A DNA stretch of 40,445 nucleotides from IMG/VR virus record IMGVR_UViG_3300037102_000031, positions 1-40,445 of that record. One strand, written 5' to 3'. The DNA is from a virus. Position numbers and translations under genes: made by a program. The notes below the pieces were generated by a model. That model was not told where the DNA came from. It saw nothing but the letters and a program-made list of their open reading frames with translations, and searched no databases. Positions 1-40,445 of this stretch are shown here, in pieces. The number at the start of each line of letters is the position of its first letter. Position 1 is the first letter of the stretch.

Positions 1-1188
1 AGCGGCCAACTTGTCGCGGCGACGGCGGGGACCGATTACGTACTCCCCGCGGGCAGCATCACGGGTAATGCGTCGACGGCGACGGCGTTGGCATCCACGC
101 CGACCACCTGTGCGGCCGGCAACTATCCGCTGGGGATCACTGCGAATGGCAACGTAACGGGCTGCACGGCGGCAACGGGTGGAGGCGGCACGATCACGGG
201 CCCTGGCTCCGCGACATCGGGCTATGTGCCTCTGTGGGGCACGTACCCGGCGCTGACGTTGGGCCTGCCAGTCACGCAATCGAACGGCGCGAACTCGATT
301 GTCGAGACGGGCGCGGGCGGCACTATCGCGGCGGCGGCGATCCCGACGCTCAACCAGAACACGACCGGATCGTCGGGCAGCGTGTTGAATGCCCTCACCC
401 TCAACAACGGCGGCGCGGGCGCGGCCTCGGGTTCGACGTTCAATGGATCGGCGGCAATCACGCTCTCGTACAACACTCTCGGGGCAGCTCCGCTCGCCTC
501 TCCGACCTTCACGGGGACTGTGACGATTCCCAGCGGCGCGTCCCTCGGCACGCCGACGACCCTCAATGTCTCGAATGCGACCGGCTTGACGGCCTCGCAA
601 GTGCCCGCCGCGCTCTCCTCTACCACCTCGGTCAATGGCACGAGCATCCCAGCATCTTCCGCGCTGATGACTACCGGCACCACGCTCGCATCGGGACAGA
701 TGCCCACCTTCACGGGGGACGTCACGAACAGCGGTCTGGCTATGACCGTTGGCAAGGTGAACGGGGCAGCAGTCCCAACCAGCAAGAACTTTCTGGGCTC
801 GAACGGCTCCGGCCAACTCGTCCAAACGACGAACGCGCGCGCCTTCGGCTACAGTTTCAACTCTTCGTCTGCGCTGACGACCGGCCTGACGGCCTACGGG
901 AATGTCCCCTTCGCCTGCACCATCAGCGCATGGACGATCAGCCTCTCGCCGGCCGACACCGCGACCGTGGACGTGTGGAAGGTGGCGACGGGTTCGGCAG
1001 TGCCGACCGTCTCTAACACCATCACCGCTTCGGCCGTCCCGGCCATCACCACCGGCACCTCGGTGCACTCGTCCACCCTGACCGGCTGGACGACTTCCGT
1101 GTCGGCCAACGATCTGTTCGCCGTCAACATCAAGGCGATTGGCGGAACGGCAACCTTCGTGAATTTGACAGTGGAGTGTGACCAATGA
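1..1188 (+). CDS. Tail fibre protein, 5' end outside window
   Basis: The reading frame is open from base 1, so the gene starts upstream; 395 residues are visible. The composition is Gly/Ala/Thr/Ser-rich with very few charged residues, as in fibrous phage adhesins. The last ~115 residues (from the FGYSFN segment) form a compact beta-rich region with a 'sxADTATVDVWKVATG' type stretch that I associate with C-terminal domains of phage tail fibres. The role would be receptor contact at the virion tip. The stop overlaps the next start (ATGA), so the two genes are translationally coupled. No catalytic motif is visible. The tail-fibre call rests on composition, the C-terminal pattern and neighbouring adhesin genes. 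Confidence 0.7.
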   Translation, partial: SGQLVAATAGTDYVLPAGSITGNASTATALASTPTTCAAGNYPLGITANGNVTGCTAATGGGGTITGPGSATSGYVPLWGTYPALTLGLPVTQSNGANSIVETGAGGTIAAAAIPTLNQNTTGSSGSVLNALTLNNGGAGAASGSTFNGSAAITLSYNTLGAAPLASPTFTGTVTIPSGASLGTPTTLNVSNATGLTASQVPAALSSTTSVNGTSIPASSALMTTGTTLASGQMPTFTGDVTNSGLAMTVGKVNGAAVPTSKNFLGSNGSGQLVQTTNARAFGYSFNSSSALTTGLTAYGNVPFACTISAWTISLSPADTATVDVWKVATGSAVPTVSNTITASAVPAITTGTSVHSSTLTGWTTSVSANDLFAVNIKAIGGTATFVNLTVECDQ

Positions 1189-1700
1189 AAAAACTGCTTT
1201 TCTCTCTGATCTTGTTCGCCGGGCTGGCGGTCGCGCAAAGCGGCTTCAGCCTGTCCGGCACATTGAGCGCGGACGCCGTGACGAACCTCAACGCCTGGGC
1301 CACAACGCAGGTGCAGATGGCGGGCGCGGCCACGGCCACCGCGGCCATCGGGGCCGGGGATACCACCATCACAGTCGCCAACTGCACCAATGTGGCGGCG
1401 GGCGTGACTGTGCTGATCGACGCTGAGGCGGTCTCGACATCGACCTGTAGCGGCAATACCTTGACGGTGGCTGCCAGTGGGCGCGGCTACTTCGCCACGG
1501 CGGCGGCGGCGCACCTCAGCGGCGTGCAGATCGCAGTCTTGAAGTATGCCAGCCTGACGGCGGTGGGGAAGGCGGTGCTCCTCCAGGCGGTGCAGAACAT
1601 CGCGCATCAGATGATGCTCGGGAACTACGCGACGTACAAGGCGCAAGCGGCCACCACGCAGACCAATCAGGCGGCGTCCGACGCGGTGCTGGTGCAGTAA
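1185..1700 (+). CDS. Signal-peptide protein of the tail-adhesin cluster
   Basis: 171 residues. Residues 1-18 are a textbook Sec signal peptide: two Lys, a Leu/Phe/Ile core and an A-V-A-Q end. The mature part is Ala/Thr-rich; residues ~45-105 look beta-structured (alternating T/V with 'TITVANCTNV'), and the C-terminal ~50 residues look helical. Two cysteines (in NCTN and TCSG) could form a disulfide after export. The start codon overlaps the stop of the fibre gene (ATGA), and the next gene starts 2 bases after its stop, so it belongs to the adhesin transcription unit. No family is recognised. An export signal is unusual for a virion part; it may be displayed on the host surface or bind to the fibre. 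Confidence 0.75.
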   Translation: MKKLLFSLILFAGLAVAQSGFSLSGTLSADAVTNLNAWATTQVQMAGAATATAAIGAGDTTITVANCTNVAAGVTVLIDAEAVSTSTCSGNTLTVAASGRGYFATAAAAHLSGVQIAVLKYASLTAVGKAVLLQAVQNIAHQMMLGNYATYKAQAATTQTNQAASDAVLVQ

Positions 1701-1702
1701 CT

Positions 1703-2872
1703 ATGAGACGCCTTCTTCCTCTTCTCCTCCTTGCCCTCTCCGCTCCGGCGTGGGGCGCGTATACCTACAAAGCGACGATCACGCTGGCTCAGACAACGGG
1801 CAGTTCCGACCTGACCGATCGCACCAACATCGTCTATCTGAGCCACGCGTCCCTAAAGTTGGCAGGTAATGGCGGCCAGATCCAACATACCGTCAGCCGC
1901 AGCGGCCAGACCGTTCCGGCAGACCTGATATTCACATCGGACTCCGGCGGATCTGTTGTGCTGAATTGGGGCATTGAGTCATACGACGGCTCATCGACCG
2001 GCGGCGTCGTCTGGGCACACGTCAAGAAGACCACCTCGCACATCGGCACGACGGTCATCTATGCCTTCTGGGGCAACACGGCCATCAGCGCATTCCAAGG
2101 CGGCGCGGTAGGGTCGGAGTTCGACTCCTCCACCATTCTCATGTCGCCGTTTCCGGGCATGACGGGAGGGTGTGCTGGCAACGTCACCTATCGCGACTTC
2201 ACTTCTGCCGCGAATGATGGCACCTCGTCTTGTGACTACGGGTCGTCGAGTGGTGGCGTGGTGGGCGGTTCCGCTTATGATTATTCGGCGACGTCTTTCC
2301 CCGCTTCGTCTGCCTACAATGTTACGACGGGGACCATCGAACTGTGGGTGAACCCACATACGGGTGACTGCTCTGGCGGAAGCGGCGGGCTGACTATGTT
2401 CGCTGGCGTGGGAAGTGACTACTATCTAACCAACGGATTCCTGCTCGGGTGCTCTCCGCTTAACGGCTACATAGCGGCAATGGCGGGATCTGGCGGGACC
2501 AATCCCATCTTCATGGGAACCTCTGTCGTGCCAGAGAATGCCTGGCATCATGTAGCCATGACGTTCACGAACGGTGGGACGAGTACATTTTATTTTGACG
2601 GCGCGAGCGCGGGCACGTTCACGCCGACCATTGGCTCTCCGGGTACGTCGGCCTTCAAAGTGGACGGCAATTTTTCTATCGTCTCTGCCGGAAATGGAGG
2701 GTACGACAATATGTATTTCACGAACAATCTGCGTTCTGCCGATTGGATCGCCGCTGAGTATAACAACGGCCATGCGCCTTCCACTTTTGCCGCCGTCTCG
2801 GGGCTGGCGCCGTGCTCCGGTAGTTGCGGCGGTGGCGGGGGGGCACCGGTTAGTATGACGCCGATTTTTTGA
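1703..2872 (+). CDS. DUF2341 / LamG-like lectin-fold protein with signal peptide
   Basis: 389 residues. Residues 1-19 form a signal peptide (RR then a Leu-rich core, A-W-G-A end). Residues ~20-145 resemble DUF2341: a 'sdLTDrtnIvyL' strand, a 'PADLIFTSDSGG' segment and 'TTVIYAFWGN', the usual Y-x-Y-G-N type ending. Residues ~200-370 look like a concanavalin-A-like (LamG) jellyroll: 'TGTIELWVNP', 'AWHHVAMTF', 'STFYFDG', and the characteristic 'RSADWIAAEYNN' near the end. Proteins of this architecture typically bind glycans. In this position it is probably a tail-associated adhesin. The tail after residue 370 is a short Gly-rich Cys-containing stretch encoded across a G7 run (2836-2842). Function is inferred from fold only. 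Confidence 0.72.
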   Translation: MRRLLPLLLLALSAPAWGAYTYKATITLAQTTGSSDLTDRTNIVYLSHASLKLAGNGGQIQHTVSRSGQTVPADLIFTSDSGGSVVLNWGIESYDGSSTGGVVWAHVKKTTSHIGTTVIYAFWGNTAISAFQGGAVGSEFDSSTILMSPFPGMTGGCAGNVTYRDFTSAANDGTSSCDYGSSSGGVVGGSAYDYSATSFPASSAYNVTTGTIELWVNPHTGDCSGGSGGLTMFAGVGSDYYLTNGFLLGCSPLNGYIAAMAGSGGTNPIFMGTSVVPENAWHHVAMTFTNGGTSTFYFDGASAGTFTPTIGSPGTSAFKVDGNFSIVSAGNGGYDNMYFTNNLRSADWIAAEYNNGHAPSTFAAVSGLAPCSGSCGGGGGAPVSMTPIF

Positions 2873-2920
2873 GGATTTGAATGTGTGCCTGAGAAGTGAA
2901 GAAAGGAAGGAGTTCGAGAA

Positions 2921-2968
2921 GTGATAACGAATCTGAAAATAATGGGGTTCTTGGCACTGACCATATGA
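2921..2968 (+). CDS. Possible 15-residue leader peptide
   Basis: A GTG codon at 2921 is preceded by a very good Shine-Dalgarno run (aggaaggag, 2903-2911) at 9-base spacing. It opens a 15-codon hydrophobic peptide, MITNLKIMGFLALTI, whose TGA (2966-2968) overlaps the ATG of the next gene (2965) as ATGA. The downstream gene itself has no good ribosome site, so its translation may depend on ribosomes finishing this peptide. This is an inference from layout; no homolog is known to me. Confidence 0.4.
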   Translation: MITNLKIMGFLALTI

Positions 2969-3222
2969 CTCAAGCCCAGACTCTCGCCCTGGTGCGCCTC
3001 CGGCTCGATACCGTCAGGCCGCACGCGGTGCGGCGGGGACGCGGGCGCTGGGACGTGGAGCTGCCGCGGCTCAAGACCTACCGCCTCCAGGCGACGCCGC
3101 AGGAGCTGGCGCTCGCGCGCTGGTTCGGTTGCGGCATCGGGCCGCGGCCATCGCCGGAGAGTTCGCTCACGCTTTGGGACCGGGCGGCGCACGCGGACTA
3201 TTTCGAGAAGGAGACAGAATGA
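2965..3222 (+). CDS. Hypothetical small basic protein
   Basis: 85 residues, Arg-rich (RLRLDTVRPHAVRRGRGRWDVEL). No membrane segment, signal peptide or known motif is visible. I chose ATG 2965 because it forms an ATGA overlap with the short upstream reading frame. A longer form starting at GTG 2896 is possible but has a poorer ribosome site. The stop overlaps the next ATG (3219) by 4 bases. It sits in the adhesin cluster; function unknown. Confidence 0.55.
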   Translation: MTQAQTLALVRLRLDTVRPHAVRRGRGRWDVELPRLKTYRLQATPQELALARWFGCGIGPRPSPESSLTLWDRAAHADYFEKETE

Positions 3223-3476
3223 CGCGATGCAGTTTTCTGCTTGGCCTGCTCCCGATTGCCGCGTTGGCGCAAACCGCGCCGGCCGCTCCGGTGAATGGCC
3301 AGTGCCCCGTGTGTAAAACGCAGGCGCCGCCCTACACGACCGCCCAGCGGCTCGCGGCAGGGTATTGCACCAGCACGGACGGCGGACTTACGGTGGGCCT
3401 CTGCGAGTCTGCAAGTAGGGTCACCCGCTGCCTCGCCTGCAATGCCGCCTTCTGGCAGGACGTAGCGACATCGTGA
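3219..3476 (+). CDS. Small exported Cys-rich protein
   Basis: 85 residues. Residues 1-18 are a signal peptide (short basic start, Leu/Ile/Ala core, A-L-A-Q end). The mature part carries a C-P-V-C pair near residue 30, further cysteines in GYC and LCES, and a C-L-A-C pair near residue 73, which suggests either a small zinc site or disulfides after export. ATG 3219 overlaps the preceding stop (ATGA) and has a gagaaggag ribosome site just upstream (3206-3214). No family recognised. It is one of four signal-peptide genes in this tail region. Confidence 0.6.
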   Translation: MTRCSFLLGLLPIAALAQTAPAAPVNGQCPVCKTQAPPYTTAQRLAAGYCTSTDGGLTVGLCESASRVTRCLACNAAFWQDVATS

Positions 3477-3483
3477 GCCTCCC

Positions 3484-3720
3484 ATGCCAGTCTCTGCCAC
3501 CAGCACTCTCGTTCGAGCCTACATGGGAGACGCACGCGCCATTGAGACGGTGTTTCGGCAGGCGCTGGGCCAACTCCGGCGCTACGACGGCTCTGGGCGC
3601 TGCTTTGCCTCGAAGGAGGAACGATTCACGTGGCGGGTCAGGCACGATCCCGACTGGACTGGTCCAGACCCTCAACCGGGGAATTGGTGGAGTAGAATTA
3701 ACCAGATCGCCTTAGGGTAA
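3484..3720 (+). CDS. Hypothetical 78-residue protein
   Basis: Begins MPVSATSTLVRAYMGDARAI and ends with a Trp-rich segment (DWTGPDPQPGNWWSRINQI). A competing frame at 3473-3715 overlaps almost completely and has a GTGA junction with the previous stop. I prefer this frame because its mix of acidic, basic, aromatic and hydrophobic residues is protein-like, while the other is Arg/Pro/Ser-heavy as antiphase frames usually are. No convincing Shine-Dalgarno sequence is visible, so confidence is limited. Function unknown. Confidence 0.45.
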   Translation: MPVSATSTLVRAYMGDARAIETVFRQALGQLRRYDGSGRCFASKEERFTWRVRHDPDWTGPDPQPGNWWSRINQIALG

Positions 3721-3774
3721 ACTGAAGGCGAAAAATGCTTTGCTGTGGGGCTCGATTCCAAATAAAGAGAGAGT

Positions 3775-4944
3775 ATGGCCCAATTTACAGAGACCCTACA
3801 GTCGATGCAGAACCGCGTGTGCAAGCAGCGCATCGGCCTGGACCGGACTCTGGCCGTAGACTTCCTTAACGAGAGGTTGCGGCAAATACTCGACCGTAAG
3901 CCGGATTGGTCTAGTCTACTGAAGCGTAACCTTCTATCCATCCCGCAGGCATACTCTATTGGGACGATTGCGGTTACAACTGGGTCTACGCTCGTCGCGG
4001 GAACAGGCACAAATTGGCCTGTAGATGACGCAGTTAATACCCACATCCAGGAGCCACTACGGGCAGCTAGAACCGTTTGGGTCACTCCCGACAGCACTGT
4101 CGGCATCACGCCCAGCAGCCTGCTCTACGTGGACTCCGCAGGCCCTTACCCTGAGACTGTAGCCGTGTTGGACATGATGGCAGGGCGCATCCTGTGCGCC
4201 TTTCAATTCCCGCACGAGGCGAACTTCACAGCGACAGCAAGCTCTCTCGTCAATCTTCAGTTGCGTGTCAATTCAATTAACCCAATTTTCACCGTGCAGG
4301 CGGTAACTAGCCCCACGAGTCTGTATCTAGACAATCCGTGGGGACAGGTTGGCGCTGCGGGGATGGCCTATCAGATTTTGCTAGCCTATACGCCTTTTGC
4401 GGGGGACGTGAAAGAACTGGTTGTCGTTGTGGATAATTTCCAGCAAATCGCGCTCCGGTTGCAGGTATCTCAGGAAGAACTCAACCTGTACGACCCGAAC
4501 CGAACGGCGACTGATTCTCCCAACTGTATTGCCAATTTGGGGCCGAACCTCAACGGCCAGCAAATGTACGAGATTTATCCTCCACCGTCAATCCCGTACC
4601 AGCTTTCTTACCTTTACCATGCCCGTTGGAAGGGGATGAGGCTCCCAGACGATACTCCTCCTGCGGGAATCAACCCCAATGCCCTAATATATGGGGCTCT
4701 GGCAGATGCCTTTGCTACGCCTTGCCCTCGCCCTCCAGACATGAAGGATGCGTTCTTCAGCCTGGAAACGGCGAATATGTACCAATCTCGGTTCGAGCAG
4801 GCCGTCATCGAACTTATGACTTCCGAAGAGAGCACATACCAGAAGGCCTTTACTTGGAATTTCGCTCAAACTTGGGGAGGAATGGGAATGGGTGCGAACT
4901 GGGAGCAATCGCACTCGTGGGAAGCGGCGGCTGGAGATTACTAA
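3775..4944 (+). CDS. Phage adaptor-like structural protein (head-tail connector type)
   Basis: 389 residues. The N-terminal ~50 residues are helical (LAVDFLNERLRQILDRKPDWSSL), followed by a beta module at ~62-120 (GTIAVTTGSTLVAGTGTNWP). Near residues 280-310 comes 'PPPSIPYQLSYLYHARWKG', then a helical end (ALIYGALADAFATP...FEQAVIELM). This order resembles SU10-type phage adaptor proteins, which join portal and tail. It could instead be a tail-tube protein. Start: ATG 3775 with aaagagagag upstream (3764-3773). The 15 bases at 3753-3767 recur before the gene at 18278. The coding sequence contains one copy of the dispersed 14-base motif (4319-4332). Confidence 0.55.
   Translation: MAQFTETLQSMQNRVCKQRIGLDRTLAVDFLNERLRQILDRKPDWSSLLKRNLLSIPQAYSIGTIAVTTGSTLVAGTGTNWPVDDAVNTHIQEPLRAARTVWVTPDSTVGITPSSLLYVDSAGPYPETVAVLDMMAGRILCAFQFPHEANFTATASSLVNLQLRVNSINPIFTVQAVTSPTSLYLDNPWGQVGAAGMAYQILLAYTPFAGDVKELVVVVDNFQQIALRLQVSQEELNLYDPNRTATDSPNCIANLGPNLNGQQMYEIYPPPSIPYQLSYLYHARWKGMRLPDDTPPAGINPNALIYGALADAFATPCPRPPDMKDAFFSLETANMYQSRFEQAVIELMTSEESTYQKAFTWNFAQTWGGMGMGANWEQSHSWEAAAGDY
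4319..4332 (+). repeat. Dispersed 14-base motif, copy 1 (GTCTGTATCTAGAC)
   Basis: Lies inside the adaptor-like gene and reads with it. It differs from the main form by a T in place of C at position 10; flanking bases (GAG before, A after) match the other copies. Confidence 0.6.
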
Positions 4945-4945
4945 T

Positions 4946-7432
4946 ATGAAACACTTTCCTTTCCCTGTCTTGATTGCTTTCTCTCTCTTCACGGCGAAAG
5001 CTCAGACCATCCCCCAGCCTCTCCAAGTGGTTAGGGTCTACAACGTCACAAGCGCCTCTCAGGTGTTCGACAACCGCTCTACGGCGGCTATGGGCTGCAA
5101 CTACTTCAGTTACTACGTGAACAGCAACGTAGGGGCCTATACGATCCAGTTGGAGTACAGCGACGTGAGCAGGACTGGGCCGTGGACGCCATTCCCCACA
5201 AGCCAGATCACCAACACGTCCTTTGTCCCAATTGGCGTCGGCAACGGGTATCACAATTGGGTGCGCCTCAACACGCTTTCAGGTAGCACGTCTTCAACGC
5301 TCTCCTGCTCCAAGGACTACTTCATCACCTCTTCGGCTTCCTCTATCAGCGCCATAGCGGACCCTGGCCTAAACTGCATTCCCTACCGCAGCGGGGCAGG
5401 AGAGGCGCGATGCGTGGTTGTCTCTGACATTGCAAACCTCTTTGGGTCGCTGGCCGAACACTATGTTTACGCTGCTCCAGAAAATGCGAACGGTTTGCCT
5501 TCTTTCCGTCAAATGTATGCCGACGACATCAGCTTTACACAAACAGGGGCAGGGGCCGTCGCTAGTACGGTAGACGCCAAGCTCAGAGAAACAATTAGCG
5601 TTAAGGACTTCGGGGCCAAAGGAGATGGCGTGACCGACGATACCGCGGCTATCCAGGCGGCGCTGACGGCGGCTGGCACTAGTTGTGGGCTGGTTTACTT
5701 CCCTCACGGCACGTACATGATGAGCGTGACGGCGGGCAGTCTCACGGGCACGGTGATTCCGAGCTGCGTGGAAATGGCGGGCGAATCCAACACCGGGGCG
5801 GTCATCAAGCTCAAGAGCGCGGCATTCAATGGCGAATGGTTCAGCTCTAACGGGACGCATAACATCACCATCCGCGATCTGACGTTCGACGGGGCGAACG
5901 CGCCGATTAACAGCGGCTATGGCACGGTAACGACAAACGGAACGGCGGTCACTCTCGTAACGGGCACCCCGTTCTATACAGACGGGACGTGGGCGGGGCT
6001 GCCGTTCGTCATCAACTACGTTTACTATACAATCGCCTCCGTGACAGACAGCTCTCACCTGGTGCTCACCGCGACCGCTGGGGTGCAATCCTCCGCCGTC
6101 ACATACTTCAGCGTGGGGCTCTTTTACCAAGTGATCGGAATGGTCAATGCCTCCTACGTCACGATCAGGGACTGCCGATTCGTCAACGTCTTTCCCACGC
6201 TGGTGGTCGCCTTCTACGGCGGGGCCGGATTTATCACCCTGGACCACAACTACATCGAGACCACGGCGGCCAGCGGGAACCAGAACGAAGGGTTCAACAT
6301 CAGCACCGGCGGCCCTTACGCGATGAACGGAGTACGTGTCACAAATAACACCCTCGTCCATACCGGTATGGACATCAACACCTACGGGGCGCATGTGGAG
6401 GGCAACGACATCAGCGGGTGGGGATATGGCGCTGGGATCACCACAGAAGAAAGCGCCCTGTGCGGGTACAACCTAATCTCCAGAAACATGCTCGTTAGCT
6501 CGACCGGGATCGACACTAATGCAACCCGTCCCAACGCGATTGAGGACTGGGCGTCTTACGATAGGATCACCGAGAACTTCGTAAGCGGAATGTCGGGAGA
6601 CGGCATCGATGCGGGCGGCCCCAATACCCTGATCGCCAACAACATAACAATCGACAACGGCTCTAGCGCTCCGGGAGCAGGGTGCGGTATATCGGCGCGC
6701 TACGGGAATGACACGTACCAGTGCAGCTACTGCACCTTCACTGGGAACGTGTCCCTTGATACAAATTCCAACCTAGCTCTGGGGACTCAAGGTTACGGAT
6801 TCTGCATCCAGGCCAGCCCTAGCGGCACGCTTCCGACTCATGTCTTTGTCACGCCGGACAACAACTTCAACCACAATATGGAGAACCCGACGAATACGGT
6901 ATTAGCCCAAGGTACGGTGACTACCAACCACAACATAATCACCTGGGCTTCCGGCTCGCCGTTTGTAACAAGTGGCCCATGGTTTAACGGGATGACAATT
7001 GTCATAAATAATGTGGCCTACTCCATCGGCAACGTAGGCTCCGCCACGGCGCTGGCCGTGAATGAAGACAGCGGGGTCCAGGCCACCGCCGTACCCTACT
7101 ACGTGCCGGCATTCGATCAGACCAAGGCCGTCTGGGCGCTTTCCCAGGGCGTCCCTCCTTCGTTCCCCTACTGCGTCGCCTGGACCCCCGGTACAATCGC
7201 CGCCGGTGCCACGGCATCTGTCCAGGAGACTGTCCCCGGAGCGCAAATGGGGTCCACGATTGCGCCACCCAGTTTCTCCCTGAACGCGGGCGGCGTGCTG
7301 TTCTACGGGTACGTATACACCCCCAATGCCATCACCTTCGTGGCCTACAATCTCTCCGGTGCGTCGCAGACCTTGGCCGCCGGACAGATTTGCACGACCG
7401 TGACCATGCCTCTCGGCTATAGCAACTACTAG
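4946..7432 (+). CDS. Tailspike with pectate-lyase-type right-handed beta-helix
   Basis: 828 residues. Residues 1-20 are a signal peptide. Residues ~20-200 form an N-terminal beta domain with several Cys. At ~215-240 is the hallmark 'VKDFGAKGDGVTDDTAAIQAAL' region of pectate-lyase-3/GH28-like tailspikes, followed by short beta-helix rungs (NITIRDLTFDGA, VTIRDCRFVNV, FITLDHNYIETT, YDRITENFVSG, NTLIANNITIDN). A ~65-residue module occurs twice, at about residues 325-392 and 656-722. The last ~100 residues form a separate beta-sandwich-like end. Such proteins bind and often cleave host surface polysaccharide; catalytic residues cannot be assigned by eye. ATG 4946 lies 1 base after the previous stop; an earlier in-frame ATG (4892) lies inside the upstream gene and would hide the signal peptide. 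Confidence 0.8.
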   Translation: MKHFPFPVLIAFSLFTAKAQTIPQPLQVVRVYNVTSASQVFDNRSTAAMGCNYFSYYVNSNVGAYTIQLEYSDVSRTGPWTPFPTSQITNTSFVPIGVGNGYHNWVRLNTLSGSTSSTLSCSKDYFITSSASSISAIADPGLNCIPYRSGAGEARCVVVSDIANLFGSLAEHYVYAAPENANGLPSFRQMYADDISFTQTGAGAVASTVDAKLRETISVKDFGAKGDGVTDDTAAIQAALTAAGTSCGLVYFPHGTYMMSVTAGSLTGTVIPSCVEMAGESNTGAVIKLKSAAFNGEWFSSNGTHNITIRDLTFDGANAPINSGYGTVTTNGTAVTLVTGTPFYTDGTWAGLPFVINYVYYTIASVTDSSHLVLTATAGVQSSAVTYFSVGLFYQVIGMVNASYVTIRDCRFVNVFPTLVVAFYGGAGFITLDHNYIETTAASGNQNEGFNISTGGPYAMNGVRVTNNTLVHTGMDINTYGAHVEGNDISGWGYGAGITTEESALCGYNLISRNMLVSSTGIDTNATRPNAIEDWASYDRITENFVSGMSGDGIDAGGPNTLIANNITIDNGSSAPGAGCGISARYGNDTYQCSYCTFTGNVSLDTNSNLALGTQGYGFCIQASPSGTLPTHVFVTPDNNFNHNMENPTNTVLAQGTVTTNHNIITWASGSPFVTSGPWFNGMTIVINNVAYSIGNVGSATALAVNEDSGVQATAVPYYVPAFDQTKAVWALSQGVPPSFPYCVAWTPGTIAAGATASVQETVPGAQMGSTIAPPSFSLNAGGVLFYGYVYTPNAITFVAYNLSGASQTLAAGQICTTVTMPLGYSNY

Positions 7433-7457
7433 GAGCGCCAAAGGATAGAATACCTAA

Positions 7458-7973
7458 ATGCCAGAACAAAGCATCTCGGAACTAACCACACGCCTATCCG
7501 TGATAGAAGCAGCAGAGAAGCGAGAACATGCTGCCTTGCAATGCCAGTTTGGGCTAAAACTTTCAGCACTCCAGGCGGAGTTTCTGTTGCGACTTGAATC
7601 TGCCTCGCGAGCCCTTGAACTGGCACGAACCGAACTAAGCAGGCGGCTGGAGTCGTTGAACAACGAAGCGGAACGGGTAAAGAAAATCCAGGACACATAC
7701 GCACTCCGCGAGGTCGTGGAAAACAACTTCAAAGAGATTCGCTTAATTATTGAATCTCAGACCCGAGAGACACGCAGTTACCTTGACCAGCGAGTAGATA
7801 AGGTGTGGTCGTCCTGCGAGGCGGAGTTCAAGGATGTTCAGAAAGCCGTCAAGGAACTGAACGATTTCCGTAACAACTTTCTTGGCAAGCAGGCTGTTGT
7901 CGCCTTCTGTATCGCGTCGGTGGTCTCTCTCGCCCTGCGCTATCTGATCCCCATTAGAGGAGCAACCCCGTGA
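7458..7973 (+). CDS. Coiled-coil protein with C-terminal membrane anchor
   Basis: 171 residues. Residues ~5-140 show heptad-like charged helices typical of coiled coil (IEAAEKREHAALQCQFGLK..., LARTELSRRLESLNNEAER). Residues ~145-163 are one hydrophobic segment (AVVAFCIASVVSLALRYLI), followed by a short tail. It lies upstream of a second coiled-coil membrane protein and a lysozyme, which suggests a role in lysis (holin or spanin partner), but no holin family is recognised. The stop overlaps the next small reading frame (TGATG). Confidence 0.65.
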   Translation: MPEQSISELTTRLSVIEAAEKREHAALQCQFGLKLSALQAEFLLRLESASRALELARTELSRRLESLNNEAERVKKIQDTYALREVVENNFKEIRLIIESQTRETRSYLDQRVDKVWSSCEAEFKDVQKAVKELNDFRNNFLGKQAVVAFCIASVVSLALRYLIPIRGATP

Positions 7974-8068
7974 TGCCACCTGACGGCCAAGACCAGCCCG
8001 ACAAGGTGGAAGTAATTCGGCGGGTCTTCGGCCCGCTTGATTGGAGAAAACAAATTGATGCCAGATAA
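7973..8068 (+). CDS. Possible 31-residue protein
   Basis: ATG 7973 overlaps the upstream stop (TGATG) and the frame runs MPPDGQDQPDKVEVIRRVFG... for 31 codons, ending inside the next gene (overlap 8058-8068). Gene overlap is the local habit, which supports it; the length is the main doubt. A G+C hairpin (8020-8036) lies inside it. Function unknown. Confidence 0.35.
   Translation: MPPDGQDQPDKVEVIRRVFGPLDWRKQIDAR
8020..8036 (+). other. Short G+C-rich hairpin before a lysis-region gene
   Basis: The 17 bases gcgggtcttcggcccgc form a 7-bp stem (one G-T pair) with a 3-base loop. No T-tract follows, so it does not look like an intrinsic terminator. It ends 6 bases before the ggag ribosome site (8043-8046) of the gene at 8058 and could tune its translation. 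Confidence 0.35.
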
Positions 8069-8348
8069 CGCTTACAAGACGGAGCCATCCACTATTAAAT
8101 GGGGCCTAAATCCTGGACAGATTATTACGATCATCGTCCTGGTAGTAGGCATGGCTGCCTCTTGGGGTAGTCTCTCTCAGCAGATTGCTACGCACACCGA
8201 AATGCTCGGCAGGATGTCGGTAGACCAAGCCACTATGGGCCGTGACCTCCTCGGATTGCGGGAAGAACAGGCGCGCGTTCGCGGCAAACTGGAAGAGCAT
8301 GATCGTGAAGATTCCGCGTGGCGCGCGGCTCATCGTCAAGACAGATAA
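8058..8348 (+). CDS. Small membrane protein with coiled-coil tail, lysis region
   Basis: 96 residues. The first ~20 residues are polar, residues 21-38 form one membrane segment (QIITIIVLVVGMAASWGS), and the rest is a charged helix likely to form a coiled coil (LLGLREEQARVRGKLEEHDRED). The layout fits small phage holin or spanin-like proteins next to endolysins, but I recognise no family. ATG 8058 is chosen because ggag (8043-8046) lies upstream; TTG 8037 would put the ribosome site inside the gene. Confidence 0.6.
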   Translation: MPDNAYKTEPSTIKWGLNPGQIITIIVLVVGMAASWGSLSQQIATHTEMLGRMSVDQATMGRDLLGLREEQARVRGKLEEHDREDSAWRAAHRQDR

Positions 8349-8361
8349 AAGAGAGGGTATT

Positions 8362-8688
8362 ATGCAGCGTAAACCAGACAACGGCGAGTCCACGTTCGAC
8401 AAGTTTCGTTCTCCGCAGGCGGTCCCAGTGGAGCCTGAAGGTGAGATCCTTCAACGCATGGCCCAGTCGGACACCTATAACGAAAGCGAACGCAAGTCAA
8501 TGGTGAGATCGGCGGAATGGCTTAATCGTGAGGCTATGGGGCGGGAACTGTTCAACACGCAGATGAACTCGCCTGGGGCTTCTACGTTCTCCAAGGGCCG
8601 AGTGTTCGATTGCCCAGAGCCGGAAACGTCTGAGCGAAGGAAAGAGAGCATCAAAGACTTTCCAGAAGTTCCTAGCAGTCGCAGGTAG
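8362..8688 (+). CDS. Hypothetical protein, polar, 108 residues
   Basis: Begins MQRKPDNGESTFDKFRSPQ with a gagaggg ribosome site (8351-8357). It is strongly hydrophilic (many Glu, Arg, Ser) with a helical stretch around residues 40-65 (YNESERKSMVRSAEWLNREA) and no membrane segment. It lies between the lysis-like membrane proteins and an adaptor-like structural gene. I recognise no family. The frame extends upstream to 8242, but that would overlap the previous gene by over 100 bases. Confidence 0.6.
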   Translation: MQRKPDNGESTFDKFRSPQAVPVEPEGEILQRMAQSDTYNESERKSMVRSAEWLNREAMGRELFNTQMNSPGASTFSKGRVFDCPEPETSERRKESIKDFPEVPSSRR

Positions 8689-8700
8689 AGAAGGTGCGTA

Positions 8701-9354
8701 GTGCCGCTTGTTACGCTTGGGAGTCTTATCGGCCGGGTGTACACACGCCTTGATAATAATGGCCTACTCTACCCTCGTCCGGAGATTGTCAATGCCATTA
8801 ACGAAGCGGTCCAGGTCGTCAACCTCTCCACGGGGTTCATCCAAGGCACTTTCCAGATTCCAGGGTGGTCTCAGGTCAACCGAGTCTGGTACGACACCCC
8901 CGCTCAGATCATCATTCCCCTGCGCGTCACGTTCGAGGGCATGTACCTTCAACCGACGACGCTTTGGCAACTGGGCGCTTCTTATCCCAATTGGACGGCA
9001 GACACAACCAGCAGTGTGGGGCTTCCTGTTTCCTATTGGGTCCCGTGTGGTCTGACGAAGTTCGGGATCTACCCCGCTGATTCCCTTGGTGGCTGTGACA
9101 TCAGGGTAACTGGAGTGATGGAGCCGGTCCCATTGGTGGCCGATACGGACATCCTCAATCTCCCCAACGAGTACGCCAGCGCCGTTGATTTTCTGGCGGC
9201 ACATACCCTCATGCTGAAGGAATCCTCAACCATCTTTGCACACGGATCGACGGACTATCAGAAGTACCTGTCCGTCAACAAGAAGATGACAATTTGGAAG
9301 GGGTTGACGCAACCGCGCTACTTCTTACCGGAAGCCCAGCAGGCTAAAACATGA
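8701..9354 (+). CDS. Phage adaptor-like structural protein
   Basis: 217 residues, GTG start at 8701 with gagaagg upstream (8688-8694). The N-terminus (LGSLIGRVYTRLDNNGLLYPRPEIVNAINEAVQVVNLSTGF) is the usual helical opening of phage head-tail adaptor proteins, with the 'yprpEIvnaINEAvqvvN' pattern. A beta-rich middle follows (FGIYPADSLGGCDIRVTGVMEPVPL), then a helical end (PNEYASAVDFLAAHTLMLKE). This architecture is typical of connector proteins between portal and tail. It is one of three adaptor-like genes in this block. The stop overlaps the lysozyme start (ATGA). Confidence 0.55.
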   Translation: MPLVTLGSLIGRVYTRLDNNGLLYPRPEIVNAINEAVQVVNLSTGFIQGTFQIPGWSQVNRVWYDTPAQIIIPLRVTFEGMYLQPTTLWQLGASYPNWTADTTSSVGLPVSYWVPCGLTKFGIYPADSLGGCDIRVTGVMEPVPLVADTDILNLPNEYASAVDFLAAHTLMLKESSTIFAHGSTDYQKYLSVNKKMTIWKGLTQPRYFLPEAQQAKT

Positions 9355-9872
9355 CAGATGAATTCCAAGCAAAGCTGATCGCCATGCTCTCTACCCATGA
9401 GGGCCGCAAAGCATGGATGTATCCCGATACAGCAGGGAACGTCACCGTGGGGGTAGGGCACATGATCCCCTCGCCCGATGCCGCAACGCAGTTAGGGTTC
9501 TCAGACGCCAATCTTGAGACGGCTTCAGAGGAGGATGTCGTCAACGGATGGGGCTTTGTCAAATCCAGCAACCAGGAATACAAGGCACTGACGCTATCAG
9601 ACAGCAAAATCAACAATCTCCTAATGGGGGATGTGGCTCACTTCTACCTTGTCTTGATCCAGACTTTCCCAAAGTTTAAGTCTTATCCTGAGTCAGCCCA
9701 ATTGGGCCTCTACGACATGGTATTCAACCTAGGAAGCTTTCGGGCTTTTCCTAGATTTGCGGCGGCTGTGCTGCAACAGAATTGGGCATCGGCGGCGGCA
9801 GAATGCCAGCGTGAAGGCATTGGAGCCGCCCGCAATCAGGATACGAAGAATCTTTTCCTGGAGTGCGCATGA
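9351..9872 (+). CDS. Endolysin, GH24 (T4-type) lysozyme
   Basis: 173 residues. The N-terminus reads E17-x8-D26-x5-T32 followed by VGVGH, which keeps the Glu-Asp-Thr catalytic spacing of T4 lysozyme (E11, D20, T26). The enzyme hydrolyses the MurNAc-GlcNAc bond of peptidoglycan at host lysis. The C-terminal half has the family's 'ALxDMVFNLGxFxxFPRFxxAVxxxxW' segment (residues ~120-150). There is no signal peptide or membrane anchor, so it would need a holin; two candidate membrane proteins lie upstream. The start overlaps the previous stop (ATGA), as does its own stop with the next start. One copy of the 14-base dispersed motif lies inside (9651-9664). Confidence 0.9.
   Translation: MTDEFQAKLIAMLSTHEGRKAWMYPDTAGNVTVGVGHMIPSPDAATQLGFSDANLETASEEDVVNGWGFVKSSNQEYKALTLSDSKINNLLMGDVAHFYLVLIQTFPKFKSYPESAQLGLYDMVFNLGSFRAFPRFAAAVLQQNWASAAAECQREGIGAARNQDTKNLFLECA
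9651..9664 (+). repeat. Dispersed 14-base motif, copy 2 (GTCTTGATCCAGAC)
   Basis: Lies inside the lysozyme gene, where it encodes VLIQ-T. The 14 bases are identical to the copy at 39223-39236 on the other strand. Reads with transcription. Confidence 0.7.
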
Positions 9873-10717
9873 GCACGTCGAACCCATACGTCGAGATCTT
9901 TCAAACTCGGCTCACGTCGGACCTCTACGCTATCTACAAACAATGCTCCAATGTTTTGCTTGAAGATGGAGGTCTTACTTTAGGGCTGATTACAGATAGT
10001 GAGTTCTACGCTATCGCCAATGAGGTTGTAACGGACTTCTTGAGTAAGACTCAGATCATCAAAAAAGTATTCTGCGTCCCATTATTGGTCGGCGTGGACA
10101 CATACACGAAGCCCGATCAACTGGGGGAGATTGACGAAGCGCTTGCGGGGCAGACGCACATCAACCGGACGAGCGGGTTCTATTTGGACAATTCCGACCC
10201 TTCGTGGCCGACGCAGTTCAACCAGCCACAGTCCTTCAAGGAAGATGAAGTCCCAGTCAATCAGATCCAACTAAGCCCTATGCCAAACGTGGAAGGAGAG
10301 TTGACGTACACCTACGATCAGGGCTATGGCGTGCCCGCCTCTACGTCTGGCGCGGTTGACTTCGACATCCAGGCCAATCCGTCTACCCCTGGTTACGGGG
10401 TGTTTGCCGAAGCCATTGGGAATCCATATTTAGAAGCAGCCGGGACTGGTTACGGGGTGTATGCCGACATGGTATGCTCCACTGGGAATCTGACGATGAT
10501 TGGGAATGTCATCCCGACCGATCCGACGTATATTCAGCTAATCCCCGCTTCGTTCCAGTGCTACTTGAAGTATGGGATACTCTCCAGGATCTTTTCTACA
10601 AACAGCGAATTGAAAGACGAACAGAAAGCCACCTATTGCCAAGCGCGGTATGCTGAAGGTGTGAACTTAGCAGGAGCAATTATGGCCAACATCTACACGG
10701 AGCAAGCCAATGCCTGA
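9869..10717 (+). CDS. Structural protein, adaptor/connector-like
   Basis: 282 residues. ATG 9869 forms an ATGA overlap with the lysozyme stop; GTG 9863 is the alternative. The N-terminal half is helical (LTSDLYAIYKQCSNVLLEDGG, SEFYAIANEVVTDFLSKT). The centre is a beta/turn-rich, Gly/Pro/Tyr-rich region with two similar 'GYGVxAxx' segments (residues ~170-203). The end is helical (ILSRIFSTNSELKDEQKATYCQARYAEG), a pattern seen at the ends of phage adaptor and tail-tube-like proteins. Function is inferred from position and pattern. The next gene overlaps its end by 8 bases. Confidence 0.5.
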   Translation: MSTSNPYVEIFQTRLTSDLYAIYKQCSNVLLEDGGLTLGLITDSEFYAIANEVVTDFLSKTQIIKKVFCVPLLVGVDTYTKPDQLGEIDEALAGQTHINRTSGFYLDNSDPSWPTQFNQPQSFKEDEVPVNQIQLSPMPNVEGELTYTYDQGYGVPASTSGAVDFDIQANPSTPGYGVFAEAIGNPYLEAAGTGYGVYADMVCSTGNLTMIGNVIPTDPTYIQLIPASFQCYLKYGILSRIFSTNSELKDEQKATYCQARYAEGVNLAGAIMANIYTEQANA

Positions 10718-10946
10718 TGCCATCACCGTTACTTTCAGAGGGATCGTCGTCGAAGACTTCATGATGGTCACTGTCGCCGGTCCTGCCACTACGACTGTTC
10801 TTGGAGTAGGCCCTGGCGTAACCGTCTCTCCCTTCGTCATGGCGGCAAGCGATGCAGGCGCAGCGACGGCAGGAGTACCTGTCGGCGGGGTCTATATCGT
10901 CACGTCAGCTCCAGGGAATAGCTACCTCAAGGCCAGAATGAGCTAA
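10710..10946 (+). CDS. Small beta-rich structural-region protein
   Basis: 78 residues, rich in Val, Thr, Gly and Ala, with alternating hydrophobic residues throughout (MPDAITVTFRGIVVEDFMMV...), which suggests a small beta domain. No signal peptide, Cys or motif. It overlaps the end of the preceding gene and lies 6 bases before the 1342-residue structural gene. It may be a small virion decoration or tail protein; no family recognised. Confidence 0.6.
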   Translation: MPDAITVTFRGIVVEDFMMVTVAGPATTTVLGVGPGVTVSPFVMAASDAGAATAGVPVGGVYIVTSAPGNSYLKARMS

Positions 10947-10952
10947 GACAAC

Positions 10953-13900
10953 ATGGCTGACCTCCAACCTATTTCCCGTGCTTTCCCCAATGGCGGGCTC
11001 CAACTGAAGCAGGACCCGGCCCTGTTGGACGAGTCGCATTACAGCGAATTGACCAATGTTGTCAGTGTCCAGGAGGGGAACATCACGGTTAGGGCGGGGA
11101 GTCAGAAGATCACCAGGGCTGACGAATGGCAACAGGATTTCGACGAAGCTCCGGTCATCCATTCAATCTCTGCGTTGCACGTAGGGGACTTGGGGGAGGA
11201 AATCTTATACGTTGGCGAGGATGTGAACATTTGGTCTCGGATCAACGGCGGAGATTGGAATGAGATTGCAACTGGCGTAGCCCCATCGGACGCTTACGCT
11301 CGTCAGAGATTCAGCGCTATCTCCTATTCTGCTGGGTCTAGCGGACTCCCCTACCAGTACTTTGCCTGCCCCAGCGCGATGCTGAAGGATAGCGGGATAA
11401 ACCCAGCCACAGCTTCGCCGGGACTTCAAAAGTGGGGGATATTGCCTCCAGTGCAACCAGTCCAGGCAGCGTTGGGCGCGTACACGTTACTGCCTCCAGA
11501 CATGGACGTGGTTTACAACTTAGCCGTAGGCTCAGACATAAGCAGATTGCCCTATATGTCCGTCGCAGAGGCTAGCGGGACAGTCCCAGGGAACATCACC
11601 ATCACCCCGTCCACTATGTCTGGGATCAACGTGGGGATGCTGTTGCAGATCGTAACTCCGGCTATTGGAGGGGTTCCAGCCTACACTCAATACGCTCCCG
11701 TTCTCTCCAGCGATTCGACTACCTTCAGCGTGTATCTGGAAGATATACCCAATGTCGGGGCCTTGATCCAAGCGGCAGAGGATTTAGATACGGACACTGG
11801 TTCAAGTGACTTCGTAACGCTTGCGACGATGGACATAGCGCTAGATGCTTCTTTTGACGGAATCCCGTCAACTGGCTATTCCACGGATGATCTTGTTCAC
11901 ATTTCGGTCTACGCCTCAGACCCGGCTCAATATACAGACATCCGGTTTAGAGTCTTGGTCAACAATAGCAACTCCGACTATTATGAAAAATCAATCCTTC
12001 CAACTGCGATCCAGCCGCAGGTTACGGGTACGCAGACTTCTACCCAGAACCTCAGCAATATCGGAGCAACCATTCCTCAGAGCGCCCTTAACGACACTCC
12101 GTATATCAGCCAGGAAATCACTCAAGCTAAAGCCCAAGCACTGGCTGCCGTATCGGCTGAAGCTGCCGATTCAGGCAACGCAGTCTGGACAGAGATTAGT
12201 ATTCCAAAGTCTCAATTCCTGGCTGTCGGGAATGCCGGGAACCCGGTATATTCGTGGAAGAATGTAACTGGGTTTCAGGTCGTTTATAAGACCGTTGCGG
12301 TCCCAACCGGAAGCCCCGAGCTTGGCATTAGCAGCATTTATATCGCCGGTGGGGCTGGGCCAAACGCGGTTACTACTTCATCGGACTTTCCCCTCCAGCC
12401 GTACAGTTACATTTTCACGTTCCGTAACCCCATTACTGGGGCCGAAGGCAATCCCTGCGCCTTGATGATTCCAACGGCGGCGGTGAGCCCGCAACGGCAA
12501 GGCGTTGATTTAACTCTCTACGGGACAGACGATCCTCAGATAACTGGGGAGAATTCCATTTCGGTCTACAGGGCTGGGGGCTCTTTTGCTGACTCGTACT
12601 ATCGGTTTGTCGGCTATGCTGCTAATCCTGGGGCTGGCGAGACTGTCATTTTCAGCGATCAGCAGAGCGACCAGAGCATAGATATTAACAATCTAGTAGA
12701 CTTTGACAACGATACGCCGGTAACGAGCGCCCTTCCAACCCCAGTGGTAATGACTTCCTCCACTGTGGCTGTAGCCAATACGCTTGCGGTTTTGAACGTA
12801 ATAGTCACCTCCGGTTCTTTGGCAAGCCTGACCGTAGGGACACCTCTCACTGTGGGCATAAACACGCTGACGCAAGAAACGTCGATCTTGGCGGCTGTGG
12901 ATGCAGTCGGCGGGACGGTTACGCTGTTTCTCCAGTACGACCATTCGGACGCGGCTACGAACCCGATCACGATCCAAGCTGACGCTATTGCCAACCAACC
13001 CGTGACTCTTTCCCTAGAAGCGTTTGATTCGGTATTTCTTGCAGGCGATCCGAACAATCCGCATGTCCTTTACCAGTCAAAGACTGGCAGGCCCGAGGCT
13101 TTCCCGATCATCAACCTAACGACGAACGTAGCAAACGCCATCAACGTCGGAACCCCCTCCAATTATATCGTCAATATGACGGAGTTCTCTGGCGGGGTTC
13201 TGTGCATGAACCTAAACAACCTGTACTACGTGGCTGTGGCGTCTGGCCAGATGGAGGCCCCTATTGCCACCCCTGCCCAAAGGGGCTTGTTGGCCACTAA
13301 GGCATGGTGCATGGCAGACAATGAGTTGTGGTACTTGTCTTACGACGGGATCTATTCATGGAGCGGGGGGATGAGCGCCTGGAGAAGCCAAGACATAGAC
13401 CCGCTGTTCAACGGGCATACGATTGGTCCTTATTCCCCAATAGACACCCGGCCTCATCTTGGGACGGCAGGCGCAGACGTAGTTACGATGGAGTACAACG
13501 ACAACGAGGTGTTCGTCTCCTACCTGGACACCCTTGGCGTCCCACACCGTCTCAGATACCATACGAAGTTCAAAAGATGGAGCATTGAGGACTTAAGTGA
13601 CATTCTAGCCAACGGAGCCCTTGTTGGAATAACGGCTCAGTTCAACGACAAGACGACAGGAATCCTCTATGCGGCTAAAAGCCCAAACACATTCGCCTTC
13701 TTGTACGAAGAGAAGTCTGGGACGTCCGATGGCTGGGTGGATACACCGAACGATGGGCAGGCTATCGTCTATTCCTTGACCCCAGCGGCCTTCACGGCGA
13801 ATGCTCCTAGCGCGAACAAGACATTTGCGGATCTCATCCTGGAGATGAAGTCCACCGACATCGTGACTATCCAGACGTTCTACGACTTCTCGACAACGCA

Positions 13901-14981
13901 GGATGAGCTTTTTACGATTGTTCCCAACCCCAATCGGGTTCGTATTCCCAATTCAATCCAGGGTGGATACCACAAGGAAGCTTATGCCATCCAGACAAGG
14001 ATCTCTGGGACGACAACAGGCGGAGGCTCCTTCTATTCGTTGACGTTGAATGTCGTCCCTCTGGCTCAGATCCAAGTGGGGCGTGCTTACGATTGGGACG
14101 ATTTGGGATGGCCCTTTGATAAGCGACTATACCAATTGGTGATGGAATATGACATCCCGGTGGGGCAAACCGTCGTGATGAACATGGACACGATGACCGG
14201 CGTTATCGGCGTCCAGCAAGAGAACACGGCTGTCCAGTCTTTCGTCTTAGCCCCTCCAACCACTACGGGAGGGAAGCCTAACCGGATCACGGCCAACTTC
14301 GCCCTGAATGACAACATGATCGTCAAGAAGGTTCGGTTGCGGCCAACGGTTGCGGGCGTCCCCTTTAAGCATTTCTCTTACTCGTTTCCCGGCCTCAGTA
14401 AGTATCCTGCCGACAGGACTCTCTATACGGAGTGGAGCGACCTGGAGTATTCTGGCGACAAAGTTTTTAGGACTCTCAACCTAGAAATGAATTCATCGGG
14501 GTTGCCATGCGCGGTTCAACTGCAAGGGGATTCTGGGAATCTGGGAGCTCCGATCTCTGTTGTCACCACGTTGAATGACCGGGCTCGCATCTTGACTCTA
14601 CAGAGCGACTTGATCTCGAAAAACACTCGGCTTGTTTTCACGCCATCTCCAGGGGGATACTCCCAATACTTCAAGCACAGTTTCGATTTCTGGAAAGAGC
14701 CGATGGCTGTGTCTCATTGGGATTCCTACGAGTTCAACTTCGGCTACGATGGATACAATTTCGTCAAGCAGGCGTGGCTGGAGTACACTTGTTCTGTGCC
14801 AATTCGGGTGACATTTTACGGGGACGACGGAGAGCCGTTTTATCAGATTACCCTACCGGCGCACCCACAGCGGGACGTTGAACGGTTCTATTTGCCCGCT
14901 TCTCTCATAGACAACGAAGGTGACGTTTCTCTGAATAAGAGCAAGCGGAAAAGGATGACAATTGATACGGTTGCCAGCTAA
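10953..14981 (+). CDS. Large tail/virion structural protein (1342 residues)
   Basis: It opens with FPNGGLQLKQDPALLDESHYSEL...N-V-V-S-x-x-E-G-N-I-T-V-R-x-G, a pattern I associate with large phage tail or DNA-stabilisation proteins that begin '(F/L)P(x)GGL...L...GE...L.N....G.....R.G'. The rest is almost entirely beta-structured. The segments around residues 750-870 (VLYQSKTGRPEAFP, LWYLSYDGIYSWSGG, HRLRYHTKFKRWS) look like beta-propeller or nozzle-type blades, as in P22 gp10-like and T7 gp12-like tail hub proteins. The exact family cannot be fixed by eye. It sits between adaptor-like proteins and other tail genes, fitting a tail hub or nozzle role. Confidence 0.6.
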   Translation: MADLQPISRAFPNGGLQLKQDPALLDESHYSELTNVVSVQEGNITVRAGSQKITRADEWQQDFDEAPVIHSISALHVGDLGEEILYVGEDVNIWSRINGGDWNEIATGVAPSDAYARQRFSAISYSAGSSGLPYQYFACPSAMLKDSGINPATASPGLQKWGILPPVQPVQAALGAYTLLPPDMDVVYNLAVGSDISRLPYMSVAEASGTVPGNITITPSTMSGINVGMLLQIVTPAIGGVPAYTQYAPVLSSDSTTFSVYLEDIPNVGALIQAAEDLDTDTGSSDFVTLATMDIALDASFDGIPSTGYSTDDLVHISVYASDPAQYTDIRFRVLVNNSNSDYYEKSILPTAIQPQVTGTQTSTQNLSNIGATIPQSALNDTPYISQEITQAKAQALAAVSAEAADSGNAVWTEISIPKSQFLAVGNAGNPVYSWKNVTGFQVVYKTVAVPTGSPELGISSIYIAGGAGPNAVTTSSDFPLQPYSYIFTFRNPITGAEGNPCALMIPTAAVSPQRQGVDLTLYGTDDPQITGENSISVYRAGGSFADSYYRFVGYAANPGAGETVIFSDQQSDQSIDINNLVDFDNDTPVTSALPTPVVMTSSTVAVANTLAVLNVIVTSGSLASLTVGTPLTVGINTLTQETSILAAVDAVGGTVTLFLQYDHSDAATNPITIQADAIANQPVTLSLEAFDSVFLAGDPNNPHVLYQSKTGRPEAFPIINLTTNVANAINVGTPSNYIVNMTEFSGGVLCMNLNNLYYVAVASGQMEAPIATPAQRGLLATKAWCMADNELWYLSYDGIYSWSGGMSAWRSQDIDPLFNGHTIGPYSPIDTRPHLGTAGADVVTMEYNDNEVFVSYLDTLGVPHRLRYHTKFKRWSIEDLSDILANGALVGITAQFNDKTTGILYAAKSPNTFAFLYEEKSGTSDGWVDTPNDGQAIVYSLTPAAFTANAPSANKTFADLILEMKSTDIVTIQTFYDFSTTQDELFTIVPNPNRVRIPNSIQGGYHKEAYAIQTRISGTTTGGGSFYSLTLNVVPLAQIQVGRAYDWDDLGWPFDKRLYQLVMEYDIPVGQTVVMNMDTMTGVIGVQQENTAVQSFVLAPPTTTGGKPNRITANFALNDNMIVKKVRLRPTVAGVPFKHFSYSFPGLSKYPADRTLYTEWSDLEYSGDKVFRTLNLEMNSSGLPCAVQLQGDSGNLGAPISVVTTLNDRARILTLQSDLISKNTRLVFTPSPGGYSQYFKHSFDFWKEPMAVSHWDSYEFNFGYDGYNFVKQAWLEYTCSVPIRVTFYGDDGEPFYQITLPAHPQRDVERFYLPASLIDNEGDVSLNKSKRKRMTIDTVAS

Positions 14982-14989
14982 AGGATTTT

Positions 14990-16420
14990 ATGTCACTTCA
15001 AATCAGTTCGGTCGGCTCGACGCAGTACTCCGAGGTGCCATGCACGACGACGATGACATTGATGCAAGCGGTTGTGGATCAATTAGTTCTCTCAGGCTGG
15101 ACCATTTCTCAGCAGTTCGCCGCTACCGGGGAAATTCTGGTAACCGGATATCCGAACAACGGCTGGACGATTACCTTCTCTAGCCCTTGGGCATTGTTCC
15201 CGACGCAGGTGTGGACCTACGTAACGACCGTCACTGGGGCAAACCAGATTCTAGTTGGGGCCAATCTGCCAGCGGTGGCTGCGAATCTTGCTGCGGCAAT
15301 GACTAGTACCGGGCTAATGACGGCGACCGTTGACGGCTCCAACAATTTACTGATTCACTTAGTCTCGGCTGGAACGGGCGCGGCAGCCAACAGCATCATC
15401 GGGATTGCCGACCCCACTGCTTCCTGGGGATCGACCAATCTATACATAGGCGGTCTCGGCACTTTTTACACGCCGTTCCTTGCCAATGGTGGCTTTTTCA
15501 TGCTTTCCGGGGTAACGGCTCAGGGCTTGCAAATGGGCCTATTTGTAGAGAATGGTGGCGATTATGTCAGATTTAGGGTGGCCTCAGTCCTGCAAGACAT
15601 GGTGAGCTTTGTCCTAACTGACAGTGCGCGCAAGGCTGTGGTCACCAACACTGCGGGGATTGCTAACGTCCTATGCTATTCAAACTCCACCCGTGTCCTG
15701 GAATTCGTCTCGAATGCTCATCAATGTTTCTTGTGGTTACTGGGGGACTCTAGTACGAACTTTACCAGGATGGCCTTCGGCCTCCCCTACATTCGGGCGT
15801 TCAATGCACCAATTTTAATTTCCGCCGCTAGTAATACGAGCCCGGTTGTTCTGGCGACAGCGACGGCGCACGGCAGAACTACCGGAGATTACGTCTTCGT
15901 GGCCGACACGCAAGGCAACCTAGGCGCAAACGGCTATTGGCAGTGTGTCGTGATAGACCCGACGCACCTTTCACTGACGGGATCAACCGGCACAGGCGCA
16001 TACGCGAGCGGCGGCCTACTCGCGGGCGCTTCTACTCAACTGGCGCGCGCCGCGTGGTTTGCCGGTGAAAACTCGCCATTCTTCAGGACCACTCTCGGCG
16101 CTGGGTCACAGGCGTCTACTTGGGTCGTAACAAACCAACTTCCCATGGGTGGACCGCCAATCAGCCTGAAGTCTTCCGGCCCATTTTCTAACATCGGCAC
16201 CCCCGTCTCCGCTTATGGCTCAATCCCGAGCGCCATGGACCCGGTGATTTGCTGGGCGCCAGAAGGAACGAGCGGGACTCTGTATGAGATCGGGCAATTG
16301 TGGGATTGTTTCATCACGATGGAAAACGTCCCAATAGACCGAGTGGCCCCGAACTTTCTTGGATTCCCGTGGGTGCAGTATACAAATTCAGGATATTCGA
16401 TGTGGCTGAAGAGGGGATGA
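14990..16420 (+). CDS. Tail/virion structural protein (476 residues)
   Basis: Low-charge, beta-rich protein with a short N-terminal helix region (TMTLMQAVVDQLVLSGWTI), then Gly/Ala/Thr-rich strands (ANQILVGANLPAVAANLAAAM...). A module near residues 275-345 (SPVVLATATAHGRTTGDYV...NGYWQCVVIDPTHLSLTGS) resembles the 'ATxHGxxTGDxVxIxGxxGNxxANGxW.V..vdxTxfxL..S' unit common in phage virion proteins. ATG 14990 has aaggatttt just upstream. Likely a structural tail component; no enzyme motif. Confidence 0.6.
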   Translation: MSLQISSVGSTQYSEVPCTTTMTLMQAVVDQLVLSGWTISQQFAATGEILVTGYPNNGWTITFSSPWALFPTQVWTYVTTVTGANQILVGANLPAVAANLAAAMTSTGLMTATVDGSNNLLIHLVSAGTGAAANSIIGIADPTASWGSTNLYIGGLGTFYTPFLANGGFFMLSGVTAQGLQMGLFVENGGDYVRFRVASVLQDMVSFVLTDSARKAVVTNTAGIANVLCYSNSTRVLEFVSNAHQCFLWLLGDSSTNFTRMAFGLPYIRAFNAPILISAASNTSPVVLATATAHGRTTGDYVFVADTQGNLGANGYWQCVVIDPTHLSLTGSTGTGAYASGGLLAGASTQLARAAWFAGENSPFFRTTLGAGSQASTWVVTNQLPMGGPPISLKSSGPFSNIGTPVSAYGSIPSAMDPVICWAPEGTSGTLYEIGQLWDCFITMENVPIDRVAPNFLGFPWVQYTNSGYSMWLKRG

Positions 16421-16421
16421 T

Positions 16422-17042
16422 GTGGCTCTGAGTACAGAAGAGGACCTCTTATACCCGGTCTACTCCTATCCCAATTGCTTCGGCGGGGATTGGCCGGAGA
16501 CTGTCGAAACAATGGGGATGACTTTTGCGACTCTGGCGATTGCAACCGTTAACGGAACCAATCCAGTTGCGCTGGGCTTTAGCGTTGCATCTGGGCTCTG
16601 GGTGGGCCAGCCTATTACAGTTGTTGGCGTTGGGGGTGGAGTCGACGGCCCACACCAAGTACTCACCGCCCCTACAACCGTTTCAGCCACAATCGACGCG
16701 GTGGGCACTGGGACATATACAAACGGGACCGTAGTCCCTTCCGACAGATTCGTTGGGGTGAATTTGGCAGAGGGTCTTTTCCTGGCAGAGAGAGATGTAC
16801 TCATGCCAGCAAACCCGTTCATCACTCTTTCGACAACTGTTTCGACAATTGTTTCGACAACTGTTACTGTGACAACGACGGTTACCACTACGGTTAGTCC
16901 CACCATCACCCCAGTTGTTGGATTGCCGGTATTTAAGCTCTATGCTGATGGGTCGCGTTTAGAATGGATGGCCTGTGGGGCCGATCAGAGGTCGGCGTAT
17001 CAGCAAACCACGTTGTCAACTTTGATGGCCCCGAGGATTTAA
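16422..17042 (+). CDS. Structural protein with Thr/Val tandem repeat
   Basis: 206 residues, GTG start 1 base after the preceding stop, with gagggg upstream (16411-16416). The N-terminal ~130 residues are beta-rich. Residues ~136-160 are low complexity, made only of S, T, V, I and P and encoded in part by three 12-base repeats (16828-16863). The C-terminal ~45 residues (LPVFKLYADGSRLEWMACGADQRSAY) look folded again. The layout suggests two small domains joined by a stiff Thr/Val stalk, as in virion spikes or fibres. Confidence 0.55.
   Translation: MALSTEEDLLYPVYSYPNCFGGDWPETVETMGMTFATLAIATVNGTNPVALGFSVASGLWVGQPITVVGVGGGVDGPHQVLTAPTTVSATIDAVGTGTYTNGTVVPSDRFVGVNLAEGLFLAERDVLMPANPFITLSTTVSTIVSTTVTVTTTVTTTVSPTITPVVGLPVFKLYADGSRLEWMACGADQRSAYQQTTLSTLMAPRI
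16828..16863 (+). repeat. Three tandem 12-base units
   Basis: TTTCGACAACTG (16828-16839), TTTCGACAATTG (16840-16851) and TTTCGACAACTG (16852-16863) follow one another directly with one mismatch. The unit encodes four residues (STTV/STIV). A looser Thr/Val tract continues to about 16905. Unit number could vary by slippage. Confidence 0.85.
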
Positions 17043-17043
17043 C

Positions 17044-17685
17044 GTGGCAAATACGAGCGGCTACGCAGAGTTAAAAACATCGGACCTCCAGGACGAAACC
17101 CTCTTCGCCCTGAATCAGAGGATGCGCTATCTATACCAGAAGGTGTCTGGCGTTTACGGACAAAACTCCCCCAATCTGCTCTCGTCCCCTACGCTGGCAA
17201 CAGCCTACTCTTCACAGCAGACGGCCCAGAATGTATCCCCAAACGAGTTCATCACGAACGCGGTTGCCAATAAGCTCTACGGGATAGCAGCTATCCAGGC
17301 GGCAATCAATAGCGGCAAGCTTCAGGTTGGTGGGCCGAACGGCCAACAGGTAGCGCAGGCGGCGCTTTTCACGATCATCACCCTAGCGCAGCTTCCTACG
17401 GCTGGGACGCTGGCTACAAATGCCGACAATGCCGGGATGACGTTCTTCATCAGCGACTACTACCACTGGCTAGAGTTCAACGGGACGGGGTATCAGTGGC
17501 ACCCGTGGGAGTCGGACGGGTCGGCCTATTACCGGCTGGCGGATGCTCCCCCCAATTGGGGCAGATGGGCTTCGGTCAGCGGCGGAGGGACAGCCGCCTT
17601 CCTGCAATCTAACGGGACGTTGGGGTTGGCCACTATGGCAACAGTGACAGCGGGATTCTTTACGGGAGTGTGGTTCCGCCAATGA
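17044..17685 (+). CDS. Virion protein with trimer-like helical start and glycan-pocket-like end
   Basis: 213 residues, GTG start 1 base after the previous stop. The N-terminal ~100 residues are helical and polar (DLQDETLFALNQRMRYLYQKVSGVYG, FITNAVANKLYGIAAIQAAINSGKL). The C-terminal ~90 residues form a small beta domain with many Trp/Tyr (YHWLEFNGTGYQWHPWESDG, PPNWGRWASVSGG), ending at a terminal GVWFRQ. Such a helix-then-Trp-rich layout is common in phage fibre or baseplate proteins. It overlaps the next gene by 4 bases (ATGA). Confidence 0.55.
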   Translation: MANTSGYAELKTSDLQDETLFALNQRMRYLYQKVSGVYGQNSPNLLSSPTLATAYSSQQTAQNVSPNEFITNAVANKLYGIAAIQAAINSGKLQVGGPNGQQVAQAALFTIITLAQLPTAGTLATNADNAGMTFFISDYYHWLEFNGTGYQWHPWESDGSAYYRLADAPPNWGRWASVSGGGTAAFLQSNGTLGLATMATVTAGFFTGVWFRQ

Positions 17686-18263
17686 CACTTAAAAAAGATG
17701 GTCCGCTTTACGAGATGGGCGATCTGATTGTGGCTCCGGTCTCGATGGACCTTTTGGCCAGCGCGTACCTGACGATGAAGATAGACGGCACGCTCTCTGT
17801 GCTGTTTTACGAGTCAGACCCAGGCATCCCGAAGTTTCTAGCCACGCACTCTGATCCCAACGCCATCACCTACGGCTGCTACCTGAAGTCTGGAGACAAG
17901 ACAAAACTGGTGGGGATTGGACATATCTCTGCGGCCATTGGGAGAGGCGATGGTAGCAAGAAATCAGAACTAAGCTGTGCCTTTTTTGCCGGATACCAGC
18001 GTCGGGATATTACCTTCCCTCTATCCCAGATGATGCTGGAGCAGACCTTCGACCGCTACGACATCGACGTTCTATTTGGGACGACGCCAGAAAAGAACAG
18101 AGCAATGCTGATGTTTATGAAAAACCTGGGGTTTGGGCACACTGCCGAGCCCATCCCTTACTTTACCACCTGGAAGGGCGAGGTTTGTGGGGTCTATGTT
18201 TCGTGGATTACGCGGGAGATGTGGCAGGATATTAGCCCCTTCAAGGACCACGATTCCAAATAA
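17682..18263 (+). CDS. GNAT-fold-like protein at head of ejection module
   Basis: 193 residues. The C-terminal part has the order of an acyl-CoA N-acyltransferase (GNAT) fold: a strand-rich first half, then 'EQTFDRYDIDVLFGTTPEKNRAMLMFMKNLGFGH', in which 'T-x-x-x-N-x-x-x-x-x-F-x-x-x-L-G-F' matches GNAT motif B (the helix followed by 'lGF'). A clear acetyl-CoA loop (R/Q-x-x-G-x-G/A) is not evident, so it may have lost catalysis. GNAT-like proteins often precede ejection proteins in T7-like phages. ATG 17682 overlaps the preceding stop (ATGA). Confidence 0.5.
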   Translation: MTLKKDGPLYEMGDLIVAPVSMDLLASAYLTMKIDGTLSVLFYESDPGIPKFLATHSDPNAITYGCYLKSGDKTKLVGIGHISAAIGRGDGSKKSELSCAFFAGYQRRDITFPLSQMMLEQTFDRYDIDVLFGTTPEKNRAMLMFMKNLGFGHTAEPIPYFTTWKGEVCGVYVSWITREMWQDISPFKDHDSK

Positions 18264-18277
18264 AGGAGCAGTAACTT

Positions 18278-18892
18278 ATGGGCGGCGACCAAGGACAAGG
18301 CCAGCAGAATCAGATCACCCAGCAGCAATTGGGCGTCGAACAACAGTACCTCGGGATGGCGCAGAACCAGCTTACCCAAGAGCAAACATTGACGGCCCCG
18401 CAAAAGACGTACAATACTGGCGTCATCAATGCCGCTGAAAGCGGGAACTATTCTAACCTGATCTCTGCCGCAGGCCCCGCCACTGGAACCATCGCTCAAA
18501 CCGAGAAGCAGGCGCAAGAGCAAATCATGAATTCAGTCCCCGCAGGACCGGGAAGAGACTATGCTCTCGCTGCCTCCAAGCAGGGCGAAGCAACGCAGAT
18601 GTCCACCACGCTCAACCAGCTTTTCCAGAATGCGCTTCAGTCCAATACCAATATCGGGTTGGCATCGGCGGGCATCGGCCTTCAGGAAACTGGTGCTGGG
18701 TTGTCAAGCGCGAACATCGCGAGCCAGTCTAACCAAGCCACCATGAACGCGAATGAACAACAAAAATCCAGCACAATGTCCATGATTGGATCTATCGCCG
18801 GTGGTTTGGGCAGCGCGGCTGGCGGTGGCGCGTTTGGCTCTCTTGGAGGGGGTGGCGGCAGCACGGCTGGGGCAGAAGGACTGATGGGATAG
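18278..18892 (+). CDS. Gln/Ala-rich protein, candidate internal (ejection) protein like T7 gp14
   Basis: 204 residues with aaaggagcagtaactt before ATG 18278, a strong ribosome site. Residues 1-45 are Gln-rich (NQITQQQLGVEQQYLGMAQNQL). The middle is Ala/Ser/Gln-rich helix (residues ~100-160), and residues ~165-195 form a Gly-rich hydrophobic stretch (MIGSIAGGLGSAAGGGAFGSL) of the kind that can insert in membranes. Size, composition and place before two large proteins match T7 gp14, which forms part of the DNA-ejection channel. This is positional inference; sequence identity is not evident. Confidence 0.5.
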   Translation: MGGDQGQGQQNQITQQQLGVEQQYLGMAQNQLTQEQTLTAPQKTYNTGVINAAESGNYSNLISAAGPATGTIAQTEKQAQEQIMNSVPAGPGRDYALAASKQGEATQMSTTLNQLFQNALQSNTNIGLASAGIGLQETGAGLSSANIASQSNQATMNANEQQKSSTMSMIGSIAGGLGSAAGGGAFGSLGGGGGSTAGAEGLMG

Positions 18893-18927
18893 CACACTCG
18901 ATTCTTTAAGAGTAGAGGGCTATAGCC

Positions 18928-20727
18928 TTGTCCACTACTCCCGTAGTCACGAGTCCACCTCCCGATACTGCCCAGACGACGGCTACTACGGCTAATCCAG
19001 CAGCCGGGCCGTTCAGTTCATTCCTTGACCCGTCCCAAATCGCGCCTTCTACCTATCAGGCTTCCCAGCAACGCCCTAGCGGTTATATGGGGAAGCTGGG
19101 CAAGGGGGCGATGATAATTGACAAGTTCCTTGAAGGAATGTCCAAGGGCCGGGCAATGCAATATGCCAAGTCGCGGCAGAAAGAAGCGGATATTTATAAC
19201 CGGATTGGGCAGACAGAGGAGTACGTCCGTAAATCTGACATTGACCCAGCTTTGCAGAAGCAGCAAATTGACAAACTAGAGGCCTTGAGGCTTGGGATAT
19301 TGAGGGATCAGACTAGCCCCGACGCGGCGGGTGGTGGTGGGGATTCTGGGCAGGGTGGCAAGAAAAAGGGGAAGAAGGACGATCAGGATCAAAGCCCCAT
19401 CGTGAAGTTTTTCCATCAGGCCGCAACCAACATGCTTGGTCCCGGTGCTCAGGCGTCGTCTTTCGACGAGAAGACCGTAAGGGCAACGCTGGGCGACGTG
19501 TCGCATGACGTGAGGATGGCGCAGTCGCAGACGGCACAGATTGCTCAATTCGGATCAATTGCTATAAACAAGATAAGTAAAGGGTTGTCGGACGGCACTA
19601 TTAAGAGCAGGGCGGATATTTTCAAAGATCCAGAACTTGCTCAAATCATGAATGCTTTAGGGAAAACCCCAACCGACAAATTACCTTCTGGTTTAGTTGA
19701 AATAATCAAATCCATCCCAGAGAAGGCCGAAACAGCTAAAGTCACCGACTATGGCACAGCCGAAGTGGACGGGAAACAAATCAATGTCGTTAGGACAGAC
19801 AAAGGATTAGAGGATGGGAAGGGGAATCCCGTTTCTCTTGACACCATTAAGCCGGGAAGCCTTCGCATGGGCAATGAATCCGCCCCGAAGCCCCCCACAG
19901 AGAAGCAGGTTGAGCTTGACCGCGCCTATGCGTCTTGGTCTAAGACACTGGGCAAGGACAAACTGGACGACGGCGAAAAGAGCATCGTTGCCGACCTGGA
20001 GAGGACGCCTAACAGCCCACTCAGTATAGAGATACAGGCGAATCTCTTAAAGCAGAAGGGGTCGAAGAATTTAGAACTGGCGAAGAATCAAGCTATTCTA
20101 CTTACGTCCCAAGAGAGGCAAACGTCAATTGCGGAGAAGGCAGCGAACGCCAGTTTGAGAATTGCCCTCGAAAGAATGAACCTTGACGACAAGAAGAACA
20201 AGTACAACCCGAGGGAACTGGACGACGTATCCAGGTCCATCATCAACGATGTTCACGGGGACGGGACTCCGGGGCAGGCGAAAGCATTGGAGGATCTTCG
20301 CAAATCAGCGAGCGACCCGAAAGACCCCAAGCGCACAGAGAGCGCGGGTGCTCTTAGAAAAATGGCTCTTGAGAATGTTAGAGATCACCCCGAGTTCTAC
20401 CAGCACCTAACCGACCAACAGCGCGAACAGGTTATCCATCACATCGACGGGATGCCTGTGGATAAGATTGTGGGCAGGGGCGGGAGCGCGGCTGCCGCCC
20501 CTGCTATACAGGGTCTTCACGGCAACAATACCGGGGCGAAACCCGGGCAGGACTCCGGGAGAAAGACCGACGACGTTCCGCAGACAGTTTCCAAGGTGAA
20601 GTCGCCAGCGGGAGCCGTTCTTCCCAAGGGACAAATTTGGGTTCAGGCCCCAGACGGGTCTGTCGGCTACATTCCAGCGGACAAGAAAGACGATTTCGCT
20701 AAAAAGCATCCAGGCTCGGTATTCTAG
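18928..20727 (+). CDS. Candidate internal (ejection) protein, 599 residues
   Basis: TTG start at 18928 with agaggg upstream (18914-18919); no ATG fits. Residues 1-35 are Thr/Pro-rich. Most of the rest is polar and helical with many Lys, Asp and Gln (KSRQKEADIYNRIGQTEEYVRK, NLELAKNQAILLTSQERQTSIAEKAA), with a Gly/Lys linker at ~130-155 and a final small beta segment (GAVLPKGQIWVQAPDGSVGYIPADK). The C-terminus resembles endings of phage internal virion proteins. Its place between the gp14-like and giant genes corresponds to T7 gp15. Inference only. Confidence 0.5.
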   Translation: MSTTPVVTSPPPDTAQTTATTANPAAGPFSSFLDPSQIAPSTYQASQQRPSGYMGKLGKGAMIIDKFLEGMSKGRAMQYAKSRQKEADIYNRIGQTEEYVRKSDIDPALQKQQIDKLEALRLGILRDQTSPDAAGGGGDSGQGGKKKGKKDDQDQSPIVKFFHQAATNMLGPGAQASSFDEKTVRATLGDVSHDVRMAQSQTAQIAQFGSIAINKISKGLSDGTIKSRADIFKDPELAQIMNALGKTPTDKLPSGLVEIIKSIPEKAETAKVTDYGTAEVDGKQINVVRTDKGLEDGKGNPVSLDTIKPGSLRMGNESAPKPPTEKQVELDRAYASWSKTLGKDKLDDGEKSIVADLERTPNSPLSIEIQANLLKQKGSKNLELAKNQAILLTSQERQTSIAEKAANASLRIALERMNLDDKKNKYNPRELDDVSRSIINDVHGDGTPGQAKALEDLRKSASDPKDPKRTESAGALRKMALENVRDHPEFYQHLTDQQREQVIHHIDGMPVDKIVGRGGSAAAAPAIQGLHGNNTGAKPGQDSGRKTDDVPQTVSKVKSPAGAVLPKGQIWVQAPDGSVGYIPADKKDDFAKKHPGSVF

Positions 20728-20729
20728 TC

Positions 20730-23700
20730 ATGCCTAGCGATGTGTTTGCTGAGTATGGGGGTGCTCTTGTAACTGCTCCGCCAGATGCCAAGACAGACAT
20801 CTTTGCGGAGTATGGTGGGAAATCTGTATCTACCCCTAAGCCGAACCTAGCCGCCGCTAGCGCAGAGGCCGAACGGGCTGCGGTTACGCACATGGGGCCA
20901 GTTACCCCTCCGGGGGAAGAAAAGCGACCGCTCTCAACCGTGCCTGGGGCAGAGAAAACGGGGCTACCTGGGGTGCCGTTGGTGGGCACATACCGGCCCA
21001 TTATCCCGATGGGAGTTCCGCAACCGCAGGTTCCGTATGGGCTGCAATCTCCCGAAGAACAAGCAAAGAGCGCCCCTCAGTTTACAAACCCGCGCACGGG
21101 AGCAAAGTCCCCTCGCGTGCCTCCAGGCCAAGAGGGCGGGCCAGTCTCTTGGATGACCGACATGCCGATCACTGGGGCTCAGCGGGTGGTGGCTGGCGTT
21201 GAGGGGTTGGGCAAGCCTGCGGAAGCGTTTGCCACCCCCGACAAGCCGGGTGGCTACGGCAACAAACTGACGCCTGAACTGAGGAAGCAGGCCTCTGCCG
21301 CTGGGACGGAAATCATAACTGGCGGGCTGGAGGTAGCGACTCCGTTTATGATCGCGGGCGCAGCCGTTGCGCCGGTTACGGCGCTCAAAGCCGTTGGCCT
21401 GTACGCGGGGACGGAATATGCTACCCGCAAGGGGCTTGAGTCGGCTGGAGTTGCTCCAGAACATGCTCGATTCTTCGGCCAAGTGGCCGGGCTGGCTTCC
21501 GGCTCTATCCCCATCGGCCTGAAGATCATCGACGCAAGGCTGGAAGCGCACAACGAAATTGCCGAGAAGTTGTTCCAGGAAGAAGCCGAAGGCGGGCAAC
21601 GTATCGAGAAGATGCGCGATGTTATCGCTCAGAGCCCTGAGATCGCTAAGCCCATCCCCGTATCCATTGGCGGCAAACCGCATGAGATTCGCTTCCTGGA
21701 TGTTGGCAAGAACGGACGTCTCTCCCGCGAGGTCATTGATCTTAAAACAGGGAAGCGCGTATATGCAGGATACGACAAGGCCGTTTCTGGATGGCTCCAT
21801 ATCCATGCCGACGCCGAGCAAGGTCCTGTCGTAAAACTGACGGTTAAGGATGCTACGGGCAAGGTAATCGAAGAAGGGCTCATCACCCCAGAGCAAGCCG
21901 ACTTTGCCAAAGACCTTGTGGCGTCTAAGGCTCCCGACCACACCGTAACGATTGAGCCGGTCGAGCAAGCGCCGAAACCAGCCGCCGAAGCCGCCACTAC
22001 GGAACCGCCCGTAACGTCAAAGAAAGGAGGTTCTGAGCGTGTCACGCCCGAAGGGCAACAGCCCGGAAAGGAAGTGATCCAGCCATCTAGCGCGGAGGCC
22101 CCTGCCCCGAAGACAGAGGCGGGGGCTACTGCGCCTACGGCGGATTTCAAGCCGGGGCAGGTATGGAACTTAAACGGCGGGGCTTACGCTGTCACCAGCA
22201 TCGAGGCCGACGAATCCGGCAAGCCTATCGTTAAATACGACTTCACCGGGCCGAAGGGGAATAAGAACCCCAACCAGAAGATCCCCCTTGCTGCGTTTAC
22301 CAGCATGATGTCGAAGGGCAAGCTCCAGGGTGCGGCAGAGGGCACTGCTGCGCCACCAGCGGCGGCGGAGCCACCGGCCAAGGCGGAAGCGGCCAAGCCC
22401 GTAGAGATGCCGTCAGAGGCCAAGGCAGAGCCAATTAAGCCGCCGCTCAAGCCGAAGCCTGCGCCGAAGCCCGTTGAGTCTGCATCCAGACAAGCGCCGC
22501 CTGCTGATGCGGCTAAGTCCGAATCTACACCCGCGAAGGTAGCCGGGGTTATATCTAGGGAAAGCAACAACTTACCGAATAAAGCCCCCCCCGAGGTGGC
22601 CACCCCTAAGGCCGTGACCGAGCCACCCGCGCCGAAGCTCGACCCTGAAGAACTCCCTGCGATGAAGCGGCTTAGGGCGGCAGGGCAAGCCATCTCCGAC
22701 ACGGAACTGACGCAGCTTCAACTGCCCAAGGCCAAAGTGATACTGGCGAAGCTCAAGCAGGTAGGGGAAGCTGCATTAGCGGAGGCCGACAAGCAGACCG
22801 ATCCCAGCGCAGCGGCAGAGCTAAGAAGGGTTGCGGCAGAGACGGACAAGCGGGCGGAGAGCATCCGCAACAGGGCGAAGGTGCTGGAGCAAGAGCAGGC
22901 GGCGAAGGCCGCGCCGAAGGCGACACCAGCACCGCCTACTACACAAAACGCTCCCTCAAATGAGGCGAAAAAGCAGGAAGTAGCGGCTGATAACTTAACA
23001 GAGGGCAACGAGTTAAGTTCTGCGTCTGTAAAACCTGCTCAGATTATTCCAAAAGATATTCCTCCCGTGACGAGAGCCAAGGCAGCAGACTTCAAGGTGG
23101 ATTCCGCGAAGCCGGAAGATCTGGTTGCATCACAGGACTTCCAGAAATGGGCTGGAGATCCCAACCAAAAGCGTTCTTTCCGCGATACCTACGGGGACGC
23201 CATCCGCATTGCGGATCAAATCCGAGATGCTATCAAGAGTGGGCGTCCAGCCGCTACTATTGAAGCGCAGAGAGAGGCATTAAGGGAGGCTCTTGAAGAG
23301 ATCGGCGTGAAGGCGGAAGCCAAGCCCACGGATCTCATATCGATTCCAGCTAGATCGAAATCCCGCGATACGGACAAGGGCTATGAACAGTGGGCAAAGG
23401 ATGTCCACAACCTGAGCCTGTCCACCTACCGAGACAAGACACCATTCGCGCCAAGTGACTTGACGAAGCTAACGGATACACAACTGGAGGATCTGAAGTC
23501 GGCTGTCGATGAGGCTGCGTCTTGGCACCCCAAGGTCCAGCCCGGTAGAGATCTGGTCTTCACCTCGCCAGAGCAAGCGGCGTCGATGAAGTGGTGGGAC
23601 AAGCAGCGGGACGACATCAAGAAGGAGTTCTGGAGGCGTGGAGAGCCAGCACGCGAGGCCGAGAAGCAGGCGAACAAGGTCGCGGCAGACAAGAAGGACC

Positions 23701-26700
23701 AGGAAGCCTTCGAGCGAGCCACGACCGTCAGGCCCAAGAACCCTACGCTCAAGGACGTTGACGCTCAGCGGGACAAGGACATTCCCGAAGGCTACCGCGT
23801 CTCGGGATACTCAGGCGGGCAGCGCCTACTGACGCAGGCCGGGCAGTTTAGCGTCTACCAGACATTCGATACGAGAGAGTGGGGATGGTACGACGAGAAG
23901 GTCGGCCCTTCTAAGAAGGTGAAGGAGCGATACCAGGAAGGAGTCAAGTCCCCAATCACTCAAAAGTATATCGACGACGAGACCGCCTACATTTATGGCC
24001 CGTGGGCAAAAGAGCGCAAAGTTGCGACCGCGCCTCCTCCCGCGCAAGCGACCGTGCCGCCGCCCTCAGCCGTAGACAAAGAACTGCCTGCGGCGAAGAA
24101 GAATACCGTGGAGCCGTCTGTCGAACGCTACGAGGAGTTGCAGAAAGAAGTCCGCGCCATACAGAAGAACCCCGTCTATGCAGAAGACACGCACGAGGGG
24201 ATGCAGCTTCGAGACCGTGCCCTTGAGTTAGAAGACGAGATGCTGTTGCACCGCAAAGTGGCGATAGCGAAGTATCAGGCAGACATTGACAGGGAAAAGG
24301 CGGAACGTGAAGCCAAGGCCAAGAAGGCCGAACCCCCAGCGGTGAAGAAGGCGGAGCATAAACCCGCACCAGCAGCCGAGAAACCACTTGAAACCAAGGA
24401 AGAAAAGAAGCAAACTAAAGCGGAAGAGAAGCCCGATGAGCAGCCAAAGCGATCTGACGACCGAGCAGTTGGAGAAGGGCCAAAGGTTTCAGGAACTCGT
24501 AAACCAAGCGTCCGACCGATTGCGGGTGAGGGGACGAAGATTCGTGTTCCAGGACGAGATCGAGCCTACGCCGCCGTCTACTCCGTCCGAGAACTCTCCG
24601 ACACCTACCCAAGCCACGACCCGTTCTCCTTTGAGCGAAACGCCGACTACCACCACCTGAACGACCGGGACTATACCGATCCCGTCGCACAAACTCGCGT
24701 TATCGTCAACAGCGGGGCAAAGTTCGATCCTGATTATCTAATCACGGATGATCCCACGGCCACCAACGGCCCGTCTATTATTGACCCGGATGGTAACGTC
24801 TTAGGCGGGAACAACCGGCGCATGACGCTGGAGCGCGTGTACGCGCAGAACCCCAAGGGGGCCGCTGCGTATCGCGCCTTGTTGGTGAAAAAAGCGGCTG
24901 TGTTCGGGCTTGACCCCAAAGCAATTGAAGGGATTAAGAAGCCCATATTGGTTCGGGAATTGAAGGACGCGGATGTCAAGCCACAACGCGCCATAACCGA
25001 TCTAAACAAGGGTACTACTGCCGCACTTTCGCAGGGAGAGCGGGCTACTGCTGACGCCAGAAGCATGACGGCAGAGACGGCCAGCCACATTGCCAGCGTC
25101 TTGGAATCTGTGGGGCCAGACGTAAACCTGAATGATGTCCTCAGTTCAAAGTATGGGCCGGTGCTCATCAACCGCCTCATCCGCGAGGGCATCTTCACAG
25201 AAGAGGAACGTCCCGCCCTACTAGATGACAAGAATGGAACCGTCACCAAGGAAGCTAAAAACCGAACGGCCAAGATGTTACTGGGGGATCTGTTCACAGA
25301 CAACCAGCAATTTGAACGAGCAGAACCTTCTCTTCGCAACAAGCTAGAGCGTACCGTCGTTTGGCTAAAGAAGGTCGAGCGCGTCCCTAGGTGGGGCCTG
25401 ACCAAAGACGTGCGCGATGCCATCTCCCTGATTGAGCACGAGCGCGACGAGAAGGAATACCAAGAGGCGCACGGATTCAAGGCTGGTGGGTTCTTGGCTG
25501 AAAACCAAGCCGATATGTTCGGTGGCGCTGGCGAGAGACCACAAGTATCTGAGAAGGCCGAGAGAATAGCCGAGTTCATAAAGGGGAACAGCCAAAAGAG
25601 TATTGCCCAAGCATTTAAGTCCTATGCTGCGGATGCGGCCAAGTCCTATGCTGCGGATGCGGCCAAAGCAGAGGAGTTGTTCGCAGAGAGGGCGCAGGAG
25701 ATGCCCACAGGGAAGGCTCCAGGGGAAGCATTTGATGACTCTTTCGGGGCAGCGAAGAAGGAACCTGAGCCATCTGCCAAAGCCGATACCGGCCCAATCA
25801 AAACGCAAGCCCCGCCGCAGGCGGCAGCGGAGCCGGAGTCTGCATCCAGACAGACGGCTCCCCCTCCCGGCGCTGGCAGCGTCACTCTTGGAGGTGGCCT
25901 GGGCGCGCTTGATCCCTACGTGGAAGAGGCTATCGACGTAGCCAAGAAGTACACTCCGCTCGTCATGTCGCACTTGGCAGAATTGCCTCCTGTCCAGGGT
26001 GCGGCTGAGACGATGAAGCTGGCTCGGCAGGCATTTGACCCACGGCATAACGTCTCCTTCGGCGCTCTGAACTCCGTGATGAAGCGTAACGGGAGCATGG
26101 TGGAGTTTAACTGGATTTTGCAGCAGCTTGGGGATCGGTGGCGTAGCCTGTTCGATGCGATGCCCGCCCGTATGCAAGTGGGGTTCGTTGATGCCATCCG
26201 GCATGGGCGCAAGCAGAAGGCGCAATTCCCAGCGCGAAGTAGCCTATTGGGGAAGAGGGAAGCACAGGACATATCCGCGCCGTTACAAGAGGCGGCTGAC
26301 TTCTTTAGGGGCGTAGACGACGATCTCTACCATTCCCTGCAAGAAGTGGGTGTCAATCCAGAATATCTGGAGAACCACTACCGGACTCTGTGGAAAGTGA
26401 TCCCCTCATTTGGGGAGCCGTCAGACAAGCGTGGGTTCAAGGGCGTCACTAAGCAGAGGCTTGAAGGCACCAAGGGGATGCTGAAAAAGCACGTCTTCGA
26501 GGATATGAGCGAAGGCTTGCGTTGGGACTTCTCCGCGTTGACGGAAGAGGAAGTCCATGCCGCCATGCAGAAGGCTGGGATCAGGCCGGATGGGTACAAG
26601 GTGGAGCAGGGTGTCGATAACCTGGAGGTGACGCCTTTCTCAGACAAGGCCATAGACGCCCTCAACAAACTGGAGAAGAGTGGGGCCGAAGTTGTCAAGC

Positions 26701-29390
26701 GTGGTGGCACGCCGACCTACTGGAACGCGATGACGATGTTCCAGGCGCACTATGCCGATGCCCTGAGATTCGTTACCACGCGGCGCATGTGGAAGGATGG
26801 TATCGAGAGCGGCAGGATTAGGTTCGTCAAGAGGGGCATGAAGCCGCTGGATGGGTTCAAGCGCATCGACGACGCCATCGCTAAGGTCAACATCCCAGTC
26901 AAAACATCTCGTTCTATTGACGACGCAACACAGCGGGTTAAGGACGGGGTAGCCTCGGACATGAACGAGGCGATGCAGCAAATCATTGACGAGCATCGAC
27001 AGCGGGGCAGCGTTATCACCGCAACTCAGGTCATGGCCCCTGTGGGAGAGTGGTACGTCGAAGAGGGCCTAGCGCGGTTGCTCAACAACCTCCAGTCTCG
27101 CGACCGAATCAGGGAATACGCTTTGGGCCGGGGGCTTTCCAGGATTAAGAATGGGTACACCGGCATAGAGCTTGGGGTCAGCCCCTTCCACTTCGTTTTC
27201 GAGTCGATTGAAGCGATGGGCTCGATGTTTGCGCTTGCTTTTCGAGAAGCATATCTTGGCGTTGGGAAGATGACCTTTGAGCGTAACCGGCCAGGGTCAA
27301 CGAGCCTTGGAAAGCGCCTCATGTGGCAAAGCCTGAAGGATCTGACCGGCGCTTTACCCAGCGCTACTCCAGGATTTCGCTTCGGCAAGGTCAGCGCAGC
27401 CCCGCTTGTGCATGAGTTTTCTATCGAGCAATTGGGCGCTTCGGCCAAACTACTCTACGGACAGGCTGGGAAGCCGTATCTGGAAACTGAGCAGCTAAAG
27501 GACGCCATCGCTGGGTACAATAAGTCCTTGGAATTCATGCGGCCCAGCAACCCGCGCTACAACGATTTGATCTCACAGCGGGCGTCGGCAGAGGCTCAAC
27601 TCGCAGCAGCGCAGGGCGATTACAACGAAGCGTTAAAGAAGTTCGCCTCTGGCAAGGTGGGGCAGCGATTCCTGGAGCGCTATCCTGACGCCGCACCTCT
27701 GATCCACGATTACTTCCAGGCTGGCGGCAAGCCGCACATGGATGAGCGCTTCAGATTGAGGGCGACGGAAAACTTCAGAACTGCCTACAAGAATGCGGTT
27801 GCCGATCATAGGGAGCTTGCGGCGGCGGGCAACGCATTACTGGCAATCAACGAAGCGATGCTCGCGCCTCTATTTGAGACCTTCATCCCCAACTTGAAAC
27901 TGGGTATATTCCTGAAGGAATACTCTTTTGCTAAGGTTGAGAACGAACGCAAATTAGAGAGGGTTGAAAACCTCCGTAAAGGCATTGACCGCATCCAATA
28001 CGAGATTGCTCAGTTGAACGACGAGCGTAGGCGCACTCCCGCTTCGCATCCTCCAGGCGTGCCTGTTGACCCGGCGCGAATGGCTAAGATTCAAGGCATA
28101 GAGGACAGGCTGAGGGCCAAGACCGAACAACTGAACAAGACACAAATAGAGCACGACGCGATGCAAGCGCAGCGCGGATACAGCCTTGAACAGATTGCCA
28201 GAGAAACAAACGATTTCGTAGAAGATCGCTTTGGCGAGATGAACTTCGACAACCTATTCTGGAACAACACGATCAAGACGTGTCTTCAGTTGGCATTCCG
28301 GTCTGTTACTTGGAAACTTGGGAATGCGAGGGCGACCGGAAAGGGTGTTCGTGGTGGCTGGAGAACCATGCGTGATTTCTATAAGGCTCTCCCTGGACTT
28401 GCCTCAGGTACAGGAGAAGCCCCCGCCCTTGAGGCGCACTTTTCTTGGCTCTTCACAACAATGATGCTGGCCGTCACAGTGTCTGCCATCCTCTCTAAGA
28501 TGATGGGGCATCAATCCTTTAAGGACACCTTCCGCAAGCTCGCAGAAGGCGACTGGACCGAAGCCGTGTATTTCCATTCGGACGAAGTTGGAGGGCGTAA
28601 TTCCTTCGCCTCTTATGCGAGGGATTGGGTCCACTTAGCCCGCAGTATTGGAGGGTACATATCCTCTTCTTATGCTGGCGACATCGGCAGGTTTATGGAC
28701 TTGTTACGGGGTGGAATCGGGAAGGGAGGGAAGGACTTCTACGGCACGGAGGTCTATCACCCAGCCGACCCGTGGTACGAGCAGGCGAAGGATATTGCCG
28801 GGCACATGATCCCGATGCCTTTTGCGGCGCAGTCTTTCTTTAAGTCTAGGGAACAGGGGCAACCCCTATCCTCGCAAGTGCTGGGGCTTCTGGGGTTCAC
28901 CAAGGCCCCTACGGACATCACCGACTCTCCCGCTGTGCGTGCAGCCAAAGAAGCGGCGGCAGAGACCGTATCTGTAGGCGCTCGTACCAAAGAGCAATTC
29001 GAGAAAACTAAAGACAAGAGCCAGTTGATGAACAAGCTGAAGCGGGGTGAGGATGTCTACGATCAGGCCATGGACCTAGTAGGTAAAGGTAAGCTCACTG
29101 TCAAGGACCTGGAAGACGTGGCTAAGCAGTACCGAACTCCTCCTCTGACCAGGGCGATCCAGCGCATCACCGACCCAGATAAACTGTTAGAAGTTTGGGA
29201 GAAAGCGACGAACGAAGAGAAGGCTGAGATTCAGAGCCTCCTACTTAACAAGCTAGGCTCTGTTGTTCGTAACCGGCCAGGACAGTGGACGCCAAGAATT
29301 GAGCAACGAGTCGCTAAAGATGAAGTCGAAACCTGGAGACCGCCGCAGCAGATACGTACAGCACCCCCGCCAGGGGTGGAAGGATACTAG
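20730..29390 (+). CDS. Giant large polyvalent protein with DdrB-like ParB domain, candidate ejected protein
   Basis: 2886 residues. Two FAEYGG motifs lie at the start. Residues ~165-270 are hydrophobic/helical (VATPFMIAGAAVAPVTALKAVGLYAG). Ala/Pro/Lys-rich linkers separate small domains at ~300-400, 475-530, 790-860 and 1095-1190. Residues ~1270-1590 match the DdrB-like ParB domain: FDPDYLITDDP, GPSIIDPDGNVLGGNNRRM, ILVRELKDAD. From ~1725 on the protein is helical, with ENHYRTLWK near 1879. Near 2500 FDNLFWNNTIKT and the following segment resemble the C-terminal region (LPD38-like) of phage polyvalent proteins; a membrane-like helix (LFTTMMLAVTVSAILSKMM) lies near 2575. The domain style is that of proteins injected with DNA, as for P1 DdrB, and the position matches T7 gp16. 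No transglycosylase motif is visible. It contains a 24-base duplication and two dispersed motifs. Confidence 0.75.
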   Translation: MPSDVFAEYGGALVTAPPDAKTDIFAEYGGKSVSTPKPNLAAASAEAERAAVTHMGPVTPPGEEKRPLSTVPGAEKTGLPGVPLVGTYRPIIPMGVPQPQVPYGLQSPEEQAKSAPQFTNPRTGAKSPRVPPGQEGGPVSWMTDMPITGAQRVVAGVEGLGKPAEAFATPDKPGGYGNKLTPELRKQASAAGTEIITGGLEVATPFMIAGAAVAPVTALKAVGLYAGTEYATRKGLESAGVAPEHARFFGQVAGLASGSIPIGLKIIDARLEAHNEIAEKLFQEEAEGGQRIEKMRDVIAQSPEIAKPIPVSIGGKPHEIRFLDVGKNGRLSREVIDLKTGKRVYAGYDKAVSGWLHIHADAEQGPVVKLTVKDATGKVIEEGLITPEQADFAKDLVASKAPDHTVTIEPVEQAPKPAAEAATTEPPVTSKKGGSERVTPEGQQPGKEVIQPSSAEAPAPKTEAGATAPTADFKPGQVWNLNGGAYAVTSIEADESGKPIVKYDFTGPKGNKNPNQKIPLAAFTSMMSKGKLQGAAEGTAAPPAAAEPPAKAEAAKPVEMPSEAKAEPIKPPLKPKPAPKPVESASRQAPPADAAKSESTPAKVAGVISRESNNLPNKAPPEVATPKAVTEPPAPKLDPEELPAMKRLRAAGQAISDTELTQLQLPKAKVILAKLKQVGEAALAEADKQTDPSAAAELRRVAAETDKRAESIRNRAKVLEQEQAAKAAPKATPAPPTTQNAPSNEAKKQEVAADNLTEGNELSSASVKPAQIIPKDIPPVTRAKAADFKVDSAKPEDLVASQDFQKWAGDPNQKRSFRDTYGDAIRIADQIRDAIKSGRPAATIEAQREALREALEEIGVKAEAKPTDLISIPARSKSRDTDKGYEQWAKDVHNLSLSTYRDKTPFAPSDLTKLTDTQLEDLKSAVDEAASWHPKVQPGRDLVFTSPEQAASMKWWDKQRDDIKKEFWRRGEPAREAEKQANKVAADKKDQEAFERATTVRPKNPTLKDVDAQRDKDIPEGYRVSGYSGGQRLLTQAGQFSVYQTFDTREWGWYDEKVGPSKKVKERYQEGVKSPITQKYIDDETAYIYGPWAKERKVATAPPPAQATVPPPSAVDKELPAAKKNTVEPSVERYEELQKEVRAIQKNPVYAEDTHEGMQLRDRALELEDEMLLHRKVAIAKYQADIDREKAEREAKAKKAEPPAVKKAEHKPAPAAEKPLETKEEKKQTKAEEKPDEQPKRSDDRAVGEGPKVSGTRKPSVRPIAGEGTKIRVPGRDRAYAAVYSVRELSDTYPSHDPFSFERNADYHHLNDRDYTDPVAQTRVIVNSGAKFDPDYLITDDPTATNGPSIIDPDGNVLGGNNRRMTLERVYAQNPKGAAAYRALLVKKAAVFGLDPKAIEGIKKPILVRELKDADVKPQRAITDLNKGTTAALSQGERATADARSMTAETASHIASVLESVGPDVNLNDVLSSKYGPVLINRLIREGIFTEEERPALLDDKNGTVTKEAKNRTAKMLLGDLFTDNQQFERAEPSLRNKLERTVVWLKKVERVPRWGLTKDVRDAISLIEHERDEKEYQEAHGFKAGGFLAENQADMFGGAGERPQVSEKAERIAEFIKGNSQKSIAQAFKSYAADAAKSYAADAAKAEELFAERAQEMPTGKAPGEAFDDSFGAAKKEPEPSAKADTGPIKTQAPPQAAAEPESASRQTAPPPGAGSVTLGGGLGALDPYVEEAIDVAKKYTPLVMSHLAELPPVQGAAETMKLARQAFDPRHNVSFGALNSVMKRNGSMVEFNWILQQLGDRWRSLFDAMPARMQVGFVDAIRHGRKQKAQFPARSSLLGKREAQDISAPLQEAADFFRGVDDDLYHSLQEVGVNPEYLENHYRTLWKVIPSFGEPSDKRGFKGVTKQRLEGTKGMLKKHVFEDMSEGLRWDFSALTEEEVHAAMQKAGIRPDGYKVEQGVDNLEVTPFSDKAIDALNKLEKSGAEVVKRGGTPTYWNAMTMFQAHYADALRFVTTRRMWKDGIESGRIRFVKRGMKPLDGFKRIDDAIAKVNIPVKTSRSIDDATQRVKDGVASDMNEAMQQIIDEHRQRGSVITATQVMAPVGEWYVEEGLARLLNNLQSRDRIREYALGRGLSRIKNGYTGIELGVSPFHFVFESIEAMGSMFALAFREAYLGVGKMTFERNRPGSTSLGKRLMWQSLKDLTGALPSATPGFRFGKVSAAPLVHEFSIEQLGASAKLLYGQAGKPYLETEQLKDAIAGYNKSLEFMRPSNPRYNDLISQRASAEAQLAAAQGDYNEALKKFASGKVGQRFLERYPDAAPLIHDYFQAGGKPHMDERFRLRATENFRTAYKNAVADHRELAAAGNALLAINEAMLAPLFETFIPNLKLGIFLKEYSFAKVENERKLERVENLRKGIDRIQYEIAQLNDERRRTPASHPPGVPVDPARMAKIQGIEDRLRAKTEQLNKTQIEHDAMQAQRGYSLEQIARETNDFVEDRFGEMNFDNLFWNNTIKTCLQLAFRSVTWKLGNARATGKGVRGGWRTMRDFYKALPGLASGTGEAPALEAHFSWLFTTMMLAVTVSAILSKMMGHQSFKDTFRKLAEGDWTEAVYFHSDEVGGRNSFASYARDWVHLARSIGGYISSSYAGDIGRFMDLLRGGIGKGGKDFYGTEVYHPADPWYEQAKDIAGHMIPMPFAAQSFFKSREQGQPLSSQVLGLLGFTKAPTDITDSPAVRAAKEAAAETVSVGARTKEQFEKTKDKSQLMNKLKRGEDVYDQAMDLVGKGKLTVKDLEDVAKQYRTPPLTRAIQRITDPDKLLEVWEKATNEEKAEIQSLLLNKLGSVVRNRPGQWTPRIEQRVAKDEVETWRPPQQIRTAPPPGVEGY
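22478..22491 (+). repeat. Dispersed 14-base motif, copy 3 (GTCTGCATCCAGAC)
   Basis: Lies in an Ala/Pro-rich linker of the giant gene (encodes SASRQ). Shares 17 identical bases, GAGTCTGCATCCAGACA, with copies at 25838 and 35468. Reads with transcription. Confidence 0.75.
25617..25664 (+). repeat. Perfect 24-base tandem duplication
   Basis: Bases 25617-25640 and 25641-25664 are identical and encode KSYAADAA twice. Lack of any synonymous change points to a recent duplication. It lies in a helical linker after the DdrB-like domain of the giant protein. Confidence 0.9.
25838..25851 (+). repeat. Dispersed 14-base motif, copy 4 (GTCTGCATCCAGAC)
   Basis: Second copy in the giant gene, again in a linker (SASRQ). 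Shares the 19 bases CGGAGTCTGCATCCAGACA with the copy in the TPR-glycosyltransferase gene, where the peptide is different. Reads with transcription. Confidence 0.75.
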
Positions 29391-29393
29391 GGC

Positions 29394-29609
29394 TTAAGAC
29401 CTTTTCTTCTTGTCCCGGCCTTCTATAAACTGGTTGATGTCTGCAATCAGCCCAACCTGATCGGGGGATGCCTGAATTGTTTTTGTCAATTCAGCCATAG
29501 AGCGCTGTATCTCTGCGTCTAGCTTGTCGAACTTCTTGCCCAATCTAACAGATCGCCGAAAAAGCCAATCTGGAATCTCTGGGGATGGGTTGTACCCAAT
29601 GCCACTCAT
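29394..29609 (-). CDS. Small protein with MSG..Y...IPDW N-terminus
   Basis: 71 residues, last gene of the right block; its stop lies 3 bases from the stop of the giant gene on the other strand. ATG 29609 overlaps the upstream stop (ATGA). It begins MSGIGYNPSPEIPDWLFRRS, then a charged helix (LGKKFDKLDAEIQRSMAELTKTI) and ends in a basic KKKRS tail. The N-terminus is similar to the conceptual N-terminus of the interrupted gene at 30019-30946, so the two share a module. Function unknown. Confidence 0.6.
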   Translation of the reverse strand: MSGIGYNPSPEIPDWLFRRSVRLGKKFDKLDAEIQRSMAELTKTIQASPDQVGLIADINQFIEGRDKKKRS

Positions 29610-29983
29610 AGTTCCTCCGACGTTGCGGGTGAGCCCGGCGATGGCTGCTGGGGTGACGGATCGGCTTTGGTCGATTGAGGATCTGATACGTCTAGCGTTT
29701 TGATGGGCAGATCGTCCAGGTAATCCAGTATGGCTTGAATCCATACTTCTGGCTTTTCGCAAAATTCAACCGTTTTTATGCAGGTATCCATATTAAACAA
29801 AGAGTTTGACCTACAACTGGCTGGGCTGAAGAATGTTTTGCATCCAAGGATGCTAGGGTTGTCGGTTTCCAGAGAAGCCGCCTCTGCTGCTACTTTTTTC
29901 TTATAGGCGGAGACCATATCCTGTATGATTTCATCTCTGATTTCGCCGATGCGTTCACTTGGCTTCAACACTTTTTGTTCCAT
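29606..29983 (-). CDS. Hypothetical protein, 125 residues
   Basis: ATG 29983 is preceded by AAAGGGG at 6-7 base spacing, a strong ribosome site; a GTG at 30001 would include that site in the gene and is rejected. The N-terminal half is helical (PSERIGEIRDEIIQDMVSAYKKKVAAEA), followed by a segment with three Cys (LGCKTF, ASCRS, DTCIKTVEFC gives further ones) and a Pro/Ser-rich end. The C-terminal Cys could bind metal, but no clear pattern is seen. Its stop overlaps the next start. Function unknown. Confidence 0.6.
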   Translation of the reverse strand: MEQKVLKPSERIGEIRDEIIQDMVSAYKKKVAAEAASLETDNPSILGCKTFFSPASCRSNSLFNMDTCIKTVEFCEKPEVWIQAILDYLDDLPIKTLDVSDPQSTKADPSPQQPSPGSPATSEEL

Positions 29984-30018
29984 GATTTTACCCCTTTCCA
30001 CTTATTCAGACATGGCGT

Positions 30019-30181
30019 TTACAGTAGAGCTTCTAGTAATGGCTTGAGAAGCAACTCGCAGATTTCTCCCACATTGCAATAGTAGCCCCCCTTAAAAGTG
30101 AAGAAATGCGTGTTCATCACGTTTCCGCCTAACAGGAACACTATATCGTGATAAATTGATTCCCAGTCTGCGGTTGTAGAT
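30019..30181 (-). other. Displaced C-terminal coding segment of the gene above
   Basis: In the frame reached by skipping one A at the A8 run, the sequence encodes 53 residues, starting STTADWESIYHDIVFLLGGN and continuing with VMNTHFFTFKGGYYCNVGEI before a Leu-rich helix, then TAA (30019-30021). This tail fills a gap otherwise without genes and stops shortly before the next ribosome site. The joined protein would be 279 residues from ATG 30859. Confidence 0.6.
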
Positions 30182-30859
30182 TTTTTTTGTCTTGCAATCG
30201 CACACCAGCGCTAAGCTGGTTAATGTAGCTGCGAACTCCACGAGCGGGAAAGAGAGATTCTCAATTTTGATTCCACGCCCAGGATCAACGGTATATCTCA
30301 TCATGTTATCGGTTTTGGTATTAAACCGACCTATTTTTTCCTTAAGGTCTTGGGCTAGTATAGTAAAAAACTGAGGGGCAAGTTTTTCACTCAGTCTCAA
30401 AACTTGGGCGTCATCCTGCTTAGTTTCGTTTTGTTTCTTGATTTTCGATGCGACTTCATCAACGCAGTCGGCTAATGGGACACTGCCTAAAGCCACCCTA
30501 TTGTCAATCACTTTGCTCTTGTACTGTTGCTTTCTGCCCTCCCAGTACTTATCCGTCTCTTGCTTTTGTTTGTCGATGGCGGCTAGCCGTTCTGCTAGTT
30601 TTTTATCCTCTTCTTCCCAGTGATCGCGTAACTCCCCCTTTAGGGCCATTGCTTGATCGTGCCCTATACTATAAGAAATGCCGTTTACCCAAACCATGCC
30701 ACCATCCCTCTCTTCTTTGGGATCTCGCGGTTTATGGTTTAAGCACTCAATCGCATCGATTTTCTCAACACGAATTGATAATCGTCTATCTAGATCAGTC
30801 TGTAGATTAGCCCATGCCGGTCCTGAATTGTACCATGCAATTTGCACGTGTTTCTCCAT
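30092..30859 (-). CDS. Coiled-coil protein, interrupted: shifted at an A8 run and with an upstream in-frame stop
   Basis: 255 residues as read from ATG 30859 (ribosome site aaggag at 9 bases). A charged helical coiled coil spans residues ~75-125 (HWEEEDKKLAERLAAIDKQKQ), and a more compact region follows (PLVEFAATLTSLALVCDCKTKK). After the A8 run (30181-30188) the annotated end is Arg-rich and unlike a domain. Skipping one base opens a 53-residue tail that ends at 30019 and looks like real protein. Upstream, the same frame continues back to TTG 30946 behind AGGAGG, but an ochre stop (30914-30916) interrupts it. The intact product would be a paralog at its N-terminus of the 71-residue protein at 29394. 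Whether it is decayed, recoded or affected by read errors cannot be told here. Confidence 0.55.
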   Translation of the reverse strand: MEKHVQIAWYNSGPAWANLQTDLDRRLSIRVEKIDAIECLNHKPRDPKEERDGGMVWVNGISYSIGHDQAMALKGELRDHWEEEDKKLAERLAAIDKQKQETDKYWEGRKQQYKSKVIDNRVALGSVPLADCVDEVASKIKKQNETKQDDAQVLRLSEKLAPQFFTILAQDLKEKIGRFNTKTDNMMRYTVDPGRGIKIENLSFPLVEFAATLTSLALVCDCKTKKIYNRRLGINLSRYSVPVRRKRDEHAFLHF

Positions 30860-30913
30860 TTCCTCAATCTCCTTACTTAATCCCAATACTTTTCGTAATA
30901 CCCAATCTGGGAT

Positions 30914-30946
30914 TTATTTGTCTGAAATGTATCTAGGGCCACTCAA
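30914..30946 (-). pseudogene. Upstream coding remnant ending in an in-frame TAA
   Basis: TTG 30946 has AGGAGG at 4-base spacing and encodes MSGPRYISDK, then TAA (30914-30916), then in the same frame IPDWVLRKVLGLSKEIEEME. This aligns with MSGIGYNPSPEIPDWLFRR of the gene at 29394-29609, the TAA standing where Glu (GAG) stands in the paralog. It is either a nonsense mutation or a 10-residue leader. Confidence 0.5.
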
Positions 30947-30954
30947 GATGCCTC

Positions 30955-31179
30955 CTAAACTTCGGGCTTCTTGTCCGTAGCGTCGTCCTGCGGTTTTCTT
31001 ATAACCAGTTGCCCCGTAAATGGCGTGACCCGCCAAGGCACAAATGCCATCATGTTGTTAAGAGCCGCCTGCCTCTTACGGCAAGCGGAGCAGGGGGTAA
31101 TGCCTATCGCTTTCGTAAACTTAGCGACAAGATCCCCTGCCCCGATGGACTTGGTTAGCCCTTTGATCCTGAAGTTCAT
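30955..31179 (-). CDS. Small phage protein with GaGDlv...GItPCxxC motif
   Basis: 74 residues. The segment 'GLTKSIGAGDLVAKFTKAIGITPCSACRKRQAALNN' (C30, C33) matches a small protein type common in phage genomes, with a 'GlGDxvxxxtxaxGIxPCxxCxxRxxxLN' core. Its molecular role is unknown; the Cys pair may bind metal with a partner. ATG 31179 overlaps the upstream stop by one base (TGATG). An earlier in-frame ATG (31206) would overlap the previous gene by 28 bases. Confidence 0.7.
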   Translation of the reverse strand: MNFRIKGLTKSIGAGDLVAKFTKAIGITPCSACRKRQAALNNMMAFVPWRVTPFTGQLVIRKPQDDATDKKPEV

Positions 31180-32102
31180 CAAATGATAGTTACCGCCGTT
31201 CCACACTTCGGACAGAATGGAGAATTCGCCTTAACTGCTTTGCCGCAGGTTGAGCACTTGGCCTTGTCGCCGACCGTGAGTGGCTTCGCGACGTGCTTTC
31301 CACCAGATTGCCCTCTCAGATGGAGTACGAGGCATTCACTTTGGGCTTCCAGAGGGAACCCCCAGATATCATGGAACGTCTGCTTGCTCTCGGAGCCCGG
31401 TACGGTGATACCAGGGGCGGAAGCTGACTCACTTAGGGAGCTTGTCGCACAGGCCGATGGGCCGCTAGGCCGCTGCGAACGCCCTCCTGACGTTGATACG
31501 TTTGCCGTGTTCATCGCCATGCACTGAGACCCAACCTGCTCGCCCTGAAGGCTGTTCTGAATGTTGCCCAAGGTGTATGAGATATTCTCACTCGGGCTGT
31601 TGCTGTTAGACGAAGCCGTCCAAGTGAGCCACGGCTTGTAGGGAGTGTAGGGAGGATCGTAGGGGCGAACCCAAGGGTAAGGTGGGTAGTACCAAGGAGG
31701 GTCTGGATAGTGATGGTAGTGGTGGACTGGCTCCGGCGCTGGCACGGGCACCTGCTCCGTCCAGTATTCAACCCGCACTAGCCCGTCATCCACTTTCACA
31801 CCACGATGGGCCTCAATCCCTTCTGTTCTTTTTATGAACTTGAAGCGATTTCCCGCTTGCAAGTTCCCGTTCCGAATGTACCGCTCCAGTTCCAGGGAGG
31901 CGTTCGGCCCGATGATAAAGCGTCGGCCCTGCGAGGTGTCCTCCCCGTCTATGGACACAGACGCCATGATGCGAACGGTTTTCAGGTTTTTGAGTAGGAT
32001 CGAGTACTCGGAGCCGAACGGCAGAAACACAGTGCCATCGACTTCACGAAGAACTTTCCCGTTTGTTTTGATTACGGCGACTACGCCGAGTTGGTAGGTC
32101 AT
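31179..32102 (-). CDS. Protein with Pro/Tyr/His linker and C-terminal zinc ribbon
   Basis: 307 residues. Residues 1-115 form a beta domain (YQLGVVAVIKTNGKVLREVDGTV, VRIMASVSIDGED, GLVRVEYWTEQ). Residues ~120-160 are Pro/Tyr/His/Trp-rich (HHYHHYPDPPWYYPPYPW). A Ser-rich region follows, and the C-terminus has a zinc ribbon, CSTCGKAVKANSPFCPKCG (C-x2-C-x10-C-x2-C). Role unknown; the layout suggests a binding scaffold. ATG 32102 has AAGGAAG at 5-base spacing. A GTG at 32168 is in frame but coincides with the transcription start expected from the promoter just upstream, so I reject it. Confidence 0.7.
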   Translation of the reverse strand: MTYQLGVVAVIKTNGKVLREVDGTVFLPFGSEYSILLKNLKTVRIMASVSIDGEDTSQGRRFIIGPNASLELERYIRNGNLQAGNRFKFIKRTEGIEAHRGVKVDDGLVRVEYWTEQVPVPAPEPVHHYHHYPDPPWYYPPYPWVRPYDPPYTPYKPWLTWTASSNSNSPSENISYTLGNIQNSLQGEQVGSQCMAMNTANVSTSGGRSQRPSGPSACATSSLSESASAPGITVPGSESKQTFHDIWGFPLEAQSECLVLHLRGQSGGKHVAKPLTVGDKAKCSTCGKAVKANSPFCPKCGTAVTII

Positions 32103-32172
32103 CACGTCTTCCTTAAACAGCCCCGTGGCTACGGGCTCATTACTAAACGCCACTGTGATTTCGGACACCTAA

Positions 32173-32201
32173 ATTATTATCCTATTGGGCTCGCGTGTCA
32201 A
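32173..32201 (-). promoter_or_regulatory. Strong sigma70-type promoter
   Basis: Reading the - strand, TTGACA (32201-32196, 6 of 6) is followed after 17 bases by AATAAT (32178-32173, 5 of 6) in an AT-rich TAATAAT context. Transcription would begin near 32166, giving a leader of about 65 bases before ATG 32102. The -35 box overlaps the stop of the methyltransferase gene, and motif copy 5 lies 7 bases upstream. It should drive the distal part of the right block (32102 to 29394). Confidence 0.8.
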
Positions 32202-32860
32202 GCCCCTTGTCTGGATACAGACTTCAGTAAAAAGCAGAAGTACACGTCTTTGCCAGCAGGCACATCTACGTGGCAATCGAATGGGTCTACGACCTCCAAC
32301 TCTGCCTTGTGAAACAAGCTCCACCACCCCTCTTGGCTGAAACAGGAATAGTGATTTGCGTTTCGGAAATGTTCACAGGGCGTGCTAGGGCTGGGGACTT
32401 CCACATAGAGGAACCCGTCAGGGGCAAGCTGATCTCTTAGGGCTTCCAGGAGGAAGAGGGGGATGGGGGAGTGCTCGACGATGTGTCGAGCCCAGACTAG
32501 GTTATATAGGCGTGGATCTGATTTCCATAGGGCGATACGGTGCACGTCCTCTTCTATGAAGAGGGTCAGCATTTCTTTGAACATGCCAAACTTGCGAGAC
32601 TCTAAGGGGATGTCGCCAATACGGGAAGTAACCCCGAGATAGCGGGAGTATCCTGCCTCTGCGAACATCTCTCGGGCAAAGCCGTTGGCGCAGCCTACGT
32701 CCAGGACAGACGTGCGCTGTTCTGAGGGAATGGATTTAAGCACCCGCTGGAAGACTTGCTGAGAGATTGAAACATGAAAGGCAAGGTTGTCGGGAGGTTC
32801 GGCGTAAGCGGTCTTGCCGCAACGGAGGACGAACTCAGCGAGTTTGGAAGCAAGGTTCAT
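32198..32860 (-). CDS. SAM-dependent methyltransferase, class I
   Basis: 220 residues. Motif I is VLDVGCANGFAREMF (residues ~52-66), the SAM-binding Gly loop. The 'ARHIVEHSPIPLFLLEALRDQLAPDGFLYVEVPSP' stretch (~120-155) matches the methyltransferase-11/23 pattern of 'h.lEH...p...l.e..r.LkPgG.l.i.vP'. Conserved His-Tyr-Ser in NHYSCFS follows, as in sugar or small-molecule methyltransferases near glycosyltransferases. The substrate is unknown; DNA is unlikely because no (D/N)PPY motif is seen. ATG 32860 overlaps the stop of the glycosyltransferase gene (TAATG), suggesting the two act together. Confidence 0.85.
   Translation of the reverse strand: MNLASKLAEFVLRCGKTAYAEPPDNLAFHVSISQQVFQRVLKSIPSEQRTSVLDVGCANGFAREMFAEAGYSRYLGVTSRIGDIPLESRKFGMFKEMLTLFIEEDVHRIALWKSDPRLYNLVWARHIVEHSPIPLFLLEALRDQLAPDGFLYVEVPSPSTPCEHFRNANHYSCFSQEGWWSLFHKAELEVVDPFDCHVDVPAGKDVYFCFLLKSVSRQGA
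32209..32222 (-). repeat. Dispersed 14-base motif, copy 5 (GTCTGTATCCAGAC)
   Basis: Overlaps the 3' end of the methyltransferase gene and lies 7 bases upstream of the -35 box of the promoter at 32173-32201, a position typical for an operator or activator site. Reads with transcription. Confidence 0.75.
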
Positions 32861-33957
32861 TACGCCTCGCAGACGGCCAGCAGATCCTTCGCGCACCGCT
32901 CCCAAGTCAAGTTAGCCTTGATAAACTCCATGCCCTTCCGGCCCATGATTGCCCTGTCGATGGAGCCGAGCTTGTAAGCCTGTTCGACAGCATCGACCAC
33001 TTCTTCCAACTCCGGCTCAACCCAGCCATTCTCTACGGTAGGCCCGCCAATGCAAATGGCGTGATCCTCTAGAACCACGTCCGAGTGCCCGGTCCCATTG
33101 GTGGCGACGATAGGGATACCGCAGGCCATAGCCTCACACATAGGCATGTTGTTCCCGGCTTCCCCTCTGTTGGGGAACAGCCCAATGTGCGCCTGCCGGT
33201 AGATCTGGGGCATCTTCCAGTTAGGCACCATGTCCACCAGCGTATAGCGGTCGGAGGAAATGCCATTGATGGTCAGGTTGGCTTGGATGCGATCCTTCCA
33301 AGTAGCGCCCATCGTTGGGATGTAGCGGATGTGCTTAGAAGCGCAGAGCGAATTCATGATTTCCAGCCATAGGTTACCCCACGCTGCGATCAGGTGCATG
33401 TCGGGGTACTTCTGGGAAAGGATCTTGTAGGCCGCGATTACGATGTCCGTCCCCTTGCGATGTTCGGCCTTGCCGCCGCTGAAGATGTAGAACTTACCGT
33501 CGTTCTTCGGGCCTTCCCCTTCCTTGGGAGCAAACACGTCCGTATCAACCCCTTGGATGGCGACGGTCGGGTGCAGGCCAATCTCTTCCAGTTTCTCTCT
33601 GCACCACGTAGAGCCTGCGACGAGATGTTGGTAGTAGCGGTCCACATGGGGCACGTTGCGCTTTGCCTGCTCAGGGTACTCGGTGTAAACCCAGCCCACA
33701 TTGCGCTTCCAGGACCAAGCGTTGGGGTTCACCGGCATGAAAGACACACCGCCCGTCGCCAGATGCAGCATAGGGTCATCGGACGCATACGGCACTTCTG
33801 GGCTGAACTCTGGCGGGCAGTACTTCTCCATAGGATGCCCCGGCTGTACCTTAGCCAACATACGGATGTCCGTGAGGGAGGCCATCGTGGGCACGAGGTT
33901 GTGCCCCATCACTCCTGCGCCCCAGGAATCGCCCACGACGAGGGACAGGTTAAGCAT
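32860..33957 (-). CDS. Glycosyltransferase, GT4-like (GT-B fold)
   Basis: 365 residues, ATG 33957 with aaaggag at 6 bases. The N-terminal domain includes GDSWGAGVMGHN and VGWVYTEYPEQAKRNVPHVDRYYQHLVAGSTWCREKLEEIG, as in GT4 enzymes. The C-terminal nucleotide-sugar domain has 'GVDTDVFAPKEGE', 'FYIFSGGKAEHRKGTDIVIAAYK' and, near residue 270-300, 'PNRGEAGNNMPMCEAMACGIPIVATNGTGHSDVV', the usual E...E donor loop with an EAMACG-P-V-A block. It would move a sugar to an unknown acceptor. An earlier ATG at 33984 lies in the upstream gene. It overlaps neighbours at both ends. Confidence 0.88.
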   Translation of the reverse strand: MLNLSLVVGDSWGAGVMGHNLVPTMASLTDIRMLAKVQPGHPMEKYCPPEFSPEVPYASDDPMLHLATGGVSFMPVNPNAWSWKRNVGWVYTEYPEQAKRNVPHVDRYYQHLVAGSTWCREKLEEIGLHPTVAIQGVDTDVFAPKEGEGPKNDGKFYIFSGGKAEHRKGTDIVIAAYKILSQKYPDMHLIAAWGNLWLEIMNSLCASKHIRYIPTMGATWKDRIQANLTINGISSDRYTLVDMVPNWKMPQIYRQAHIGLFPNRGEAGNNMPMCEAMACGIPIVATNGTGHSDVVLEDHAICIGGPTVENGWVEPELEEVVDAVEQAYKLGSIDRAIMGRKGMEFIKANLTWERCAKDLLAVCEA

Positions 33958-34165
33958 TGGAAGCTCCTTTGCTGCATTTCTCAAGATGGTGCGCCGCCAG
34001 CCGCAACGCGATTATAGTGTGCGTGTACTTGCGGCCACTTCGAGCGTAGCCGGTGGCGAGTTGTTCAAGGTAATCAGCCACGATCTGCAACGAGGCGGAG
34101 CGTATGTCCTGCATGGCCAGCAGGCGGCGCTGATAGAGAGATTCGGAAATGAGGCGGACCTTCAT
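33950..34165 (-). CDS. Hypothetical helical protein, 71 residues
   Basis: Starts MKVRLISESLYQRRLLAMQD directly after the stop of the upstream gene and overlaps the glycosyltransferase start by 8 bases. The sequence is nearly all amphipathic helix with many Arg, Leu and Ala (SASLQIVADYLEQLATGYARSG, IIALRLAAHHLEKCSK). No motif known to me. It might be a small regulator or helper of the neighbouring enzymes; no evidence beyond position. Confidence 0.55.
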   Translation of the reverse strand: MKVRLISESLYQRRLLAMQDIRSASLQIVADYLEQLATGYARSGRKYTHTIIALRLAAHHLEKCSKGASNA

Positions 34166-34366
34166 TTAGATTCCATCGCCTTCCGCGAATTCCTTGGGGA
34201 TTAGCCCTTTAGCCATCAGCAGTTCCCGATCCCCCACTTGTTCGTTCCAGTGTGGGCCGTTAGTGTCGAATCCGGCCCCAGAATAGGGACGCTCCATGAA
34301 GTACTTCACCTTCTGGTAGATCGGCTGATCTTTCCAGTATTCGTCCCAGGTGGCATATCCGAGCAT
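34166..34366 (-). CDS. Hypothetical protein, 66 residues
   Basis: Starts MLGYATWDEYWKDQPIYQKV. It is rich in Tyr, Trp and acidic residues, with no Cys and no membrane segment. The stop is adjacent to the next ATG and the start lies 4 bases after the previous stop, so it belongs to the operon. The upstream ribosome site is poor (ggcgctaacctc), consistent with coupling to the Acb2-like gene. Function unknown. Confidence 0.55.
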   Translation of the reverse strand: MLGYATWDEYWKDQPIYQKVKYFMERPYSGAGFDTNGPHWNEQVGDRELLMAKGLIPKEFAEGDGI

Positions 34367-34370
34367 GAGG

Positions 34371-34814
34371 TTAGCGCCAGGAAATCATCAGCCCGCACTT
34401 GGTGCACTGAAAAAGCTTAGGCATGACCCTAGCTAATTCGTGGACGCAATCATTCAACCCGTGAGTGACCACGCAGTACTCGGTTAATTTCGAGACTATT
34501 TCCACTTCTTCCAAGTTTTCGTTGTATGGTTTCACAGTTGCCATGTCTTTTCCTAAAACACCTTGTTTCTTAGTCATCGAGGGCTTCGTGGGATCGTCTA
34601 CTGGGTTTTCATTGATAGCGATACTTGCATTTGCCCACTGCACGCACTTCTGAAGGTCCGTCAGGGCCAAAGACTTCTCCCTTGACTCAGGGCAGGCCCC
34701 GTCAATCAGGAAAGAAAATTCCTTGGCTGCTTCACGAATCTTGATATACCGTTCGGATTGATTCCCGACCGGGGCATGGTACGTGAAGACGTTCTCGATC
34801 TGCTCTTTAGTCAT
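34371..34814 (-). CDS. Acb2/Tad1-type anti-defence protein with Cys-rich C-terminal extension
   Basis: 147 residues. Residues 3-70 read as an Acb2/Tad1 hairpin domain: 'IENVFTYHAPVGNQSERY', 'IREAAKEFSFLIDGACPESR', 'EKSLALTDLQKCVQWANASIAIN'. The F-T-Y-H-x-P, CPxSREKSLALTxLxxxVxWANAxIAxN pattern is the family's signature. Acb2 proteins bind cyclic oligonucleotide signals of CBASS, and Tad1 proteins bind Thoeris signals, so both shut down host abortive immunity. Typical family members are ~65-95 residues. Here ~75 extra residues follow, with C114, C123, C137 and C140 (C-x8-C-x13-C-x2-C) that could form a zinc site. ATG 34814 overlaps the upstream stop (ATGA). Confidence 0.85.
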   Translation of the reverse strand: MTKEQIENVFTYHAPVGNQSERYIKIREAAKEFSFLIDGACPESREKSLALTDLQKCVQWANASIAINENPVDDPTKPSMTKKQGVLGKDMATVKPYNENLEEVEIVSKLTEYCVVTHGLNDCVHELARVMPKLFQCTKCGLMISWR

Positions 34815-36154
34815 TGCAAATACTCCTTTTTTCTTAACGCTTCCCTAACTGCTTCTACTACGGGAGTCCAGTCTCCCAACTTCGTCTGCCGAAAGATCCG
34901 CATCGACCGATACCACTCCGTAGTATCCCCCGTCATCCCCCAGCGCCAGTCCACGATCAATGGCATCAGTAGGTAGCAGGGCACCCCCAGAGTGCCCGCC
35001 AGATGCGCTATGGCTGTGTCCACGGTGATAACCAGATCGAGGCGCTGAATGGCGTCTATCGTAGCGAACCAGTTGGGGAATTCGGGCGTGAAGTCAAACG
35101 CCGCTTTCTCTTCCGGCGAAGCGCCAAACTGTAGGCAAACCGAAGCCGGATCATCAAATAGCGACTTGTCCATCAGTTGCCGCATTACGTCGAAGCTCAT
35201 AGACCGGAAACGGTCGTGCGAGTGATTGGCGTTCCCCTTCCAGCAGTACCCAATCCGGCCCTTCACCCTATTAGAAGCAGGCGGCAGTGGATTCTCTTCT
35301 GGGATGAGGAAGGGCAGCTTCCGGTCATTCAAGTAACGGAGGGTGGACATCAGGGGGAATTGACAATCCGTAACTGGAATTCGGCCCATTGCCGGGTGGC
35401 ACACTTCAACCCCAAACAACCTCGCATAGTCAGCGATTGTGTCGTCGCACCGGTAGTGCCAAGTTGTGTCTGGATGCAGACTCCGAAGCACCTTGAAGTA
35501 GCGGGCAAACTGGAAGGCGTCTCCAGCCCCTTGCTCTCCGACGATAAGCACTTTCTTCCCACCAAGCGTAGCCCCAGCCACATGCTCGTAGTGCGGCGTG
35601 GGGACGGGTGCCCACGGGTTCAGGGTCTTCAGGCGAGCCTCGTAGAATTGCAAGCCCCTGCCCCATTGCCTGTCGAGCATAAGCATCATGCCAAGGCTTT
35701 GTTCTCCTACGGGATTACCAGGAGAAGCGGACAAGGCCGTTTCGTACTCACTGATCGCGGCTTTAATGTCGCCACGATACTGACTATTCATTGCCAAGGC
35801 GCACACGCACTCGAAAGGAAACTGTGCATTAAGTTCCAAAGACTTAATGATGTGCTCCCGTGCCTCGTCAAGCCTGAGACAGACCTGGAGAGCAACGCCG
35901 TAGTTAAGGTGCATCGCAGCATTGTCAGGGGCTATCTCTAGCCCTTTCTCTAATGGGGCAAGCGCCTCTTCCGGGCGACGAAGGTTTATCATTGCCGCGC
36001 CTTCGTTGGAGTACGCATCGGGGCAGTGCGGGGAGATTTCAGACACTTTCCGAAAGAAGGCAACCGCCTTCTCCGGGGCCTTCTCGGAGCCCATCATAAA
36101 TGCTCCAAGTTTGAGGAGGTCGGTTTCTGTCAGGTTAGCGTCGATCTGGATCAT
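34811..36154 (-). CDS. TPR protein with C-terminal glycosyltransferase (GT9/GT41-like) domain
   Basis: 447 residues. Residues ~10-170 hold four or more tetratricopeptide repeats (PDAYSNEGAAMINLRRPEEALAPLEKGLEIAPDN, then AAMHLNYGVAL...). Residues ~200-440 resemble a GT-B glycosyltransferase end: KKVLIVGEQGAGDAFQFARY, KGRIGYCWKGNANHSHDRFRS, and the hallmark 'DLVITVDTAIAHLAGTLGVPCYLLMPLIVDWRW'. The family acts on proteins or glycans; the acceptor is unknown. ATG 36154 overlaps the RuvC-like stop (ATGA). One dispersed motif copy lies inside (35468-35481). Together with the GT4 enzyme and methyltransferase it forms a sugar-modification set. Confidence 0.85.
   Translation of the reverse strand: MIQIDANLTETDLLKLGAFMMGSEKAPEKAVAFFRKVSEISPHCPDAYSNEGAAMINLRRPEEALAPLEKGLEIAPDNAAMHLNYGVALQVCLRLDEAREHIIKSLELNAQFPFECVCALAMNSQYRGDIKAAISEYETALSASPGNPVGEQSLGMMLMLDRQWGRGLQFYEARLKTLNPWAPVPTPHYEHVAGATLGGKKVLIVGEQGAGDAFQFARYFKVLRSLHPDTTWHYRCDDTIADYARLFGVEVCHPAMGRIPVTDCQFPLMSTLRYLNDRKLPFLIPEENPLPPASNRVKGRIGYCWKGNANHSHDRFRSMSFDVMRQLMDKSLFDDPASVCLQFGASPEEKAAFDFTPEFPNWFATIDAIQRLDLVITVDTAIAHLAGTLGVPCYLLMPLIVDWRWGMTGDTTEWYRSMRIFRQTKLGDWTPVVEAVREALRKKEYLQ
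35468..35481 (-). repeat. Dispersed 14-base motif, copy 6 (GTCTGCATCCAGAC)
   Basis: Inside the TPR-glycosyltransferase gene, encoding SLHPD, a different frame from the copies in the giant gene. So the sequence match is at DNA or RNA level and not a shared peptide. Reads with transcription. Confidence 0.75.
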
Positions 36155-36648
36155 TTCAGGACCGTCTCGGCAGCGGTGATGGCGACGGCAAGGGCGCTCC
36201 AAGTGTCGGCAGAGAAGCCGTGTAGCACTCCGTAGCCGGTCTTCTTTGTACCGATAGCCTTATCCTTGCCGCCGTACCTGTCTATAATGGCCTGACGGAT
36301 GTTAGTGTCTTTGGCTTTCATGTTTCCGCAGAGATGGATTTTCACGGCTTTGCGAGGAATCCTCACCACAGAATCGAGGCCGAAAGCCTGAGCGAAGATG
36401 CCGCTCCAATAGACCGTCTCGAAGATCTCAGCCCCGACCGCCATCCCGTAACTGGCGACTTGTTCAATCGCGCAGTACTCAACGTCGCCATAAGGCCACT
36501 TAACCGGATCTTCCAGTTCTTCGATTGCTTTAAGAAGGATCTTGTTGGGAATTTTATTGAACCCGTAGGGGACAGGAGCCTTAGTCTCGGTGTCGTATGA
36601 GACATAGGCGCTGGAATCTGGTCCTGGATCGATAGCTAGAATCTTCAT
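36151..36648 (-). CDS. RuvC-like nuclease (RNase H fold)
   Basis: 165 residues, ATG 36648 overlapping the upstream stop (TGATG). D7 lies in MKILAIDPGPDSSAYV, E62 in YCAIEQVASYG and D148 in HGFSADTWSALAVA, matching three of the acidic metal ligands of RuvC (E. coli D7, E66, D138/D141). The usual fourth acidic residue is Ser151. Members resolve or cut branched DNA; in phages they serve recombination-linked replication and DNA processing before packaging. A longer reading frame exists upstream, but it lacks any reason for an earlier start. Confidence 0.8.
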   Translation of the reverse strand: MKILAIDPGPDSSAYVSYDTETKAPVPYGFNKIPNKILLKAIEELEDPVKWPYGDVEYCAIEQVASYGMAVGAEIFETVYWSGIFAQAFGLDSVVRIPRKAVKIHLCGNMKAKDTNIRQAIIDRYGGKDKAIGTKKTGYGVLHGFSADTWSALAVAITAAETVLK

Positions 36649-37106
36649 CACTCCTCCGGGCCGACGACAAAGTGAACTGTGTTCCCGTATTCGTCTTCGA
36701 GCGAGAAATTCTGTTCCTTTAATCCACCGTCCTGCCAGCGGCTCTCCATCGGGAGTTGGCTCCAAACGCTCAGCCATTGCTTTAAGCTCAGTTCGACCTT
36801 AATCAATGGCTCGGTCGGATGGGGGAATGGGATTCTGGTAATCTTCCGCTCAAGGCGCTTCAGGTTGAGTAGGATCTCGTTGCCGATCCAGCCAAGGGAG
36901 GAGGCAAGGTTGCGCTCCTCACACAGATAAGAATAGTCAACGGACTTAGACAGATAAGTGGAGGCGCAAACTTCGCAGTAGTGGCGCGTGTATTCCTTGA
37001 TCCCAGTATCCCCTGGTTGCATGGGGGCCAGAACCTTGTATTCCTTCGTGGGCACCCCTTCGTGCCCACAGGATTCACACAACTCCTCTTCGGGGATCTC
37101 AGGCAT
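36648..37106 (-). CDS. Zinc-finger protein, early region
   Basis: 152 residues. C10-x2-C13 and C44-x2-C47 make a four-Cys zinc site (CESCGHEGV ... HYCEVC). The remainder contains helices (ERNLASSLGWIGNEILLNLKRLERKI), a segment with Trp (KQWLSVWSQLPMESRW) and a short beta end (YGNTVHFVVG). It may bind nucleic acid beside the RuvC-like nuclease, but no family is recognised. ATG 37106 lies 2 bases after the preceding stop. Confidence 0.65.
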   Translation of the reverse strand: MPEIPEEELCESCGHEGVPTKEYKVLAPMQPGDTGIKEYTRHYCEVCASTYLSKSVDYSYLCEERNLASSLGWIGNEILLNLKRLERKITRIPFPHPTEPLIKVELSLKQWLSVWSQLPMESRWQDGGLKEQNFSLEDEYGNTVHFVVGPEE

Positions 37107-37108
37107 AG

Positions 37109-37831
37109 CTACGCCGCCTCTGGATCGTCTTCCCACGGCGGAGCTTCGCCCGCAGGCTCTTCGATGGCAGGCTGGGTATCGCCATGCACCTTGCCCTTGC
37201 GGCGGCGCGGCCTGGGGGCCAGCGGCGGCTCTGTTGGGTTGACCAGTTCAGCGGCGGTGGGCTCGTCGGTCGTCGGCAGTAGCATCCCGGCCTTTTCCGT
37301 GGCCTCAGCGATGCCTTCCAGGGTGTTGGCAACGACCTCATTCATCGGGTCGCCGGTCGTGCCTTCAGACAGGGCAACCCGGGTGCCGCCGTCAAACAGA
37401 TCACCTTGCCGGGGCTTGATCGAGATGGTGAAGCCGTCGCCACGATTGGCACGGAAAAAGTCCAGGATCTCTTGGAGCCTTCCTGTTGTGCGCGCCTTGA
37501 ACTGGACATTCAAGGTAGTATCGCCGCTGCGGTAGATGCGGAAGCCGAAAATCTGCTCGGGAAAGAAGTTATTCACTTCCTTGCCGTCGCCGCCGATCAG
37601 CTTCAGGTCCATGTCCGCCAGCGTGATTGCTAGCGTGGTTTCCTTGAAGCCGTCGTGCGGGCTCCCTTGCTCTGTGTAGAGGTAGTCGCACTCCAGGACC
37701 GAAGCGATGGTCGGCGTCAGCCGCCCCTTCAGCCGCAGCGTTAGGATGTCATCCCCTTCGGCTTCTGGGATCGTTATTTCGATCCCAGGCCGTTTTGCTT
37801 CTTGAATGATAATCTCGTCTCGGATCGTCAT
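37109..37831 (-). CDS. Early protein with acidic C-terminal tip
   Basis: 240 residues, ATG 37831 with AGGAG 10 bases upstream. Residues ~15-145 are a beta-rich folded domain (ITIPEAEGDDILTLRLKGRLTP, TTLAITLADMDLKLIGGDGKEV, TTLNVQFKARTTGRLQEILDFF). Residues ~155-240 are a disordered Pro/Glu/Ala-rich tail with a basic patch (PRPRRRKGK), ending PPWEDDPEAA. The order of a beta domain, a Pro-rich linker and an acidic tip is that of single-stranded DNA-binding proteins, but the domain itself is not a recognisable OB fold. Its place between the helicase and RuvC-like genes fits DNA metabolism. Confidence 0.6.
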   Translation of the reverse strand: MTIRDEIIIQEAKRPGIEITIPEAEGDDILTLRLKGRLTPTIASVLECDYLYTEQGSPHDGFKETTLAITLADMDLKLIGGDGKEVNNFFPEQIFGFRIYRSGDTTLNVQFKARTTGRLQEILDFFRANRGDGFTISIKPRQGDLFDGGTRVALSEGTTGDPMNEVVANTLEGIAEATEKAGMLLPTTDEPTAAELVNPTEPPLAPRPRRRKGKVHGDTQPAIEEPAGEAPPWEDDPEAA

Positions 37832-37870
37832 TTGCGTCAATCTCCTATCAGAATCTCCCTTGTCGTACTC

Positions 37871-38062
37871 TCAAACGCCGCGCTTGGCTGGGCGTGACTT
37901 CTTTGCTGCGCGCTTAGTCTTTTTGGGCACCTTCTTCCCCGTCTCTGGGGTGGTTTGTTGAGAGTCTGGCCCCGCAGCAAACCCAATCTGTTGTTGGCCG
38001 TATAGCCGCTCAGTCATGTTTGGCATTGTCTGCCCATCAACTGTTTTATTGAACATACTCAT
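37871..38062 (-). CDS. Small protein with Lys-rich tail
   Basis: 63 residues from ATG 38062, which has GGGGGA 8 bases upstream. Residues 1-35 are polar with Gln and Met (MSMFNKTVDGQTMPNMTERLYGQQ). Residues ~40-63 are basic (KKVPKKTKRAAKKSRPAKRGV), like a histone-like DNA-binding tail. It may coat or bind DNA. An in-frame ATG at 38068 is 2 codons upstream and equally possible. Function unproven. Confidence 0.55.
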   Translation of the reverse strand: MSMFNKTVDGQTMPNMTERLYGQQQIGFAAGPDSQQTTPETGKKVPKKTKRAAKKSRPAKRGV

Positions 38063-38067
38063 GAGAC

Positions 38068-38412
38068 TTATCCCCCATGTTCCGGGCCGTGGCATTTAGC
38101 GCACAGCCCTTCCACGTTGTCTCGATCCACGCGTCCGTGACTGCGGTAAATTTTGTGGTGTCCCTGGAGGGCCTTCCGCAAACCGCACCGGGCGCATTTC
38201 CACTCCTGAAGCTCAAACACTCGCAGGCATTCGGCCTTGTAAAATGCCTTTACTAGATTCCCGATGGCCTCATCTTCTGTCTCGCCGTAAACATAAAGCC
38301 CCGAGCCGAAGTACTCGCCCGGAACGATGTAGGCGTCCCAGGTGCCATTGGCCGACAACTGCGTAACGGCGATCTCAGACGCGATGATGCGCTCCGCCCG
38401 TCTCTTAGTCAT
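38068..38412 (-). CDS. HNH endonuclease
   Basis: 114 residues, ATG 38412 overlapping the upstream stop (TGATG). Residues 1-65 form a small alpha/beta domain (NGTWDAYIVPGEYFGSGLYVYGETEDEAIGNLVKAF). The C-terminal half is an HNH motif: C73-x2-C76, HH (85-86, in LQGHHKIYR), N99 in DRDNVEGL and C104-x2-C107-H108. The paired Cys bind a structural zinc. In phages such proteins are homing endonucleases or packaging-linked nickases; lying within the replication operon, a role in DNA processing is plausible. Confidence 0.82.
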   Translation of the reverse strand: MTKRRAERIIASEIAVTQLSANGTWDAYIVPGEYFGSGLYVYGETEDEAIGNLVKAFYKAECLRVFELQEWKCARCGLRKALQGHHKIYRSHGRVDRDNVEGLCAKCHGPEHGG

Positions 38413-39173
38413 CAGCCCCGCTCGGCGTCGTGAACCTTCGCGAGCCATTCGGTTTCGCACTCATCCATCAGCCGGGCCAGGATCACACCTTCGCTGTCGG
38501 AGTCGCAATAGGCCTGAATTTCAGCCAACCCCACAAACTCATGCCAGCGATTCCAAACATCCTCTGCCACGTAGATCATTAGGGCCTTGGTGCTCAGTTC
38601 TCCCTTGTCGCCCTGTGTCTCGGTTTCGATCTTCTCGGCAAGCTGCTTGACGGTCGTCGTCGAAGATTCTGCCGCCGCAACCCAGTAGTCGCGTTTCGTC
38701 TGCACCATGTCCACGCTCATGCCCTCTTGGGTGCTCCGCTTGAGCGCGGTTGCCAGCAGATTCAGTTTGGAAAACCCCATCTGCTCCATCTTGTCGGCGG
38801 GCAGAAAATTCAACTGCTCTGCCACCTTGATACAGTTCCAGGCTTCGGGGCGGCTGATATTGAAAAGCTCTGGGACACCCCGCGTGATGAACTCGCTGAA
38901 GGTGGTGTAGCCCTGCTGCTCGTACAGGTGCTTATGCTGGCGTACCAGCATCAGGATACGCCCTAAGAAGGGCTTCAGCCGGGAAACAGCCTGTTGCGCT
39001 CGGGAAAGCCCCTTGGTGACGACATTGAGATACAGCCAGACGTTCTCTGCACTCAGATCCTCTGGGATCGCCTCGATTGAGGGGCGCTCCGAAGTGATAA
39101 GCGCTTGCCAAACCGCCTGTTCTGCCTCGGTGAAAATGGGGAGATTGGAAGTCGTTGCAGGTAGGGTAGACAT
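38412..39173 (-). CDS. Unrecognised replication-region protein
   Basis: 253 residues. Largely helical: residues ~15-60 acidic (TEAEQAVWQALITSERPSIEAIPEDL), ~60-140 with a pattern 'GRILMLVRQHKHLYEQQGYTTFSEFITRGVPELFNISRPEAWNCIKVAEQL' that recalls helix-turn-helix domains with a 'srs.a...ikva' recognition segment, and a more polar C-terminus. It may be a DNA-binding protein for the replication operon. ATG 39173 has no clear ribosome site. A TTGACA hexamer (39206-39211) and a dispersed motif copy lie upstream, but no -10 box follows. Function unknown. Confidence 0.6.
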   Translation of the reverse strand: MSTLPATTSNLPIFTEAEQAVWQALITSERPSIEAIPEDLSAENVWLYLNVVTKGLSRAQQAVSRLKPFLGRILMLVRQHKHLYEQQGYTTFSEFITRGVPELFNISRPEAWNCIKVAEQLNFLPADKMEQMGFSKLNLLATALKRSTQEGMSVDMVQTKRDYWVAAAESSTTTVKQLAEKIETETQGDKGELSTKALMIYVAEDVWNRWHEFVGLAEIQAYCDSDSEGVILARLMDECETEWLAKVHDAERG

Positions 39174-39222
39174 TACCAGTTCACGCTGCCACAGACGCGC
39201 ATTGTTGTCAACCCCTTAATGT

Positions 39223-39236
39223 GTCTGGATCAAGAC
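39223..39236 (-). repeat. Dispersed 14-base motif, copy 7 (GTCTTGATCCAGAC)
   Basis: Spans the stop codon of the helicase gene and lies 11 bases before a TTGACA hexamer (39206-39211) ahead of the next gene. Followed by AGGGG then TTGACA, as copy 5 is followed by AGGGGC then TTGACA. Reads with transcription. Confidence 0.75.
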
Positions 39237-40445
39237 TTTTCTTCTTCGGTCGCATCCTCAAATTGCATCCGCCAGCCAATGTACCGCATCGGGACGTGCG
39301 CGCTTTCGCCGTTCCTGATTTTGTCGAGAATAAACACAGCCTTGCCTCGCAGGGCGTCGTTGTCGCGGTTGTAAAGCTCTTCGCGAAAGATCAGACCGCC
39401 AACGTCGGCAATCTGTTCTATTGCTCCCGATCCCCGAAAATCACTTAGCTCCGGCTTACGCTTAGTCTTGGGAGCATCGCGAGACAACTGGCTCAGTAGG
39501 ATTATCGGGACATGGACCCTTTTGGTGATGTCTTGAATATCGAGGCAGATAGAACTTAACCTCTCATCCCCGGAAAGCCTAGTGTTGTTAGCCTTCATAA
39601 TCTGGATATAGTCCAGGATTGACAGCTTGATGTGGAACTTCTCGATCATCGACTCAATCCTGGTGTGATACTCAGACGGGCTGATCCCAGAACGGGCATC
39701 CATATAGATGGGCAACTCGTAGATGACAGAGCTTGCCTCCGCCAGTTTCTTCTCTTCAAGCTCTGAAATCTGCCCGCGCCGGAAGCGCATAAAGGACACG
39801 CCCGCTTCTGTGCAAATAAGCCGGTAGAAAAGGCTCCGCTTGCTCATTTCCAGAGAGAATATGGCGACAGGATCGCCGCCACCGGCAACGTGCCGCGCGA
39901 TGTTAAGGGCCATCGCCGTCTTGCCAGCCCGCGCCGTTCCGCCTATGACCCAGATCTCGTCGTTGTGGAACCCGTCCGTTGCCTCGTCTACGCCTTTGAA
40001 GCCCGTCAGGATTCCAGGCTCATGTAGGGGGGGGTTGAGGAGGTGGTCAATCCCGTCTGGGTACGTCTCGATGTAATGGGCTACGCTCTCTGGGCCGTCC
40101 CTCTCGGTGTCGTCAACCGCGTCTCGCAGGTTCGCCGTCAGGGAGCCGACAATCTTCTGTGGCTCCTCCTGCCCTAAGAAACTGCGCTGCATCGCCTCGT
40201 TGGCTAAGAAGATGATGCGCCTGCGGGCCGTCAGTTTCTTTAGGATGTCAACATAGGAAGCATAGTTGGGGATGTCTGGCATCCCGTCCGCTAGGCTGAC
40301 GATGTAGCTCAGCCCACCGACCCGCTCTAGATTCCCTCGCGACAGGAGATAGTCGTGGAGCGTCACTTCATCGACGGCCACACCCTTGCGGCTTAGGTCT
40401 TGGATTGCGGAGAAGAGGTGGCGGTTGGCTTCCAGGACAAAATCA
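39230..40445 (-). CDS. dnaB: Replicative DNA helicase, DnaB type, 5' end outside window
   Basis: 404 residues visible; the frame is open to the window edge (DFVLEANRHLFSAIQDLSRKG precedes the GTG at 40381), so the true start lies beyond 40445. The N-terminal part matches the DnaB N-terminal domain (the primase-contact region). Walker A is GGTARAGKTA (residues ~168-177 of the visible part), Walker B is LSILDYIQIM, and 'IILLSQLSRDAPKTKRKPELSDFRGSGAIEQIADVGGLIFREE' is the DnaB block with the Arg finger and the 'SGxIEQxAD' signature. It unwinds DNA ahead of the phage fork. The stop codon lies within a copy of the dispersed motif. Confidence 0.92.
   Translation of the reverse strand, partial: DFVLEANRHLFSAIQDLSRKGVAVDEVTLHDYLLSRGNLERVGGLSYIVSLADGMPDIPNYASYVDILKKLTARRRIIFLANEAMQRSFLGQEEPQKIVGSLTANLRDAVDDTERDGPESVAHYIETYPDGIDHLLNPPLHEPGILTGFKGVDEATDGFHNDEIWVIGGTARAGKTAMALNIARHVAGGGDPVAIFSLEMSKRSLFYRLICTEAGVSFMRFRRGQISELEEKKLAEASSVIYELPIYMDARSGISPSEYHTRIESMIEKFHIKLSILDYIQIMKANNTRLSGDERLSSICLDIQDITKRVHVPIILLSQLSRDAPKTKRKPELSDFRGSGAIEQIADVGGLIFREELYNRDNDALRGKAVFILDKIRNGESAHVPMRYIGWRMQFEDATEEEKS

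Follow-up and report, generated by a model that had tools for sequence, protein, structure and literature searches.

The stretch of DNA analysed (the window) is positions 1 to 40,445 of the record IMGVR_UViG_3300037102_000031, from a soil phage. Seven copies of a 14-bp palindrome lie in it, four on the + strand and three on the - strand. Site 1 (4319..4332, +; GTCTGTATCTAGAC) is inside a + gene (3775-4944), in the frame AGT CTG TAT CTA GAC. Site 2 (9651..9664, +; GTCTTGATCCAGAC) is inside a phage lysozyme gene (9351-9872), in the frame GTC TTG ATC CAG AC, and is kept in the relative G006 while the flanking codons differ. Site 3 (22478..22491, +; GTCTGCATCCAGAC) is inside the gene of a 2886-aa protein (20730-29390), in the frame GAG TCT GCA TCC AGA C; G006 has GTCTGTATCCAGAC here with an Ala-to-Val change. 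Site 4 (25838..25851, +; GTCTGCATCCAGAC) is inside the same gene and in the same frame as site 3. Site 5 (32209..32222, -; GTCTGTATCCAGAC) is located in the last codons of a methyltransferase gene (32198-32905, -), and G006 has the variant GTCTGCATCCAGAC at the same place. It lies 7 bases before the -35-like box of a sigma-70-type promoter-like match, TTGACA-17-AATAAT (32173..32201, -; 11 of 12), which rests on consensus matching only. Site 6 (35468..35481, -; GTCTGCATCCAGAC) is inside a TPR gene with a sub-threshold glycosyltransferase match (34811-36202, -), in the frame AGT CTG CAT CCA GAC. Site 7 (39223..39236, -; GTCTTGATCCAGAC) covers the stop codon of the DnaB-like helicase gene (39230-40381, -), at a gene junction.

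The original prediction, seven copies of a dispersed dyad motif not explained by shared protein sequence, was confirmed: all seven copies were found, exact in position and strand. The 17 bases shared by the copies at 22478, 25838 and 35468, the 19 bases shared by the last two and the encoded peptides SASRQ and SLHPD were also confirmed. Dinucleotide shuffles gave 0.00 copies (100 shuffles). The looser pattern GTCT-N6-AGAC returned exactly the same seven against 0.50 expected, so AT at the centre was not imposed by that pattern. Shuffled controls keeping codon use had been proposed in advance, and synonymous-codon shuffles that keep every protein were used (mean 0.35, maximum 2 of 300). Versions with two mismatches numbered 22 against 4.3 expected (sd 2.25), but 14 of these 22 rows are the seven true copies read on both strands. 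The eight remaining rows are little above chance, so the site is close to all-or-none.

Relatives were collected by their terminase or portal. A 96-kb relative (G001) has 16 copies, against a mean of 0.63 and a maximum of 3 in codon-preserving shuffles, and GTCT-N6-AGAC is the most over-represented 4+4 dyad in this genome (16 against 1.24). Eighteen non-redundant sites were then aligned; G010:6013 (GTCTTGGACAAGAC) and homologous repeats were left out. The consensus is a 16-bp site, W-GTCTKNATCCAGAC-W, with A or T at both outer positions in 18 of 18 sites and no other conserved column within 80 bases. All three reading frames are used, the site survives a change of the encoded residue, a site is made by synonymous choices in G021 (clade B, the next clade to that of the window, clade A), and three spellings are found at one locus in relatives. 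The motif is a DNA site, and a shared peptide was rejected as its cause. G021 has 9 copies against 1.01 (maximum 4) in codon-preserving shuffles; with the AT centre required it has 2 against a shuffle maximum of 2, i.e. clade B has lost that centre.

Dyads were also sought without prior choice of motif. Most of the relatives examined carry their own dispersed 14-bp GT...AC palindromes, with consensus such as GTATTGATCAATAC (26 copies), GTCTTGNNCAAGAC (15), GTCCCACGTGGGAC (17) and, in cultured Tunturi phages, GTCCAATATTGGAC. Such palindromes were found in 11 of 16 lineages by the unbiased scan, and in 12 with G035, whose motif was seen by eye and checked afterwards; in the scan its best dyad lay below the null. 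Tunturi_1 has 8 copies against 1.13 (maximum 5) in codon-preserving shuffles. Spellings are nearly lineage-specific. The null of the dyad scan consisted of 20 order-1 sequences for G001, G021 and G024 (a 106-kb relative with 26 copies of its own motif) and of five order-2 sequences each for ten records; none was made for Tunturi_1, Tunturi_2, G023, G025, G026, the window, G006 or the six control phages. In G027 a tandem array at 75503-75908 inflates the count of 41, and the strict form gives 17. G028 has 14 copies of the inner form but only three of the full form.

The interpretation first offered for the motif was only partly supported. It held that the copies always read in the direction of transcription, and proposed repressor stop sites like the L5 stoperators, an RNA hairpin, or a strand-biased recombination or protection site. 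In the window all seven copies read with the local genes; with orientation chosen after the fact, this is about 1 in 64. Equal numbers in both orientations had been named as a result that would count against the idea, and orientation was scored in relatives. In G001, 11 sites read with the genes, three against, one is symmetric and one undecided; the ratio is 2:7 in clade B, 10:10 in G024 and 2:4 in Tunturi_1. Orientation is thus a bias in this clade, reversed in the next and absent in G024, and within this clade G001:13923 and G006:29732 already read against the neighbouring genes. Something like the refuting result is therefore seen in relatives, though with a re-spelled motif, and a general orientation rule was rejected. 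The other outcome named beforehand as adverse, relatives keeping the encoded peptide but not the bases, is seen at one site: at position 38888 of G001 (window 4319), the clade B homologue keeps most of the peptide but not the bases. Both outcomes are also what turnover with a changing binder would give. No evidence was found for a recombination or protection site, which is not excluded.

An RNA hairpin acting in transcripts is very unlikely. Five of six folded copies form the motif's own stem, two of them with z of -2.3 and -2.8. However, one copy folds elsewhere, three have z between -1.53 and -0.80, and the central positions do not covary to keep pairs. The base after the site is A in 14 of 18 and the base before it A in 10 of 18, so the outer pair is not kept. 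Promoters of a phage-encoded sigma factor are hardly more likely. A protein with sigma-70 region 4 is encoded in clades A and B and some sites precede genes, but no second element at a fixed distance was found within 80 bases of the 18 sites, the site is a palindrome, and sites lie 0 to 14 bases from start codons and inside genes.

The placement of the sites was examined using genes called in the metagenome records with a simple predictor, corrected by hand for the analysis of starts in G001. Sites are enriched in non-coding DNA in G024 (16 of 26, p = 5e-4) and G034 (11 of 17, p = 3e-4) and more weakly in G001 and G030. This enrichment is absent in G027 and not significant in G021, G028, G037, G038, G039 and Tunturi_1. 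Within 60 bases before starts lie 6 of 16 sites in G001 (against 7.2%), 8 of 35 in G038 and 3 of 9 in G021; enrichment before starts is absent in G027, G030, G034 and Tunturi_1. In G024, 4 of 26 sites overlap, or lie within 5 bases of, a promoter-like match of at least 10 of 12, against 1.2% of random places. No site of G001 (0 of 16), G021 (0 of 9) or Tunturi_1 (0 of 8) overlaps a promoter-like match. Spacing is more even than random (combined p = 3e-5), but individually significant in only 4 of 11 records.

Genome-organising or partition sites, at which a phage protein would condense, segregate or space the genome as in MatP/matS or ParB/parS, transcription not being the point, are a doubtful but possible alternative. 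The dispersal in coding and non-coding DNA, the regular spacing, the lack of a general orientation and the presence in 8 lineages of a small predicted ribbon-helix-helix (RHH) protein, with the RHH protein MatP among its weak fold hits, agree with it. Enrichment before starts in G001 and over promoter-like matches in G024 is not predicted by it, and regularity is not significant in 7 of 11 records. An identity mark, recognised by a phage nuclease, methylase or exclusion system that tells own from foreign DNA, is unlikely: it would explain the lineage-specific spelling, and phage HNH and DNA methyltransferase genes exist, but no nuclease or methylase was linked to the motif and the enrichment before starts in G001 is unexplained. 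Sites of a host DNA-binding protein, each lineage matching its own host, are less likely still. Lineages may have different hosts, and Tunturi_1 and Tunturi_2, on one host strain, share one motif, but Tunturi_3 has the same host strain and shows no such dyad in its first 50 kb; host genomes were not searched.

Polar stoperators in the strict L5 sense, where a monomeric lysogeny repressor binds an asymmetric site and stops elongation in one direction only, are improbable and were not shown. The copies that read with the genes, 7 of 7 in the window and 11 against three in G001, speak for them. The stoperators of mycobacteriophage L5 and cluster A phages (PMC9283540, PMC6550527) are 20 to 30 short sites over the genome, some on promoters and most not, whose spelling varies between lineages with the repressor. 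Many short sites over the genome (16 in 96 kb, 26 in 106 kb) and their partial placement at gene junctions are also found here, although it was not shown that they are repressor sites, and arrest of elongation was not assayed. L5 sites are 13 to 14 bp, lack dyad symmetry, are bound by a monomer and fail when reversed; here the consensus is palindromic in the 11 records compared, without a general orientation. No HTH repressor family was seen among the 25 of 34 Pfam families inspected for 74 G001 proteins; since the L5 repressor itself was not used as a query, this does not settle whether a repressor with an N-terminal HTH and a stoperator domain is encoded. No tyrosine integrase was found in 12 records and a resolvase-family recombinase in 3, so a classical lysogeny repressor is not indicated. 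The records may be incomplete and partition genes were not searched, which leaves a temperate life neither supported nor ruled out. Two scans of the contigs of named bacteria for a prophage found no relative, so no host or lysogeny was assigned.

The best reading, given a probability of about 0.5, is that the motif is the binding site of a phage-encoded, symmetric (dimeric or tetrameric) DNA-binding regulator. In this view, the sites are scattered over the whole genome, about one per 3 to 8 kb, act as operators where they lie on promoters or gene starts, and elsewhere probably act as roadblocks or silencing anchors. The protein reading the GT...AC palindrome would change specificity quickly, so that phage lineages have their own spelling spread over their own genomes. 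The sites, their excess, their conservation at the DNA level, the common architecture and the lineage-specific spellings were demonstrated by the analysis, whereas binding by a phage protein and an outcome in transcription control are inferences, no binding data having been obtained. A more far-reaching possibility, held only tentatively, is that a large group of soil podophages, probably of Acidobacteriota and without a recognised tyrosine integrase, uses a common dispersed 14-bp GT...AC palindrome system in which lineages have re-spelled all their 6 to 35 sites together with the reader protein. This would be a genome-wide, rapidly re-coded address used during lytic growth (timing of transcription, genome layout or exclusion of kin), not classical lysogenic silencing, and would be of high interest.

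Dispersed repressor sites are described for temperate phages such as L5 and SPbeta. In Bacillus phage SPbeta, the 15-bp SPBRE element is repeated at about ten places and read by one master repressor, MrpR (PMC10516654); these elements are in promoter regions, and the binder has a tyrosine-recombinase fold. The T1-like lytic phages Stevie and TLS, of enterobacteria, have dispersed repeats, mostly between genes, compared by their authors to stoperators and of unknown function in a lytic life (PMC4319613, PMC11447400); in Stevie they are 22 bp, asymmetric and oriented with transcription. The C1 operators of phage P1 are asymmetric sites of a plasmid prophage, dispersed over a large genome and read by one repressor; no comparison was made here. 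Literature searches of open-licence papers on dispersed palindromic operators, P1 C1 operators and RHH phage operators showed no report of the present system, most of the papers returned not having been read; those on Acidobacteriota phages with stoperators and on dispersed palindromes in podoviruses returned no paper. What is new is that one phage group shows about a dozen differently spelled versions of one architecture, including two cultured phages (Tunturi_1 and Tunturi_2) with a host that can be grown. This makes the role of dispersed sites in such phages directly testable and gives a natural series for seeing how a DNA-binding protein and its many sites change together.

The small predicted RHH protein, encoded on the strand opposite the terminase gene, is only a candidate for the binder. 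HMM searches detected orthologues in 8 lineages. G026 was weak at first (E 0.46, then 0.0026) and was accepted partly for its gene neighbourhood; a second hit in G039 (8318-8479), included by the last HMM round, was taken as spurious and not counted. The monomer model has two confident helices and no strand (mean pLDDT 77). The Foldseek hits inspected were mostly RHH proteins, including CopG, AtaR and Arc, but none at E <= 0.001, and one orthologue has a sub-threshold RHH_3 match (E 0.011) while the others have none, so that the beta-alpha-alpha fold was neither established nor dismissed. RHH-type proteins such as MatP and the repressors CopG and Arc read short sites, and matS is dispersed; binding of the phage protein to the palindrome was not measured. 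A DNA-binding protein gene keeping company with the motif had been put forward as a criterion, and no association was found. RHH was not detected in six lineages with a motif (G028, G030, G034, G037, G038 and Tunturi; seven with G035), and two that have it (G023 and G029, both fragments under 24 kb) show no clear motif. Readout of the half-site by an Arg or Gln of the RHH strand (clades A and B against G024) was considered and dropped, because G039 and G026 have Gln with GTCT/GTCY. Autoregulation, i.e. a site near the RHH gene, was examined in five records. Only G024 has a site 226 bases upstream, and the nearest sites in the others are 256 bases downstream (G027), 762 bases (G039) or 1 to 2 kb (G001, G021) away.

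All seven copies of GTCTNNATCYAGAC were recovered exactly at the positions and on the strands assigned to them in the original prediction, so that its observation held. When every central base was dropped from the search pattern (GTCT-N6-AGAC), the same seven copies were found and nothing else; the AT centre was thus not imposed by the pattern. As a control that had been asked for beforehand, the sequence was shuffled while keeping each protein and its codon use, which gave a mean of 0.35 copies and at most 2. In the window, all seven copies read with the local genes, as had been claimed.

The 40 445-base window is a phage record with DnaB-like helicase, tail, lysozyme, adaptor, methyltransferase and (by a sub-threshold match) glycosyltransferase genes. 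A 96-kb record, IMGVR_UViG_3300048503_000021 (hereafter G001), contains nearly but not exactly the same stretch: the first and last 200 bases of the window match it at 34 569 and 74 814 (counted from 0). G001 contains 16 GTCT-N6-AGAC against 1 for the reversed pattern. A match was found in 9 of the 11 records of the first search and in 10 of the 11 records of the portal search.

To define the site, 18 non-redundant copies (16 from G001 and one each from the related records G006 and G022) were compared. The consensus is W-GTCT-K-N-ATCC-AGAC-W. GTCT, the central A, the C after the centre and AGAC are invariant, and the other positions vary in one or more copies. The outer positions are A or T in 18 of 18 sites, and no other column within 80 bases rises above the 99.9% threshold. 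One site, G001:93598, is a perfect palindrome. At homologous places the site persists in changed spelling: GTCTCGATCCAGAC, GTCTTGATCCAGAC and GTCTCGATACAGAC are found before the same gene, and GTCTGCATCC or GTCTGTATCC elsewhere. Sites lie in all three reading frames and one is kept across an Ala-to-Val change. With hand-corrected gene calls, 6 of 16 site centres in G001 lie within 60 bases before a start codon, against 7.2% of the genome (p = 6e-4), and 7 of 16 are non-coding, against 16% (p = 0.008).

Two records with a portal 69% identical (G020 and G021, clade B) contain 8 and 9 GTCT-N6-AGAC, respectively (reversed control 0 and 1). Six of the nine in G021 fit GTCTTGAYGYAGAC. One lies just before the portal start, as in G001. 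Relatives that keep an encoded peptide but not its bases had been named in advance as a finding that would count against the motif; in clade B, the peptide of site 38888 is indeed largely kept without the bases, while the site at G021:23781 is made by synonymous choices in a peptide shared with G001.

Deeper relatives were reached by searches with the terminase large subunit. An unbiased scan of all 4+4 dyads with gaps of 0 to 16 was run on G001, the window, G006, G021, G024, G023, G025, G026, the cultured phages Tunturi_1 and Tunturi_2, G027, G028, G029, G030 and G034-G039; the other records of those searches were not scanned. Counting G001, the window and G006 as one lineage (A), and G025/G026 and Tunturi_1/2 as one each, 16 lineages were obtained. 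The symmetrized consensus sequences, with counts for the loose 4-N6-4 form, are GTCTGgATcCAGAC in A (16), GTCTtnatnaAGAC in B (9), aaGTATTgatcAATACtt in G024 (26, against 1.4 expected), gTCCGnatnCGGAc in G027 (17 in the strict form), ATGTCTTGnnCAAGACAT in G030 (15), GTCCcACGTgGGAC in G034 (17), GTCCaACGTtGGAC in G037 (9), GTnCAACGTTGnAC in G038 (35 of the inner 8 bases), gTCCGgCGcCGGAc in G028 (14 of the inner form, weaker), a GGTCTGgnncCAGACC-like sequence in G039 (6) and AGTCCAAtaTTGGACT in Tunturi_1 (8). In these 11 lineages, the leading dyad of the scan is this site or an inner part of it. In G027 it is inflated by a tandem array with a 27-base period (75503-75908), the unit of which contains CTCCGGTGGCGGAG or ATCCGGTGGCGGAG. 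G035 has GT..AATnTT..AC in 19 copies, which the scan missed; its 16-bp form occurs 5 times against 0 in 20 Markov-3 sequences. This gives 11 lineages by the scan and 12 with G035. G025/G026 have three AGTCYAGATCTRGACT places, found only by a targeted look, and G023, G029 (both fragments) and G036 show none. Spellings are nearly confined to their lineage. In the 14 records compared, the 14-bp and 16-bp patterns occur at most 2 times outside their own lineage or close pair, except for 3 occurrences of the G027 form in G028, while the 8-bp CAACGTTG occurs up to 4 times. Six control phages (Shocker, the first 50 kb of Tunturi_3, Tunturi_4 and N4, lambda and T7) show no GT...AC 14-bp palindrome as top dyad. 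Their best scores are 6.7 to 15.5, and the 15.5 of T7 rests on 4 copies. In the first 50 kb of Tunturi_4, the top dyad is a different one, TGCA-N5-TGCA, with 7 copies against 0.39 expected.

Equal numbers of sites in both orientations had also been set out beforehand as a result that would contradict the motif. Orientation was scored by the stronger half relative to local transcription. G001 has 11 downstream, 3 upstream, 1 symmetric and 1 undecided; G021 has 2 downstream and 7 upstream; G024 has 10 and 10, with 3 symmetric and 3 undecided; Tunturi_1 has 2 and 4, with 1 and 1. The rule that copies always lie in the direction of transcription is at most a bias of the clade of the window and G001.

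Non-coding enrichment is clear in G024 (16 of 26) and G034 (11 of 17), modest in G001 and G030, and absent or not significant in the other seven records. Enrichment before starts is seen in G001, G021 and G038, is borderline in G037, and is not seen in G027, G030, G034 or Tunturi_1. In G024, 4 of 26 sites overlap or lie within 5 bases of a strong promoter-like match, against 1.2% of random places; G001, G021 and Tunturi_1 have none, even at the looser cut-off. In G001, at 85612-85677 and 91370-91415, two sites sit directly beside terminator-like hairpins recognized by eye, with a promoter-like TTGACATGCGAG 24 bases beyond the first. Three TTGACA boxes near sites of G001, at 66770 (-), 85702 (+) and 13896 (+), share the continuation TTGACANGCGAG. 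Spacing was examined in 11 records and is more regular than random (combined p = 3e-5). This is carried by G027, G001, G038 and G034 (p = 0.0015 to 0.029), and the other seven are not significant.

A phage DNA-binding protein whose gene accompanies the motif had been suggested as something to look for. A 71-aa protein encoded opposite the surrounding genes at G001:15416-15631 has a conserved orthologue in clade B. An HMM extended it to G024 (7.5e-12), G023 (3.9e-11) and then to G029, G027, G039 and G026. From the locus coordinates, its gene lies upstream of the terminase gene on the opposite strand in 8 of 8. The structure model has a mean pLDDT of 77 with two confident helices. The 50 PDB matches listed are led by RHH proteins (AtaR, CopG), but none reaches E <= 0.001, and Pfam sees RHH_3 in one orthologue only, below its cut-off. 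Six lineages with a motif, seven with G035, lack a detected orthologue, so the RHH protein is a lead and not an identification. The 3' end of a gene for a protein with sigma-70 region 4 (FliA-like by eye only), found in both clades (G001 14694-15503, +; G021 11145-11939), overlaps the RHH gene on the opposite strand.

Tunturi_1 and Tunturi_2 have a distantly similar portal (27% over 48%), and an Acidobacteriota host is an inference from this link. Tyrosine integrase (PF00589) was not found in any of 12 records, and a resolvase-family protein was found in 3 of 12. No prophage was found in two scans of genome collections. A plain lysogeny switch is therefore not supported, although incomplete records and plasmid-like lysogeny still allow it.

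The data best fit operators of a symmetric phage regulator distributed over the genome. Promoter blocking is suggested in G024 and near some gene starts in G001, and roadblocking elsewhere is inferred. Genome organization is the strongest rival because of the regular spacing and the sites inside genes. L5-type stoperators, which the original prediction had listed among its candidates, share number, dispersal and lineage-dependent spelling, but they are asymmetric, monomer-bound and orientation-dependent (PMC9283540, PMC6550527). Here the sites are palindromes without a general orientation, and the tests of an L5-type system on symmetry and orientation fail; the interpretation in the original prediction, taken as a whole, was supported only in part. 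The T1 group presents a closer puzzle, as 22-bp repeats in lytic phages were likened to stoperators with an unknown role (PMC4319613, PMC11447400). SPBRE/MrpR of SPbeta shows that one dispersed repeat can turn out to be a master-repressor site (PMC10516654).

TnpB-like (IS605 OrfB) genes, named by eye from the translations, are inserted at different places in G001 (86065-87210 and 90017-91159, -) and in the record G017 (3265-4392, +); in G017 one interrupts the sigma gene. One of the 74 G001 proteins scanned matches the Acb2/Tad1 hairpin domain, an anti-defence sponge family. In G021, the major head protein is split into two ORFs (24649-24984 and 25767-26492) by about 780 bases, as if by an intron, and the terminase matches in the entries labelled L102 and L106 also span about 690 and 770 extra bases, respectively.
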